From the NCBI GenBank assembly GCA_022605405.1, contig JABYQQ010000009.1, forward strand, positions 1,736,001 to 1,800,000: a stretch of DNA of 64,000 nucleotides, in the 5' to 3' direction. How positions within the stretch are numbered: the stretch's first letter is position 1; each line of letters starts with the position of its first letter. Position numbers and translations under genes: made by a program. The DNA comes from Earliella scabrosa (lineage: Eukaryota > Basidiomycota > Agaricomycetes > Polyporales > Polyporaceae). The notes below the pieces were generated by a model, which had not been told where the DNA came from, made no database searches, and saw nothing but the letters and a program-made list of their open reading frames with translations. Below, piece by piece: positions 1 through 64,000 of the stretch.

Positions 1-295
1 CTTCAGCATAAGGTCGGTGTCGTATCTGTTCGCTGCAGTATCTCGCTCAGTATTGTTGGTCACAGTGCCGGGATCTTCTCTGTACGGCGGAGGCCGCGCT
101 TGTCCGAGGCTTGGGAACGTGAGGCAGAGTCGGGCGTAACAAAGATGCACTTTGTATTGTCACCGCGGACAAGAATATACACGGTCTGCTACTACGACGA
201 TGCGCGGCTTCTCGCTGCCCCCTCCTCCACTCCGGTTGGGTCGATCTAAGGGGCCGCGTTCTGTCTGTCTGGAGAAGCATCTTGCGCCCAGTTCC
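1..295. other. no gene recognised, window edge
   Basis: No convincing coding region. Open frames here are short, Arg/Ser-rich and match no family I recognise. This is the 3' flank of the minus-strand NTase-like gene that ends at 296. Confidence 0.5.
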
Positions 296-1429
296 TCATT
301 GCGACACGGCGCGCCGACCTCGCACAGATGGATAAAGACTGTCCCGCGCGACAATTCGTCCTCGGCGGGGGGCGGTCGTGGGAGGGAGAGGAAATGGATC
401 CGGGATGGCCAGTATCGGCGTCGAAATGAGCCAGTCGTTCAGAACCGGATCTGACCTGTCACATCGACGCTGACAGATGAACAGGGTGAGGAGGCGCCAC
501 GTCACTGTCAGTCCGAACGGCGGTAGTTCGCGTCCCCTCGCGCTGCCGCTGTGCTCGCCGTACAATGGATCCATGTAGTCCAACAGGCAGCCGGGGTCAC
601 CGAGGTGTCTCGACTGTTGGGGGCAGATGTACTGCGTTTTGAAGCAGGGGTTCTGTGTGTTCAATGGGGTATGGGGCGACGCGTCATGATAGTACTCCGT
701 CCATATACCGGCGTGAGGCGCGAACACGAATCCTCCGCGAATGGTCGCTCCCAGCACGACGCAGTCCACGTCGCTGATAGTGGGGAGGCGTACGTCGGAC
801 AGTAGCGCGCGGCGGTGTAAGGTCAGTGCGGGGTACGCACATGCGAAGCTGTGTTCTGTGATGTAATTCATGACGGCGGTGGAGGGGGAGCGAACGAGTG
901 TCGAGCAACCCGTCGATGCGGCAGCTTTGTACACTGCGATCGCCCGGCCGCTTCGCAAGCGGAAGGTGATGATACCCGAGATGTCGCGCTCTGCGCCGAA
1001 TTGACGAGGGGGGGCTCGCGCGCGGGTGGCCACGATGTTGCTGCTGTTAGCAGGGCAGGAGGAAAGTCTTGTGACAAGGGGGGCGAAGGTGCTCCGACCA
1101 GCATAGATTTGGAGCACGTCGCATGTCACGGACGCGTCCTGCAGGATGAAGGAGAGCGCGGCGATGCCGCCCACCACCGCGCGGAACTCGGTGAGGTGTC
1201 GCAGGAATGCGGGAGGGTCGTCGAAAAACGGATGCAGCACTGCGATGAGACGGCGACGAAGCACCTCCGTCACCTCGACGTAGAGCGTTCGGCAGGTGTT
1301 TCGCCACTGTATTCTCTCTGGCAAAGCCATCATTTCCAGAATAGACACATGGACATCGCTGTTCACGCTAGCAGGGTGGTTAGCAAAGGAAGGGTGTGTT
1401 CAGTTACAATTCGGCACTACTCACTCCAT
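296..1429 (-). CDS. F-box-like / degenerate nucleotidyltransferase-fold protein B1
   Basis: One of a family of seven related genes in this window. Proposed exons are 1425-1429 (only ATGGA) and 296-1367, split by a 57-nt GT-AG intron; the sum of 1077 nt is in frame and gives 358 aa. The N-terminus (MDVNSDVHV, then LEMMALPERIQWRNTCRTLY) resembles an F-box-like helix pair. It is followed by the NTase-fold strand-turn element VVGGIAALSFIL. The position that is DLDIYV in the A-type genes reads DVLQIYAG here, so the catalytic Asp pair is lost. A conserved family tail follows: an FACAYPALTL motif, a CP-Q-RHLGDPG motif and a DP motif. The function is unknown; it may be a non-catalytic NTase-like scaffold. 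The tiny first exon is the weakest part of the model, and starting at the GTG at 1366 is the alternative. Confidence 0.65.
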
Positions 1430-2304
1430 GATAGCGGACGGAGTTTGCAATACTGAATCTACGAGGACACCGACTGCTGCGCCGGTGTCGGGGACTTCGG
1501 CATGGGCGGTCGAGGGGACAGGCATCGCGCGCGCCCGGGGATGATTGAGTGTTGCGCGATGAGCAGAGCTGCGACAGAAAGAGCGGGCGTAATCGGGGTG
1601 TACTTATAGATGAACGGGAAGGAGATCCACTGAATAGTGGTTCGGAATTTCATGAGTACGACAGATAAGGTCGGCGACGGAATGTGTATGGCTTTGACTG
1701 GCGGGACGGACGCTGCCCAGTTCCCTATGCCATGCGAAGTGTAAGCTGCAGTGCTCGTCTCCGGTTGTACCGAGCGATCAGCTGCCAGTGGATCCAGCCG
1801 TCGGCCCGTCTACAGCGATGGTGGTGCCAGTCTTCGTCGTCCCTTCGCCGTACGGACGCTTACCGCGATCCCGTCGGTGATGAAGATCGCGTGTGACTGA
1901 GCGGAGGCTGTGACTAGCCATAGATCAACTGTGGGGTGCGGGCCGTGGTCGAGGAATCCGATCAACCGGAACCAGACGCGCTGTCCCGTTCAGACGCCGC
2001 GCGCCACATGCCGCCGGGCCCGTTGAAAACAGACGGCGGGCGGTTGCGGCCCGCGATGTCTCCGTACTGGACGGAGCACATTCATGCAGGAGTCGAACGC
2101 GCATGGATTCTTCGGTATCGTCATGCTACACTAACAACGTGGAAGATGCTGGGTGGAAAATGCATCGTGCATCGCTGTGAGTGGACTACATGTCACCAGC
2201 CCGATCTTCGTGCTACTGTGATCTGAGTTTTAGTACGTTCGGTCGTGCCCAAGGTGTCATGAGCCGGTTTCTGGACACTCCCACCGGACTCTGCGAAGCA
2301 TCAC
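1430..2304. other. intergenic, no gene recognised
   Basis: It separates B1 from the 3' end of the RNR large-subunit-like gene; both are minus strand, so it holds the promoter of B1. Short plus-strand frames at 1684-1896 and 1936-2226 show no family features. No repeat was seen. Confidence 0.4.
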
Positions 2305-5040
2305 CTATAGCGGTGATCCGAAGACCAGCCATGGATACAGCGACCGAGTTGGGCTGTGCGACAGCGATGCGTGGGTGGGCGGAGGTTCAATGAAATGTAA
2401 GGCAGTCTTGAGACGTGATTCCCATGCCCGGTGCTGTAGTACGCGCTGTATGATCGCAGTAGATGGTATCAATGCACAATCAAACGGATACTCGTACTTG
2501 ACGCACCCGAGTTGTAGGCTGATAACGCGGAACGCTGACCTGAGTCAGGTAGCTCTGTTCAATGAACGGAGCGCGCTCCGCTGCCATATCCACCAGGGTG
2601 GCCGGACTCCACTCCCACGAGGTGCGGAATATGCGCTTGACCCAAAGCGGGATGTTCGGTATATGCTTGATGGATCCTGGAGAGTGCCGCGAGTGTGAGC
2701 GGAGCGCCTCTTCTATGACCACGGCAGAGGACGTTTACCTCGATCTGACTGGATTTCCCGTGCCATCGCTTCTGTCCAGAGTCCCTCCCGCTCCAAGACA
2801 GCTACTAGCAACGGGTGCACCTCTTGGAGAACAGCATCTCCCGCGTTCGCCGTGCGTATGTTGCTGCCGCGTCCGTTAGCCATTATTCTGCGCTGCTTTC
2901 GCGCCACGCACCTGTAATGCGGATCCATTGCTTCTCCGTCTGCGTGAATAGCCGGAAACCACTGCATGGGCGGCATGCAGGCTAGCATGCAGTTCCGGAG
3001 ACCGTGCCTGGAAATGAGTTGCCGGAGCACGTCAAAGCCTTGGTCGGAACTCATGTCGACGGGCCACATGTTGACGTAGTGACGTCCCCGCTCTCCGAGG
3101 GACCCCGACCAGGTGGAGCATGGACCATCTCCTTCCGCCAATTCGCAGCTGGCGTTAAGCATCGCGGTGTAGAACGTCTCGAAGATCTCGATAGCTGCGA
3201 TACGCGCTTCTCCCGACGTGAAGGGTATCTCCAGCAGAATGAAAGCGTCCGCAAGTCCGTGAACTCCTAGGCAAACAGGACGTGCGTCTCGAGCGTGTTG
3301 CGCTGCGCTCTGGTTGACTTGACGGACCAGGTCATTAAGGCGGTCTCCGACGAGAACGGCCTGCTTCACAGCTTCACGGAAGCCGGCGAAGTCGAAATTC
3401 CCGTCGGCCGTTACGAACGCGGGAAGTGCCAAGGACATCGGTACCACGCCTACTCTAGCGCCAGGTGGACCGACTGCTGAACATGTCGCGCTTGCATCCA
3501 GACACGGCTGGGCGCCGAGATGCTGGAGACCGTTTTTCCCTAACCACGCTCTGGTGAAGGAGCAGTGCACTCGCAAGGAACTTGTGCACTCACTGTTCAA
3601 CGCGCACCAGAAGACACACTTGACCCGTCCTCCGTCTTGCTGTGCATCAGTGATGCTCTGCCACAGTTCCCTCGCAGAGACCTGGACGGAGTTTTGCAAC
3701 GCAGCTTCGTAGTAGACGTAGCGGGCAGTGAATCGCCCGCTATACAGGTGGCCGAGGTCCGATGCCGCGGCAGGGTCGAGCAACGTCCAGCTCGCATTCT
3801 CCTGGAGCCTTTCCATGCTACAAGCGGACCGCAAGTCAGCGACCCCGTTGCAACCGAGATTGTCAACACCCACAAAATGTCCGGAATCAGGATTCCCGCG
3901 GTAATGTGCTGTACTTCCTGTATCTCGGTTTCTCTGCCCGATATTTCGCGAATGAACTGCGTGATGCCTTCGTGCCAGAGGGGCATGTAGACCACAGTAG
4001 TGGTCTGCGGCGTTCCAGAAGTCTGAGCTTCCGTGATGGCGAGATCGTCCAGTTCGCGCAGACATCTGGAGAACGCGGTCCCGCTGTGAAGCAACGGGAA
4101 CTGATTAGCCTTACAACATCGTCATGGACGGACAGTACGCGTACCCAGTCTGTGAAAGGGGACTGATTACTGCCGCGACATGTGTGCCTCGTCGCCAGTG
4201 CTCGCGAACCGTGTCCAGACTTGCCGCTGACAAACAGCCGTTGTCGGTGTTTAATTCCAGGTCCGCGGTACCCGTCAGGGGCATGATATCCCTGGTTGTA
4301 CATGCAACTGAGCAGATCTGCGGAGGGAGGACCAATACCTGCCTAGACAGCAAGTCATACGTTTCCTCCACCGCGGTCAAGTCCAACCCACGCACGGCCA
4401 GCGCCACCCGCAGGAACATGAATTGAGGCCGTTCTGCTATTGTTCCGTTCACGCGCAGGAGATAGCGATCAGCGATGGTGCGCAACGTCGGACTGGCCGT
4501 ATTTTGTCAGATTTCCGGGCTCAATGCCATAGAGGTTGTCAATACACTCACTACCACAACTGCAGGTCGCGCTCGTGATGCACGATGCGATGAAGCGCTG
4601 CGGTGTTGCGTGCGATGAACGTTCGAACGTCGTCTCGAAGACAGTCCGGTCCGTCTGCAACGTCATCGCCGAGATCAGGGACGTCGTGTATATCAGGTCA
4701 GTCTCGGCCTGTCGCAAGCTACGATAACTGGGCTTACCCAAAGGGATAGTAGTGAGCCAGACAGCGGGAGACTCCGGTATTGTGACGTGCAGCGCGAGAG
4801 CGTACAAGCGGGAGGCCAGCTTGGCGTGGTCTGGATGCAGTAGGCCGTATCCAGCGACTGTTTCGGCCGCTCGTATCTGTGCAATAAACATCGGGCGCTG
4901 TTTCAGCGCTATTCGTCAGGTATTTTTTGCCCAGCGTACCAATATGTTATGTTCATCCAGACCGCTTGAATCCAGATTGCGCAGTGCCACTGCAATCCTG
5001 ACATGCGGTCAATATATGCGTCCGCGCGGTCCGAACTATC
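2305..5040 (-). CDS. diverged, probably catalytically dead ribonucleotide reductase large-subunit paralogue
   Basis: Minus-strand exons align in order with the RNR large subunit at 34.6-37.8 kb. They run about 5016-4925 (RIAVALRNLDSSGLDEHNIL), 4891-4470, 4485-4300 (RYLLRVNGTIAERPQF), about 4040-3890 (VYMPLWHEGI, ILIPDIL), then a long open exon to 2713, 2700-2480 (VDMAAERAPFIEQS) and about 2425-2305 (HRAWESRLKTALHF). Exon edges are approximate. Residues essential in class I RNR large subunits are missing. The SCFL cysteine region is absent, the NLCTE motif reads AQPCLDA, and the second active-site Cys in AVCTLASIALP is replaced (GVVPMSLALP). The radical-transfer Tyr pair (GLYYLRTRP) is ALHFIEPPP, and there is no C-terminal CxxC. 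Frames stay open across long stretches, so it looks like a diverged coding gene rather than a fresh pseudogene. It may bind nucleotides or RNR subunits without catalysis. Confidence 0.75.
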
Positions 5041-6104
5041 ATACCGTTGCAGAGTGCCCTGGATTCCAGGTAAGTCCCCCGCGATCTATGCAGTCGCGAG
5101 CAGCAGTGAGCTTCCGTCGGCAGTCTGAAGGATTAAGCGAGCCAGTACACACGCGGGACAGTAAGTCAGGCAGTCTTCCCTGATCCGGAGAAGTTGGAGC
5201 GTGGTTCTGTTGTCCAGCCTGCATGACGGGTGACGACACAGGTAGACGTAATGGCGAACGGTGTGGGATGTTCTTTCTGACAAGGTGTGCCTCTTTTATC
5301 CATCTGCGTTGTGGAGACGGAGCCTTGCAAGATACATGTACCCAGCAGATGATCACCGCCCGAGTTGCGTCGGAATCCGAGGTCCACGGATAGAGCATGC
5401 TATCCTGTGATCTGCGCTCCGGCAACGGGTGCGACCGGATGACATTGAGGAACTGCATGTAGGTAGCAATTGTTATCACGGGGGCCGTTTGGAAGACGGG
5501 AAGACCGGTGCAATCACCCACCACTGTTCTCGCCGCGCTGTTCCTTGTTGATCAAGGGCCGCTGCGCCGTGTGGGGGCAGTCTACCCGTTGAGTCAGTCG
5601 TCCGGCTTGTCGTGGGTTGCTTGGTGCTTTCGCCAGATGAACACCGTGACCCGTGTTGCGACTGTGCTCACGGGCTTCCGAGGGGACCAACGGCTGCGGA
5701 ATTAGAGAATTGTCTGCCGATCGAGCCCATGCTCCTCCTTACCGTACGAAGGCGTCGTAGGCGTACGTAGGCCACTTGTAGATGTAGTGAACCGCGCCCG
5801 CGTGCAGCGAGGTCAATTTCCCCGCTGTCCTCGTAGAGCGTGATTGCCGCACGCCCCGTCTTGACTTACGGTGATCGGAATTTTCGGCCACGCGGATTGA
5901 ACAGCACATTCTAAACCTTCCGTGTCACATCGTGACTACATCTGTGTACATGGTCCCCGCACTCCGCGCCATCTCCTCTTCTCTGCTCATGTGCTGCCTA
6001 GGACATCTGCGCTAGGCGTGTACACCGCAGTGCTCTCCGTCTGGAAGCGATAGCGCCTATCCGCCACAGACCCCCCCCCCAACCGGTAATGCAAGTCTGA
6101 TCAG
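5041..6104. other. intergenic, no gene recognised
   Basis: A minus-strand frame at 5039-5524 may be a 5' exon of the RNR-like gene, but I see no ATP-cone motif in it. A run of ten C lies at 6071-6080. Nothing else is supported. Confidence 0.35.
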
Positions 6105-6540
6105 TTATCGGCTACGACTGAGCAGCGTAGTCACGTACCGCTGCACAACAAGATCGATCAGCCGACGTTCCGCGGGGTGCACGCTGACAACAAGCATGGG
6201 ATGGGCGGACGAATGCCGCAACACCAACAGGTTTCCTCGGACGTGTATTCCGAGTACTTCTTCCAGTGCCTGATTGTTCGGTGCGTTTCGCTGGAAGGTG
6301 CTCGAGATGACGGTGTAGTCATTTGTCAGCTGAAAACCAGTTGCAGGAATGCTGGAAAGTCGGACGTGGCGAACTCCGTGCGGAAACCAGTGCGATACGT
6401 CCACGTCGGTGGCCCATGGAGCGGAATGTTGGTCGTCGTCCCCAGGCTCCGGACATGACAGCACGACGGTGCGCGACTTCACATCGCCGGCCGGGTATAG
6501 CAGAGCCTTGACGGTGCGGTGTCCTGTAGACTGAATTCGT
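6105..6540 (-). CDS. hypothetical protein X, 3' exon
   Basis: An open minus-strand exon reads KALLYPAGDVKSRTVVLSC, then HWFPHGVRHVRL, NDYTVISSTF, VRGNLLVLRHSSAHPML and LIDLVVQRYV to a stop at 6105. A plausible 3' splice site (CTACAG) lies near 6528. The layout resembles an uncharacterised family common in Agaricomycetes, often found in MYND-finger proteins, but no MYND finger was found upstream in this copy. The 5' exons are unresolved. A possible relative on the plus arm lies at 22.6-23.4 kb. No function can be assigned. Confidence 0.45.
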
Positions 6541-7644
6541 GTGTCAGCGCAGTCAGGCTGCTGTAGGCATGGGTGGCAGTACTACTTTTCCGCATTTGCG
6601 GGACAACTCTCGATTCCACGCGCGGACAGCACTCGCACTGGTATCGCGGAGCTGACTGTCAAGTGTCTGGCATCATGCGTTCTGTCAGATCGTTCTGGCG
6701 TATATGGGACATGAATAGAAAATTCTCACAATACGGCGCGATCGACGATGCAAAGTAGCGTGCTCCATGCTGATGTGAAGACTGGAAGGTACAAGGTGGA
6801 GGTGGATGTGGGACAAGCCGTCCACTGTCGACGTGCTATTACAGTGATCCCCAACGCTGGCTCGGAAATACTGCTCCCAAGGTCCGGACGCCGATGTATG
6901 TTGGCTGAAACGGAGCGCCAGTCAGTGCTCGCACCGGCCCGAATCGCGGTCCCGCTGACTGCTGACCTGTAATGGGATGATGCGGCGAGGAAACTTGCGC
7001 TGCCCGGGCCGCTTCTGTCGGTTCAGACCCGCCGCCGACGGGGAGTGCGCCCGACACTACAGCGGAATACCACCTCCATGACAGTGGTTCCGGTTGGTCG
7101 TCACGAAGGTGCACCACGTCTTTTTTAAATCGCCGTCCACGCGGAACGCAACGCAGCGAGCACGGGATCGGAGATGAGCAGTCTCCATGCGCGTCGGAGG
7201 CGCGTGGTTCGGGCGGACCGCTTACTGGCTCGGAGCGTAGTCGACGGACTCCGTGGACACGCACCGCCGTTGATGTACTCTGTTACTGTGTTTGTAGGTA
7301 CGTACGGTCCGTCGACGTCCGGACTTCCGCGCCCCAGTAGTCTTCGTGGATATCCCGTAGTCTTCGGGACCGTACTGTATTCGACGATGTAGGAATAAGT
7401 GACAGATTCGCATGGGGCTGATACTGCGGTACGTACGAGAAGGGAGTCAACTGGACACAACGGGCCTCTCAGTCCACCGCCGGTCCGTCACCCGCGTGCT
7501 CTCTTTCCGAAGGAATCGGTAGAACATGACCGCCCCTAGTTCCAGCACCACAACCACGTCATTCCGGTTCGCAGCCGCAGACACATCATCCAGGCGTGAC
7601 AATCAATAAATTGGGGTGTCCGGGCGGCGACGGCGCGGTCGACA
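6541..7644. other. no clear gene; possible 5' exons of protein X
   Basis: Minus-strand frames at 6839-7264 and 7125-7460 are open but low in recognisable features. They could be unplaced upstream exons of protein X. Confidence 0.3.
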
Positions 7645-8850
7645 CTACGAGAGTGGGACTTCGCCGGGAGAATTTCGATTGACCGTGCTGCATCTACCGT
7701 CCTCGTGCTGGATGACGCGTCTTGATTCCGGTACACGCCCGTCCACATTCGCGCCGCGGGTGCCGCAGCGCGGGATTTCATTCACTGGTTCTGCGTCATG
7801 TCTTAGCGCAGGGCACAACATGCGGAAACAAAGACTCGCCCGTTCTACCGGGAGTTGACGCTTGATCCGCCAGCCTCGAAGAGTGCGAGTGACAGGCATG
7901 GAGGAAGTGGGCTGCAGATGTGGGGAAGAAAAGACCACACAGACAGCCTTCGTGTCGCCGAAGTAGTCGGCCTCGAAGCGTCCGGTGTCGCCGGTTGCAT
8001 CTCTGTGTTGTGCCTGGAGGAATTTGAACCCGCGGCTCTCGTATTTTGCAAGAGCGCTGTGCTCTTTCGGAGTAAGGACGTCGCGGTCAACGATGCCGCG
8101 CCTGTTCAGCGTCTCCGCGGGATAACCGCAGAAGCATCCCCCCGGCGTGATGAAATTCATGACAAGAGTCGTCCAGTAAAAGAGCAGGGGGTAGATGGGA
8201 GTGTTCACGGGGCTACGGATGACGTCCACTCGCCGTCCACTGCGCGTGGCGAATATTTGAACTTCCTTGATGCCGTTGGCCACCTGGTCTGGGAATGGCG
8301 GGCCACTGGGCGGAATGTCGGCGAGGAGAGTGAATGCAAGGAGCGGACGTAACTGCAAACCATCCACGAACATTTGAAACGCGTTATCTGGGACGTAGAT
8401 GTCGAGATCCTTGGGCGTCCAACCGCAGTCCTGGGTGAGGAACTGCAATGCCGCCGAACCCGAAATCACCGCTCCGCATGCATCCATGAGTTCGTTCAAC
8501 TCGGGTAGGCCATCCTGGACGAACGGGAGGATGCACTGTGCATACCGCTGTCGGAGGATCGATGCTGCCACCTCGCAGAACCGTTTTGCAGTGCGACGCC
8601 ACCGCAGCAGCATCCGCAAGTCGCTGTGATACATGATGCGCAGCGCTACGTCTTCAGGAATACTGTGATAGGTTCTGTGGTTAGTGTGCGCACGCTCGCG
8701 CGGCTTCGCACTTTTCATTGCGTTCGACACGCACCTGACGGACAGCCAGCCACCTTGCGCTGTTGACCTGTTCCCGGGAGAAGACGGGAGCGCGGAGCCC
8801 GAGTCACTGTCGGCGTTGACATGAGCGAGTGCGCACTGCACCGAGTTCAT
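7645..8850 (-). CDS. F-box-like / nucleotidyltransferase-fold protein A (left copy)
   Basis: Proposed exons are 8735-8850 and 7645-8662 around a 72-nt intron; 1134 nt in frame, 377 aa. A short variable leader is followed by an F-box-like segment (SIPEDVALRIMYHSDLRMLL). An NTase-fold core comes next: AVISGSAALQFL, then W-x-PKDLDIYV about 20 residues on, and a third acidic strand GRRVDVIRSP. This GS...DxD...D pattern is typical of DNA polymerase beta-superfamily nucleotidyltransferases, so catalysis is possible. The rest includes FITPGGCFCGYPAETLNRRG and EADYFGDTKAV, both shared with the right-arm copy at 27.7-28.9 kb. The split codon at the intron matches that copy, so the two are paralogues. 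The substrate is unknown. Confidence 0.78.
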   Translation of the reverse strand: MNSVQCALAHVNADSDSGSALPSSPGNRSTAQGGWLSVRCVSNAMKSAKPRERAHTNHRTYHSIPEDVALRIMYHSDLRMLLRWRRTAKRFCEVAASILRQRYAQCILPFVQDGLPELNELMDACGAVISGSAALQFLTQDCGWTPKDLDIYVPDNAFQMFVDGLQLRPLLAFTLLADIPPSGPPFPDQVANGIKEVQIFATRSGRRVDVIRSPVNTPIYPLLFYWTTLVMNFITPGGCFCGYPAETLNRRGIVDRDVLTPKEHSALAKYESRGFKFLQAQHRDATGDTGRFEADYFGDTKAVCVVFSSPHLQPTSSMPVTRTLRGWRIKRQLPVERASLCFRMLCPALRHDAEPVNEIPRCGTRGANVDGRVPESRRVIQHEDGRCSTVNRNSPGEVPLS

Positions 8851-10038
8851 ACGTACTGTCGTTGAAGCAGCGATGACCCTCGTGAAGAGCTCATTGGAGC
8901 AGAGGTGAGTGTGGATGTTGGAGGGAAAAGATGAACCGTGGGAAAGGGGGCAGGGGCGGTTGATGTAAACGTCGCTGCCTCGCCCGGTCCGGATCCTCCG
9001 GTTACGGCGTCTTGGAAGACTACGAGAACCGCAGTTCAGAAGCAAACGGTCCTCGTCCACCGCCAGATTCTAGTCTGCTCGTCACGTCTCCGCGCCCAGT
9101 GTGGCTGCTGAGCCCGTTCAACCCGTCGAGTGGATCGGCATCTCTGCTGTGCGACTCTGGTCAATGTTCGATCTCTCTCGTTACTTGACACGCCAACGCC
9201 CAATCAACTATCTCGGTCCTCGAATACAGGAGTGGCTTCACTTGGTGACGTGGGGGACATAGCTCACACATGTAGTCGCTAATCAAGGTAGCTGAGGTTT
9301 GAATGAGCGACGCAGACTCTGAACGTCACCTGGGCTGACCCTGCATCTTCGTTCACAGTCGGCTCGCGGCGATCCAGTTGATTCACGCCGCTGCGGTGGG
9401 GTAGACTTGGCGCCGTCCGCGACACCGTTATATCAACAGGAAAAGGACGCCGAGTGGCGGTGGACTGGTACGAACAAGGACCGGATGGAGGGACGAGGAC
9501 ATCCGCGTCAAGCACAACACACAGGTTAGCGAGAGTCTTGTAAGTAGGCAATTGATAACCTGTTAACGAACTCTGCTGCTGAAGCCGAATCTGGGTTGCT
9601 CTCGTTGCCGTCGTTCGAGATTACTGCGCGACGTCACTTGAACGCTAGGTCTGTTATATCGCGCTCTGGGCGTCGGGAGCCTACTACCTAAGACAGCGCG
9701 CGGGATGCGTCGACGGAAACATGCTCCCGCTTCCAGTGGACGAGGCCGATCATGACTGCTGTCACTTGCACGTATGGACGAGCGCGTTGCACGTTGAATG
9801 GAGCGTGGTTTTCTGAGCGCCACTGAGAACCGCTGCGGCTCGGGGTGTTTGCGTCCCGCTAGATGGATGTCTACTTGAACCCACAACAGCTCGACTTCGT
9901 CCATGGCACGCGACTTATCCATACGCCACATGCATAGATATCCAGGCCAGTACTGCTGTTATACAATGCAATCTGCGGTGCCAACACTTCGTCGCGTCCC
10001 GGCCCCCTTCCCATCGGGTCTGCCCCCCTCCACGGCGA
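8851..10038. other. intergenic, no gene recognised
   Basis: It lies between NTase-like B2 and NTase A, both minus strand, and should include the promoter of NTase A. Minus-strand frames at 9279-9551 and 9563-9931 lack family features. Confidence 0.35.
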
Positions 10039-11252
10039 CTATAAACTCAACCGTCGCTGCCCCCGCTTCCATTTCATTCGCCGCTCCTCGTTACTCTGTT
10101 CGAAGCGGTGCAGGAGACGTCGATGGAGTGTGGGGAAGAACATCGTCCCACTCGTGAATACCGACGGCATCGATATCATACCTCGGGGAACCACTCCGCC
10201 CTGCTGCGCGCAGTTTCCGTCGCACGACTGCGAGCTCCACAGCCTCCACGCAGCCATGACGCCGAAGGGCGCTACGGCAAGGACCCGTGCGTTCCTCGCA
10301 TCTCCCCGAATAGGATCAAAGAACACCACCATCGATCCTTCATCCCCGAAATGGCGTCCTTGGTCTGGACAGATGAAAAGTTCTGCGAGACAGCGGAAGA
10401 TTCCTAGAGGGGGGTCGGGGATAGCACGATGGATGTACGCGGGGAGCTGCGTCGGTTCATGGACCAGGTCGTATCCGGCTTCGATTAGCCTCGCCATGGT
10501 GACGTACTCCTCGTCGGCGAGCGCAGAGACGCGCAGGTCGGACACCAGCGCATGCCTGCTAAGAGTGAGGCGGGGGTACGCGCATCCAAAGGAGAACTCC
10601 CCGACAAAGTTCATCAAGGCGGTGCACCACGATCGCGCCAGCACCGAGCATGCACTGACGCCGAACGCTTCGTAGACGTGGATGACCCTTCCCCGCGATG
10701 TCTTGAAGGTCTCCCGCCGGCTGATGTCACGGGTGTGGGCGTACGTTGGTGTCATCGACGAGGATCCAGTCCAGTCCACATGCGCAGCGACGACGCTGGA
10801 GCGCTTCATGCGGTCCATCAGTAGGGTGAATGTGGAGTTGTTGACAAAGATGTCCATCCGGCCGGGAGCGAAGCCATCGCCCCGCAACAGCAGATTAAGC
10901 GCGAACTCGCCGCCGATGATCGCGCCGCACTCTGTCAGGACGCGGAGCAGGCCGCGCGTGCATGGAAGGAAGACCTCGATCGCGCCGTGGAGTTCTGCCT
11001 TGAGAATCCGCACACTCTGGAGGTACGTCGTGCGAGATGCCGCGCGCCACGCGATCAGAGTGGGAAGGTCCATCTCTTGAATAATGGCAAGACAAATGTC
11101 TTCGTTCACGCTGACAGTGGAAGAGCATCGGGTGAGACTCGCTTGCTTTATAAGTACGGACTACAATGTACTTACCCAATGTCGCGTCTGTCCACTCTGA
11201 CACAGTGTTCAGGCAATTCAACGCTGAAATTCATATTCGCAATCTGTGCCAT
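10039..11252 (-). CDS. F-box-like / degenerate nucleotidyltransferase-fold protein B2
   Basis: Exons 11176-11252 and 10039-11110 around a 65-nt intron give 1149 nt in frame, 382 aa. Exon 1 starts MAQIANMNFSV. Exon 2 opens VNEDICLAIIQEMDLPTLIA, aligning with B1 and B3, and has the same length (1072 nt) as exon 2 in both. The NTase-fold signature is IIGGEFALNLLL followed by GRMDIFVNNSTF. One Asp of the DxD pair remains but the GS motif is GG, so catalysis is doubtful. It shares the family tail with FGCAYPRLTL, ICPDQGRHFGDEGSM and FFDP, and its closest relative by eye is the right-arm B gene. A TATA-like ACTTATAAAGC lies within the intron on the coding strand, so an alternative downstream start is conceivable. 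Confidence 0.72.
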
Positions 11253-11830
11253 CGCCCGTCAGCACACACCTGCGCAAGTCAGACGCTAGCTACGTACCGC
11301 GTGCTGCGTTCTGGATAGCGTGCGATGTTCTGCAGCTACGAACGACCTCGCCTCCCTACTTATGGATCCTTGAAGGTGGCAGCTGTTCTGTGGCCTCCGC
11401 TGCATGTCCGCTGCTGCTTCGCGAATCTTTCCTTGATCAGGTGGAACGCCATCGCCTACTGACCGGCGGGCCGGCGACATGGAACATCTCTGACAGCGCG
11501 TGATTCCGTGTCACCGGACGCAACTGTGGACAATGCTCGTTCCGACACCGAACGGAATTCGCGGCGCTTTATCTTTCCGTATGCCCCGCGGCGTACGTCT
11601 CGATCTGTCATTGGAGTCACGCGCTCTCTATCCACGGCTTCGACGGCACTGAATATCGGCGACGGGGTCGAGTGGTACGTCAGGAATCATGGCTTAGCAC
11701 CGTCCGCCTGTTGGTGTTTGACTGGGTACACTCTCATCACAGCGCAGCACCAGTCTCAGCTGCTCCCCCCGGGTGAAGGAACAAACGCAACGCAGCTTCA
11801 ACACAGCCGGCTGTACTAGTACATTGCCCC
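11253..11830. other. intergenic, no gene recognised
   Basis: It lies between the MYND gene and B2, both minus strand, and should hold the promoter of B2. No open frame of note was seen on either strand. Confidence 0.4.
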
Positions 11831-12674
11831 CTAACTTTGTGTAGTAGATCTGGACAGGCGTGATAGGTATTCCCGCACGTGCTCCACGTCCTCCGTCTCC
11901 ATATTGAGGTACCGACGTCGGCGCGGCCCCGCTGCCTTCAGCACGACCACGGCGTCTGTGTACTGCCATTCCGACTCTGACGGGGTTGTACCCGTCTGCT
12001 CCGTGGTACGGGGTCTGCCGTGAAATACGTGCAACGGGTCGAGGAGCAACTGCATGTGGGCACCGAACAGCAGGACTCTACGTCGAGTGACCACACGGAA
12101 GAAGCGGGTGAGGTCGGGAATTTCTCTCGTGCCGTTGCTGGTCACGCCCTCCTGCAGAATCCGCACCTGCGTGAACCCGCTGGGCTCTTCGCTCAAATGT
12201 TCAGTACGGCTACGCTGTGAAGAGATGTCCACACACTCACCAGTGGGTCGAGGGGTGAACACTCCCGTGACATAGAAACAAGTCATGTCCGCTGCATCCC
12301 TGATATGCGCTGGAGTTACAAGGTCCTGCCGTGCACTCATCGGGCCGGTATACATTGACAGATCGCTCGCTTCCACCCGCTCACCGTCACAGTCCCAACG
12401 GTGGCGGGGCCAATGCTGTTCACGGGACAAATCAGTAACAGACGACGGTAGGCGTGCATGAGCGTCCACTCACTTCTAGGAAATGCTGCGGAGAGCAATA
12501 CGCGGGTCCGATGCGGCAGCGATTGCATGTGAAAATAGTAGCTGCACCGCACACCGCGCAGACAGGGAGGTCTGCGCTGCGCAAGTACGGAGTGTATTGA
12601 GAAAGAAGAGCCGGAACTAAGACGGGCCCGCCAGTCTCCGCGGTACCGGAGGCATTGTGGTGGATATCGCTCAT
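11831..12674 (-). CDS. MYND zinc-finger protein (left copy)
   Basis: Exons 12474-12674 and 11831-12415, with a 58-nt phase-0 intron inside the zinc finger, give 786 nt, 261 aa. The MYND finger spans residues 38-76: LPVCAVCGAATIFTCNRC, then YCSPQHFLE, the intron, and HWPRHRWDC. This supplies the usual C-x2-C, C-x2-C, C and H/C ligands. MYND fingers normally bind proline-rich peptides. The C-terminal part (LTRFFRVVTRRRVLLFGAHM, LDPLHVFHG and the YLNMETEDVEHVREYL end) aligns with the right-arm MYND protein at 23.6-24.5 kb. The intron in the finger is at the same position and phase in both. The role is unknown. Confidence 0.75.
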
Positions 12675-12956
12675 GGCACGGTCGGATTCAGCACCTCACG
12701 CAGCCCGTACAGTGTAGGCTGTTTATATATCGCAGACACTGCTTCCGAGTGTCTTCCTCCGTCGGCCAACATCGTGCCGAAGACGTCTTTGTCAGCACCC
12801 ATTCTGTCTACGGTAGCACTATAGTACATTCCCTGGGAAAACTGCGTTGTGAATATCCAGCCTGTCTTCTGTCTCTGTGTTTCCGCATACCCCGTCTCCT
12901 CTGTCCAATGTGACTGAAGTAAGCACAGAACCATCAGACATGCGGCGGCCACCTAC

Positions 12957-14112
12957 CTAACAAGATCTGGTCCTCCGACTGCCGTTTGACTTCACTGGTG
13001 CCCGGCCGCGTGCGTCGTTCTTCGCTGGAGGAGCAGGCAAGGCGCGGTCGGAGAATCGGTCGGGCACGAACACGAAGGCACTTGACACCAACCACTCGTG
13101 CAGCACGGTGTCGCGGACATCGCACAGAGCCGCGCATTCGAACGACGTCGACAGTCGCCACGCAACCATGGGCCCGTATGGCGGAATGCAGGAGGCACGA
13201 ACAAGTCGGCTATTACTGCCGACTGGATCCACCAAACCTACGAGAGACCCCGCATCACCGAAGAACCGGCCCTGCATTGGGCACAGGTACCAGCGGGCCG
13301 TGCAGAAGTGCGAGTTCGGTCGTGTGGGTAGGGCAGTGGGAGGGAATGGTCGGAACTCTTCCCAGGCAGTGGGACTGATCGCGAAGGAGAACCCTGCACG
13401 ACACAGCGCCCCGAACACCTCGTGATCGTCAAAGTCCATACGAAGAAGTCGGAGGTCGGAGAATATGGCCCGGCGACGTAACGTTAGGAGGGGATAGGCA
13501 CACCCGAAAGTATGCTCGGTAACGAACGTCGCAAGGGCCGAGAGCGGAGACCGGACAAGCGGGGCGCACGCCGTCCCCTTCGCACCGCTGTATATGACGG
13601 CCCGGCGACCGTTGTCGAGATAGAGCACCGTTCTTGCAGTGACATCGCGTTCGAACTTGACGTACCGCGCCACCGGCATCTCTTCCTGGTTCCTAACGGA
13701 TCGTGCATTGTGCGTGCAGGTGACTAGCCGATCGACGAGCTGGCGGTAGCAAGGAGACGGAACGTAGATCTGAAGGATGTTGGATGAGAGCGATAGATCG
13801 CGCAGTATGAATGCCAGTGCCAGCGTCCCTCCGACCACCGCGCGGAACTCCGTCAGGTTCCGCAGCAGCGCGTCGGGATACTGAAAGAACCGTCGCAAGG
13901 CGGATGTTAGGGTACGGCGCATGCTGTCCGTTGCCTCCTGGTATAGCGCGCGACAACAAGCCCGCCACGCCAACAGTGACACGACGTCCATGTTGTCCGC
14001 TACGATCGCGCCGATCTCGACAGGCATGCTATATTAACAGCTGAGATGAGACTCATGCTTCGTATTAGATTTTGTCAAACACAGACCTGGAAGCATAGCA
14101 GTGCACAGGCAT
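12957..14112 (-). CDS. F-box-like / degenerate nucleotidyltransferase-fold protein B3
   Basis: Exons 14087-14112 and 12957-14028 around a 58-nt intron give 1098 nt in frame, 365 aa. The second exon opens MPVEIGAIVADNMDVVSLLA. NTase-fold remnants are VVGGTLALAFIL and SSNILQIYVPSPCY, with both catalytic Asp residues missing. The tail keeps the family blocks FGCAYPLLTLRRRA, YLCPMQGRFFGDAGSLVGL and PYGPMVAWRL. It sits just downstream of the Helitron RepHel gene on the same strand, separated by about 490 bp. It is most like B1 in the central region by eye. The function is unknown. Confidence 0.72.
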
Positions 14113-14600
14113 GCACGTTGCCTCGTGATCCCGACGGTAGTGATGCACTGAGGAGGAGGGCGGAGCCTGGAACCATCATCATGCACAAGCAGAACCTCGC
14201 GCAGGGTCGGTCCACTCACCATCTGCATAACGTTGTCCTGCGTCCACGCTACCTGCTGCGGTCGTGACACTGTGGTGTGTCCACGGAGTCTACGCGTTCG
14301 CTGTCGGGGTCTCATCGTCCCGGTGACAGGAAAGAGGATAGACCAGTGAGAAGGTGGGCGCTGGCTCATGTCGCCGTCTGAGGAACCTGTTTATAAGTGC
14401 CCGATAAGCTGTTCTTTGTTGTTCCGTCCCGCATTGAGCGCACGCAGTGCTTACCCGCCGAAGTCCGAGTTCTCTTGTGTCTATTTCCGGTCCACAGCAC
14501 TTCGGAGGAACGTCATCCATCGGTCCGCACTTGTCCGTCCGCGTCTGCGGCCCGATCCGTTTCCGCTCTCGTCGCTTCGGTCTGTCGTGCAGTAGCCTCA
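14113..14600. other. 3' flank of the Helitron RepHel gene
   Basis: There is no convincing gene. If the Helitron were short, its 3' hairpin and CTRR end would fall here. I could not identify one with confidence. Confidence 0.35.
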
Positions 14601-17600
14601 TCAATCCAGCACAGTGTGAAAGTGCGCTGGATCTGAGTAGTAGCGGGTTTTTGTCTCGAGATCGAGGTGTTCAAGCCGTTGTAGCTCGTCCCGCAGCTCC
14701 TGTTGTAGACGCTGATAGATCTTTTGTCTACGAAACGGTCTCAGTACAGTCAATCCATCAAGGTTCCGAACGCGTGAAAGCATCACATACAGGCCTTGCA
14801 GACTCTGAGCTGTCAACGGATCTACAATGGCCTTCTCCAGCGATCGCCCTTGTGATTTATAATCTGTGTAGCAGTATGCAGGCAGCAACGGCAGCTGTGT
14901 TCGAGACACGCGAACCTTCTGTGCTGGTCTTGTCCCCGTCTTTGGCCTGCGCGTCCAACGGAAATAGTACTGCACTGGGAATATAGGTACTACGTCGGTA
15001 TCGCCAGTCCCGCATACGCGTCCTGCGCCTGGAATATCCACGTACACCACAACAGGATATCGTCTACCTTCTGCTTCTTCGTATCGGATATCGCGGACGG
15101 TGCCCACGGCACCATTCACCACCTTGTTGATGAATGCGACGTTTTCCTGCACCATAACTTTCATGCCCGGGAAGAGAGGAAGGAATCCGGGTGCGCGCTC
15201 ACTCTGTGAGGACGACAGATTCCACAGACGTTCACAATCTCGCCCACCCGCTGGGGAGCCATTGGTCCGATCCCGTGCATAATAGCGATGGACATCGGCT
15301 CCTAGAAAACGCGCGTGGTGAGCCAGAATACGTCTGTTCAGTAAATCTCGCACCCGAGTCCGCCCCACTATCACTGGAACATCCTCGAAGGCTGGCGAAA
15401 GAGGGCTGCTGTGATTGCCATTGATACGGGTCTGAAGTGTTGCGAAGTCGTCTGCGTGTCCCTGATGAAACGCCTCCTCGCTCTCCCCCCTGCGTACCCT
15501 CGCAAGGAGTTCTGCGTACGCTTGATCGCCGCATTGACGTTGGTTTTTTCTCAGGAGCACCACCGTGCGCACCAGTCGCCAGAGATAGACACCCTTGAGA
15601 GCATTAATACCGTCTACCCGCGTTGCATCTCTGAGGGAAGGGTGATTGACAAGATCGTGTGCGTATAGCGCGCTCTCACGCACAGGTCTGAGCTGCCCGA
15701 AATCACCGGTAAAGATGACGTGCATCCCGCCAAATGGCAGGTCTTCGGCAGACTCCGACGAGCCTCTCGCATGTTGCAGCCTGGCAGAAATATCATGCAG
15801 CAATGCTGCCCCAATCATGGACACCTCGTCGATGATCAGGTACCTTACTCTTCTCCACTGCGTACTGAGCTCCTGTAGATTGACTCCCTCTCGGTGTGGC
15901 AACAGCAGCAGGGAGTGTATCGTGTACCCCCCGATCAGAAGCGCGGCTGCTCCAGTCGGTGCGGCAATCTGCACCTCTGCGCGACGACCCAATCGTTCGA
16001 ACAACGCCAAAATTGCATTTACTACATGGGATTTCCCGGTGCCTCCGACTCCCCCCACATACATCAACAACTGCTGTCCACCGTAGCATGCGTGCCGCGC
16101 TACGATTTCGAACGCACGTCTTTGTTCTTCATTGGAAGCCAATCCGAAGTCAGCGATGACTTCTTCCACGACATCCGGAAGACAACTGGAAGGGGGTGGC
16201 CCTGTCTGCGACGACGACGAGGCCGCGTTGGGATCCTCCGACAACATACTGATTTGCATCGCTGGGTCGCGATCGATCCGTGGACGCACCCGACGCTCTG
16301 TGTTCTCAGACGGTGCGGCGGTCCGCCTTCGCTTCAAGACCTTCATTGCTGCGCGCTCGGCTTCCAACTGAGCCCGCTCCTCACTCCTCACCTCGCACGC
16401 ACTCCCGAACGATGTTGCTGCATTCGTGCACTCGTCCCGTGCGTACCGTTGATCCAACGCTACCCGAGACGGCAGCGATATCAACTTGTCCAGAGTCCGC
16501 AGCAGAGCTCCCTCCTCGTCTTCTGGAAGGTGCGGTAACATCGTCGCTGCGTCCTCTGCGTCATCGCCCGGGTTTGGAGACAGATATCGCCGATCGTCGT
16601 CCTCTCCGTCGTCGTCCCCGTCCCAACCTCCTCCGTCTTGCTCCTGAAGTCGTCTCCTCGCCCTACTCACCTTATCCCTTGCATCCTTACACTCAGAAAG
16701 AGCATTCATATTCTCGACGATGCTCGTGTGTATAGCACTGAGCAGATGAGCTTGTCGATTGTAAGCGTCTGTCCACGTCTCCTCGGTGTCCTTGAGCTCC
16801 GCCGGCCGTCTCCACGGTTTAAACAACAACAGCACGCTCTCTGCCCATTCTTCCCGCTCCTCGTCGCTCCTGTCACTTCTTGGAATGCGGTCTCCGAGAA
16901 TCACAGGGACCACCCAGACCACACGATGACGCACAATGTGGGTATCTTGTTGAGGGTGACCATGTATAAACTGACCCCGAATCTGGGCAGGCCGACCTCT
17001 AGAACGAACACCCTCCGCGCCACCTACTCGCGCGTTGAGTCGGCCGTTTTCCGTCGACAATGTGATTTTCTCTGTGAGTCCTACGTACTCATACAGGCAC
17101 ATGGAATTGAAAGGTTCGGACTCCGGGCGGCAGAGATAGTCGTGTAGCTGATTGACTGCGGAGATGGAGCCCGCGCCCAGCGTCAACATCACCGTCTGGT
17201 CCTCCCCCTCCGCTTGATTGGCAACCTCGTTATTGTCTTCCATATCGTCGTCTTCAACGTTCGTAATCTCGTCCCCCAAGTCTGGACTGTTCCTGTGCGA
17301 TCCCATGCCGACACACTCCGGCACCTCCCCAACATACCCTCCACCGCCGTCATCTGCCGACTGTCCAGAACCCTCCCATTCAGAACGCACCAGCGTGATC
17401 GGCCCCCCCCCGTCCCGACGCATTTCCTCCGACTGTCCGTCTCGACTTGCGCCTGAGACTGAGGGAATTGGACACCAGAACTGCCTCACTATTCGATGAA
17501 AAGCGGCGAAATAGAGCAATCGGAAGCGATGACTGGCATAATGGTCCCCGCCTCCCACTAGGTAGCTCATCACCTGCTGGTGAGAGATCTCCTGTCTCGA

Positions 17601-20600
17601 CAACATGCTGTTGATGACCATGGTCAGCGCACCAGAATCCTCCCGCCCACCCCACTGTTCCACATTCTTGTACCTGGTATCTGCCTTCGTAATCGCATAC
17701 AGCAATGCCGCGAGCCCCAAATAGGCAGGAAGAGCGCTCTTTGTAATGTAGTCGGTGATGTAATAAATAAGAGCCTTCGCACCCTCCCCCGAACTGATAT
17801 GTTTAATATCCATGTTAGATTGAAACAGAAATATCACCAGATCATTATAGTTCGCTATGCGGGGATGAAGGCGGCGAAGCAATATTGAACCCGTCTCATC
17901 ATCCACGACTGTCTCTGGCCGTACCGAACCGTCGATACGCATCCGGCAATGCTGATCTGTCCTCGCTTCACCCCGTCTGAGATACTTCCAACACGTCTCC
18001 GTGTGCTCGTGCCAGTTATACTGCTCCACGAGTTCATTCACAAAGTCTGCATACCTCAACTGGAACACTGCAGGAGGCATATCACGCACCCTCGGCGCCG
18101 ATCTCGTCCCGGGATGCACGTAGCCATCAGCCTCGGAGAACCGGGGTCGGGGCAACGGAAGCCCGTCCGGCTCGGAGACAATCTGGTCAGTGCCAAGAAG
18201 CTCGCTTTTTATAACACTTTCTAGCCAGACAAACATCTCCTGTTGGAACTGCTCATTGTCCGTCATCATGTCCCTCATCTTTTGAGGCGAAGGATGATCC
18301 TTGATCCAGATCAACATGTGACAGTGGAGCGTGCCCCTCGCTTGCGCCTCTACGGTTCCATAATATGCATCACACGGACCTAACAGTCCTCGGTCAGAGC
18401 GTCCATGCCGAAGGACAATCTTGATGAAGCTGGAGATCATGAGGTGGAAAAACCGCGCGCATCCTCCCGGATTCTGCGCCACCAGCAACTTGCGTTCCCA
18501 CTCTCCTAGAGGCTCTCCGCTCGCCGCATCCTCCAACACAATGTTGTGACCGCATAGAAGCCTGACTAACGGGTTGTGAATATCAGAAGGATTGAGCGTC
18601 ACGAAAAATGCCGGTGTACCCTTATGATTGACCAGCGCGCGTATCTCATTCCGCATCTTGATCTTATACCCCGATGTTCCCGGTATGTCATGTAGTACCG
18701 CTCCCAGCCGATTGATCAGGCTGAGTAGCTTATTTTCCTCCACAGTCTGAGCCTGATAGGCTGGATTGGACTTGAATGTCTCAATCATTCGTGCGAGCAG
18801 GGAACGATCGACAGCAAGCAACTCTTGTACTATCATGCGTTGTTGAGATGCCTTCACTCTGAAATGTACGGAATCACATACTTGTTTCTTCTGCAAAATA
18901 TTATAGTACACGAACGCGAAGTCCGCGTCGCGCTCGAACGGACTGTCGTAAACAGATAGCAGATATTTTAGCTGTTCTTCCATGGAGATTGCTCGCTGTC
19001 TGTGTGGGTGATGAAAGCCCCCAATGCCCCACGGGTCGAGGTGGGGAAACATCCACGTCATTAGACTGGGATTCTCAAAGTCAGGTATAAACCTGTTGCC
19101 CGATTGTGACTGGATGAATTTTCCCCGGTTCAGGCAATGATCGACAGCCCTCATCTTCATGTCCTGATATGCTACTGGCGTGTTGTCCCCGCATGTGTAG
19201 CCGACATTCTCCATCAAGATATCGGCCCCGGGGGGAGGTTCGTCCGCTTCATCGTTCCGGGCAGTGTAACCTGCACTAACCCCCTGCAACGCTTCACTCT
19301 CGCGCAAGAAACCCACACTCATCGCGCACGGCAGCCCTTCGTCCTCCGCCCCCGTTTCACTATCAAATAATAAATCCAGATTTCTCTGGCTGAAACCATG
19401 AAACTCGGTGTCACAGGCATAGTGCGGATTCTCTTGCACTAGGAAGTCTATGATAGTCTTAACGGTCGACTTCCGAGCGAGTACAGGACTAAGTTTCCGA
19501 ATCGTCTCCTTTGTGGGCCTACTGCTACCCACAAACACTGCACAGACAGTGTCGCGGATAACAGACGGAGAAGGTGGTAAGACGCTGTTCAGATGCGTCG
19601 AGTTCTGAGGCATCACAATCACATTGCCCTTGACAAACCGCTGCGCAGCTGCCCGGTCATATGCCGCAACATCATCATCGTCCAGCTCCGCGCGCTTCAT
19701 CTTCAGCTCGGTGAATCGATACGAGATCCGACTTCCGCGGGCCCGCGCCACCAGCAACCGGTCAAACTGCGTGCTGCGATTCAGCGCGGCCTTCACTTCA
19801 CTAGGCAATGCATCCTGCCCGTAATACAGCCAGTTCGCTAGACTGAATTTTGGCATGCGTTTTTTCTCCACCAGATCTCGATAACATTCGTCACAAACCC
19901 GGATGGGGCCGCGCTCTTCCCTACTGCTCATCCCCTGAGGACACAGCAGCGCTCGGTCGTAGAGATCGAACCGATATGTAGAGGGACGCGTGCGGGGATG
20001 CAGCGCGTCGTTGCGAAGAAGTCCCAAGTCTATCTCGGACAACTCCGCAACGCGACTCCCGGATTCTTTCGTGTATCGAGCACAAACCGCACACACGACC
20101 TGCCGCACATTGGCAGTAGACATGCAGTCTTGCCACTCCGCGATGATCCCGTCCCGCAGTGTGCGGTCCACTTCACGCAGAAACGGCGCTGACGATTGCA
20201 TAACCTCGGCCTCGTCTTCACTGGCTTTTGCAGCGCGGTCAAGCACAGCCTGACTTCTGGGTACGCATAATGTCGTGAATGTGAGCAACATCAGCGGACA
20301 GCTATGGACACATGCATGACTTAGCAGTTTTTCTTTCAGAGACACTTTGGTATCTCGCGCCACGAGGTGAATTCCGTGCAGACGCGCGACTTGACGCAAA
20401 TCTGCTGCTTTCCAAAAGCTGTACAGCGAGAACATTGAGTAGAGAGAGGCATTCACAATCACATCGTCGCATTCGACATTCAACATGCTAACAGATGGTG
20501 TTTGGGCAGGGGTTGTGACGCGCTTCAGAACATGCGTGCGATCGAGCTCGAGCTCAGACACACTGCACGGTCCTAAAAGCGGTCCGTGTTCGCTATCCAC

Positions 20601-20660
20601 GAACACACGACCTGTGCCAAACATTGTCAATCCTCCTTCATCCGTCCGGTACGCAGTCAT
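14601..20660 (-). CDS. Helitron Rep-helicase (RepHel) transposase
   Basis: A single open frame of 2019 aa, the usual range for fungal RepHel. It drives rolling-circle-like transposition by nicking and covalently joining DNA (Rep) and unwinding it (helicase). From the N-terminus: a Cys-rich region at residues about 190-290 (CAVCARY, VCDECYRDL, SLANWLYYG) resembling DUF6570, and a Helitron-like N-terminal region. The HUH nuclease motif HCHMLIW is near residue 780, and a two-Tyr motif YYITDYITK is near 968. An acidic linker follows at about 1100-1450. A Pif1-type helicase comes last, with Walker A GGVGGTGKSHVV near 1540, LIIDEVSMIG near 1610, GDFGQLRPV, and DYKSQGRSLEKAI near 1937. No stops or frameshifts, and every key catalytic motif I looked for is present, so it could be active. 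It diverges from the RNR small-subunit gene. Confidence 0.96.
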   Translation of the reverse strand: MTAYRTDEGGLTMFGTGRVFVDSEHGPLLGPCSVSELELDRTHVLKRVTTPAQTPSVSMLNVECDDVIVNASLYSMFSLYSFWKAADLRQVARLHGIHLVARDTKVSLKEKLLSHACVHSCPLMLLTFTTLCVPRSQAVLDRAAKASEDEAEVMQSSAPFLREVDRTLRDGIIAEWQDCMSTANVRQVVCAVCARYTKESGSRVAELSEIDLGLLRNDALHPRTRPSTYRFDLYDRALLCPQGMSSREERGPIRVCDECYRDLVEKKRMPKFSLANWLYYGQDALPSEVKAALNRSTQFDRLLVARARGSRISYRFTELKMKRAELDDDDVAAYDRAAAQRFVKGNVIVMPQNSTHLNSVLPPSPSVIRDTVCAVFVGSSRPTKETIRKLSPVLARKSTVKTIIDFLVQENPHYACDTEFHGFSQRNLDLLFDSETGAEDEGLPCAMSVGFLRESEALQGVSAGYTARNDEADEPPPGADILMENVGYTCGDNTPVAYQDMKMRAVDHCLNRGKFIQSQSGNRFIPDFENPSLMTWMFPHLDPWGIGGFHHPHRQRAISMEEQLKYLLSVYDSPFERDADFAFVYYNILQKKQVCDSVHFRVKASQQRMIVQELLAVDRSLLARMIETFKSNPAYQAQTVEENKLLSLINRLGAVLHDIPGTSGYKIKMRNEIRALVNHKGTPAFFVTLNPSDIHNPLVRLLCGHNIVLEDAASGEPLGEWERKLLVAQNPGGCARFFHLMISSFIKIVLRHGRSDRGLLGPCDAYYGTVEAQARGTLHCHMLIWIKDHPSPQKMRDMMTDNEQFQQEMFVWLESVIKSELLGTDQIVSEPDGLPLPRPRFSEADGYVHPGTRSAPRVRDMPPAVFQLRYADFVNELVEQYNWHEHTETCWKYLRRGEARTDQHCRMRIDGSVRPETVVDDETGSILLRRLHPRIANYNDLVIFLFQSNMDIKHISSGEGAKALIYYITDYITKSALPAYLGLAALLYAITKADTRYKNVEQWGGREDSGALTMVINSMLSRQEISHQQVMSYLVGGGDHYASHRFRLLYFAAFHRIVRQFWCPIPSVSGASRDGQSEEMRRDGGGPITLVRSEWEGSGQSADDGGGGYVGEVPECVGMGSHRNSPDLGDEITNVEDDDMEDNNEVANQAEGEDQTVMLTLGAGSISAVNQLHDYLCRPESEPFNSMCLYEYVGLTEKITLSTENGRLNARVGGAEGVRSRGRPAQIRGQFIHGHPQQDTHIVRHRVVWVVPVILGDRIPRSDRSDEEREEWAESVLLLFKPWRRPAELKDTEETWTDAYNRQAHLLSAIHTSIVENMNALSECKDARDKVSRARRRLQEQDGGGWDGDDDGEDDDRRYLSPNPGDDAEDAATMLPHLPEDEEGALLRTLDKLISLPSRVALDQRYARDECTNAATSFGSACEVRSEERAQLEAERAAMKVLKRRRTAAPSENTERRVRPRIDRDPAMQISMLSEDPNAASSSSQTGPPPSSCLPDVVEEVIADFGLASNEEQRRAFEIVARHACYGGQQLLMYVGGVGGTGKSHVVNAILALFERLGRRAEVQIAAPTGAAALLIGGYTIHSLLLLPHREGVNLQELSTQWRRVRYLIIDEVSMIGAALLHDISARLQHARGSSESAEDLPFGGMHVIFTGDFGQLRPVRESALYAHDLVNHPSLRDATRVDGINALKGVYLWRLVRTVVLLRKNQRQCGDQAYAELLARVRRGESEEAFHQGHADDFATLQTRINGNHSSPLSPAFEDVPVIVGRTRVRDLLNRRILAHHARFLGADVHRYYARDRTNGSPAGGRDCERLWNLSSSQSERAPGFLPLFPGMKVMVQENVAFINKVVNGAVGTVRDIRYEEAEGRRYPVVVYVDIPGAGRVCGTGDTDVVPIFPVQYYFRWTRRPKTGTRPAQKVRVSRTQLPLLPAYCYTDYKSQGRSLEKAIVDPLTAQSLQGLYVMLSRVRNLDGLTVLRPFRRQKIYQRLQQELRDELQRLEHLDLETKTRYYSDPAHFHTVLD

Positions 20661-21383
20661 TCACGCACCGATTCGGCATCGGTCCGGATCGGGTTCTCGT
20701 TCAACAAGCATCAGCCAGATCTCTGTCAACCCCATGTCAGCATGCCTCTTTGTTGCAGAGCAGCACACTCCGCCAGCATACCTTCGGACAGCACTCCGGG
20801 ACCGTTACACGCCGACGCTGAGGACGTAGAACTTCCCTGCAAGTTCTCATCTGCCGGGGTTATCGCAAAGACTGAATGAGCGCGCCGCGTCGCACGTGCA
20901 GCGCCATGCACTGACCTCTATGGACGTGCGATAACAGCGCTCGTGCATGCAGCGCGTCCACCTCCGACGCAAACGCCTCGAGAGTGACTGTGGACGATTG
21001 TGCCATGGTGGGAAGGGTGAGACCAGAGGACGAGTTGTGGTACAACTGAAACTGACAGCCAGACTTTCTTCCCGTCCGTACTGCCACCGACATAATTCTC
21101 ACGCCTCCTCTCCGGTACCTCGCTCCGCGTAGACCGATCAGAACGGACCCACGGGACTCCTTGCACCGGCATCGTCGTCGATGTGCACCTGTTACCGCTA
21201 CTCCTCCGAGATTCCGGACTGGTGACGGTGTGCGCCAACGCTCCCTGCCTGTGCCGGGCCGCGGTCACTACACCTCTACTGGTCCCTGCACCGGAGTAGC
21301 GTCGGTCATAAGTACTGGCATGGGATCCTGAGCGACATGTGTCCACTGCCAGAAGCACCAACCTACTCTGCGCCCCCTTCTCA
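20661..21383. promoter_or_regulatory. divergent intergenic region between RepHel and RNR small subunit
   Basis: About 0.7 kb separates the start codons of two outward-pointing genes, so it must carry both promoters. Frames on either strand (for example 20918-21442 minus) have no family features. No clear TATA box was identified. It is the axis from which the two similarly composed arms run. Confidence 0.5.
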
Positions 21384-22543
21384 ATGGCGACTCCCAATCC
21401 GTTCCTCCACAGTGACCCGTCTCGGTTTGTGCTCTTCCCCATTCGCTATCCTCAGGTTCGTCCGCCCGTGTCCATGGCAATGCAAACATGCCCACTCACG
21501 TTCAGCAGCTATGGGCTGCATACAGAGACGCGCATCGCAGCATCTGGACTGCAGGCGAAATCGACCTGTCCAGAGACAGCATACAGTGGGCAAACGCCCT
21601 GACGGAAGACGAGCGCAACTTCTTCTCCACCATTCTCGCCTTCTTCGCTGCCTCCGACGGGATCGTGGCGGAGAATCTCGCCCAGCGCTTCTGCACTGAA
21701 GTGCAAGTTCCGGAGGCACGGTGCTTTTACGGCGTACAAATCATGATGTATGTACCTTGACAACGGCGTGTTCCTCACTGACCTTCTGTAGGGAGAATGT
21801 CCACGCCGAAGTCTATAGCCGAGCGATCCAGGAGCTCCTTCCCAACAGAGATGAACAAGACCGACTGTTCCGCGGCTTCCTGACGATGCCCGCCGTACGC
21901 GCGAAGGCGGATTGGTGCCTGAGGTGGATCGACAATTCAGAGAACTCCTTCTCCGTCCGACTGTTGGCCTTCGCCATCGTCGAGGGTGTTTTCTTTTCGT
22001 CGTCCTTCGCTGCCATCTTCTGGCTCCGACAACGCAGTCTGATGCCTGGTCTGGTACAAGCAAATGCGATGATTGCTCGCGACGAAGCTCTGCACGTCTC
22101 GTTTGCTTGTCTCCTGTACAAGCACGTAAACCTGCCAGTAGATACTGAAACCGTGCACCGCATGGTCGCTGAGGCGGTGCGTCTTGAACACGAGTTCTTC
22201 ATAGGTGAGTGCTCCTCCACTTCCAACCAACAACTGACAACTGATCCAGACGCAGCTGCTCTCCCCACGCCGTTGCTCGGAATGAACTCCATCGTTATGC
22301 GCCAGTACGTCGAATATGTGGCCGACTTCTTACTCAGGGAACTCGGACTTCAACCCCTCTACAATGCAGCCAACCCCGTATGTGTCCGCGCATGCTTGCA
22401 CCGTCATCATCGCGCTGACATCGCGAACTTTCCAGTTTCCATTTATGGAGATCAGCATTATAGAGAGAAAAACCAACTTCTTCGAACGCCCCGTCAGCGA
22501 TTACCTCGGTATCCCGGTTCCACGCACAGCAGATGACATCTGA
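21384..22543 (+). CDS. ribonucleotide reductase small subunit (class I R2)
   Basis: Supplies the diferric-tyrosyl radical cofactor for ribonucleotide reduction. Exons are 21384-21455, 21506-21747, 21792-22204, 22250-22377 and 22436-22543, with introns of 44-58 nt; 963 nt, 320 aa. The first intron could instead end at 21508. Landmarks are [22 protein letters not shown] (metal-ligand Asp), [25 protein letters not shown] (Glu), [10 protein letters not shown] (Glu, His and the radical Tyr), [15 protein letters not shown] (Glu, His) and [19 protein letters not shown]. The metal ligands and the radical tyrosine that I could check are present, so it should be functional. It is shorter at the N-terminus than typical fungal R2 proteins of about 400 aa. 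Its likely partner is the RNR large subunit at the far end of the same arm. Confidence 0.93.
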
Positions 22544-22599
22544 GACTGTGCGCAGATGACGACGAAATACAACCAATGACTGTGTGCCACGAGGAAGCA

Positions 22600-23376
22600 G
22601 GCATACTGTACGATATGGGATCCTTGTACCACAGCCGTGACCATGCTGCCCAATCCGTCCTCCTCCCCCTTCTCGACGGCAAACCTATCCGTAGACGGAG
22701 ACTTCGACTGGTCGTCTAAACTTCCGATGTATCATCCCGACCCCCGCGAATTATCGGCCCCGCACTGTACGTACACTGTCGCGCGATCAATACCAACATT
22801 CGTGCTATACTACAGACTGCGATCTCAGCATAGCGACACTCCTTTTGAACACCAAGACAGAAGCTCTGCCAGTGTCACCTCCGGGCCTCGTCCAGAACCG
22901 CTACCATGAACCCCGCAGGAGGAGCGGGGAATCACGTGCGAATGTGAATCCACCCAGCGGTACCATCCAACGCATCTCACGCACACACGCTTCAGGTGGC
23001 AGCGAGATTGACAGGATCCGTCCCGTTCACGGCAATGACTACACCGACAGAGAATGAGAGCGTGGAAATGGATGCTGATCTCATGCTCCTGACCACCAGA
23101 CTCCGCTGCGTCTTCAATGCTTCCCTTCGCACTGCGAAGGCACATTCGCGCATCTCAGAACCATACCTTTCAGAGTTTGATATACATGCCGGCCACGGCG
23201 CAGCCCACACGCGCCCCGGTGCCTATGTAAGGTTCTCGAACTATAGAGCGATATCGCACCGTCATGTCCGTGCTCCAACTACGAACAACAGGCGGCGTCC
23301 GGCCGCCCGCTCTCCGTTGTACGCTCCGCGTCACGACCCAGACCCCCATTCCATTCCCAACCCACAGTCGTACTGA
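22600..23376 (+). CDS. possible hypothetical protein X, right copy
   Basis: Weak candidate. Segments reading SVLLPLLDGKPI, DGDFDW and CTYTVARSI (22630-22850), and an exon after a CTTCAG splice site near 22995 (VAARLTGSVPFTAMTTP, DADLMLLTTRLRCVF), show a pattern reminiscent of protein X on the left arm. Exon edges are not resolved. It may be no more than chance similarity. Confidence 0.25.
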
Positions 23377-23630
23377 CCACTACCGCTTTCGCCAGACGCC
23401 GCCAGTCGGGTTGTGAGCAAGAATGAACGGCAGCACACCGCCAACACCAACAGCACGATTTGAAGGTGGTTTATGACCACCTCTCCCGCGCTGACATCAG
23501 CGCTGCCACAGAAAACGTATGGCCCAAACTGGCCTGTCCGATATAGGCTTAAGACTGCTCATAAGCAGACGAGAAGGCTGCCGTCTCTAGAAATAGTGTC
23601 GACCTGCCCACTGCTAACCGCGTCCACTCA

Positions 23631-24464
23631 ATGAATTTACCTTCTGCCACCAACACTGCGGATTTTCCGCACCCCCTCACTGCATTGCGGATCATCACCT
23701 TGCCTCAATGTGCGATCTGCACCGCACCCACCGTCTTCAGCTGTGCGCGCTGCGACAATGCGTACTACTGCAACGCAGCGCACTTCGTCGAAGTACGTAT
23801 CGCAGGCGGAACGCTCATCGTTGTGCTCACCAACTGCAGCACTGGCCTCAGCATCGTCTCTGCTGCTCACACTCGGCCAACTCACTCCCTACGGCAAACA
23901 GCGATGTCCAGTTCAGACATCCTGCGCCGGAACCTTCCTCACGGCCGCATTCTTCCGTCTCCGAACCTCGTCCCGCACTCCACGACCTCAACAGTAGCGA
24001 AATCGTCGCCCTGCTCGCTCATCCGCACATGCGTGAGTGTGCTGTCCCCTCCACACTGCACCAGCACCCGCCAGAATATTACGCTGACTGTCCCTGCAGG
24101 ACTCCCACAACTCATACGCGTCCCCGTCGCACACCATACATCAGCCGCAGGCAAGCCGGTGCACATGCCTGCCGTGCAACATTTCTTCCGCAGACGCTGT
24201 GGACGCGCATTCATACAGTTCGGCCACAGGATGCGCTTCCTGCAGTCGCCCTTTCACATGTTCTACTGCGTGGACTCCTACACGAGCAACACTCACCCGA
24301 ACCGAGCGGTAGAATCCATGACCGAGGGCGCTATCCCAAAACCGCGACCATGGCCAGGGCTAGTGTTGATCTTGAAGCTTGAAAGCGCATCCAGCAAGAC
24401 CTATGTGGACCTCGATACCGCCGATATCCCGGATATCCGCGAGTACTTTGTACACTTTTCCTGA
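23631..24464 (+). CDS. MYND zinc-finger protein (right copy)
   Basis: Exons 23631-23792, 23840-24032 and 24100-24464 give 720 nt in frame, 239 aa. The MYND finger is LPQCAICTAPTVFSCARC, then YYCNAAHFVE, a 47-nt phase-0 intron, and HWPQHRLCC. Ligand spacing and intron position are the same as in the left-arm copy. Downstream come a Ser/Pro-rich linker, HDLNSSEIVALLAHPHM, FFRRRCGRAFIQFGHRM, LQSPFHMFYC and a YVDLDTADIPDIREYF end that aligns with the left protein. This copy has one intron more than the left one. MYND domains are protein-interaction modules; no partner is visible. Confidence 0.78.
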   Translation: MNLPSATNTADFPHPLTALRIITLPQCAICTAPTVFSCARCDNAYYCNAAHFVEVRIAGGTLIVVLTNCSTGLSIVSAAHTRPTHSLRQTAMSSSDILRRNLPHGRILPSPNLVPHSTTSTVAKSSPCSLIRTCVSVLSPPHCTSTRQNITLTVPAGLPQLIRVPVAHHTSAAGKPVHMPAVQHFFRRRCGRAFIQFGHRMRFLQSPFHMFYCVDSYTSNTHPNRAVESMTEGAIPKPRPWPGLVLILKLESASSKTYVDLDTADIPDIREYFVHFS

Positions 24465-26099
24465 GAGAAAATAGAACAGTAATCGACAGGGACCGAGGAG
24501 TGGATGGAGAATGTCACGACGTAAATTCACCAGCTCGTCTATCCGCCACCAAATCAGGCGGAGCCCAGATTCTCGCGCGCGGCTCCACGTGGCACATGCT
24601 CCTTGCCCCCGGTGGAGCTCACCCCAGCACACGGTGCTGCCAGTACAGCATCCACATCGTCGCGACACCTTTACACTTCCCATCGACCCAGTCGATCCAC
24701 GCAAACGTACGCTTCCAGTCCTCGACGCATCGACATCACGCCTATAACTCACCAGCATGCATATACAGTCCCTGCGACCGTCGTACCACAACAAGGTCCC
24801 CCCCTTCTTGCATCCGCTCGCACGCAACACCGTATACACTACCACACAGTCGCGTCGTGACATCCAACTCGCGTCCCCAATCCATCGCCAGCGAGCCAGT
24901 ACAGCACGCAGCCATCCTCGTGCCACGATCAACCGCGCCCACCGGCGCCGTTTGGAGGGCACACTCGCCCGCCAGCAAGTCCTCAGAATCAGCACACGTC
25001 CACAGCAAGCACCGGTCCCCTCTCTCGTCCTTCCTTGCTGATCGTGCTCGCCCAGCATGAGCCCCTGCACCCGCTCGCCCCTCTCATCATGCTCCCGGTG
25101 TATGCTTTTCCGTGCATCCGCTCCCTCCAGCAAGGCGCACCTGCTTCTCACCATGGCTTCAATACGTGATGCCGCATGGACTCTTCCGTGCTGTCATCAA
25201 CGGTATCACCTTCCCGTAGATGACAAGGAGCACACCCGGTTAGTCAACGCATCGTCTGAGCACCTGCATATCCCGCACGCACTTATGTTTCGTCGAACTT
25301 TCAGCCCCCAGCTCGCCCTCATTGCCGCGGCCGCCTGTACACTGCGCACCGGTCCTGTCTCACTCGTCTGAACAACTGAAACCCCCGCATCCCACAGACA
25401 TCCCGGTCGGTCCCCTTCTTCAACAAAATGCCCCACTCAGACCTCAGACGTCCATTGTACAGCTCCCGCCATCCACACCACCGAGACCTCTAGCCCTCCT
25501 GCAACCACATGGACAGTCCCCAGACGGAGACAGACCATCCCCCGCGACGGGGGGGAGGGGGGGAAGCAGGTGCCAGCGTACGTTCCTTTTCCGCAGAATC
25601 CACGATCCGCGGCACATACCAGACCGTACTTCTGCAGTCCGCGTTGTCTGCCCCTGTCCTGAACCCCGTTGTCAAGCATCCTCCGCCTCCCGCTCCGTCC
25701 AAGCGCCAACCGACGTGCGACTCCTCCTGACCGGTCCATGCCTCGATGCAATACGCACGTCTCCGACATCTGCGGTGCAAACCGGTCCTACAAGTCCACC
25801 TCCGATCGCCAACCCTGTCTTCTGACTGCCATCGCGCTACCTCCCGACACTACGGACCGAAATCAACCATCGGCCCGGTCCTCTCATACGCCCCACGCCA
25901 CTTGCCACCTATTTATCTGACCACGCGCCACCGCACTCCGATAACACCTCCAGACGATCCCCGCTCGTACCGATCTGTTCGTCTCGTCCCCCGTCAACCC
26001 CGTACCCGTGAAACCGCCACTCCAGCGCCTGCTAGATTCATTCCGCGAGGTCTGCTCCATTGCGGTCTGTCCAGAGCACATACACCTCCATCCGGAGCA
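24465..26099. other. C-rich intergenic stretch, no gene recognised
   Basis: The plus strand is strongly pyrimidine-rich and opens many Pro/Ser/His frames (for example 24500-25060 and 25322-25825) that look like composition artefacts. No splice-linked coding pattern was found. It precedes the right-arm B gene. Confidence 0.4.
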
Positions 26100-27277
26100 A
26101 TGAGCGCGTCCATCACAGTCGTTGCCGCGACCACACCCGCAGCCAGAGTGTATGTTTCCGAAACACCTCCCTCCCGCCGCGGCTGACCCTCGGCTACAGA
26201 TTACACGTGGACATAGGTCGTATCATGACCGACCGTATGGACTTGGCCCAACTCATGGTGTGGGCGCAGGTCTGTCGCACAAGTCGGACGCATGTTGCCG
26301 CCGCCCTGCAGCGCACACTTTACACAATGCTGCGTCGCTTCTTACCGTCGGACCGCGAACTCCTTCGAATCGTCACTGACTGTAAAGCGATCATCGGCGG
26401 GTTCTTCGCCCTCTGCTTCCTCCTCCGAGACCGGATGTTTGATCCTTTCACGCTCGACATCTACGCTAGCGACGCCTCTTTCCCCACTCTCGTCGAGTAC
26501 TTCATGTACTCGCCCCTCCTCGCGCCACACCTCCGATTCAACGGTACAACCATGTCGAACCATCAGCACCGCGTCAGATTCCTTGTTAGACGCGAAGCCA
26601 CATTCAACACCAACTCAGGAAAACGCATTCGGTTGCGCGAATCCGCCACCGTCAGCGCTTGCTCCCCCATCAGCCGCGCGTGGACAACCGCTCTCATGAA
26701 CTTCGTCACGGAGACATCCTTCGGATGCGCCTACCCGCACCTCACCCTGAATGAACGCGCCCTCGTGTCAGACGCCTACGAGCCAATGCTTCCACCTGAA
26801 GCACGACGCGTCAGGCACGTTCTTCGGCACAACGGGTTCAGCTTACAGACGCACCCCGCCCAATGGGACGACTACGCCGTACAAGTGCCGCTGTCCAACG
26901 CCCTTCCCCCCGGCATCTTCCCCTGCTTTCGCGATCAGCATCTTTGTCCTGACCAGGGACGCTACTTCGGGGATAGGGGATCTCTTGTGGGGTACTTCGA
27001 CCCAACGCCCATGGCCCGTACCGTCGCCCGCGTTCAGGGAAGCCCCCCCTACGGACCAATGGCAGCGTGGCGACTATGGGTTCGACAGTGTTGCCACCGT
27101 TCATGCATTGTCAACGACCCCATTCTACACAGCTCCATCATCTCTTCTCCACTCATCATCACCGACGAGCGCATGTTCCATCAGCCGTCCAATGACGCGG
27201 ACACAATGTCCAGTCCTCGCGCTTTGTCCTCCGTCCCTATCCCCATCCGCGGACGCGGGCGAGCCTTAACTATATAG
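26100..27277 (+). CDS. F-box-like / nucleotidyltransferase-fold protein B (right copy)
   Basis: Exons 26100-26149 (MSASITVVAATTPAA...) and 26200-27277 around a 50-nt intron give 1128 nt in frame, 375 aa. Exon 2 opens LHVDIGRIMTDRMDLAQLMV, in register with B1-B3 and with the same intron phase. The fold signature is IIGGFFALCFLL, then FTLDIYASDASF, so one Asp of the DxD remains. Family blocks are FGCAYPHLTLNERALVSD, HLCPDQGRYFGDRGSLVGYF and PYGPMAAWRL. By eye it is closest to B2 on the left arm. It lies upstream of NTase A on the same strand, as B2 does on the left arm. Enzyme activity is doubtful. Confidence 0.75.
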
Positions 27278-27691
27278 GAAGCACGCGCGCTCTTCGTCCG
27301 AATGCATCGTCCACATAGCAGAACAACCGCCCACCAGGACACATCACCAACCGCCAACATTCTCTTCACCTTCATGCAAATCTACGTAGGAGCGAGTGGT
27401 CAGAACAGGACTGGGGATCGGCACGCCGCATGTAACCACTATTCTGCTTGTACATATGTTGCTCTGTCCGTGACACTACTTGCCCTGCTGCCCACGCGGA
27501 CGTAAGCGGCCGCACTCCGACCATTCCTATAGTGCGGACCGTCGGGCCGTGTACCTTTAAAGTTGGCAGCCATTGATTCCGACTCGATCGGAACATCCCA
27601 GGACTTGGCTATAACTGGCCGAGGCCAAGCGAGCCCGCCCTTAACTCAGACTTCTGTCAGGGTCGCTGTACACAGAGCACCATTCGATCCC
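27278..27691. other. intergenic between right B and right A genes
   Basis: About 0.4 kb with no coding signal; presumably the terminator of B and the promoter of A. Confidence 0.4.
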
Positions 27692-28902
27692 ATGTCACCT
27701 TCGCGTTCGGGTTCCCCTTCCTCCTTCTCCGACGCAGTCTCCTTTCCGCACGCTGCGCGTGCGTCGACCATCCCCCGGGCTTCCGCTCCTCCTCCTCCTG
27801 ATGATGTACCAGAGCTGATCGGACCGATCCAGTGAGCCGCCCTGCATATCGCGTGCCTGCTTGTACTTATTCCTTCGCAAGAGTCCCCACGGACATCATC
27901 GTCAGTATCATCCAACAATCCGACACCATTGCCGTTCTCTCTTGGCGGCGCACCTCCCGAGCTCTCTTTACTGTAGCTGCCACTGTATTGCGGCAGCGAT
28001 ACCACGCCAGCGTCGTCCCCTTCTTCTCGGACGTAGCGCGGCTTGATCAACTTCTTCGGCAGTACGGCGCGCTAATATCCGGCTCCGTCGCTCTTCAATT
28101 CTTCCTCAACGAAGAGCCATGGACGCCTGGTGACCTCGACATCTACGTACCAGCCAAATACTATCGCGCGTTTGTACAAACCATCGTCCGCGACGATAGA
28201 TTTGCCCTCCGGTTCCACCCGCGTCAGCGAATCGCGCCAGCCGCCATAGCTGACGAGCTCAGCCTCGATCTCGACTACGTCCTCCTTGCACTCACCGACA
28301 CCGAAGGAGACGGAATTCCCTCCCCGGCCGCGGACTCGCAAGGCATTAAGCAAGTGCTACGATTCCGTACCTCCACCGGCCGCAACGTCGACATCGTCTG
28401 CAGTCCCGTGGACGACGCCATAACCGCACTACACGCGTTCTGGTCGACCCTCGTCGCGAACTTCATCTCACCTGACGGATGCGGCTGCGGTTTCCCCGCC
28501 GGTACAATAAATCGGAAAGGCTTCGTCAAGGCAGGAAGCTTAACGCAACGCGACCTTGCCGCCGTGATAAAGTACACACGACGAGGGTTCACCATTGTCC
28601 ATGACCGATGGCAGTCCATGGACGATGATCCATCCATGTGGGACATCGACTACTTCGGAGATGTGGATGCCATGGCGCTCAGTTTTCGCCTACACGCAAA
28701 CGACCAGCCCCTGCCGCTGCCGGTGGAACGAACCGACCGGGGCTGGCACATTATACACCCCTTCCCGCGCACTGAGGTAAAGCCCGCTCCCTACTTCTCG
28801 TGCAGTACACGACTAAGAACTGTCTCAGAATCTATCTACCTAACCGTTGTCTCGCGCGGACACTCCGGCCCGGTGCTACGCAGGAGCAGTAAACATCAGT
28901 GA
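27692..28902 (+). CDS. F-box-like / nucleotidyltransferase-fold protein A (right copy)
   Basis: Exons 27692-27831 and 27882-28902 around a 50-nt intron give 1161 nt in frame, 386 aa. A Ser/Pro-rich leader of 47 residues is followed by an F-box-like segment (VPTDIIVSIIQQSDTIAVLS, then WRRTSRALF). The NTase core is ALISGSVALQFF, WTPGDLDIYV and GRNVDIVCSP, the full GS...DxD...D pattern of the polymerase-beta superfamily. FISPDGCGCGFPAGTINRKG and DIDYFGDVDAMALSF match the left A copy. Intact catalytic signatures in both A copies, against decay in the B copies, suggest the two subfamilies are under different constraint. The substrate is unknown. Confidence 0.8.
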
Positions 28903-31788
28903 GCGATTGCCGTCCCGAGTGTACTAGTTTTCCTACAATGTAGCATGCCGTTCGTTCCCTCTTGCCCACCGCAGCGATGAAACTCGATCAGCAGTGACTT
29001 CGAATTCCACCGGAAGGTTCAGAAGAGAACCGCAAACGGCGTCCAAGGTGCGGAACGCCGCCTGCAGAAGCCTACACTCCGCCGTTCTCAGAATCCCAGC
29101 TATTCACGTCGTGACAGAACCTAGGTATCGTACGCAACCATTCCGACCAGTAGACTCGCACGGGCACGTCAACACCTGTCACTCACAGGCCACGAGAACG
29201 GTATTCGCGGCCATCTCGTCACTGAAACACACGCTAGTCGTTCGCTGATCCCTCCCATGGGGCCCGACCGCTTTCCGCTCCACAGCGCGACCGAGGGCCA
29301 TCCGGCCCGCGCTTATCTCCGCCCCAGGGTCCAGACGCCGTTTTTGGACAAAGGGCGCCGCGCCGGAGATCTGGGCGGCGAATCTCCGTCGAGCGCGAAG
29401 GCGCCCAGCCCGTACTATCCAGCTCTATCCAGCTGCACCCCGTCCGTCTGCAGCCTTCCCCCGGTCCCTCATACACGCTCACATCCGACTGTACTCTACG
29501 CATCCGCTCCTCGCTCGCCGCCCCGCTCCAATCTTGCTTTATATCTGGCACCTCGCCTTCAGACCATCGCCCAGCAGCCTCGCTCTCCACTGCCCTTCGC
29601 CTGCCCCTTTGGATCCTCCGCCGCCCCTTGAAGCCGCGACCCACTCCCAAGCGCACGCTCGTCATACAAGTCCACACAACCATCGCGCGCCATCCCGCAC
29701 GTCACTCCCCCGCGGCCACACAAATGTCAGGAAATCCGGAGCGCACACAACTATATGGGGCCATGAAACCAGTACGTGCTTTGCTGTTCCGCTCCGCACC
29801 GTCCCAGCCACCACCGCCCTCTTCATGCCCCTGCCACCATCGCCCCCCCTTCATGCCACTGTAACGCCCCTTCACGTCCCCGGGCATCCGTCCGCGCCTC
29901 GTCTTCGCGACTCCGCACCGTTCCAGCTTCCGTCTTCCCTCCCATCCGCAGACTCGCATCCTCTAAGTACCGCCTTCCCAGCTCCAGCACATCGCACCAT
30001 CGCCGCCTCGTCTGCTCCCGCAACCCGACAACCACGGAACCACCCTTACGTTTCCTCCGACTGCTCTGATCAGGTACGCTCCGTCCATTCTCCTTTGCCC
30101 TCGCATCCCTCCCGACCCCGTCCCGCACTCTGCCATGACTCGGCTGCGCTCCCGCATCTGCGCGCGCAGCTCGCGGTCCACGCAGGTCGCCCCCTTGAGC
30201 AACAACCACGGCTGGCTATCCTTAAAGACGCCGTCGCCACCTCTCGGCCTCCGTTCCACCCCGCGTAAGCGTCCACCTCCCCTAGATCGCTCCCTTGTAA
30301 CGACACAGTCCCGTGTCCTTTCAGCGACTTCGGCCGAAATGCGCGCCGAAGAGGTTCTATATCAAGACACGCTGCAGCACATGCAGTCGTTCATAGAAGA
30401 TCTCGAGCCCCGCGCCCTACAAGCTATCTACCAACTCGCGGCCGACAGACTGCGCGTCTGGCTCACCACTACGCTGCCCACCGCGAGCAACCTCAATGCA
30501 GACGACGCAGCTGCGGCGCACGATGCTGCACGTCAACTCGCCCTCCTCGCTCTCGTACGTCTCTCCGCCCTTCCTCTCCCTCGTCATCACACTCAGACCC
30601 GCCCGGCCCATTCACCAGTCGCGAACATACCGCCCTCCTTCTCTCAGCCCCCACGCGTTCAGGGGCACTGGGGCGCAAATACCTGCAGACGGTAGTGACA
30701 GCAACAACAAGCAAGCCCGGGCCACCCGTCCTCCCTCTACCACCGAGCCGCCCTCCTCAAACCCGCTCCCTTTGCCAGCCACACCGCCCGGCCCGACGGC
30801 TTCCCGCGCGCAAGTTGACTCGCAGCACAGCCTTCCCGGACGCCACAGGCTTGCGATCAGGAACGCCGGCGGCACGCCCGACATCGCGCTACTATGGAAC
30901 TCCATTCCGAATCGCAACGTCGATCGCTCCCACGCCGGCGAGTAGCGTTGCGCGCACCGCGCTGCGAACTGTTCTTGACTTAAACTGTTTGACAGTTTCC
31001 TTCTCAGACCACATAGCCGGAGCTTACGGAGATCCTCTTCCGTGGAACGGTACGCCTTCTCTGATGAATAACACCAACCAGCCCAATCACATGTTTTTAA
31101 TCCAGGCTCGTCGCAGCCACGCGTCCTCGAAGACGTCATCACGATCTGCGTGCAGTGCGGGTCAGCGCACGACACATCACAGCGTTCGGTACGTCAAACG
31201 TTCTCACCGCCGCGCCTTCCCGCGCGAATTGACACACGCGCTTCCTAGCCCTCTAGCGTGATGTGTGCCTCCTGCACTCGTCAGGAAGACGCCGCGCCCC
31301 GCGTGTACCACTAAACACGAGTCCAGTCCACCGACTGGTTTCTCCTCTCCTCCTTCACCGCCCCCCCCCGCTTCTTTCTTGCCTCCTTCGCTTCCTATCC
31401 TCGCTACGCACGCGCGCATCGGCCGCTCTCCTTGATCCGACTGCTGTTCCTGACAGATCCGCCTCCCACGCCCCGACCATTTCACCGAGCTACGCGCCGT
31501 TTCGGATCGCGCCTTGTCGCACTCGTCCCATCAACCCCGCTGTAGATTAATCGTACAGACTGACAATTGATCGTTGCTGCATTCACGCACGTCCCTGCTC
31601 TGCTAACCATGTAACACGGTGGACAGCTGTCCGCCACATACTCTTACAGTTCACACTGACATTCACACACACCCTTTTCCCGCTGTTCTCCGAACTGATC
31701 CGCTCCGTGCGACGCGTCTTCCCGGCCCGTCCCTACAGCTCATATCAGCACGATCGTTACACCGCTTCCCGGGTCCGCACTTACCTGA
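28903..31788. other. C-rich, low-complexity stretch with one weak exon candidate
   Basis: Long stop-free frames on the plus strand (29257-30268, 30135-30945) are Pro/Ser/His-rich and reflect base composition. The best local coding signal is 30339-30560, reading MRAEEVLYQDTLQHMQSF and then LEPRALQAIYQLAADRL, which could be an exon of an unplaced gene. I cannot link it to others. Confidence 0.3.
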
Positions 31789-33423
31789 CTACGCGCGCCC
31801 ACGCCCGCCCCGGGGCTTCCGCGTTCCTCTCGGTCCAGACCGCGAGAGCGCCGCGCGAAGTTTTTGGGTCAAGACCTTTTTGCCCTGCACAGCACCATCG
31901 CCCCCCACAGAGAACCGGCCTTCCTCTTCCTCGGCCTCGAAATCTATCAAAACTTCCATCGCCGAGGAGCTCGTGGACCCAGCGTGCTCCGCTCTCCCTT
32001 CATCCGCCGGCGCCTCCAGCACGACGAACTCACCGCCTGGCGCGTCAGCAGCCCTGTCATCCCTTACATCAACATCCATGCTTGACTCTCTGTCGCGCGA
32101 GCCCTCTTCATCCGCGCGCCGCTCCTCTTCGCCCGTCTCCGCACCCGCCTCCGGACTGGCCTCCAGACCTCTGTCCATAGGACCCCATTCGGGAGAAAAC
32201 TCCCGCACACCGGTGTGCTGCCCAGCAACCAGTGGCGTAGACGGTTCCTCCGCCGCCGGCGTCCTGTCAGCAGCCTTCGCTGCTTCCGCTGACACGTTCA
32301 GTCGTCAATGTCAGCGGCTCGTCTCTCTTCTCACTAATTGACCGCTTACCGTCTACCACTTCGCCATCTTCCAGCGCGGAACGAGCAAGGCTACCAGTGA
32401 CCGACCCGTACGTAGCGCCCGCCAGCCTAGGGGGCTGGCCCACGCCGACCGCCACACGCACCAGGTCAATCAACAAGTACTGCGGGTACCAGTCAACCTC
32501 CCCGATGAGGTACTTCAGCGTAAACGTCATCGCAACGCCGTCCCCCTCCCGCAGCTCCGGCGGCGCACACGCGGAAATGGGCTTCAGCCTGCCGTCTTCA
32601 ATCGCGCGCACTACCGGACGGTCGGGGTTGGCGCGGTATTTGCGCGAACCTTCCTCCGCACGGCGAACCCACTCATGCAAATGGGAAGGGAAGGGCGGCT
32701 TCTGTAGTCCTTTGGGATGACGCAAAAACATCGGGGTCTTCATCCAGTATATGGTGTTCGCGAACCCCGACCCACCCCGCTGCCAGTTCCGACGCGGGAG
32801 ATTTTCTCTCGGCTTGAATCCGGGGATGCACTCCACGTACTTCTCCAACTCCTGGACAACGAAGTCAGTCCCGACCGCCCTGACCCGAACCGCGCCCCCC
32901 GCTCCCCGCCGTACCGTTTGCAGAAAATAGAGGTCCGAGTCTGCTTGGGTGTCGAACGCGTATGAGTAACTGCACCTGTAGCTAGCATACGCAATTCTGC
33001 CGAAGTCGACGCCGCGTAAGTCCCCCATTCACACAAACAACAAAATCACTCACGCGCTGCTGGGCTCCAGGTTGGGCGGGGCGGGCCCTTTTCCTACCAC
33101 TAAATTGCCCGTGTAGTAGTCATCCGCATCCGCGAAAATCGATGCATGACTCAGCACTGCTGGCGTCATCGTGCCCACCTCGCATACCTGGCTCGCCGAG
33201 CGCAGTCAACATCACCTGCAACATCACCACACGATACACGCACCGTCCACTCCATCGCGCCTGTCTGCTTGACCTCGACAAGCGGAGATTGAGTTCCCAA
33301 CGAGTACACAGCGGACGCGTACGGAGTGTCGCCCTTTCGGAAAGACTGGAACTTCCAGCGGTTCACAGCCTTCTGCACGGCAGCCACCGTCGCTGAAACC
33401 GAAGCATCCGGGGAAGCGGACAT
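31789..33423 (-). CDS. hypothetical protein with acidic C-terminus
   Basis: A minus-strand multi-exon candidate, opposing its neighbours. Exon 1 begins MSASPDASVSATVAAVQKAV near 33423 and runs to about 33200. A middle exon (FADADDYYTGNLVVGKG) ends near 33056 at a GTGAGT. The main exon starts near 32970 (CSYSYAFDTQADSDLYFL) and includes IYWMKTPMFLRHP and GDGVAMTFTLKYLIGEVDWY. An acidic, disordered tail follows in another frame (31789-32295), implying a further splice or a frameshift near 32300. The GD-hydrophobic-F-x-YIIG pattern recalls a multicopy Agaricomycete family of unknown function. The 3' part is uncertain. Confidence 0.5.
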
Positions 33424-34623
33424 CGTGACGGATTGTGAACACGACACAACGCTGAACAGCGCGTTTTATACCCGCCGCAAACTTTCGCGCACCCGTCGAC
33501 ACTACACCCCGTTTCCCTCCCACTGTCCACCGCTCGGACCGACGTATCTATCAATCCGCTTCTCGACCTCGTATCGTGACCGCAGACGGCACATTCTCCA
33601 GCCGATCCGCCCTTCTCGTACCGGAATTACAGCACCTACGTCCTCGCCGTACCGGACCTTTCTACGCCTTCCACATGGCACAGGGCTGTCAGCAGCCCAC
33701 CCTCTTCACCCCCCCTTCCGTCGTCCCTCCGCCGTCCCACAACGACTCAGAACTTTGTCAGAACTCCCTGCTTAACACCCGCCCGCGGACCGCCTGCCCG
33801 CACCGAGTCCATGCGCCCGTAACAGCGCCGCTTCACGGACGAGCACACGCAAACACACGTCTGCAGAATGCTCCGCCGATTTAGACGGACCGTCTCTTTC
33901 CCGCTATCACAAGCCGCCCCGCATGCCCCGCCCGAAGCAGCAAGCCGTCCCATCCTCCCACACCCACACACACGGCCGCACAATCCACACTCCTCGCCCC
34001 TCTCCAGCCGCAATTCTCGACCCAGAGACCAACCTCCCTTCCCCGGCCCATCGGATCCATGCAATATTCATCCTGCCCGCCCACGGCCCCCGCATGTCCG
34101 AACTTCCGATAGACCACAAACCGACGCCGACCGACCGGACGCCTCGCACATCCCCTCGCCTCCCCCCCCCCCCTGCCCACCCTGCGCTGCAGCTGCCCCG
34201 TGCTTCCCCTCTACAGTCACACCGGCTCCGCCCTGCCTGTACCCTCTTCCGACAACCCACCCGGCCCGCGCTCACACAGAAAATCAGCCTCCCGCACCAC
34301 AGGCTGCCCCCCACGCAACCCACAGGCACGGATGACTTGAACCCCCGGGATGTTTACGCGCCAACACCACGCGTCCACACTACCGTCGCTCTCCCGCTCT
34401 GCTCACTCTCATGAGTCCTCGCCGACGTCATCGGAACAGAGCCCCTCTGCGCAACAGCGCCGGCCCGTCCCGACTTCCTTCCTACACAGGACCCTCCCCG
34501 TTGACCACCCCACGCTCTCACATCGGAACGCTATATAGGCGACTCCTGCGGTCCACCGTCTACATGCTGCCCACCACCTCCCTGCGCCGCATCCATCCTC
34601 GCCCATCTACACATCCGCTCAGC
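33424..34623. other. C-rich intergenic stretch
   Basis: No supported gene. The plus strand is rich in CCC and CAC runs and opens long artefactual frames on both strands. It lies between the opposing hypothetical and the RNR large-subunit gene, so it may carry both promoters. Confidence 0.35.
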
Positions 34624-37600
34624 ATGACCGACAGTCCGACTCCGTTCGCCACGATCGTAAAACGAGGTATGCTGGATCATAACATGCATCCGCGTGATTC
34701 GCTAACCACGAACTTTCAGCGGGGTACCTTACATCTTACGGCACTAGCGACTCAGTACTTACTTCTACCGCCCAGCTACCTACAGCCCTTCCTACCCGTC
34801 AAAGTAAGCAATACACGGTCGTTTATTGTGTATATATCACTCACATTACCCAAAGATGCGCCGCTCTCTGGAAATCGTGAATTTTCCTGCCCGCCCGTCC
34901 CATCCCCCAATCCGCGAACTGACCCGCCGACACTAAATAGCTTAGCTGGAACCTGGATAGCGCAAGGCTTGATCTGGATAAGTGAGCACTAAGTCATCCG
35001 CATCACGCACGCATGTAACTCCGCGACAACAGCCTAGTAGCACGCATCCATGCCGGCCTTCCGATTCAAGTCACCGCGCAGGAGCTCCAGGTGAACCTCC
35101 ACCCCTCGCGGCTTTCCCCTCACGCGTCCGCGACGCTGATGTCTACATACACATAGCTCCACGCCGCCGACGCCGCGGCAGCGATGAGCAGCCAACACCC
35201 CAGCTACTCCACCTTGGCGGCTCGGCTCTGCGTCGCGAACTTGCACCGAGTCACCGAGAAATCTCTCACCCGCTGGGTGACCACATACGGTAACCCACAG
35301 CACTCCCTCGCTACTCCCGCCTCCTGCTCACTGCACCGCATAACAGGTACCACAGCCCGTCTTGACCCAGAGGTCATTAGCGTCATCGAGGAGAATGGGT
35401 TCGCGCTTGAAAGTGCAATCACACATAGCAGAGATTTCGACCTCGACTAGTACGTACCCACTGTACGACAAAACCCAGTCCCTGACGTCCCCCCGACAGC
35501 TGCTCCATCCAGTCCTTGATCCGTTCGTACCTCATTCGCGTCAACGGCGAAACCGTAGAGCGGCCGCAGTTCTTGTTCATGCGGATCGCAGTCGCGATTC
35601 ACAAAACAAACATCGACGCAGTCATCGAAACTTACGAGGCGTTATCTAACCGGCTGTACACCCACGCATCTCCAACTCTCTTCAATGCGGGCACGCAGAA
35701 CAAGAAATTTGCGTCCTGCTTTCTGTATCAACCCAACGTTGACAAACCCGCCGCGCTACAGTTCCTCGCCACCGCACATGAGCTCGACAAGATGTGGCTG
35801 GACGATGGCGGGATCGGGATGTCGTTGTGCACCGTGCCGTGCCGGCGGTAAGCTATCTGATCCCGTCCTTCTAAATGTCACTAACAGTCCTCCGCAGAGA
35901 GACACCGCGGAAGCAGCCGGGCATCATGCCGCTCATGAAGGTGTACGACAGCCACGCGGCGTACTGCGTGCAGAGCCGGGAAAGACGCCCCTCCGCATTG
36001 ACCGCCTATCTACCGATCTGGCACGGAGACGTCGTCCCTTTCATACAGACTCGCACGGCCCGTGCCAGCGAGGAGCAGCGCCTTCGCCATGTATTCCCAG
36101 CGCTGTGGATTCCGGATGTGTTGTAAGCAGCCTCCCCCTCCGCCAGCACCCACCAACATGCCATCCCCGCTGACCTTGCCGCCCTCTTACAGCATGGAGA
36201 AACTCGCCGGTGGACGGGACTGGTACCTGTTCGATCCATCCGACGTCCCCACACTTATCGGTGCATACGGGACGCAGTTCACGGACGCTTACGAAGCCTA
36301 CGTGCGTTCTGGAGTGTACACTGCGAAGATCAACACAGTCCGCATCTGGGAATTCATCTGCAACGCACAAACCGAATCCGGCAGCCCATTCCTCCTGTAC
36401 CAAGACAACGTCAACAGTATGTCCTCTGCCTTCCCGCCCGTCGCCGCGGCTGACCCCACACCAACCCTCCCTTGCCACAGTACGCAATAACCAACAACAT
36501 CTTGGAACCGTCGTATCATCGAACCTCTGCACCGAAATCGTGCAGTACTCCGCGCCGGGCGAAACAGCAGTGTGCACACTCGCCTCAATCGCGCTGCCGC
36601 GCTTCGTGCGAGACCGCGAATCGTTCGACTTCGACTACCTGCACGACATCACGAAACTCGCCGTTCGAAACACAGATCGCCTACTCGATCTCGCCACATA
36701 CCCTACCGACGCTTGCGCCGCAACCAGCAGTAGCACGCGCGCAATTGCCATCGGAGTGCAAGGTCTCGCGGACACGTTCATGGCACTCAAGCTCCCGTAC
36801 GATTCTCAGCTCGCCCGCGAATTCAACATCGCCATCTTTGAAACCATCTACCACGCTGCACTCGAAGAAAGCTGCGCGCAGGCCAAGGAACATGGTCCGT
36901 ACCGCGCGTGGGTCGGCTCGCCCGCCTCGCAAGGCAAACTTCAGATGGACATGTGGCCTACCACCACTAACGGACGACATGACTTTGGCCCTCTGCGAAC
37001 TGCAATCTCCGACCATGGTCTTCGCAACTCAACGTTGACTGCACAAATGCCGACCGCGTCCACTGCCTACATCCTCGGGAACTCCGCAGGGACGGAACCT
37101 TATCCCAGGTGTGTTTTTTTTTCACCGTGCACCGCGTGGCGCGCGCCTGACACAGCACACAGCAACGTCGTCACCCACCAGCTCCTCAGCGGAGATTACA
37201 CCCAACTCTGTCCTTGGCTGGTCACTGACCTGGAGGAACGCGGGCTGTGGGACGAAAACATGCGCATCTCGATCCTTGCCAACCGCGGTACGCGACGCAC
37301 TACAGCCGCTACGAGCTCAACCTGACCACACGACAGGATCTGTGCAGGACATCAACACTGTTCCCGAAGACTTGAAGGCAATCTACCGCACAGCGTGGGA
37401 GATCGACTCGGAAGCCATCATCGACATGGCAGCCGACCGTGCACCCTACATTGATCAAAGCCAATCCTTGTCGCTGTACATGACAAAGCCCGATGGAATG
37501 GTGCTCGTGCGTACCCCGGTCACGGATACGTTGCGTGTCATGCTGACCGACCGTCTGGCTCCCCTCCACTACAGGCCAATCTCCAGCTACGCGCGTGGAA

Positions 37601-37802
37601 GCTAGGCCTAAAAACTGGTCTCTATTACCTCCGGACCCGTCCCCCCGCCTCCGCACTGCCGTACGGACTGGACCAGCGCGACGACACCGCCACAAGCTCC
37701 ACCACCGGCAGCCCGCCTCCTCTCGAGCCCGTCGAAGAGGAAGCCGCTCATATCGAGACGGAAGTCGCCGCGATCGAAGGATGCGAAGCCTGCTCGGGAT
37801 GA
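34624..37802 (+). CDS. ribonucleotide reductase large subunit (class I R1)
   Basis: Reduces ribonucleoside diphosphates with the R2 subunit. Exons, all in phase: 35033-35090, 35157-35289, 35347-35449, 35500-35847, 35898-36122, 36193-36416, 36481-37108, 37163-37287, 37337-37500 and 37575-37802. A 5' part from ATG 34624 (MTDSPTPFATIVKRG) is likely, but its splicing is unresolved. From 35157 the model gives 725 aa. Catalytic features are ASPTLFNAGT with SCFL, SSNLCTEI, AVCTLASIALP, MPTASTAYILGN, the radical-transfer Tyr pair in GLYYLRTRP, and a redox GCEACSG end. Oddities: the N-terminal ATP-cone is not recognisable. The segment after GGIGMSL is short and lacks the usual TGSYIRGTNG-type loop. 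Specificity loop 2 reads VQSRERRPSA instead of the common DQGGxKRxG. So it is probably active, with altered allostery or specificity. Confidence 0.92.
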
Positions 37803-38082
37803 AGACGAACTCACCTGCTCGCGCTCCACCCACAACCAGAGCCGTCCGCACCCGACGCCCCTGCCCTGACCAGTCATCTGCAATAACACCGCCGCAAGTA
37901 CCGCAACAGAAGTCTTCGCCCCAAAGCAGTGTACGATACGCTCCCGTTCCGTCCGCCGATTCCCTGCCTCGCAAAACCACCGACCTGCACTCGTGCTTGT
38001 CTCATGCCGTCGTCGTCGTGTAGCAGAAGTCCTCACTGTAAAGCAATGTACAGTACTGTGATCCATCTTTCGCGCGCACTCC

Positions 38083-38128
<46 letters not shown>

Positions 38129-38458
38129 CCCCCCCCCCCCCCCCCCCCCCCCCCGCGGCCCGCAGCGGCGTTCGAAAACGCTCACCGAGGTCTGACATCA
38201 CCACATCGATGTACCTCCCCCCTCGTGCACCAATCCTGTATAGTAGATATGAACGCCCGAATTCCAATACATGCACTGTTTGCCCCTCCGTGCATACTAG
38301 CTGGTGCGAACAACCGATCACACCGCCTCCCCGTGTCCAGGTCCGCCCGGAGGGCCCGTGTTATAATAAAAAACGGAAACTAATCCTCTCGGGCGTACAT
38401 ATATTTTCACACCCATACGAAATGTTGTTAGAACACCGTAAACATCTGGTGAGGTGCT
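37803..38458. other. 3' flank of RNR large subunit, no gene
   Basis: It contains the CT/C tract annotated separately and two copies of CCGTAAACAT (near 38437 and 38459), the second at the edge of the inverted-repeat element. No coding signal. Confidence 0.45.
38086..38154. repeat. (CT)n followed by (C)29 tract
   Basis: About 20 CT dinucleotides run directly into about 29 consecutive C residues. It lies 0.3 kb past the stop of the RNR large subunit, near the edge of the region 1 gene cluster. The length is prone to sequencing error. Confidence 0.95.
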
Positions 38459-39005
38459 CCGTAAACATTTCAATGGGCGCTTATTGGGGACTTCGCGGAG
38501 CCCATACGGGCGCTAAAAGCAAGAGAGCCAGCAGGATTCGAACCAACGACCTCGCTTAAAACAGTGGCCCCAACAGCACGCTTATCCGCTAGACCAGGGA
38601 AGCATTACAACGTTGTGCATCCATAGCAATAGATACCTGAGTGGCTTGGTCTACTGGCATTCTTTCTCTCAGTCCCCAGAAGGTCATATTGCTTCCAGCT
38701 GCTTTCCTTGTGATGCATTCATAGACGTGAGTAGTAGAGTTGCTTATGTAATACTTGTCATTCTGTCATGTCACAACTTGGCAATATTGATCTATTGATC
38801 TATGTTACTCACGCTGCACTGGCTACAAGTATGCCATTAGCCGAGATCCTACACGTTAATCCTCTGTCATGGAGGTTATGCTCAGCCAAAATCAGCACTC
38901 CCTCTGTCAGAAAACTCATCCTTCGAGGGCTCGGCAATACCCGGTTACCATCAATTAGCGCTCATGCGGGCTACCCCTATTAGGCGCTCAAGGAAATGTT
39001 TACGG
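38459..39005. mobile_element. small element with terminal inverted repeats and internal tRNA-like sequence
   Basis: The left end CCGTAAACATTTC-aa-TGGGCGCTTATTGGGG is matched in inverted form by the right end, which on the minus strand reads CCGTAAACATTTCC, then TGAGCGCCTAATAGGGG. The arms are about 34-36 nt with a few mismatches. The interior of roughly 0.5 kb is more AT-rich than its surroundings, encodes nothing recognisable, and holds a tRNA-like sequence. No clear target-site duplication was found; the flanks read GAGGTGCT and CGCGCTTT. It resembles a MITE. Confidence 0.6.
38524..38603 (-). tRNA. tRNA-like sequence, probably a tRNA-derived or pseudo-tRNA
   Basis: The minus strand has a consensus A box (TGGTCTAGCGG) and a perfect B box (GGTTCGAATCC), followed by a TTTT pol III terminator at 38515-38518. 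The putative 5' strand GCTTCCC does not pair with the 3' side (GGCTCTC), the T stem has a mismatch, and the anticodon arm seems enlarged. I therefore give no anticodon. It could be a decayed tRNA or the head of a SINE, and could still be transcribed by pol III. Confidence 0.5.
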
Positions 39006-39684
39006 CGCGCTTTGCACAAAGTTTGCGGCATGCTTCGAGGATGTTGCAATACGGTGTGAAAAAAGTAAGTCTTTTATGAACGGATATGTTTTCGTTTTTA
39101 TTTAAATGTGCAGAATGAACATCATACTGCGGCTCTCCACCGAAGATCCCGCAAAGCCAGTCGTACGCCGCCTGCGACGGAAGGCCGTCATATTCAGGCG
39201 CAGTAAAGGTCAGCGCAAGGATCCGTATGGTCGGTCGATTCATCTTAGACTCCTCTTCATACGACCCGCCTTGCTCGTCGACCTCCTCGTCTGAACGCAG
39301 GAGCGGGTACGGCTCATTGACTTCGCTGATCCCTTGGGAGCTCAACTCCGATTCGGGTTGCGCTGCGAAGTAATATAGCCTGTGCCCTATGAGCCTCTCG
39401 ATGGTCTGAAGTGCTACATGTGCACATTCCGTCAGAGACTGGGGAACAGTGGACTTGTGTTTCCCGATCGTCGCATCGTAGAACTCCTTGAGCCGCCGCC
39501 GAGCTGTTTCCTCCTTCCAGCCGAGAGCATAGTAGTGCGGTGCTTCTTTGTGACCTGCAGGGGGGTCGGGGAGCCATGATACCGCCGTGGAAGACTCGGA
39601 GGTAGAGTCATCGGTCGGCGAGCCAGGCTCAGGACTCGGAGCGTTGGACATCGGCGCTGGATGATGCTCGAGGAATTCGGTCAC
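38980..39684 (-). CDS. hypothetical protein, 3' end overlapping the inverted-repeat element
   Basis: A 234-aa open frame. It starts MTEFLEHHPAPMSNAPSPEP, with a Ser/Pro/Asp-rich first 60 residues. A folded-looking part follows: GWKEETARRRLKEFYD, ECAHVALQTIERLIGHRLYY, RPTIRILALTFTAPEYDGL and AAYDWLCGIFGGEPQYDVHS. The last residues (KRAVNISLSA) are read from the right inverted repeat at 38980-39005. Either the element's insertion supplied a new stop, or the true last exon ends earlier. No family recognised. Confidence 0.55.
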   Translation of the reverse strand: MTEFLEHHPAPMSNAPSPEPGSPTDDSTSESSTAVSWLPDPPAGHKEAPHYYALGWKEETARRRLKEFYDATIGKHKSTVPQSLTECAHVALQTIERLIGHRLYYFAAQPESELSSQGISEVNEPYPLLRSDEEVDEQGGSYEEESKMNRPTIRILALTFTAPEYDGLPSQAAYDWLCGIFGGEPQYDVHSAHLNKNENISVHKRLTFFTPYCNILEACRKLCAKRAVNISLSA

Positions 39685-39940
39685 CTACATACGTTCACAG
39701 ACGAGTCTCAGCATACCGAACAACCAGACGCCTGGGACCAGCAAACACGGAGAATGTACCGTTGGTACTTGCAGGTTGGAGGACATGGTTTTTGCTGGGA
39801 TTACGTTGCGTAAGTGCTTGGGACTGTCGACGTCGAGCGAAGCAGGTCATTTAGACGCCTTTGTAGCGCGTAGCATGCACGAGGCCCGCTAACCACGCGG
39901 ACCACACGCTTCGTTTCAAACGGCTATTGCTCGTCACCAT

Positions 39941-41419
39941 CTACACAGCCCCCCTATGTGCCGCTTCGAACTCGCCGTCCTCATCAGCAAAATACACATA
40001 GACGCTTGTGAGGGTGTCCCTCAAAGCGAACACCCGATCGGCCAGGGCGCGCGCGGATTGCCCGTCCTCGCGCGCCTCCTCCATCGTCGTCATGTCCGAA
40101 TATTCGACATAGAGCTGGAAGTTGGAGATTGTCGTCGACTGCAGAATGGGGCACAGAGCATTCTGAGGAGTAGACCGTCGTGAGTGCAGGACCGGTAGCG
40201 CACTCGGGGAGCAGTGACGTACCACGATGGCTTGAACATACGAATAAAATAGTACCGACCCGATGGACAACACAAAAGTTTGAAGATCGCGCATTTCAGA
40301 GAAGGCAAACGCTGTGACGAACCGCGGGTCCAGGACGTGCTCTCCGGGCCACAAGGTGTTGATCCTCAAGAACCGGGGGGCCGCATCCTGGAGCACGGCG
40401 TGGAGCTGACCGAAGTCCATTTCAAGCTCGGTGTAGAAGTCCAAGGAGGCGATGTGGCACTTCGCGCCGAGGACGTAGAGAGTCTCTAGGCTCCCCCCGT
40501 ATAGGTACAGGAAGGGCCAAGAACCGTGCTCGGCCTGTGTCATGATGTTCATCTCCCTTGCTCGTTCACCGGCTTCCTCGCCCTCGTCATCTACTCGTAG
40601 GGCGTCGTACGTGGAACATAGATCGTCTGCTATGAGCGCCTGCAGGTTCGGGTACGCCTGGATGAGATGGCCGATCGAGGAGATGCGGCTGCGTTCGAGC
40701 TGCAGTCTCCCCACACACGGAAATTGTGGGGGATCCGGGGTGGTTGCGGCGAACTGACAGTGAATGTTTTGAAGAGTGAACCGAGCGGGCGAGGCTTGCA
40801 GGAGGACGGCGGGATTCCGGTCTTCTCGCGTCAACTCTGCTTCGGAAACCCTCCCAAACGAGAGGTACAACGATAAGAGAGGGGCGCTGATAGCGCGGAG
40901 TAGATTGGAGCAGCAAGGGCCTGCTTCGGAGAGCGAGAGATGTTGAAGTTGGCGGAAGGAAGCTATGGCAGCGAGCAGTTGCGCGGCCTGACGACTGGCT
41001 AGTAGCGACTCGGTGGCATTGGTGATGTATAAGAATTTGAGGTTACATGCGAACGGATCCAGGACAGCATCAAATACGACACCCAGAGCCCGTGCGACAA
41101 GTGCTTTGAGTTCATCATCGTCGATTTCGATGTCGATGGAGAGGGAACGGAGGAACCAACAGCGACGTAGAATCCCAGTCAGTGCGACCTTTTCCATGTC
41201 TTTGACGAATTCGTTGCTGAGGAATGTAGAAAACGAGAGGACCTGAGGGGCGCTCTCTAGAGCAACGTGATCGCCGATGAGATACTTGACACCGTCTTCG
41301 TGAAGAGAACGGCAACACTGCATAAGTCGGGATATGGTATCCCTGTCAGCGAAGGACATGACGAGGTTCCAGATATCGCGATTGAGCTTCGGTCGTTCCA
41401 TGATATCCTGTTCATTCAA
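39941..41419 (-). CDS. F-box / leucine-rich-repeat-like protein
   Basis: The N-terminus MERPKLNRDIWNLVMSF-ADRDTISRLMQCCRSLHE is a fungal F-box-like motif (residues about 7-45), normally a Skp1-binding module of SCF ubiquitin ligases. The rest is a long LRR-like body with repeated L-x-x-L-x-L patterns (FLRSLSIDIEID, LKFLYITNA, LQHLSLSEAG, LQALIADDL), ending in an acidic tail. A probable 60-nt in-frame intron (GTACGT to CTCAG) lies at 40163-40222, so the protein is about 472 aa rather than 492. It looks like an ordinary host gene and is unrelated to the F-box/NTase family. Confidence 0.75.
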   Translation of the reverse strand: MNEQDIMERPKLNRDIWNLVMSFADRDTISRLMQCCRSLHEDGVKYLIGDHVALESAPQVLSFSTFLSNEFVKDMEKVALTGILRRCWFLRSLSIDIEIDDDELKALVARALGVVFDAVLDPFACNLKFLYITNATESLLASRQAAQLLAAIASFRQLQHLSLSEAGPCCSNLLRAISAPLLSLYLSFGRVSEAELTREDRNPAVLLQASPARFTLQNIHCQFAATTPDPPQFPCVGRLQLERSRISSIGHLIQAYPNLQALIADDLCSTYDALRVDDEGEEAGERAREMNIMTQAEHGSWPFLYLYGGSLETLYVLGAKCHIASLDFYTELEMDFGQLHAVLQDAAPRFLRINTLWPGEHVLDPRFVTAFAFSEMRDLQTFVLSIGSVLFYSYVQAIVVRHCSPSALPVLHSRRSTPQNALCPILQSTTISNFQLYVEYSDMTTMEEAREDGQSARALADRVFALRDTLTSVYVYFADEDGEFEAAHRGAV

Positions 41420-42310
41420 TTAGATGATAGATGCTTGTACACAGCTCTCAGTGTATAGAGAATGCAAGAGCACCTTTGAGTGGCAGCGTCTCGGGATTCC
41501 TCAACTCGAATGCCAACTTCAACTTGAAGTTGCACTGGTAGTCGGCTCCGTACAGTCGACAACGCCCTATCAGAGAAGTTCAGCAATGAGCTAGCACCTA
41601 CAATTAGCTGATTCCACGACTTACGGCGGGCAAAACGAACGCAAGGGCAGCTTGCATTCAAGCGTTCTGTGCAAAGTTTGCTTGCAAGATGCGGCAAAGC
41701 CCGGTCCGCGGTGCCTTGAAGCTGATGACGTCACTACGGATCACCCGAGCGCGTTCAGCGTTCATCGCATGTTCGACTTGTCGCGTCCTCAAATGACTGC
41801 CATTCAGTGAGCCTACAGGTAAGCACTGTGGTCTCTTTCGCATCCTCAAGGTGGCCTGCTACATATGCTTTGCTAAACGTAAATCGTTGAGTGACAGCGG
41901 CCGACCTACGCACAAGCTCCTCACGACAGAACGTCCGGCCGCAGCCTGTGGCCACGAGCTGCCTGCTAGACGCAAGAGCCGCGGGGCACATGTCTCAGCT
42001 CGCCCCACCTGCGAAACGTTCGTGAACTTCATGTACAGCTTCTCCCCACCCTTGCGGTCTCTGCGATCCACTTCGCCGGTCTGTGGGGCCGCCATATGTG
42101 CCCCTCGGCATTCAGTCCGGCGCGTGTCTGGCACAGGCGCGAGCCCAGCACGCCTCCCGACGGGAATATGACGTCCTTGCACGTCCTTTTGCGAGGCTTC
42201 CCGTCTTCGGCCTGCGGGTACGGCACGGGGTCGCATTGCCTTCCGAGGGGAATAGCGTTTGGCTTCGCGAGACGGAGCGGGATGTGGTATACGTGCGTGC
42301 ACCACCGACG
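41420..42310. other. intergenic between F-box gene and secreted-protein gene
   Basis: No supported gene. It should contain the promoters of both diverging neighbours. Frames at 41859-42344 (minus) and 42096-42740 (plus) are artefacts or shadows. Confidence 0.4.
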
Positions 42311-42311
42311 A

Positions 42312-42318
42312 TATATAA
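42312..42318 (+). promoter_or_regulatory. TATA box of the secreted-protein gene
   Basis: TATATAA lies about 120 bp upstream of the ATG at 42439, followed by a CT-rich stretch (ACTCCACATCCACTCACC) typical of start regions of strongly expressed fungal genes. Confidence 0.65.
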
Positions 42319-42438
42319 GACGTCTGCTTGAGCTCACTCCACATCCACTCACCTCACAGCAGCTTTCCCGCTCACGTACCTTTACCCGCTCTACTCCGCG
42401 ACCCATAATATCTCAGGCTCGCCAACGCCAACGCCGGC

Positions 42439-42978
42439 ATGAAGTCCTTCTTCGCTCTCTGTGCTCTCGTCGCCTCTACGTTCGCGCAGAACGTCGCCAT
42501 CGGCGCACCCGCGGACATGACCACCATCACCCCAGGGAGCGACCTCACCGTCCGAGTGGACCGCCCGGTACGTACCGTTTCTCCGCCCCTCAGACGCCCT
42601 CCTCACCTCCTCTTGCAGAACTCCCTCACGGGCTCCGAGGAGGTCGTCGTCGTGATCGGCCTCTGGCCGTGCCAGGGCTCGTGCGCGGACCAGAACGTGA
42701 CCGAGATACTCGGGAACGTCGTCTACAAGGGCGCGTTTGACCCCCAGTACGACACGAACGAGCCCGCGGGCGTGCCCCCGCACCAGAACTTCACGGTCAC
42801 CGTCCCCGAGTCGTTCACGAGCGGCCAGGTCAGCCTCGGTGTTGTGCACGTAGCACTTGTTGGGGTGAGTGCACCTGTTGCGAGACGAGGTTGAGGGTTC
42901 CTTAGCTGACGATTGCGGTTATAGGCGTCGATGTCTCCCTTGTACGAGTTCAAGAATGTCACGCTGCTGGTGGAGTGA
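42439..42978 (+). CDS. small secreted protein of unknown function
   Basis: Exons 42439-42567, 42619-42864 and 42925-42978 with two phase-0 introns of 51 and 60 nt give 142 aa. A signal peptide (MKSFFALCALVASTFA, cleaved before QNVAIG) is followed by a probable beta-rich domain: TPGSDLTVRVDRP, NSLTGSEEVVVVIGLWPC, PPHQNFTVTVPESF, QVSLGVVHVALVGASMSPLY and FKNVTLLVE. Cysteines (WPCQGSCAD) may form a disulfide, and sequons NVT and NFT are present. It belongs, by recollection, to a widespread basidiomycete secreted family without known function. The TATA box and tight introns suggest good expression. Confidence 0.85.
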
Positions 42979-43958
42979 GGGGTCTTGCCAAGCTGACCTC
43001 GTGGTAACGGGTTTGAATGTTTCGGACATGGACTACGCGGACGCACCTTAGCAACCATATAGTACACCTCGTTATTGAGAACTACACACGTCCTCCGAGG
43101 GTCCAACGCAAGCGCAGTCCGACATCGCGCACCGAATCATCACGGGCCCCGTCTAGACTCCGCACGTTTCTCCTCTTGCGCCGCCGCGTCTTCATCGCCA
43201 GCTTCTCTTCAGCAGCAGCGAGAGCCTCTTCGTCATCTTAACTGCCACTCGATCCACTCCTCGGAGCTGGCGCTCGCCTGGCGGTACCAGGCCGTCCCCA
43301 CCTTCCCCGCCCTTGCCCCGCGCGCGCCGCTTCTCCTCCTGGCGCTCCTTTTTCCACTTCTTGAGCGTCTCGTCGAACCCGTTCATCGCGCCAGATTGTC
43401 TGCACCATACGCCAACGCACGGCGCAGTGCGGCGCACATCACGTGCCTTCAACCGTGCGCCGCACACCACGTGACTTATTTGATCCCGCCTGCCTAATCT
43501 GGTGGTACCCCACTGGTCCTTTAGCCAACCCCATCATGCCAACCCCCGCCCACCACTGCCCTCTCCCTCAACCCACCCACCCAGTCCCTGTCTCTATGCA
43601 GAGCATACGTCTATCCATGCACAGCCTACGTGTGACCCCACCATTTATCTCCTTGTTTCTGCCGAGCCTACCTCATCGCCATCAAGCCCTCCCTCGATGC
43701 TTGTCTCCGTGTGGTTACTGTCTTCATTCCCTTATGCCGCGCTGGCTCCCCGTACCCTGGGTCCCTCCTCCCTCTGTCTCTTCTAGCCTAGACGCAGGCT
43801 CACCCTTGAGCTCGCTCGCAAGCTCTGAACCCCCTCTCCCCTCCGTGTGTAAGACCCTACGCTATGGCGCCCCGTCGTCAATTCTCTCATGTCCTGTCTA
43901 GGCCCTCTTAATAGGCCCTTCCGCCCCCGCAGGGCCTGCCGTTCCTATCCTTCAGCTG
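42979..43958. other. mostly intergenic, C-rich
   Basis: Apart from the small candidate at 43233-43386, nothing is supported. 43500-43900 is pyrimidine-rich, with composition-driven open frames. Confidence 0.4.
43233..43386 (-). CDS. candidate small gene or last exons, low confidence
   Basis: The minus strand reads MNGFDETLKKWKKERQEEKR (charged helix). A separate frame further on reads GTAWYRQASASSEEWIEW and then a stop at 43233-43235. The two could be joined by a short intron near 43300. The amino-acid texture looks real but no family is recognised. Confidence 0.28.
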
Positions 43959-43959
43959 C

Positions 43960-44290
43960 TACCGCACCCTCGCAAGGCTCGCAGGGCTCCCAAGGTCGAG
44001 GTGTCTAGGTCTTCCTAGGCTCGTAAGCTCGTAAGGCGACCTCGTATGGCCACCACCTCGTGAGCTTGTAAGCTCGTCAGGCCGGCACCTGGTCAGCTTG
44101 TAAGCTCGTAAGGCCCTCAGCCACGCCACCAAGGTCCTACGGCCATCCACCTCTTGCTGGCCTCGTAAGCTCGGAAGGCCCTGAGGAGCCGCCACAGGTC
44201 ACACCGCCGTCCGGCTCTTCGTAGGGTCGTGAGGTCCGAAGGCCCTCCCAACCTCGTAAGGCCGTCCAGGTCTTCATAGGTCGTCATGTC
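43960..44290. repeat. degenerate tandem repeat with GCTCGTAAG core
   Basis: Imperfect units containing CTCGTAAGCTCGTAAGGC recur: CTCGTAAGCTCGTAAGGC, CTTGTAAGCTCGTCAGGC, CTTGTAAGCTCGTAAGGC, CTCGTAAGCTCGGAAGGC and others, separated by GCC-rich spacers. No coding potential. Related units occur in inverted orientation near 61.72-61.86 kb. Confidence 0.8.
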
Positions 44291-44798
44291 GCAATGCCTC
44301 AGGCAACATGGGGGGCCGGGGTTTGCAGCTCTTCCCTACCCAGTCACCTTCGAGTATACGTCCCGCGCCATATCCCCGCGCAATATACGTCCTGCGCGTT
44401 CTACTCATGCGATCCCAGGCGTCAGCCATCGAATCCTCTCTGGACACGGGCTCCCGCCACCGTCATGCCCGGTCTCTCTCGTACCATCTTTCCGCTCACT
44501 CAACCCTCATCTATCATCCCCAGTCCCTCAGCCGCGCGTAATCTTGCTAGGCGGATGTTCGGCCGCGGTCCCCGCTCTCCTCGCACTCTTTTATGCCAAG
44601 CCGAGGGATCGCGCTCAACCTCGATCACTTCATCAGGGCAATGATATATTCACCACTCCATTCTCGTCATCCTTCGCCATGTTCCACTAACGCTTGCCAA
44701 CTTTCCCTCCCGCTTTCTTCTTCGCCCATCTTCTGCTCTCCGATCATCCACGCCTCTCCAACCACCCTCTATCGCCCTCAGTTTTCGTCCAACCTTCC
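44291..44798. other. intergenic, no gene
   Basis: Upstream of the zinc-finger gene. Open frames are short and Pro/Ser-rich. Confidence 0.4.
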
Positions 44799-46763
44799 AT
44801 GGCGTCCCTTACCCCTCCCAACCCTACGAACAAAGACTCCTCCTATTACCTACCGCATCTTCAACGCTGCCCCCGTTGTGATGACGGTCGCATCAGCCAA
44901 CCGCTCGTCAGCAGCGGGGCCAAAGATCCCAAACGCAAAGGCCACCTTTACCAAGTGGTCAGTGGTTCCATTTACCGTCGTTCCCTGCTTCTCTCACCCC
45001 TCTCTCACCTGCTGCAGTGCCTGATGCTCCGCCCCGGTTCCCTCGACAACTGTCCGAACTTCGTGTGGCTCTCTAACTCTGCGAGCGCCCCCTCTGACAC
45101 GCCTAGGACTACGGACACTTTCCTGGCCTGTCCCAGCGTAGCGTGCCAGCAACTCTCAGCACCTCGTCGCATCAACCAGGATTGCACCTTTCGCCTGTGC
45201 TCGGGCTGCTGCAAATCACTTCACCAAGATCTCCATGTCCGCGCCTGCAAAGTTTGGTCGCATAACCACGCTCCTAGCAACGCACCTCGTACGTCTCTCC
45301 ACTCCTGCCCTCTCAATTCCTCGTCCAACTCCCACTGCTAGCCCGCCGTCGCGGCGTCCAGGCACCTCGTTCCGCTCTCACAAGCGCCCCACTGCCGGGC
45401 GTCCCGGCCGCCGCTGCTTCCGCGCCGCCTGACACGTCGTCCGTTGGCGCGTCAACGTCTACCCCCTTCAAGGGGGTCAAAATCTCGATCTCTCCACCCT
45501 ATGTTCAACGACTGGTCGCCATGGAGATTGAAGAGCGCCAGCGGAACGAACGGCTCACTCGCGCGCACTCTGCCTCCGCTGACGAGTCACTTCGGGTGAT
45601 GGTGTATTGGCATTCTAAGGTATGTCTTGCGCTTTCAGTGCCCTTCTCTCCGGGGCGGCCGTGCTCACAGGTGCTCACCCGCTTCATCCAGAACGGCGAT
45701 GCCCCGGACATCATTCCGGTCGACATCGATCCGGCAGTGTGGCCGAAGTTTCAGCCGGGTGACTCCGCGGAGCTCGTGGCGCGTTTCAAGGTCGACACCG
45801 AACGATATCAATACTTCGATTGGAAACTTTACGCCTGGGTATCCGCCTCGGCGCTCTGTGGCCCGCGCAACGTCGTCACGGCCGGCGAACTTCACTATCG
45901 CTCTCTCGGAGTTGAGTACGGGCCGAACATGCCCGGCTGCGACCCGACTCCAGACCACCCCTCCCACCTGACGCCTCGCGCCAACCGGAATTTCGGGTAC
46001 CTTCAACAGCAGGCTTCCATGTCGGTCGCGGGTTCGCCCAGTTCCTCGGTACCTGGAACTCCGTCCTCAAGTGGTCATGTCTCGTTGTCGTCCTCCCCGG
46101 GCGCGCATTCATGGGCCTCCAGTCTGCCACCCACGCCGTCCTCCCTCTACTCACCTCTGTCGTTGCCGGCAACGGGGTACACAGACCTCAGCACCCCGTC
46201 GTTGACGCCGCAGGGCTCCCTTGGTGCCTCTCAATCTGCCACCGCTCGGGAGCACGGCCCGGCGCCCTCCCACCCTTCCCTCCCCCCCCCGCTCGACCGA
46301 TCCGGGGGAAGCTCTCGCGGCCCCGCCCTTCCCGTCCTCCCTCTCGAACACACCGTCTGGCCATCGCGTCGACCCCGAGACCTCGCCGGCCGGGTTGGAC
46401 ACGAGTGGCCGCACCCCAGCCATCGCCCCTCTGCCGTCGCTGCTCTCGGCCGCCGCGTCGGCTGCTCTCGCCGACGTGTCGCAACCCCCTCCCGAGGGCC
46501 CGCACGGCTGGCCTTTGCGCTATTTCATTGACATGGCCCTCGGGTTCCAAGAGATGCGACGCCTCCAGGACAATGGTGTAGGCAAGCAAGCCGCTTTTGA
46601 ACAGGCGTTCGGCCGCCCTAGGGTTCACAACACCTTTTATGGAAACTACCGGGCGTATGTTGCGGCTGAGAAGACGCCTGGAGTTGTTCAGCGCTGGATG
46701 GCATACGGGCGCACGCAGGCTGGGTTGTGGTCTAACTTCTACAAACAGTTCCGCACACGTTGA
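44799..46763 (+). CDS. zinc-finger multidomain protein of accessory type
   Basis: A multi-exon gene. Exon 1 (MASLTPPNPTNKDSSYYLPH) carries a GRF-like zinc knuckle: CPRCDDGRI, then DPKRKGHLYQ, a 63-nt intron, and CLMLRPGSLDNC. A second Cys cluster follows (CPSVACQQLSAPRRINQDC, then LCSGCCKSLHQDLHVRACKVW). A later exon from about 45521 reads MEIEERQRNERLTRAHS, then, after an intron at about 45620-45670, VLTRFIQNGDAPDIIPVDID and YQYFDWKLYAWVSA. A long Ser/Pro-rich linker precedes the last exon (about 46470-46763: GWPLRYFIDMALGFQEMRRL, VVQRWMAYGRTQAGLW). Exons between 45290 and 45520 are unresolved. Proteins of this style are multicopy in Agaricomycetes and often travel with transposons. The function is unknown. 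Confidence 0.6.
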
Positions 46764-47699
46764 ATGGGTGCAATGGGCGACGCGGCGTGCGCCTATTCGC
46801 CATCATTGCACAGTACCGCGTGTGCGCGGACCGCGCGTGGCCCGTGGGCGTTCGGGGAGCTACTTGGTTATGTGTATACATCATTGCCGCGCCTATCTAT
46901 GTTTGTCTTGATGTGTCTCCATCGCCCTCGCTTCGTGGGCATTGCCCTCCCTCCTCCTCCTCGCGTGTAATCTACTGGCGGCTTGCGACGCAATATGACC
47001 ATTCAGGTACACTTGTCCCACTCGTGCGACGTGTTTGCCACTCGTGATGGTGAACTTCTCGCGTGCCCATAGCGCGCGTTGGGTTCATCGATGAGCGTGC
47101 CCTTGTGTTGTTGCACCCAAGGCGTTAACGTCGGCTAAATGCCTCTTCGCATCACTGGTGGCGCTGCCGTGGGAGGCGCTTGGCAATGGGCGCGGTACAC
47201 CGCTGGCCGTGGAGCCACTCTTAGGCGTTTCCATCCTCGTTCAACTCCCTTACACTATGCGGGCGGTCATTGCGGCTGGCAGCAGCTTTATACTCTTGGG
47301 GCACATATGCAGACCATGGTCTAGTCTCGCACTGACCTGTACGATGATGTGACCGCACTCCAAAGCCACAGTACCGGCCGAAGGTTTTCATCATCGCCCG
47401 CTATCGCTCCCCCGGGGCCTGAGGTTCCATATCAGAGCCCAGGCGCGCAGTCGATCCTCGCGCACGCGATATCCCGACGTTCGCTCCATTTGCTTTTGGT
47501 TCTCGTCCTCGCCGCTCAATTCTGCTCTCCTTTCTCTGCAACGAGACTTCCTCTCCCTTCCCCACCATGCCGTCCGGACGCTCAGTACTAGGTGTACAGA
47601 CCTTGTGAGCACGCTCCCTTCTCCTCCGTGTCCACGTCCCCAAACTCACCAGTGCCACCGCAGGAGCACGTTGGGCGATGATGCGTTGCGGGTACGCAG
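46764..47699. other. intergenic, no gene supported
   Basis: Short frames only. The 5' exon of paralogue A probably lies at its right edge. Confidence 0.35.
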
Positions 47700-50281
47700 G
47701 GTCGTATCCGGGCTGGCAATGGCTACTTATTTTTGGCATCCCTTCAGAAGCTGTTACGGACTTGGGTCAAGAAACCTAACACGATCAACCTAGTTCCAGA
47801 CGGGGAACCGCTCGTGTTGCGGGCAATCCAGGAGGGCCTGAGTGTGCTTTGGGATCGTGTTTCCGCATGGCATGCCGTCGGGGAGGTCCCCAGCCGCAAA
47901 GTGCCCCAAGGCGAGGCCAGACGCGCTTGGCTGGTCGACGTGGAGGTGTATGCCTACGTGAGGGATGGCGCGATCAAGATCCCCGCCCCGTCGGTGCGTG
48001 CTTACTGTCGATAGGCATCCAGACTTGCGCCGCTGAGGACTCCGCAGCGCTCCCCTTCAATGTCGCCTTTGACCGAGTTCGACCGCGATGAGGATGGTAG
48101 TACGGTACCACCTCCTTCGTCATCTGGCGAGATCACCGGACCCCGAGAGAGGCACAGGTGCGTCCTGCACTCAATCGGTCCACCATGCATCCTCACACTT
48201 GTATGGCTCAGCCCCCCAGCCGCGCCAGAGGGACTCGTCGCCCCGCCAAGAGTACGCGTCCAAGGCGCTCGCGCGCAGTCTTGTCCCCCCAAGGTCATCA
48301 TTCCGAGGGCGTTGGAACTCACACTTGTCGCGTACGTGCCTCCCCACGCCCCATCAAATTCGTTCACCCTATCTCATATGTTCGTGCGCGACGCAGACCT
48401 CCTGGCAGCCGACCCCGGCCCGAACACGACCGCAAGAGCCCGCCAGCTTCTTCCTCATCTCGCGGGCAGGGTGCTCAACATGCTGCTCGCAACCCCGCTC
48501 TCACGCTTGCGACTTCAGGTCGTTTGCATCAGAGCAGTGTCCGAAGCCCACATTCGGATGTCGATTTCGAGGATGCCACCCCTGATCGCAATGACGATGA
48601 CACCGACGCGGCGGGGTCGCCCGAGCGGTTCTCGCTGAGTCCCTCCTTCGTCGATGAGTACGCTCATGGTTTGGAGCAACATCTCGCACATTGTCAGCCA
48701 GGGCCGAAACCTTTGCCCGCGGATACTTTGCTCGATAAGGCTCTCCGCGCCTGTGGTTACGTATGTGTTGATCAGTTGATCAAGTGCGCTTGGGCTGACA
48801 GGGGATCGGCAGGATGCAGAATACGCCCAAGCCGAGTGGGGGGAGGCGGCGACAGCGGAGGACGGCGACGATGAGGTGGGTGGTTGGTACTAGCCCCTGG
48901 TGCCTTCCAGCACGCATGCTAATCACATGCACATCCGCCAGTTCATCTGGGAGTGCGACGTGGATGTCGTGGCAAGCGGCGTGGATTGGCGAGGAGATTC
49001 CCGCGGGGGCCGGCGCCGTGGGGGATTGCTCAAGGGTCTCCCAATGCGTTATTACCTTCGGGACCATTACGTCGCGGTGGACCCTGATGTGCTGGTGGAC
49101 GAGTTGGCGCGAGTCCTTATAGGCCATGACAGTGCGTATTGCAGACGTTCCCGCCTCCTTGCTATCGTCTAACGCCCTATCCAGGCGAGTTGTACATTTC
49201 GGTGCCTATGCGCGTGGATGAAGAGGATTCATATGAGAAACTGGCAGTTATCACCGATGCCGATGGCCTCGAGCTCCTCGCAGAGCATGAGATTCCCCTT
49301 CGCCCCCTCGACGCGAGTCAACGGCCGCCCCACCTGCGCAACGCGCACTTCGCGATCGACTTGGAAATCCACCCGGTGGTCGCCGCGAAGGTCCGGAACA
49401 GCGGTCGCTCGACCACGAGCGTGCGCGATCGCTCCGAAAGCGACCGAGATGACGAACTCGGGCGCCCGGCGTTGCACACCTACGCGCAACGTCACAAACG
49501 TCGGGGTGACAGCGAGACGTCGCGCAGCCGTTCGCCTGAGCGCCATCACAGCAAACGTCACCGCGCCGGATCGACCGGCTCGTCTCACCGCCAGTCATCG
49601 ACGGGTGCCACCTTCCAAGGCGTTTTGAGGTGGATCGAACAAGCGGAGGGCGGGCGGTTTCAGTCCATGCCCGCCGTGCAGGAGATGCGTCAGGCAGGAG
49701 GTACGAAATCGCACGAGGTTCGCCCTCTGTTGCGGTGGTCAAAGGCCGTTGCAATGATCGTGGACCTGGGACAAACGGACGACCGTGCTGACCACCCCGC
49801 CAAGCACGTCAAAATCACGCAGGACCACGTCGGCGCGTTCATCTCTCGCGGCCCTGAGTGGGTCGGGCAAGCAACGCAAGTGCGCCGCCTGTACGACCTT
49901 CATCGCCACAACGAGAGCGTTCGGGCCGAGATCAAGCGGTTGGAGGAACTGCACCACCCCGTCGGCATGAAGAGGCTTCTTCAGCTCCTCAAATGGTGCG
50001 TGAAGTCGCCCGAGGCACGCGGCCCTCACCCCCTGTTGAACACACTGCCCGCCGCGGCTTTGGCTCCCCCCCCTAAGCGCTCTATCAAGGCACGTGCGCG
50101 TTCCTCATCAAGCGAGGCTGACAGCAGCACTTCGTCGACCTCGGCTCAGGACGACGACCATCCCGGAGGTTGTATTCCGGGGGCTGGCCTCGGGCCGCGC
50201 CCGCTTGCAAACCCTGGATCAGACTCTGAGGGGGAAGGCGCGTCGGACGTCGGGTACGAGTCATGGGGAGGTCTGTCTTAG
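47700..50281 (+). CDS. paralogue A: multi-exon protein of unknown function
   Basis: After a CCCTTCAG splice site near 47748 the first clear exon reads KLLRTWVKKPN, LVLRAIQEGLSVLWDRVSAW and DVEVYAYVRDGAIKIPAPS. Later exons give FIWECDVDVVASGVDW and MRYYLRDHYVAVDPDVLVDE (48920-49130), then, after an intron at about 49135-49185, GELYISVPMRVDEE. The last exon to 50281 has an Arg/Ser/His-rich stretch (49400-49610), then VLRWIEQAEGGRFQSM, GAFISRGPEWVGQATQVRRL, a helical LHRHNESVRAEIKRLEELHH and KRLLQLLKWCVKSP, and a Ser/Asp-rich end. Exons between 48010 and 48920 are uncertain. The exon order matches paralogue B at 55.0-57.1 kb. No known domain. Confidence 0.6.
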
Positions 50282-50856
50282 GAGGTCTGTCTTAGTCTAT
50301 GCGTGCTTCATAATGACAAGAGTATCGCGGGAGCCCCAGCGAGACCATGGCGTCTCACCATCTGAACTCGTAGGATATGCCGCCGCGGCCCCGCGCCGAT
50401 GCGTGTCGATGCAGCCATCGGGACTGAATGACGTCATATCGCCGTCCGCAGCTACGATCGGGTCGCGGGCGACTTTCGGTCCAAGGGTTCGAGAGGCGTG
50501 GGCGTGTGCAGACCACCATGAAGAGAACGGGGTCCCTCATCTGACTGCGGACGATTACATGTGGTTATACCCCGATCCACGCACTCGCAGCGGGGTCACT
50601 GCGACTCCCTCCGCGCATGCGGCACAGCCAAAGCCGCCTCAAGACCAGGGACGGGGTGCAGCGCAGGTTGAGCGTCGCGCTACAGCCATATGCATTTTCG
50701 CAGCGGGTCTTACAGTACTATCGTCCTACGCTCTCGACTCTCCCGCCACGCCTCTCGGTCCTCTGGCCACATTCCTGCGTAGTCATCGGGCCAGGTTTGG
50801 ACAATCCCCGGCTGTGAGCGCGACGCATCAGTTTGGACCGCACTCGCGCTTTCAGC
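50282..50856. other. intergenic between converging genes
   Basis: No coding signal beyond short frames. It is the 3' flank of paralogue A and of the minus-strand hypothetical. Confidence 0.4.
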
Positions 50857-51497
50857 TTATGGGCCGCTTACCGGCAATGTGCCCACCGCCCAAGCCATGA
50901 GGGCCCATATGCGTGAGCTGTTGCTCAGCCCTCTCGATTGTGCTACCCGCACTGCCTCGCGGGCGAAGAGATCCCATTCAAAATCTAGGTCGAGCTCGTC
51001 GCGTGAATCCAGAGGTCGGGCGAAGTACCTCAGGACATCTTCGAGCGCGGGTAGATAGCACTCCACATGCGTAGGCAGTCGGTCCATGGTCTGTGGGAGT
51101 TGCACCTGCCACTCCGCGCATTCGCACCGGGTTCTGGGTAAGGGAGTCTCCACAAGGTGTCAGGTTTTACGAAGTCATGAAATTGGCGTGGATTAATTAC
51201 CGTAACAGTCTCCCAGTTCAGTGCGTCTTCCGGGTCAACGTGTTCGCCAGGCAACGGCGCAGACGCTTCCACCCAGATCGCACCGATGTGCAAATCATCC
51301 ACGTCCACGCTCGGATCGACCACGAGAGTCACCTCGGGCTCCCGCGGTCTTGTAGTCCAATCGCCTCCTTCTGGCTCCCCCCATCCCCCACCCCAGTTCG
51401 CCCATACATCGTCCCAGCCTCCCTCGGGCGTCGTACAGTACGCCGTGGAATCCCAAGAGGAGCTGGAGTCGCTGTCAGACGAGTGATCGGACATCAT
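50857..51497 (-). CDS. hypothetical protein
   Basis: Probable two-exon gene. Exon 1 starts MMSDHSSDSDSSSSWDSTAY, with a Trp/Gly/Glu-rich stretch (WDDVWANWGGGWGEPEGGDW), then TLVVDPSVDVDDLHIGAIWV and QFHDFVKPDTL. A GTGGAG-to-CACAG intron of about 70 nt ends near 51090. Exon 2 reads TMDRLPTHVECYLPALEDVL, DELDLDFEWDLFAREAVRVA and IWALMAWAVGTLPVSGP. No family recognised. Confidence 0.5.
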
Positions 51498-52073
51498 GGC
51501 GTCGCGCTGGAGCAGAGTGAGCTCAGAGAGAGGGGAGCAGCATCCAAAACGTCCTACAATCTCACGGGTGCGGTGCAGGAGGACCTTCGGACCGTCAGGC
51601 CGACCACCGCGCGCACAATGCGTGCCAAGAGCGCCGAGGACGCCGACTGGAGCAAAGCGGTTGCTCGAGTCACGATCTCGATCAGCAGCGCGTGGCCAGA
51701 ATTCCGTGCCTGAATGGCGGGCCGGGGGGGGGGCATACCATGCCCCCTCGCATGCTCGCTGTGGGCGACTGTATATCAACTCTGTGTGATAGCCTGGGCC
51801 AAGCCCGGCGTCGTCGCGGGCGCGGGGGTCGGCTGTGTCTGCGTGCGGTGTTCATTGTGCCGACCTTGTCTGCGCCGGTCGCCACGGTCGAGGTGGATGA
51901 AGGGGTGGCGGTGTTCCCAGCGGCCGATCCGCAGCACGAAGCTCGCCGACGGGCCGGGGTTAACACGCATCTGTACGATATCGGTGATGGTTCTGACAAT
52001 CAGCCATGGCCCTGATTGTGACCATATACGGCATCACAGCTCAAAGTGTGCGTTGCTCTGTGCCATAGCCCAC
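51498..52073. other. intergenic, no gene supported
   Basis: Frames on both strands are short. It includes the promoter of the hypothetical gene to the left. Confidence 0.35.
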
Positions 52074-53095
52074 TCAGCGCGGGCTCGGGCTCGAACAACT
52101 ATCGCCACAGGGCACCTTCATATAATGCTCGGGATCAATATAAGTCCTATCGTACAGGTCAGCGGGCGCGCGCGGATGCGACAGGGTAGGTGCACGCACA
52201 GGGTGGTAGCAATGCAGCATGCTCCCGACCTCAGCCAGATGCGCCTCTCCGCGAATTTGAGACCCCAACACAAACCCGTCCAACAGTCGCGCGTGAAATC
52301 GATGCCAATCCGCCATGGTGAGCACTCGTTGCGAGGGTAAGGAAAAGGTCCGAAGAAACTGGCAGATGGCCAGGAGGGATCGGCGTTGTTCCGGCTCCAA
52401 GTCCGGGAAATCGAAATCATGGCCCCTCGCGCCTCGTAACCAACGTCGAAATCGGGGGATGCATCCAATGACATCGTACCCATGCTGAGGAACGACGAGC
52501 TAGGTGGTAGCGTGGTGGTGAGCGGGGAGCTGCATGTTCTCGCCAAGGAATGGGATGCATGCCTTCGTCATGATCATTTCACCATGGCCAATTCGAGGCC
52601 CAAACAGCCTGACCTCATACGTCAGCGTTGAGTTAGGGCCGTCGGGATCTGGGTCTCCAGCCGCCAGCCATATCTGCGGCCGAATCCAGGGACGAGCGAT
52701 ACCGCGGGTAGCGGTGGGCCCCCCAAAGGTGTCGGGTGTCCAATCAAAGGGCTGAACATCCGGCGAGAGTATTGGCGAGGCGACGCGTGGGGGCATGGCG
52801 AGTGAGCAGTGAGGAGTTGTGGTCGAGCGACAACAGCGTCCAGCTCTCAAGTGTCCGGGTAATCAGCTCCTTCGGCGGGCGGGATGAACCCATCATGCGA
52901 CGCCATCAAATCCGATATCCATTCCAGCCCGGTCGTCAGCAAGCTTGGCGTCCATTGGCGACCCCCAATAATATTCCCTGCGTCGCGCGGTAGGGTCAAG
53001 GGAACGGTGGGCGGTGCTCCTTGGAAGACCCATCGAATTTCTGCGCTCGATGTGTAATGGGCCCGACGTCCTGGCGTGCCGCTAGGCGGCCTCAC
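52074..53095 (-). CDS. hypothetical multi-exon protein
   Basis: Likely exons: 53095-52850 (GAPPTVPLTLPRDAGNIIGG, WISDLMASHDGFIPPAEGAD), about 52760-52510 (FDWTPDTFGGPTATRG, RPQIWLAAGDPDPDG, LTYEVRLFGPRIGHGEMIM), and about 52420-52074 (DFDFPDLEPEQRRSLLAICQ, DWHRFHARLLDGFVLGSQI). Splice sites are not fixed. No known domain. It sits among other minus-strand accessory genes. Confidence 0.45.
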
Positions 53096-53460
53096 TTGGG
53101 ACCGGTTGTGTCACGCCTAGGACATTTCGTAGGCATGAACATTGGATGAGCGAAGACAGTACACAGGCAGAGACAGTGGTACATGACGTCGGAAACTAGG
53201 TGGTGTGGGCGCCGCTTCAGGAGTGCGCCAGACGATCAATTCTGTCTACCCCGCGGAGACGATTGCAGGCGGCCCCATCCGAAGCGTGCGTCCTGCCCGG
53301 GGGCTGCTTGTCCCAGTTGTCGATGAAGTTCGTCACACCGTAGTGGTGTCCTGTGACGTCGCACGGGCACCCTTCCGAGCACACAGCCACGCCACGACAT
53401 GTCTGGCGACAGCGAGGGATGGGACTGTCAGCCCATGCCGAGGAGATATCACAGGGGAAA

Positions 53461-54421
53461 TCAGCTTACATCAAGACCCTCGTGCGACAACGGTCCCAAA
53501 GGGTCTCCGAACTCGCAAAGTCCAGATGACGTTCGGGGTCTTTTCCTCTCGGAGCCCGAACACGCGCGCGATCCGGGTTCTGGATCCATCCCTCGGCTCA
53601 AGGGTCGGCCATATGTGGGCGTGTCAGCAGACGGATAACGTCTCGAACTTGCCGTCGGCCCAGGGCAGTGGCAGTCTCGCAGATCGTCCCTCAGCCACGA
53701 TATCTGGGCCTCCATTCCTCGCACCCTGACGCCCACCCCTTCCAACGCCTCGCGCACCCGCCGGTGGTGCTCTCCCAGACCTTGCAGTGCCTGCCCCAAC
53801 CTCACATTCTGTTCCGCCAACATCTGCACGGTAGATTGCAAAGTTCGATACAGATTGGGGACCTCTAGGTCGTCAGGGGAGGCGTTGACGCCTGTAGAGC
53901 ATCGTATCGTCGTTACGCGGAGCGCGTGTAAGAGGTCACTTACCGCCAAGGTAGCTGCACCCTAAACGATTCGCATTACAACGGCGGCATCCAATGGTAC
54001 GCCGGTTCGTCGTACACTGATCCGCCATTCCAGCCTGCGCGCACTGGATGCACGACTTCTTGCCAGGCGCCAGCGTCGCAGGCACCACCTGCGTGTCTGA
54101 GCAGTCCGGGGTGAACGTCGGTTCTGATTGGGCGGGCGAGATTAAGGTCGAGCAGGGTGCCGGGGCCGTCGTCGTTCCCAGCAGCGACGGGTGCAGTGGC
54201 GGATTTTGGCATGGTTGGTTCAAATCCATGGGTGGAGTCAAGAGAGTGGGTGAGCGAGCCATGAAAGAATACTGCGAAGAATCCATCGTGTACGCATACC
54301 CACAGGAGGACGAAGCCAGGGGTGTAGCTACGGAGTCGGGGCGCCCCTGGACTTGCTGCAGTAGACACCGCTTCATACTCCGCGCAATGAAGTTGAAGCG
54401 CCGCCTGGACTGCCCGAGCAT
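53461..54421 (-). CDS. Cys-cluster / coiled-coil protein
   Basis: Exon 1 (54421 to about 53938) encodes a Ser/Pro/Thr-rich part, then a Cys cluster SCIQCAQAGMADQC-TTNRRTIGCRRCNANRLGCS, ending GGK at a GTAAGT-like site. Exon 2 (about 53949-53461) encodes LYRTLQSTVQMLAEQNVRLG and then REALEGVGVRVRGMEAQISW, which should form a coiled coil, then a polar tail. C-x2-C...C-x2-C clusters followed by a coiled coil are common in multicopy accessory proteins of Agaricomycetes. DNA binding is possible but unproven. Confidence 0.55.
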
Positions 54422-54988
54422 CTGGGCCTAGGCTGCCCTGTAACGGTGCTCACGCGTCCGCCCCTCCTACTTAGTACCTGCTCGGGTCATTTCTCCAACA
54501 TGCTTGGACCTGGCTGCTGTCTAACTGCCAGTGAGTGGCCACGGTTGGCCGAAGTATTGTCGCATTACTAACTACGAATCAAGTGGCGGCCTCGACAGAG
54601 GCAACAGTGAAAACCGTGCATCTTCTGGCGACGCAACTGTCGCCCATCGCCACCCATCCCAAACCGGGACGATGTCAATCTCGTGTCGATTGCTGGCGGT
54701 GACCCAAACGACCGTGGATCACCGACTATCTCGCTAAAACTGATCGCGCCAGGTAGCCCGAGATGCCTTGGGCGCTTGCGCTACTCCGCCATTAGTGCCT
54801 TTAAGAGAGGCTCCAGGGCACGACCGCCCCTCGCTCTCCCAACACGCCATCGCCTTTCGACGGCCCCATCAAGGACTGTCCCCTCCCCTCTCGCAGCCGT
54901 ACCTCGCCTACATCCTCCGACCCCCACGTTCCAATGAGCGCCTCCCTGCGTCGTACCCGCCTTAACGCGGACGATCTGTGAGTGAACC

Positions 54989-57097
54989 ATGTTGGCCCGA
55001 CAAGCATCCCAGCCGATGACCTTCCCGTTGCAGAGCCCGACTTACCATGACCTCCATCCGAGTAATTACACCCTTCCACCGCACATACGAACGTCGCTGT
55101 TGACCCACACTCCTTTCCAGAGCCTCATTGAAGCCTGGGACGCCCGCCCGCAGGTCAGAGCACAGAAGTTTCGGTCAGAGGACCTCGACGAAGCGAAGGG
55201 CTATGTGCTCTCGAAAGAGATCTCGGTTGATTGGGCGCAGGTGCTGGTTTGGGTGTTGCGACAGGAAGACCCGACCCTGCCGCCTATGGGCTCCTCACCT
55301 GTCCTGTGGACTGTCGACAAGGTTGCCTACCGGCTCGTGCGTCAAGGGCAACTCCGAATCCCACAGACAGTTGTATGTCATCCTGACCCTACCCAGACGG
55401 CACAACCCCCTCACCTCCTCGTTTACACCCAGATTGCTGAACTCACGGCGCCCACGCCGGAGACCGCTGCTAACCCTCGGGATGAGCCAGCCCCCGAGCA
55501 CCAAGCACCCGGTTCGCCCATGGTACGCCCGGTGACTCCTCCGTGACCCTTCCTGGATAACACTCAGCTGTTTCGCAAACCAGGACGCGCCAAACGTTGA
55601 CGTCCGTGCGCCCGAGCCACCGCGGTCCCCGGGGTCCTGGGTCATAGGGACTGCGACAGACGGTCGGAAGGCTCAGGTGTTGCAGGTCCATGGGTTCGTG
55701 AGTGTGGTCATTTGGTCGACGAGGATGCCGCCTGTTTGACTGGGTGTGCCCACAGTTGGACCCCGACTACGAGGACACTGCGGAGAACTCTGGAGAGGAT
55801 CTCTCGTCAGACACGTCCGAAGCGTCAGACGACTGGGATATCGCGAGCGCAGACTCCATCCCGGAGCACCGCGCAGGAGCGCAAGGCAATCGAGCGCGCC
55901 GAGGGCTGGCGGTGAGTTAGGCAACCTGCAATCATACCTCGGGCGTGCGCTGAACTGGCACTGCCCCATGCAGCGACGGGTCCCTCTCCTGGCCCCGCCG
56001 GGAGCCGCCGAGTGGCCGTCAGACGAGGAATTGCATGGGCATGCGCCTGTCGCCTTGTTTGGGAGGGATCATCGTCGCGACGCGCAGAACGGCACTTTCT
56101 TCTTTGTGCCCCTCTCGGCTGTGCCAGTGCGCTACCTCCCTGGACGCGAAGGATTCAAAATCCCGGCGGACGTACTCGCGCAGACCTTTGCGCAGTCTCT
56201 CATCGGGCGCGGAGGTACGCTCCATGCCAACCTACCCCGTGCCGCCGTCTGACCGGGCCAATAGGCAACACGTACCTCAGCATCCCAATGCTTGCGGGCG
56301 GCGTGGAGTGGAATCGACCCTTTGCCGCGATCGACGCGCGCGGCTTGATCCGTCTCGCGAAGGAAGCAGGGTATGTGCGAGCCGTCGTCATTCCTGAGGG
56401 GGTGCTGCCAGAGGGGGTCCCTGCGGGTGACTTTGCTGTGGAATTGAGACTAGACGCGGTGAGCGAAAGGACACATTGAAACTCGAAGAGGGGGTCTGAC
56501 GCCTTTCGCCAGCCTGCTGTGCCTCTGGACCATGCGAAGTGGGAGGCGGAGCAGCGCAAGCAGCAGCCGATTGAGATTGATGACTCTGATGACGACGTCG
56601 TCCTCTTGCCTGGCCCCCCTCGCCAGCTCTCCACCGCAGTCGACGACGAAGCGACGACGCGCGCGTACCTCCAGTACGTCGACGAGTTCAACGACGGTGA
56701 ATTCAAGCACCACCCCGTCGTCGCCCACATCCGCACCACTGCTGCGAAGCATCGCCCCACCGCCCTCCCTCGCGTCCTCGAGTGGATCAACGTCGTCAGA
56801 GACCTCCTGGATCTCGAATTCATCGCGGAGCTTGCTGATCCAACACAATCGGAGGACGGACAGTCTCCGGCCCCCGAGGGGAACGAGCAGCTCGTCGTTG
56901 TCGAACCCATCACAGCGGAGATCGTCGGGAGGTATCTAGGGCGCCGGTCTGGGTGGGTTCGCGAATGCGTGGAATGTCACGTTATCCTGACTGCGCACGA
57001 GGACGACGCGCATTTGGCGGAGGTCCTCGAGGAACTTAAGTATACCCCTGTCACAGTTCACACCCTGCTTCGATCTTTGCGCGCCGCTTTTCCGTGA
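54989..57097 (+). CDS. paralogue B: multi-exon protein of unknown function
   Basis: After a CTTTCCAG splice site near 55118 the exon reads SLIEAWDARPQVRAQKF, VDWAQVLVWVLRQEDP and VAYRLVRQGQLRIPQTV. This is colinear with paralogue A, and a splice site occurs at the same place. Next exons carry VWLVWPQLDP-type acidic text (55712-55900). Then come FFFVPLSAVPVRYLPG and FKIPADVLAQTFAQSL (to about 56215), an intron, and GNTYLSIPMLAGGVEW (56266-56460). The last exon (56519-57097) has an acidic DDSDDDVVLL stretch, VLEWINVVRDLLDLEF, VGRYLGRRSGWVRECVECHV and VLEELKYTPVTVHTLLRSLR, matching A's C-terminus. It lacks A's basic Ser/Arg insert. No known function. Confidence 0.6.
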
Positions 57098-57517
57098 ACG
57101 CTGGCGACGGCCGGACGTAATGTAATAGATATATACGTTGGGTACTGCCGTAACACGTACTCCTTCTGCCTTCCAGGTTGTCAAATATGAGTGACATCAC
57201 TCTGACCCGATTGAACCCTATCGCTGATAATGCGGGCTTGGGCCAGCCAGGCCCACAGGCGCTCGGCCCCGGCGCGACGCGCAGGTATCTTGCGCGAAAG
57301 TACGAGCACTTGTGACACACTTCTGCCAACTCGCATTCCATACGGACATGTGCGTACTATGATCCTTTCTCAAACGACTGTGCTGGTCTGAGCTTGCGGC
57401 CGAAGACTCCTCACGCCCCCGGCAGGGCATCGGCATCAGTGCGCCCTCGTGGAATCGCCGTGTATTTCGGCGCACCGCAGCGTGGAAGGAAAGCTCATGA
57501 ACTCTTTGCGACCACGC
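57098..57517. other. intergenic, no gene
   Basis: It contains a TATAGATATATAC-like AT-rich patch near 57125. It holds the promoter of the NTase-like gene that follows. Confidence 0.4.
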
Positions 57518-58591
57518 ATGACCATGTCTAGCAGTGCGATATACAAGTGAGTGCCCACCCGCACTCCGCTGTATAAGGCACTAACGATAACGCAACTCAC
57601 ATCTAGGATATCCGTCGAGCTGCACGAACGCATCGTGATGTACATGGACTTCGAGACTATGTTCGCCTGGCGCCATGCCAATCGATTTCTCTACCAACTG
57701 ATTCTGGCACAGTATGACCGTGATCTCGCAACTGCCCTGAAACGACATGTGCCGGATCCGCCAGAGTTCCTGCGCCTAATGAACCAGCACGACGTTGTGC
57801 TCGTTGGCGAAGGGGCCCTCTGCGTTTTGCTCCGTGACGCCACGATTCAGCCGGAGACCCTCGACCTGGCTTTGGGCTCCCATAACCATGCGTCATTCGA
57901 AGCCGCCCTCGCCACGCGCGGGTTCACACTGACCGTGGCCCAAGGCAGGACGCCCACGCGCCGTCGCCTGCGCCACGAGAGAATCGCACAAGCCCCGGGT
58001 GGCCGGGGAGTCATCAACATTCTTATCGCTGAATCCGCAGGACCGCTCGAGGCGTTCCGCGTGGCCCCACATACTGCCTGGATGTCTTTCGTTGGCCCAA
58101 CTGCAGTGGGTTGTGCATACGCCGCTCTGACGTTAGCACGACGGACGATGATCGAGCCCGGCGAGCCAGCCACCGGGTTGCTGCCCGTGCTTCGACGCCT
58201 GAACCTCGACCCAGCGTTTGAGACTACGCAATGGCCAGAGTACAACGAACCCTCGCACACCTCGCGCTCACGCCTCGCATGCCCCGCAAAATGGTTCCTA
58301 TGTCCTCGCCAAAATAGAACTTGGGTTGACCCCGGCGCGTACCTCACGATGGTCGACCCGTGCCGCCAGGTGACTACGATATTTCGGCACCATCCCCAAC
58401 AACGATGGCCCGCGGACGAGTGGAAGTGGGACGGTGAACTGCGGCGATGCGTCGGGCGATGTCATCCCGAAGATGGCTTTCACGGTAGTGCGACGATCAC
58501 GATTGGAGGGAAAGCCCCCATGGTGCGACGGCCCACGACCTCTACCTACCCCAGCACACGAGCACGCCGCGCCCGTTCGCTGACTGTGTAG
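57518..58591 (+). CDS. F-box-like / degenerate nucleotidyltransferase-fold protein, distal copy
   Basis: Exons 57518-57546 (MTMSSSAIYK) and 57607-58591 around a 60-nt phase-2 intron give 1014 nt in frame, 337 aa. The second exon opens ISVELHERIVMYMDFETMFA, in register with B1-B3. The core VVLVGEGALCVLLRD and PETLDLALGSHNH has lost the GS and DxD signatures. Family blocks persist: VGCAYAALTLARRTMIE, WFLCPRQNRTWVDPGAYLTM and VDP. It is the most diverged B-type member seen and lies about 29 kb from the nearest relative, between unrelated accessory genes. Probably non-enzymatic. Confidence 0.72.
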
Positions 58592-58974
58592 CCCACACAA
58601 TCGTGGAGTGTGATGATCGGCCAAGGGGGAGCCAACGCGACCACACGAGGTGGCCCACGGTAGATCCAAGCTGATGGTGCAATTGACCTGAGGCTCTTAA
58701 CGGACGCAATATGTTTGTATGCTACCTTTCTCAGTCGTACCCACACTTCCCGATCTAGCACGCGTGCGCACGAACATGGACGGTTTCATAATGAGTACTT
58801 CTTGTCTTTCGAAGAGGTGCAACCCCACCGCCACCCAACCATCGGCGAACTCCGTAATTGCGTGACAAGAAACCCGCGCGTACCTCGGTTGGGCCTCGCG
58901 AGCATACGATCGGTCGGTAGACAGCTGTAGCGTAAGTAGGGTTACAGGGACCAACGACGCCCGAAAGCATTACA
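58592..58974. other. intergenic between converging genes
   Basis: No gene. One end of the KDZ element, if it has terminal repeats, may lie here; none was recognised. Confidence 0.4.
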
Positions 58975-61552
58975 TTAACGTGGCAGGCGTAACTCTTCGA
59001 CGGGGATGGACCGAGGGTTCTTGCCACGCTTGGCGAGCACGGACACCCTGTAGTCGTTCAAGATCATAATCATCTTGTCAAGGAAAAAGTTATGATGAAA
59101 CTCCGTCATCTCCCGGACGATAGGACCAAAATCGCCAAAACGTACATTGACCTGTTCGCAGGCTGATGAATTGAACAACCAATCACCGTTGGCATCCAAT
59201 AGTTCGGGAAAGGCCGCGGGGTTGCAATGACGGGCACAGAAACCGTCAGACTCCTTGTGTTTCGTGACGGCATGGAAGACGTCCACGACCATGCCAATCG
59301 AGGTGAACCTCTTCTCGCCGATGGCGTGAAGATGCTCGAGGAGATTGCAGTTGTTGTCGTAGAAGATGAAGGACGGCAGCGAGCGCGGGAAATAAGGTGG
59401 GAAGCAGGCCTCGAGGAACGACTGGCAGCGCGCGCGATGAGGGCGGTCATTGGAATCAAACGAGCTGCTGACTCACATGGACGTTGCCGACCCCCTCTGA
59501 CTCGTAGAAAGTCGCTCTCGAAATGATAACCCCACAGGGGCGCACGAGTAGCTGTTCGTTGTGGGTCCATTTGCGAGTGATCGAAGCCTTGAGAGGGGGG
59601 GGGTCCTTCGAGATCTTCGCTTTGCGCCTGCGCTTCCGCTGGGGGAGGACCACATCAGCGGTACGCGAGCTGGAGCACTCCCTGGAGTGCTCCAGCTCGG
59701 AGACCGCCTCCGTGGACATGGTGGAGGGCAGAGTCGAGGGAGTGCGCGCCGAACAAATATGCTCTGAGTCTGCCAAAGTGGCCGACAGCGACGCGGTGCC
59801 CAGTCCTGGACTGTGTGGGGGAGGGGGCGGTACGGGAGGTGGGGCAGCAGGAGTGCTGCTTGACATCGGGGTGGGAGATGGTGTTTCCGGAACCACGTCG
59901 TCGCTGAGGCAATCAGCAACACCTGACTCGTCAAGTACCTCTGCGGATGGAACGACACCATCCGATCCCTGGCTGCTCGTTGTGGCACCCTCGACCCCGG
60001 TGAGCAGGTCGGTGACCTGGTCGATGTCAAGCTCCATCGTCGCCACATGCCGCGTCTCAGATTGTGGAAACTTGTGCTTCTCCAGGCGCCGTCGCAGCTT
60101 ATGAAGGGCCTGACCCTTGGCGCGTTTGTCGAGCTCGTATTGACGATGCTCCTTGAGGTCGCACGTGCGCATCCCATCGGTGATAGGCCGGAGGCAACCC
60201 TCCACGCCGCACACGTTGTCCCGAGTACGGTGGCCCGGACAAAAGCGATCACGAGGCGACGCGAGGGGAGTAGTGCACAAAGGCACAGCACATCTAGGAT
60301 GACCTATGCAGATGCCGTCCATCACCACAGCAGAAACACGGGCTGAGCTTGCGTCAACACGGTAGGCAAGCACGCGGACGTGATAGGACTTACTCCAATC
60401 TGCACCGTGGGCCGACGGGGGGTAAATCTTCTCGCAGTCATCGCAGGCATGGGCCCAGTGCGGTTGCCGTGTCCCCACCATGTACTCGTTTCTTGATACC
60501 AATGCCTGGGTGAAGCGCTCTGCTTGTTTGGTGCGATGAGGGACGTTCAACTGCAACCCCAAGCGGGAATGATGCATCAACAACGCGTGCAGATAAAATG
60601 CGTTCCAAACGATGTCGGCCGTGAGCTCCTGGCGATCTGGGTCCTGGCTGACCCCGAGGTTGTACATGCGGGCGATCGTATCGCCTGATGCCCTGCTCAA
60701 TGACGAATCAGTTGATAGCGCCCCGCGTGACAGCCTGCGCTGCTTACTGAGCAAAAGCCATCTGCATGCGTATCATGACGAGGAGGTCCTTTTCGACAAA
60801 ACCGTGCTCCGTGGCCTCGAGCTGATCGGGAAGGTTCGGATAATACAAACGAGTGGCCGTCGACTGTTCTGCGTGCTGCACCGAGTAATTGGGGCGGTAA
60901 GTGGTTTGACAGCCTACTCGGCGTGATATGAATGCGTAGTGGGAGGGAACAGCGAAATCAGCGGGAGAGTGGGCTGCGACGTGATTATTGCCCAGCATAC
61001 CTCGGCAATACAGTGTCAGTATCCGCACCGGGAGGACACCTCGTCGACAAGTGAACAGGTGCCCCGCGTAGCCATTCCTCTGGAGTTGGAGGGGTTTGTT
61101 TCGCTCGCGACACCCGGCGGTCTGACAGGAAGAGAAGGGGGCTACCATGACCGCAGCGCCTGGGACGAAAAGAGACGTCAGACCAGACGACGCAAATGAA
61201 GAAGCGACTGCAACTCACCTAGCTGGTGATAAGGCGCCAGAATGGCCAGCCGGAGCTCGACTTGTACGGTTGGTAGAATCGGGATGGGACCTGCCGCCAG
61301 GAGAAGGGGGCCGAGAGCGTGCCAGAGGCTGTCTATGTCGACAAGCGGCAATGCGACTGTGGAGCTTAACAGTGCGCGGACGTGGTTCGGCAGGCGAGGC
61401 AGTCCGACGGTGGTCCGAGGGGCTACTAGCCTCACAATGGGTAGCAACCGGGTGCACGTCTCAACAAAAGCGGCGAGTTGAGCCAAAGAGAGATGGGCCC
61501 CAAGGGTTGGATAGGGTATCAGGCGAGCAAATACGTCACCGAGCAACACCAT
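58975..61552 (-). CDS. KDZ-type transposase (CxC5/CxC6)
   Basis: A DDE-type DNA transposase of the Kyakuja-Dileera-Zisupton group. Exons 61219-61552, 61001-61159, 60748-60913, 59477-60692 and 58975-59421 sum to 2322 nt in frame, 773 aa. Exon 1 is a helical Leu-rich N-terminus. Exons 2-3 form the CxC5 part (SCQTAGCRERNK, LYCRGCQTTYRPNYSV, EHGFVEKDLL). Exon 4 has RMYNLGVS, the first acidic site VVMDGICIGHPRCAVPLC and the CxC6 cluster (RFCPGHRTRDNVCGVEGC, MRTCDLKEHRQYE), then a Ser/Pro-rich insert with a basic stretch. Exon 5 holds SFIFYDNNCNLLEHL (second Asp), VVDVFHAVTKHKESDGFC, FNSSACEQVNVRFGDF (catalytic Glu) and HHNFFLDKMIMILNDYR. No stop interrupts it, so it may be functional. Terminal repeats were not found. 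Confidence 0.9.
59666..59699. repeat. perfect 16-bp inverted repeat with 2-nt spacer
   Basis: CGAGCTGGAGCACTCC, spacer CT, then its exact reverse complement GGAGTGCTCCAGCTCG. It lies in the Ser/Pro-rich insert of the KDZ coding sequence, encoding ELEHSRECSSS on the minus strand. Confidence 0.97.
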
Positions 61553-62745
61553 GGCGAGAGGGTAGACCGTGAGGAATACTGAGACCTGGCGGAGGGATCT
61601 ACTGGGCCATAAAAAGGGCGAGTGATGCGGGGCCCACAGCTATGTACTACGAGTCTACGACAACGCTACGATTGTGCGGGCGTCGCATTATACCCGATTA
61701 ATATTGAGTGCCTGCCTAGGAAGCCCGGAAGGTCGGCCTGCCGGAATTCCGAGCGGCCGAGCTTCCGGCCTGCCGAGCGTCTGGCCAGCCTTCCGAGGTT
61801 CCGGGCTTACGAGCTGCCGCCGAGCCGAAGGCCTTCAGGCCCGCCCGCACCCTGCTCCTACCTGCCAAAAGGTCGTATTCCGGCCGGGTCGGAGCCTCAT
61901 TGGCGCTTCCGGGGCCACGCGGGCCGACAGCACGGCAGACCCACCTTGGAGCGCTTAGGACATAATTGATTGGCCTGCAGCGGGGCCTTCCTGTCGTATG
62001 CCAGGGGAGGTAAGGGCCGAACACGTTTGCTGAACGGCTTGAGAGGTCAAATGGAGAGATGCAGAGACTAACATGTCAGGTGAAGGGGCGCGGCGCACAG
62101 GAATGTGACTGAACTAAGTTATGGAGCGAGGTTGTATAAGTTTGTGCAAGGTAGGAAGAGCTTTGGAGAGCGTGGCGAGCCGTCCATGAGATGGGCAGAG
62201 GTGGTCGGGGCGAGCATCAACGCGTTCAGCTCGACACTGAGTGTCTTGTCCGACTCAAGGCACTGGCGAGTCGCACATTCCCAATATGGATAGTGGAGTA
62301 ATTGAGGCACGTGATGTACACCGCAGTGCGCGGTACGTTGCCTCATGGTGCCATTGATCTCCATCGCGCGGATCCGCCTGAGGGCCCGGAGGTTGGATGG
62401 GCGTGGCACGTTCCGGTCGAGATGCGAGCTAGACACGTACCGTGAATTGCCACTGGCCGTCACCGCCATCTCGAGGAACTTCTTCGAGAACGCCGTGTCT
62501 GGGTGGTCCCTCCCTCCAGCACCGTCTCCGTCCTCATCGACTACGCCCCATATCGGCGTGTTCTTGTCCCACTTGTAGATGGCGCGGTGCTGTCACTCCG
62601 TTTAAGTGAGTATTCAGGCCATAAGTTTTATTCTACTCTATCCACATCCGGTTATGTAGTTAGTGTATACCGTGCAATAAGCTGCTTCATGTCTTCCGCT
62701 TGCGCTCATGGGTGATGCATGTAGGGTAGGGTTGGGCGCTTCTGA
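61553..62745. other. no gene; includes an inverted GCTCGTAAG-type repeat
   Basis: It holds the 5' flank of the KDZ gene and the repeat annotated at 61722-61860. Short frames at 62105-62293 and 62345-62578 have no features I recognise. Confidence 0.4.
61722..61860. repeat. GC-rich degenerate repeat related to the 43.96-kb repeat, inverted
   Basis: The minus strand reads CTCGGAAGGC, AGCTCGTAAGCCC, GGAAGCTCGGCCGCTCGG and similar. These are the same word types (CTCGTAAG, CTCGGAAGGCC) as the tandem repeat at 43960-44290, but on the opposite strand. Confidence 0.55.
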
Positions 62746-63335
62746 GTGCTGCAGCAAGGCCCTCTTAAGTTAGGGGCCGCCACAGTTTCGAACCACACCC
62801 AAGTTCGGCCCATCCCTCAACCTCTCATGCATCCAGAATCTGAACACCCGATTGCACTTCGCATTCCAGTCCTGCTGGATCCGTCTTCTGTCCTATCAAA
62901 GAACTCGAACACATATGAGTACTTCTCGGAAGTTCTGTACAAATGTCAGGACGGTACTACCATAGGCGACATGGTGCAAGTTATCAAGGAAGACATCAAT
63001 ATTCGTGAGGCAACAGCAAGCCTGAACTGTAATATACGCGTTGCGGTCTATCAGGTTCGGCCAGCCTATGGACACCCGGACGGTATGCACTCATCTATGA
63101 GAATGGACAGTTGATGCAAACCATCAAACCCGCAATCCCCACCATTGCAAACTTGCGCAAGGCCTACACAAACACCCTCGAATCCTTCGCCGACCAAGCC
63201 ATTCTACAATTTCACAGTCAACTAGTGAGCCTCGTGGACAGACCAGAGCAGCTCGTCGCAGTGTTGAGTACGTATCCCGCTGTCATGCTCTGCGTCTCCT
63301 CCCAGAACTACTCACTGCGTGGAGGGGACGCCTAG
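62746..63335 (+). pseudogene. possible broken or spliced coding region, unknown
   Basis: One frame reads IALRIPVLLDPSSVLS, GTTIGDMVQVIKEDINIREA and IRVAVYQVRPAYGHPDG to about 63085. The sense then continues in another frame (YALIYENGQLMQTIKPAIPT, NLRKAYTNTLESFADQAILQ) to a stop at 63335. The switch at about 63083, with no intron-sized gap, suggests a frameshift. The text looks like real protein but I recognise no family. Confidence 0.4.
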
Positions 63336-64000
63336 AACAATTTCTTCTAGATTCGTCAAGTGTAGCTACACCAAGCTAGCACAATTCGTGTGCTTGATCT
63401 AGAACAGGGTTCCTCTAGGCGCTACAAGTGCAGCTGCGCATCGCTAGCAAAGGCCAAGATCATACCATCTACGCGTATCATTATGTAGATTAGTGCAGAA
63501 CACCTACGTAATTCTAGCACAACGTTGGTGTAGCTAGATTTCTGCCATACAGAACTATTGGCAACACATTCACAATAATTATGCGTCTACATACATGAGC
63601 GAGGGATCCATGATGGACTGCCTTCGAGTACCGTTGATGGGGAACAATGATAGAACTCGTAGAGCGCGGCTGAGCGACAAGAGTTCTGAGAGTCTCTATT
63701 CATGGCACCAGGCAGGCTCCTCAAGCCGGAAGGACGTGATTCTGGATCTCTTTGGAACTTGGATACCGTTAGAGTAGGACGGAAGTACTATATCCATTGG
63801 CTCTGGAGACTATACAGGACTATACATACATGACTGAGTTATCCAGAAGTTGTCTATACAGGAACGGGCGGAGGTAGCAGGACCTAGCAATGGATTGTGA
63901 TAGACTACCTAGAGGTGATGTCGAGTAGATTCGTCTAGGAGACCTGTAGGCGTCTACATAATCGCTCGTCTAGATAAGCTACTATTGACCTTGATCTACA
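63336..64000. repeat. AT-richer, CTAG-rich tract at window edge
   Basis: The words CTAG, TCTAGA/CTAGAT and GTCTACAT recur densely (for example ATTTCTTCTAGATTCGTC, TTGATCTAGAACAGG, GTAGCTAGATTTC, CGTCTAGATAAGC). The composition differs from the GC-rich DNA to the left. No gene is supported. It may be the end of a repeat continuing beyond the window. Confidence 0.55.

Follow-up and report, generated by a model that had tools for sequence, protein, structure and literature searches.

Gene content of the locus

The window analysed in this study is a stretch of 64,000 nucleotides from Earliella scabrosa (Polyporales). It holds the right 38.4 kb, about two thirds, of an inserted unit of approximately 60.6 kb. 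The following features were recognised (window coordinates, strand):

299..1399, minus: NTase-like gene NT3, the last left-arm gene inside the window
2308..4870, minus: paralogue of the ribonucleotide reductase (RNR) large subunit, R1', left arm, exons approximate (PF02867, E 5e-42; tblastn)
7648..9069, minus: B-type NTase-like gene, left arm, motifs GS...DLD...VDV (weak F-box-like match, E 0.036)
10042..11160, minus: NTase-like gene NT2, partner of right-arm NT4 (reciprocal best blastp)
11831..12674, minus: MYND protein, left arm, one intron (PF01753, E 9e-6 on the spliced model)
12960..14033, minus: NTase-fold protein NT1
14604..20660, minus: RepHel, open frame of 2019 aa (DUF6570, Helitron_like_N, PIF1 helicase)
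21384..22542, plus: RNR small subunit R2, five exons, ~319 aa (PF00268, E 4e-53; NCBI protein P0028, 99%)
23632..24464, plus: MYND protein, right arm (PF01753, E 0.0025, below the curated cut-off; blastp to the left MYND protein, E 2e-14)
26036..27277, plus: NTase-like gene NT4, right arm (blastp partner of NT2)
27805..28902, plus: B-type NTase-like gene, right arm (blastp partner of the left B-type gene)
35184..37802, plus: RNR large subunit R1, right arm, nine exons, 718 aa (gene model with GT-AG introns)
38333..38363, plus: conserved right (3') terminus, GTGTCCAGGTCCGCCCGGAGGGCCC...TTA, followed by T
38364..39133, plus: right-hand piece of a split small TIR repeat, outside the element (left TIR piece at C9:1713711)

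As originally predicted, the recognisable genes point outwards from a divergent start near 21 kb, with RepHel to the left and R2, which the prediction had left unnamed, to the right. RepHel has the makeup of a Helitron protein, an HUH nuclease with two tyrosines joined to an SF1 PIF1-like helicase (PF14214, E 3e-34; PF05970, E 1e-23; HxH at residue 779, Y967-x3-Y971, Walker A at 1537).

In R2, the residues D74, E105, H108, Y112, E168, E202 and H205, which correspond to the metal ligands and the radical tyrosine, are invariant in 19 chosen R2s. The right-arm R1 matches PF02867 over positions 1-523 of 523 (E 7e-155) as well as PF00317, and its sites C, N, C, E, C, Y, Y, which include the radical and redox Cys and the Tyr pair, are kept throughout 19 element loci except for the first C and the last Y (18/19 each). 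By these catalytic residues, R1 and R2 are predicted to form a class I RNR. Many, though not all, class I R1 proteins carry an N-terminal ATP-cone for dATP control. The full window R1 model gave no match to the ATP-cone family PF03477, which the control P0152 matched at 8-96. A search of the genome with this family was uninformative, since it returned no match even for the host R1, and tblastn with a positive control was used instead. In the host R1 the match covered the ATP-cone (query residues 23-95, E 5e-26). At nearly all matching element R1 loci the homology began no earlier than residues 60-77 (two rows began at 43 and 52), which leaves only the last part of the ATP-cone. The upstream DNA in this comparison measured at least 465 bp for the window copy and L010-L016 and was shorter for most others. 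In R1', related to P0148, P0150 and P0151, the catalytic residues were not found; D, S, T and V are aligned at N, C, E and C. The left-arm paralogue looks dead, yet it is conserved. Canonical host R1 and R2 genes are located elsewhere, at C9:79196 and C5:1027600/1029632. A viral origin of R2 was tested by tree and AU test and was disfavoured.

The two arms

From the centre outward, both arms carry MYND, NTase-A, NTase-B and RNR large-subunit genes, in agreement with the prediction of matching arms. Their nucleotide identity is low, as had been proposed (no blastn match between left and right arm at E 1e-3). At the protein level, the two MYND proteins match each other, NT2 (10042) and NT4 (26036) are reciprocal best blastp partners within the window (219-228 bits, 40%), and the B-type genes at 7648 and 27805 share 37% in blastp within the window. 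The NT2-NT4 join in the NTase tree, from which NT__C13_1135 was omitted by the tree program, was flagged as long branches meeting, and the pairing rests on blastp. Between NT-B and R1, the arms yielded no additional shared protein ('protein X'), which had been considered possible beforehand. An intact-motif A-type NTase had also been expected in each arm; in the window, the intact GS...DxD sits in the B-type genes, and among the A-type proteins NT2 and NT4 retain the D of the second motif and NT1 and NT3 have Q there.

Because both arms repeat MYND, NTase-A, NTase-B and R1, four families in the same order with best-partner pairs, they likely arose by an old inverted duplication, one of the two origins first suggested. 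A single clade (100/100) unites four left-arm R1 paralogues, from the window, C1 and C5 (two), and excludes every right-arm R1; therefore, the duplication would predate the spread of these copies. The right-arm R1s are not one clade, and C12_1539k and C22_453k group with host and outgroup R1s (100/99). The expectation that left and right genes be close relatives holds for NT2 and NT4; the left and right R1 of one copy are not closest to each other, which is put down to the age of the duplication.

Extent and boundaries of the element

The two-arm set around RepHel is real and larger than the original extent of 296..37802. The element begins ~22.3 kb to the left of the window, near C9:1713733 by coordinates, and ends on the right at 38363. 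Its ends split a small TIR repeat, other copies of which are whole. The repeat to the right of 38363 is devoid of the first 22 bp of its left TIR, and an orphan TIR lies at C9:1713711. In eight further copies of the repeat both TIRs are present, at a distance of 820-838 bp; in each of them the window match begins 22 bp after the start of the left TIR, and 18 letters of the orphan TIR are identical in the left TIRs of seven. The left junction was found by an 18-base pattern (62 matches, 27 of them with 0-2 mismatches; 13 for the reversed control), and a 24-base pattern gave four matches, none at C9:1713711. Helitrons insert between A and T and leave the target unduplicated; judged from the paralogous repeats, the window copy seems to have inserted between T and T rather than A and T. 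The 5' neighbour base is A in the one case read, that A itself being the last base of a giant element. A tRNA sought at 38.5 kb was not found.

The 3' terminus is common to 12 of the 19 stretches compared, all of which diverge beyond it. Allowing up to two mismatches, its pattern matched 102 times in the genome (reversed pattern, 0) and followed 22 of 45 R1 places, on the same strand every time. In all 12 copies the element ends with TTA or CTA and a T follows directly; the CTRR end of Helitrons occurs in none of the 12. Helitrons have a subterminal hairpin some 10-12 nt before the 3' end. A palindrome, GCCC-GGA-GGGC, lies near this end in 11 of the 12 copies, and L015 has one extra C. At the window 3' end a hairpin was not supported, the DNA fold being no better than shuffles (z +1.13). 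The terminal motif is absent from L012, L018, L019, L020, L022, L025 and L027 (7/19). The L027 stretch stops 79 bases before the terminus on C34.

A 5' end beginning with TC brackets six giants, one of 144 kb and the others of 44-79 kb, as well as 18 short elements, which carry both termini of the giants. The TC start was read in letters on one short element, L028 (TCCAGGTCTCG); the 5' ends of the giants are coordinates. Matches of the L028 5' query end within query positions 421-424 in 27 of 30 cases, and the window's own copy did not match this query. A 39-kb span from C9:781000, which shares its 3' end with a 0.9-kb element, was left out of the giants, and spans of 6.5, 7.3 and 10.6 kb were counted neither as short nor as giant. 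In 17 of 26 RepHel-R2 pairs, RepHel is antisense to the termini read 5' to 3'; seven pairs are without a terminus within 50 kb, one is in sense (C25:382806) and one is ambiguous. To our knowledge, such an orientation is unlike known Helitrons.

Copies in the genome and their conservation

About two dozen related copies are spread over many contigs, and the gene arrangement recurs in many other places in the genome, more than by chance. Divergent RepHel-R2 pairs number 26, and in 24 of them the two genes are 2474-2948 bp apart; an R1 lies outward of R2 in 18 pairs and outward of RepHel in nine. Across copies, 93 features point outward and 15 inward, some of them from neighbours. The two-arm order is lacking in some copies, and some subfamilies are without an NTase match. 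The RepHel frame is at least 1890 aa long and stop-free within the match in 17 of 26 copies. For the closest copy pair, dS was 0.64 (RepHel), 0.63 (R2) and 0.49 (NTase). Against the copy on C1, dN/dS was 0.072 for R2, 0.093 for NT1 and 0.055 for 311 codons of RepHel; L023 and L036, which are the window itself and have stitching errors at exon ends, were left out. These values below 0.1 indicate that RepHel, R2 and NTase are under purifying selection. The copies on C34 and C8 are 99.7% identical over stretches of 2.2-2.5 kb, and the 430 bases past the C8 terminus had no listed match on C34, which we count as a sign of recent movement. R2 relatives were found in Polyporus, Lentinus, Cerioporus, Trametes and Ganoderma, and both R2 and NTase homologues are present in other Polyporales. 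Since the R2 relatives occur in several genera, the element may be widespread and overlooked in mushroom genomes.

Discussion

In this study, a giant Helitron-like mobile element of E. scabrosa is most probably what the sequences describe, carrying its own RNR for a deregulated dNTP supply, a purpose that we infer from the gene content. The original prediction left the choice between a Helitron carrying an RNR/NTase/MYND cargo and a gene cluster that a Helitron had joined. The former is favoured because the set lies between defined ends in a split repeat and recurs on many contigs, and because the divergence of the closest copy pair is similar for RepHel, R2 and NTase.

A fixed host cluster of RNR, NTase and MYND genes, joined by a Helitron by chance, is mostly refuted and hardly credible: RNR is a host enzyme family and a grouping of R2 with basidiomycete hosts was not rejected (AU p 0.38), but the 26 divergent pairs at near-constant spacing, the termini common to copies, the small repeat split by the whole unit and the separate location of the canonical host R1 and R2 all speak against it. 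That the RNR and NTases are passively captured cargo without a role in the life cycle is unlikely. Helitrons are known to capture genes and fragments (passages of PMC6431247 and PMC4289320); however, the genes here are full-length, keep their catalytic residues and have dN/dS below 0.1, a similar gene set sits in similar places in many divergent copies, and R2 relatives extend to the five polypore genera named above. It is very unlikely that RepHel is a passenger in a unit moved by other machinery, such as a TIR or recombinase element. The departure from CTRR, the unsupported hairpin, the antisense RepHel and the position of the left 22.3 kb outside the DNA read would fit such a unit. Against it stand the TC start on the copy read and the T after the 3' end in 12/12 copies; Helitrons lack terminal inverted repeats, and no inverted match (E under 1) was found between L078:1-1200, a left flank stretch and not the element's own left end, and the right end. 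The element frames that were scanned yielded no further transposase or recombinase. The captain of Starships has a DUF3435 domain and lies at one end of the element; this tyrosine recombinase had no match in the Pfam-scanned window frames, the left end lying outside the window. A tyrosine recombinase is named in the abstract of PMC12134995.

Large DNA viruses are known for RNR traits of this kind and for large gene-rich units. The truncated ATP-cone, the dead R1 paralogue, the size and gene richness of the unit and its many divergent copies could therefore suggest an endogenous large DNA virus, or its decayed remains, that brought the RNR and uses RepHel for replication. We consider this quite unlikely. 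No capsid, packaging ATPase or DNA polymerase was found in the Pfam matches of 111 chosen window frames and of ten frames scanned separately; these scans can miss short exons and are confined to the window, outside which 22.3 kb of the element lie. At least 579 stretches in IMG/VR encode R2 relatives; in a tree with 26 of the 80 kept loci the element R2s fell outside the viral clade, and a joint element-viral R2 clade was disfavoured (AU p 0.038, with the groups defined once the tree was known). A pattern scan of IMG/VR found no NTase relatives.

For the giant Helitron-like element, RepHel would nick the TC end and peel off one strand; the conserved 3' motif would stop the peeling, and the resulting circle would insert anew next to a T. 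R1 without most of its ATP-cone could, with R2, make dNTPs without dATP shut-off, and we propose that a very long element could in this way be replicated outside S phase. Roles as regulators or counter-defence factors are more plausible for R1' and the NTases than roles as transposition enzymes, and short elements would be mobilised in trans. It is conceivable, though less likely than not, that a Helitron lineage has turned into a virus-like, self-sufficient replicon. In resting fungal nuclei, such a rolling-circle element of 45-80 kb would amplify in the form of extrachromosomal circles and supply this replication through a dATP-insensitive RNR of its own; the dead R1 paralogue and the NTase-fold proteins would restrain host control, and short derivatives would be carried along.

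The usual view of Helitrons is that of small transposons with an accidental cargo of gene fragments. In the present unit, several times bigger than the fungal Helitrons in the passages of PMC4289320 and PMC6431247 considered, a Helitron-type machine lies beside a nucleotide-synthesis module that is conserved, full-length and otherwise characteristic of cells and large DNA viruses. With this element it can be tested whether the dNTPs for a eukaryotic transposon's replication are under the transposon's own control, and rolling-circle transposons gain a concrete link to virus-like replicons.

Comparison with known systems

Among viruses, herpesviruses are known to have R1 proteins that lack dATP control, as well as dead R1 paralogues. 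Large DNA viruses with a class I RNR (R2s of IMG/VR) resemble the element as replicons with an R2 of the same type; unlike them, the element has a separate R2 clade and no virion genes among the window frames scanned. Compared with the folds of CCA-adding enzymes and TENT5/FAM46 in the PDB, the element NTases share about 10% identity and gave no Foldseek match at E 0.001; their N-terminal part is helical and in the A-type the second-motif carboxylate is often replaced.

According to passages of PMC4289320, HELPO1 and HELPO2 of Pleurotus ostreatus resemble the element in a RepHel with Rep and helicase domains, a T[C/G] start, extra internal genes (HELPO1) and non-autonomous short copies, and the 3' end CTTG of HELPO2 also departs from CTRR. 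However, HELPO1 measures 1.5-13.7 kb and the element 44-79 kb (plus one of 144 kb), RepHel is antisense to the 3' end in the element, and HELPO has cap genes, the PMC4289320 text considered containing neither 'reductase' nor 'nucleotidyltransferase', whereas the element has RNR and NTases. Helraiser / bat Helibat1 likewise has a TC start, a palindrome before the 3' end, a T after the end and a RepHel, but it ends in CTAG with a 19-bp palindrome, as opposed to TTA or CTA with a 4-bp stem, and the passages of PMC4778049 considered do not mention the RNR and NTase that the element has. The large maize Helitrons, in the portion of PMC6431247 considered, reach 39 kb and combine several host-derived pieces, as the element may do; they carry gene fragments, whereas the element carries full-length genes, under purifying selection, in an alike arrangement in many copies.

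Gene content and arrangement of the element

A defined unit with ends, a RepHel gene, constrained cargo, copies and short derivatives was identified in the 51.7-Mb genome (48 contigs) of Earliella scabrosa, a species of the Polyporales. The window spans C9:1736001-1800000 (C9, contig JABYQQ010000009.1; other C-numbers are other contigs), and its copy is organised around a RepHel facing a gene for the small subunit (R2) of ribonucleotide reductase (RNR).

Main features of the window copy and its right border (window positions)
14604-20660, minus strand: RepHel, single open frame (2019 aa); domains Helitron_like_N, DUF6570 and PIF1
21384-22542, plus strand, facing the RepHel: R2, PF00268 match (4e-53) and gene model
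38333-38363, plus strand: conserved 3' terminus
38364-39133: right-hand piece of a small repeat with inverted ends

The RepHel contains the HxH, Y-x3-Y and Walker A motifs, and the RepHel-to-R2 start distance is 724 bp. The R2 is 99% identical to the NCBI protein P0028. In Ganoderma sinense, an element-type R2 (P0069, GSI_06573) is annotated as a single gene that carries some 200 extra residues at its N terminus.

Read outward from the centre, the left arm contains NT1, MYND, NT2, NT-B, R1' and NT3, and the right arm R2, MYND, NT4, NT-B and R1 (NT1 to NT4, A-type NTase-like genes; NT-B, B-type NTase-like genes; R1, RNR large subunit; R1', its left-arm paralogue). The MYND, NTase and R1 genes that the original prediction had placed in both arms are present; the R2 gene had not been named there. 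Within the window, NT2 and NT4, the two NT-B genes and the two MYND genes are mutual best partners. The arms share no blastn match at E 1e-3, in line with the low identity that had been anticipated. The order MYND, NTase-A, NTase-B, R1 is common to both, and an inverted duplication of old date, as previously suggested, accounts for it best; a further shared protein X, also suggested, was not found between NT-B and R1.

Additional genes were observed at the margins. Outside the last left-arm NTase (extracted genome stretch L078:1-1018, also L073, L074 and L072) and, in two copies (L020, L012), beyond the right R1, there is a gene with a conserved RKRxYLESLEEYxxWL-like motif. Pfam gave no match for it; its product is perhaps a small transcription factor. 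In the right flank of the window (57551-58588 and 59459-60772), there are a lone, more distant NTase-family member (25-28% identity to the A type) and an apparent CxC6 domain of KDZ transposons.

Ribonucleotide reductase subunits

Nine exons with GT-AG introns encode the right R1, a full class I large subunit of 718 aa that covers PF02867 positions 1-523 of 523. Its thiyl, redox and Tyr-pair residues occupy seven sites, each conserved at 18 or 19 of 19 element loci, and the six metal ligands and the Tyr of R2 are invariant among 19 chosen, aligned R2s. The ATP-cone of the host R1 was matched with an E value of 5e-26 (residues 23-95 of the query). At the matching element R1 loci, homology begins at residues 60-77, except in two alignments that begin at 43 and 52. 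More than half of the cone (8-96 in the control) is therefore gone from its front and its end is kept, a loss less firmly established for loci with fewer than 250 bases upstream. PF03477 (ATP-cone) had no match in the full window R1 model and matched the control protein.

In R1', the residues D, S, T and V stand opposite the N, C, E and C sites, and the protein is presumably a dead enzyme. It is conserved in sequence: P0148, P0150 and P0151 are 85, 53 and 51% identical to it over the part searched. In the tree, four left R1 paralogues form one clade (100/100). The right-side R1s are not one clade, because C12_1539k and C22_453k cluster with host and outgroup R1s.

Recurrence, selection and age

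Whole-genome family and protein searches gave at least 68 RepHel, 99 R1, 80 R2 and 120 NTase matches, counted exon by exon and to be read as lower bounds. Before clustering, the R1 matches were merged into 45 places, among them the host R1 and left-arm copies, and the R2 matches into 30, two of which are host genes (C5:1027600, C5:1029632). A RepHel facing an R2 gene was found 26 times, the non-host R2s without one being C10:2068 and C44:21282. The gap between domain matches is 2474-2948 bp in 24 pairs; the remaining two, 9.1 and 22.7 kb, look like the result of later insertions. Of the 26 pairs, 18 have an R1 outward on the R2 side and 9 have one outward on the RepHel side, and R1 and NTase features around the pairs point outward 93 times versus 15 inward (28 rows, including two wrong pairings). 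The two-arm order is not universal, since the RepHel-side R1 of the C12:1551k copy faces inward.

Compared with the closest copy, on C1, dN/dS is 0.072 for R2 (dS 0.63), 0.093 for NT1 (dS 0.49) and 0.055 for a stretch of 311 codons of RepHel (dS 0.64); silent sites are saturated in most other pairwise comparisons. NT1 and NT3 of different copies form two groups by position, which takes a single change on the tree (73/88; in 90% of bootstrap trees); the gene set thus probably predates the copies.

Ends of the element and probable movement

Homology between the window and C1 copies (about 78% nucleotide identity) ends at 38364. When 19 stretches (18 loci and the window) were compared downstream of the R1 match, 12 shared a sequence of about 24-34 bases some 0.2-0.6 kb past the end of that match, beyond which all 12 diverge. 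Allowing two mismatches, this terminus pattern occurs at 102 genome places, versus none for the pattern read backwards. With 100 terminus places listed, a terminus lies within 8 kb downstream of R1 at 22 of 45 R1 places, on the same strand in all 22, and upstream at one of 45. The RepHel is directed away from the terminus in 17 of the 26 RepHel-R2 pairs; for seven, no terminus lies within 50 kb, for one (C25:382806) it is downstream and in the sense direction, and one pair is ambiguous. RepHels without R2, e.g., C2:324979, C3:1776065, C4:793755, C6:1191338, C8:1869651 and C28:138661, have a same-pattern terminus 8-43 kb downstream in sense, in five of these six the TAGTCCAGG variant, and may be large Helitrons of a sister class.

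The flank past the terminus of the C8 copy is itself a short relative. Its first ~90 bases, starting TCCAGGTCTCG, occur at no fewer than 30 genome places, and 27 of 30 listed alignments stop within 4 bases of this start. Pairing each 5' match with the nearest same-strand 3' terminus gave 18 short elements (0.42-1.54 kb) and three spans between 6.5 and 10.6 kb. Six further spans, of 44.4, 61.1, 63.4, 77.5, 79.4 and 144.1 kb, contain RepHel, R2, R1 and NTases. In all six giant spans, the RepHel reads toward the TC (5') end, opposite to the sense of the termini. NTase and R1 stretches recur every 15.2 kb in the 144.1-kb span; three NTase and R1 repeats of that period lie at C1:2414310, 2429501 and 2444688 (L075-L077), and the 4-kb NTase stretches compared among them are 99.85-99.98% identical.

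The window copy had no match with this 5' query, and its left end was placed through the small repeat at its right border. In eight other repeat copies (left TIR starts C1:809833, C1:5311687, C11:995552, C12:261467, C12:1392653, C13:866493, C16:174667 and C20:393146), the TIRs are 820-838 bp apart and the match to the window begins 22 bp inside the left TIR. The left TIR missing from the window repeat lies solitary and correctly oriented at C9:1713711; its left-type 18 letters also occur in seven of the eight other copies, and its nearest partner among the matches listed is the window's own right TIR. Thus, one insertion of 60,631 bp (C9:1713733-1774363, left junction by coordinates) split the repeat. 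Inside the split repeat (window 38500-38610, minus strand) is a tRNA-like B-box, GGTTCGAATCC; ARAGORN found no tRNA there.

Over stretches of 2.2-2.5 kb, the copies on C34 and C8 share 99.7% identity. The C34 terminus is at 298245, and the 430 bases directly past the C8 terminus had no counterpart on C34 among the matches listed. These results agree better with transposition than with a large segmental duplication. The C34 copy has, within or close to the end of R1, about 522 bases (L027:2498-3019) that are missing from the C8 copy; with an ~11-base overlap, they appear to be a young small insertion. In the C1 copy, about 20.3 kb (C1:5061943-5082281) interrupt the right R1 at the equivalent of window 37039-37049, where the two matches have about 11 window bases in common, as in a target duplication.

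Likely mechanism and comparison with known elements

In the most likely mechanism, RepHel would drive rolling-circle copying, the RNR would provide a dNTP supply released from dATP shut-off, and R1' and the NTases would act as regulators. A single 60-kb copy requires little dNTP next to a 51.7-Mb genome; therefore, an RNR makes most sense for an element copied many times, or copied outside S phase.

None of the titles and abstract beginnings listed from an open-access library deals with RNR inside a Helitron, and within that scope the arrangement is unreported. Helitron sizes, and the statement that whole genes are rarely captured at full length, are taken from PMC6431247, and Helitron hallmarks from PMC4778049 and PMC4289320. 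According to PMC4289320, a 37.2-kb region of Pleurotus ostreatus that has inverted repeats of 576 bp and holds 14 genes occurs on two chromosomes of one haplotype and is missing from the other, and is a possible comparison for the element described here.
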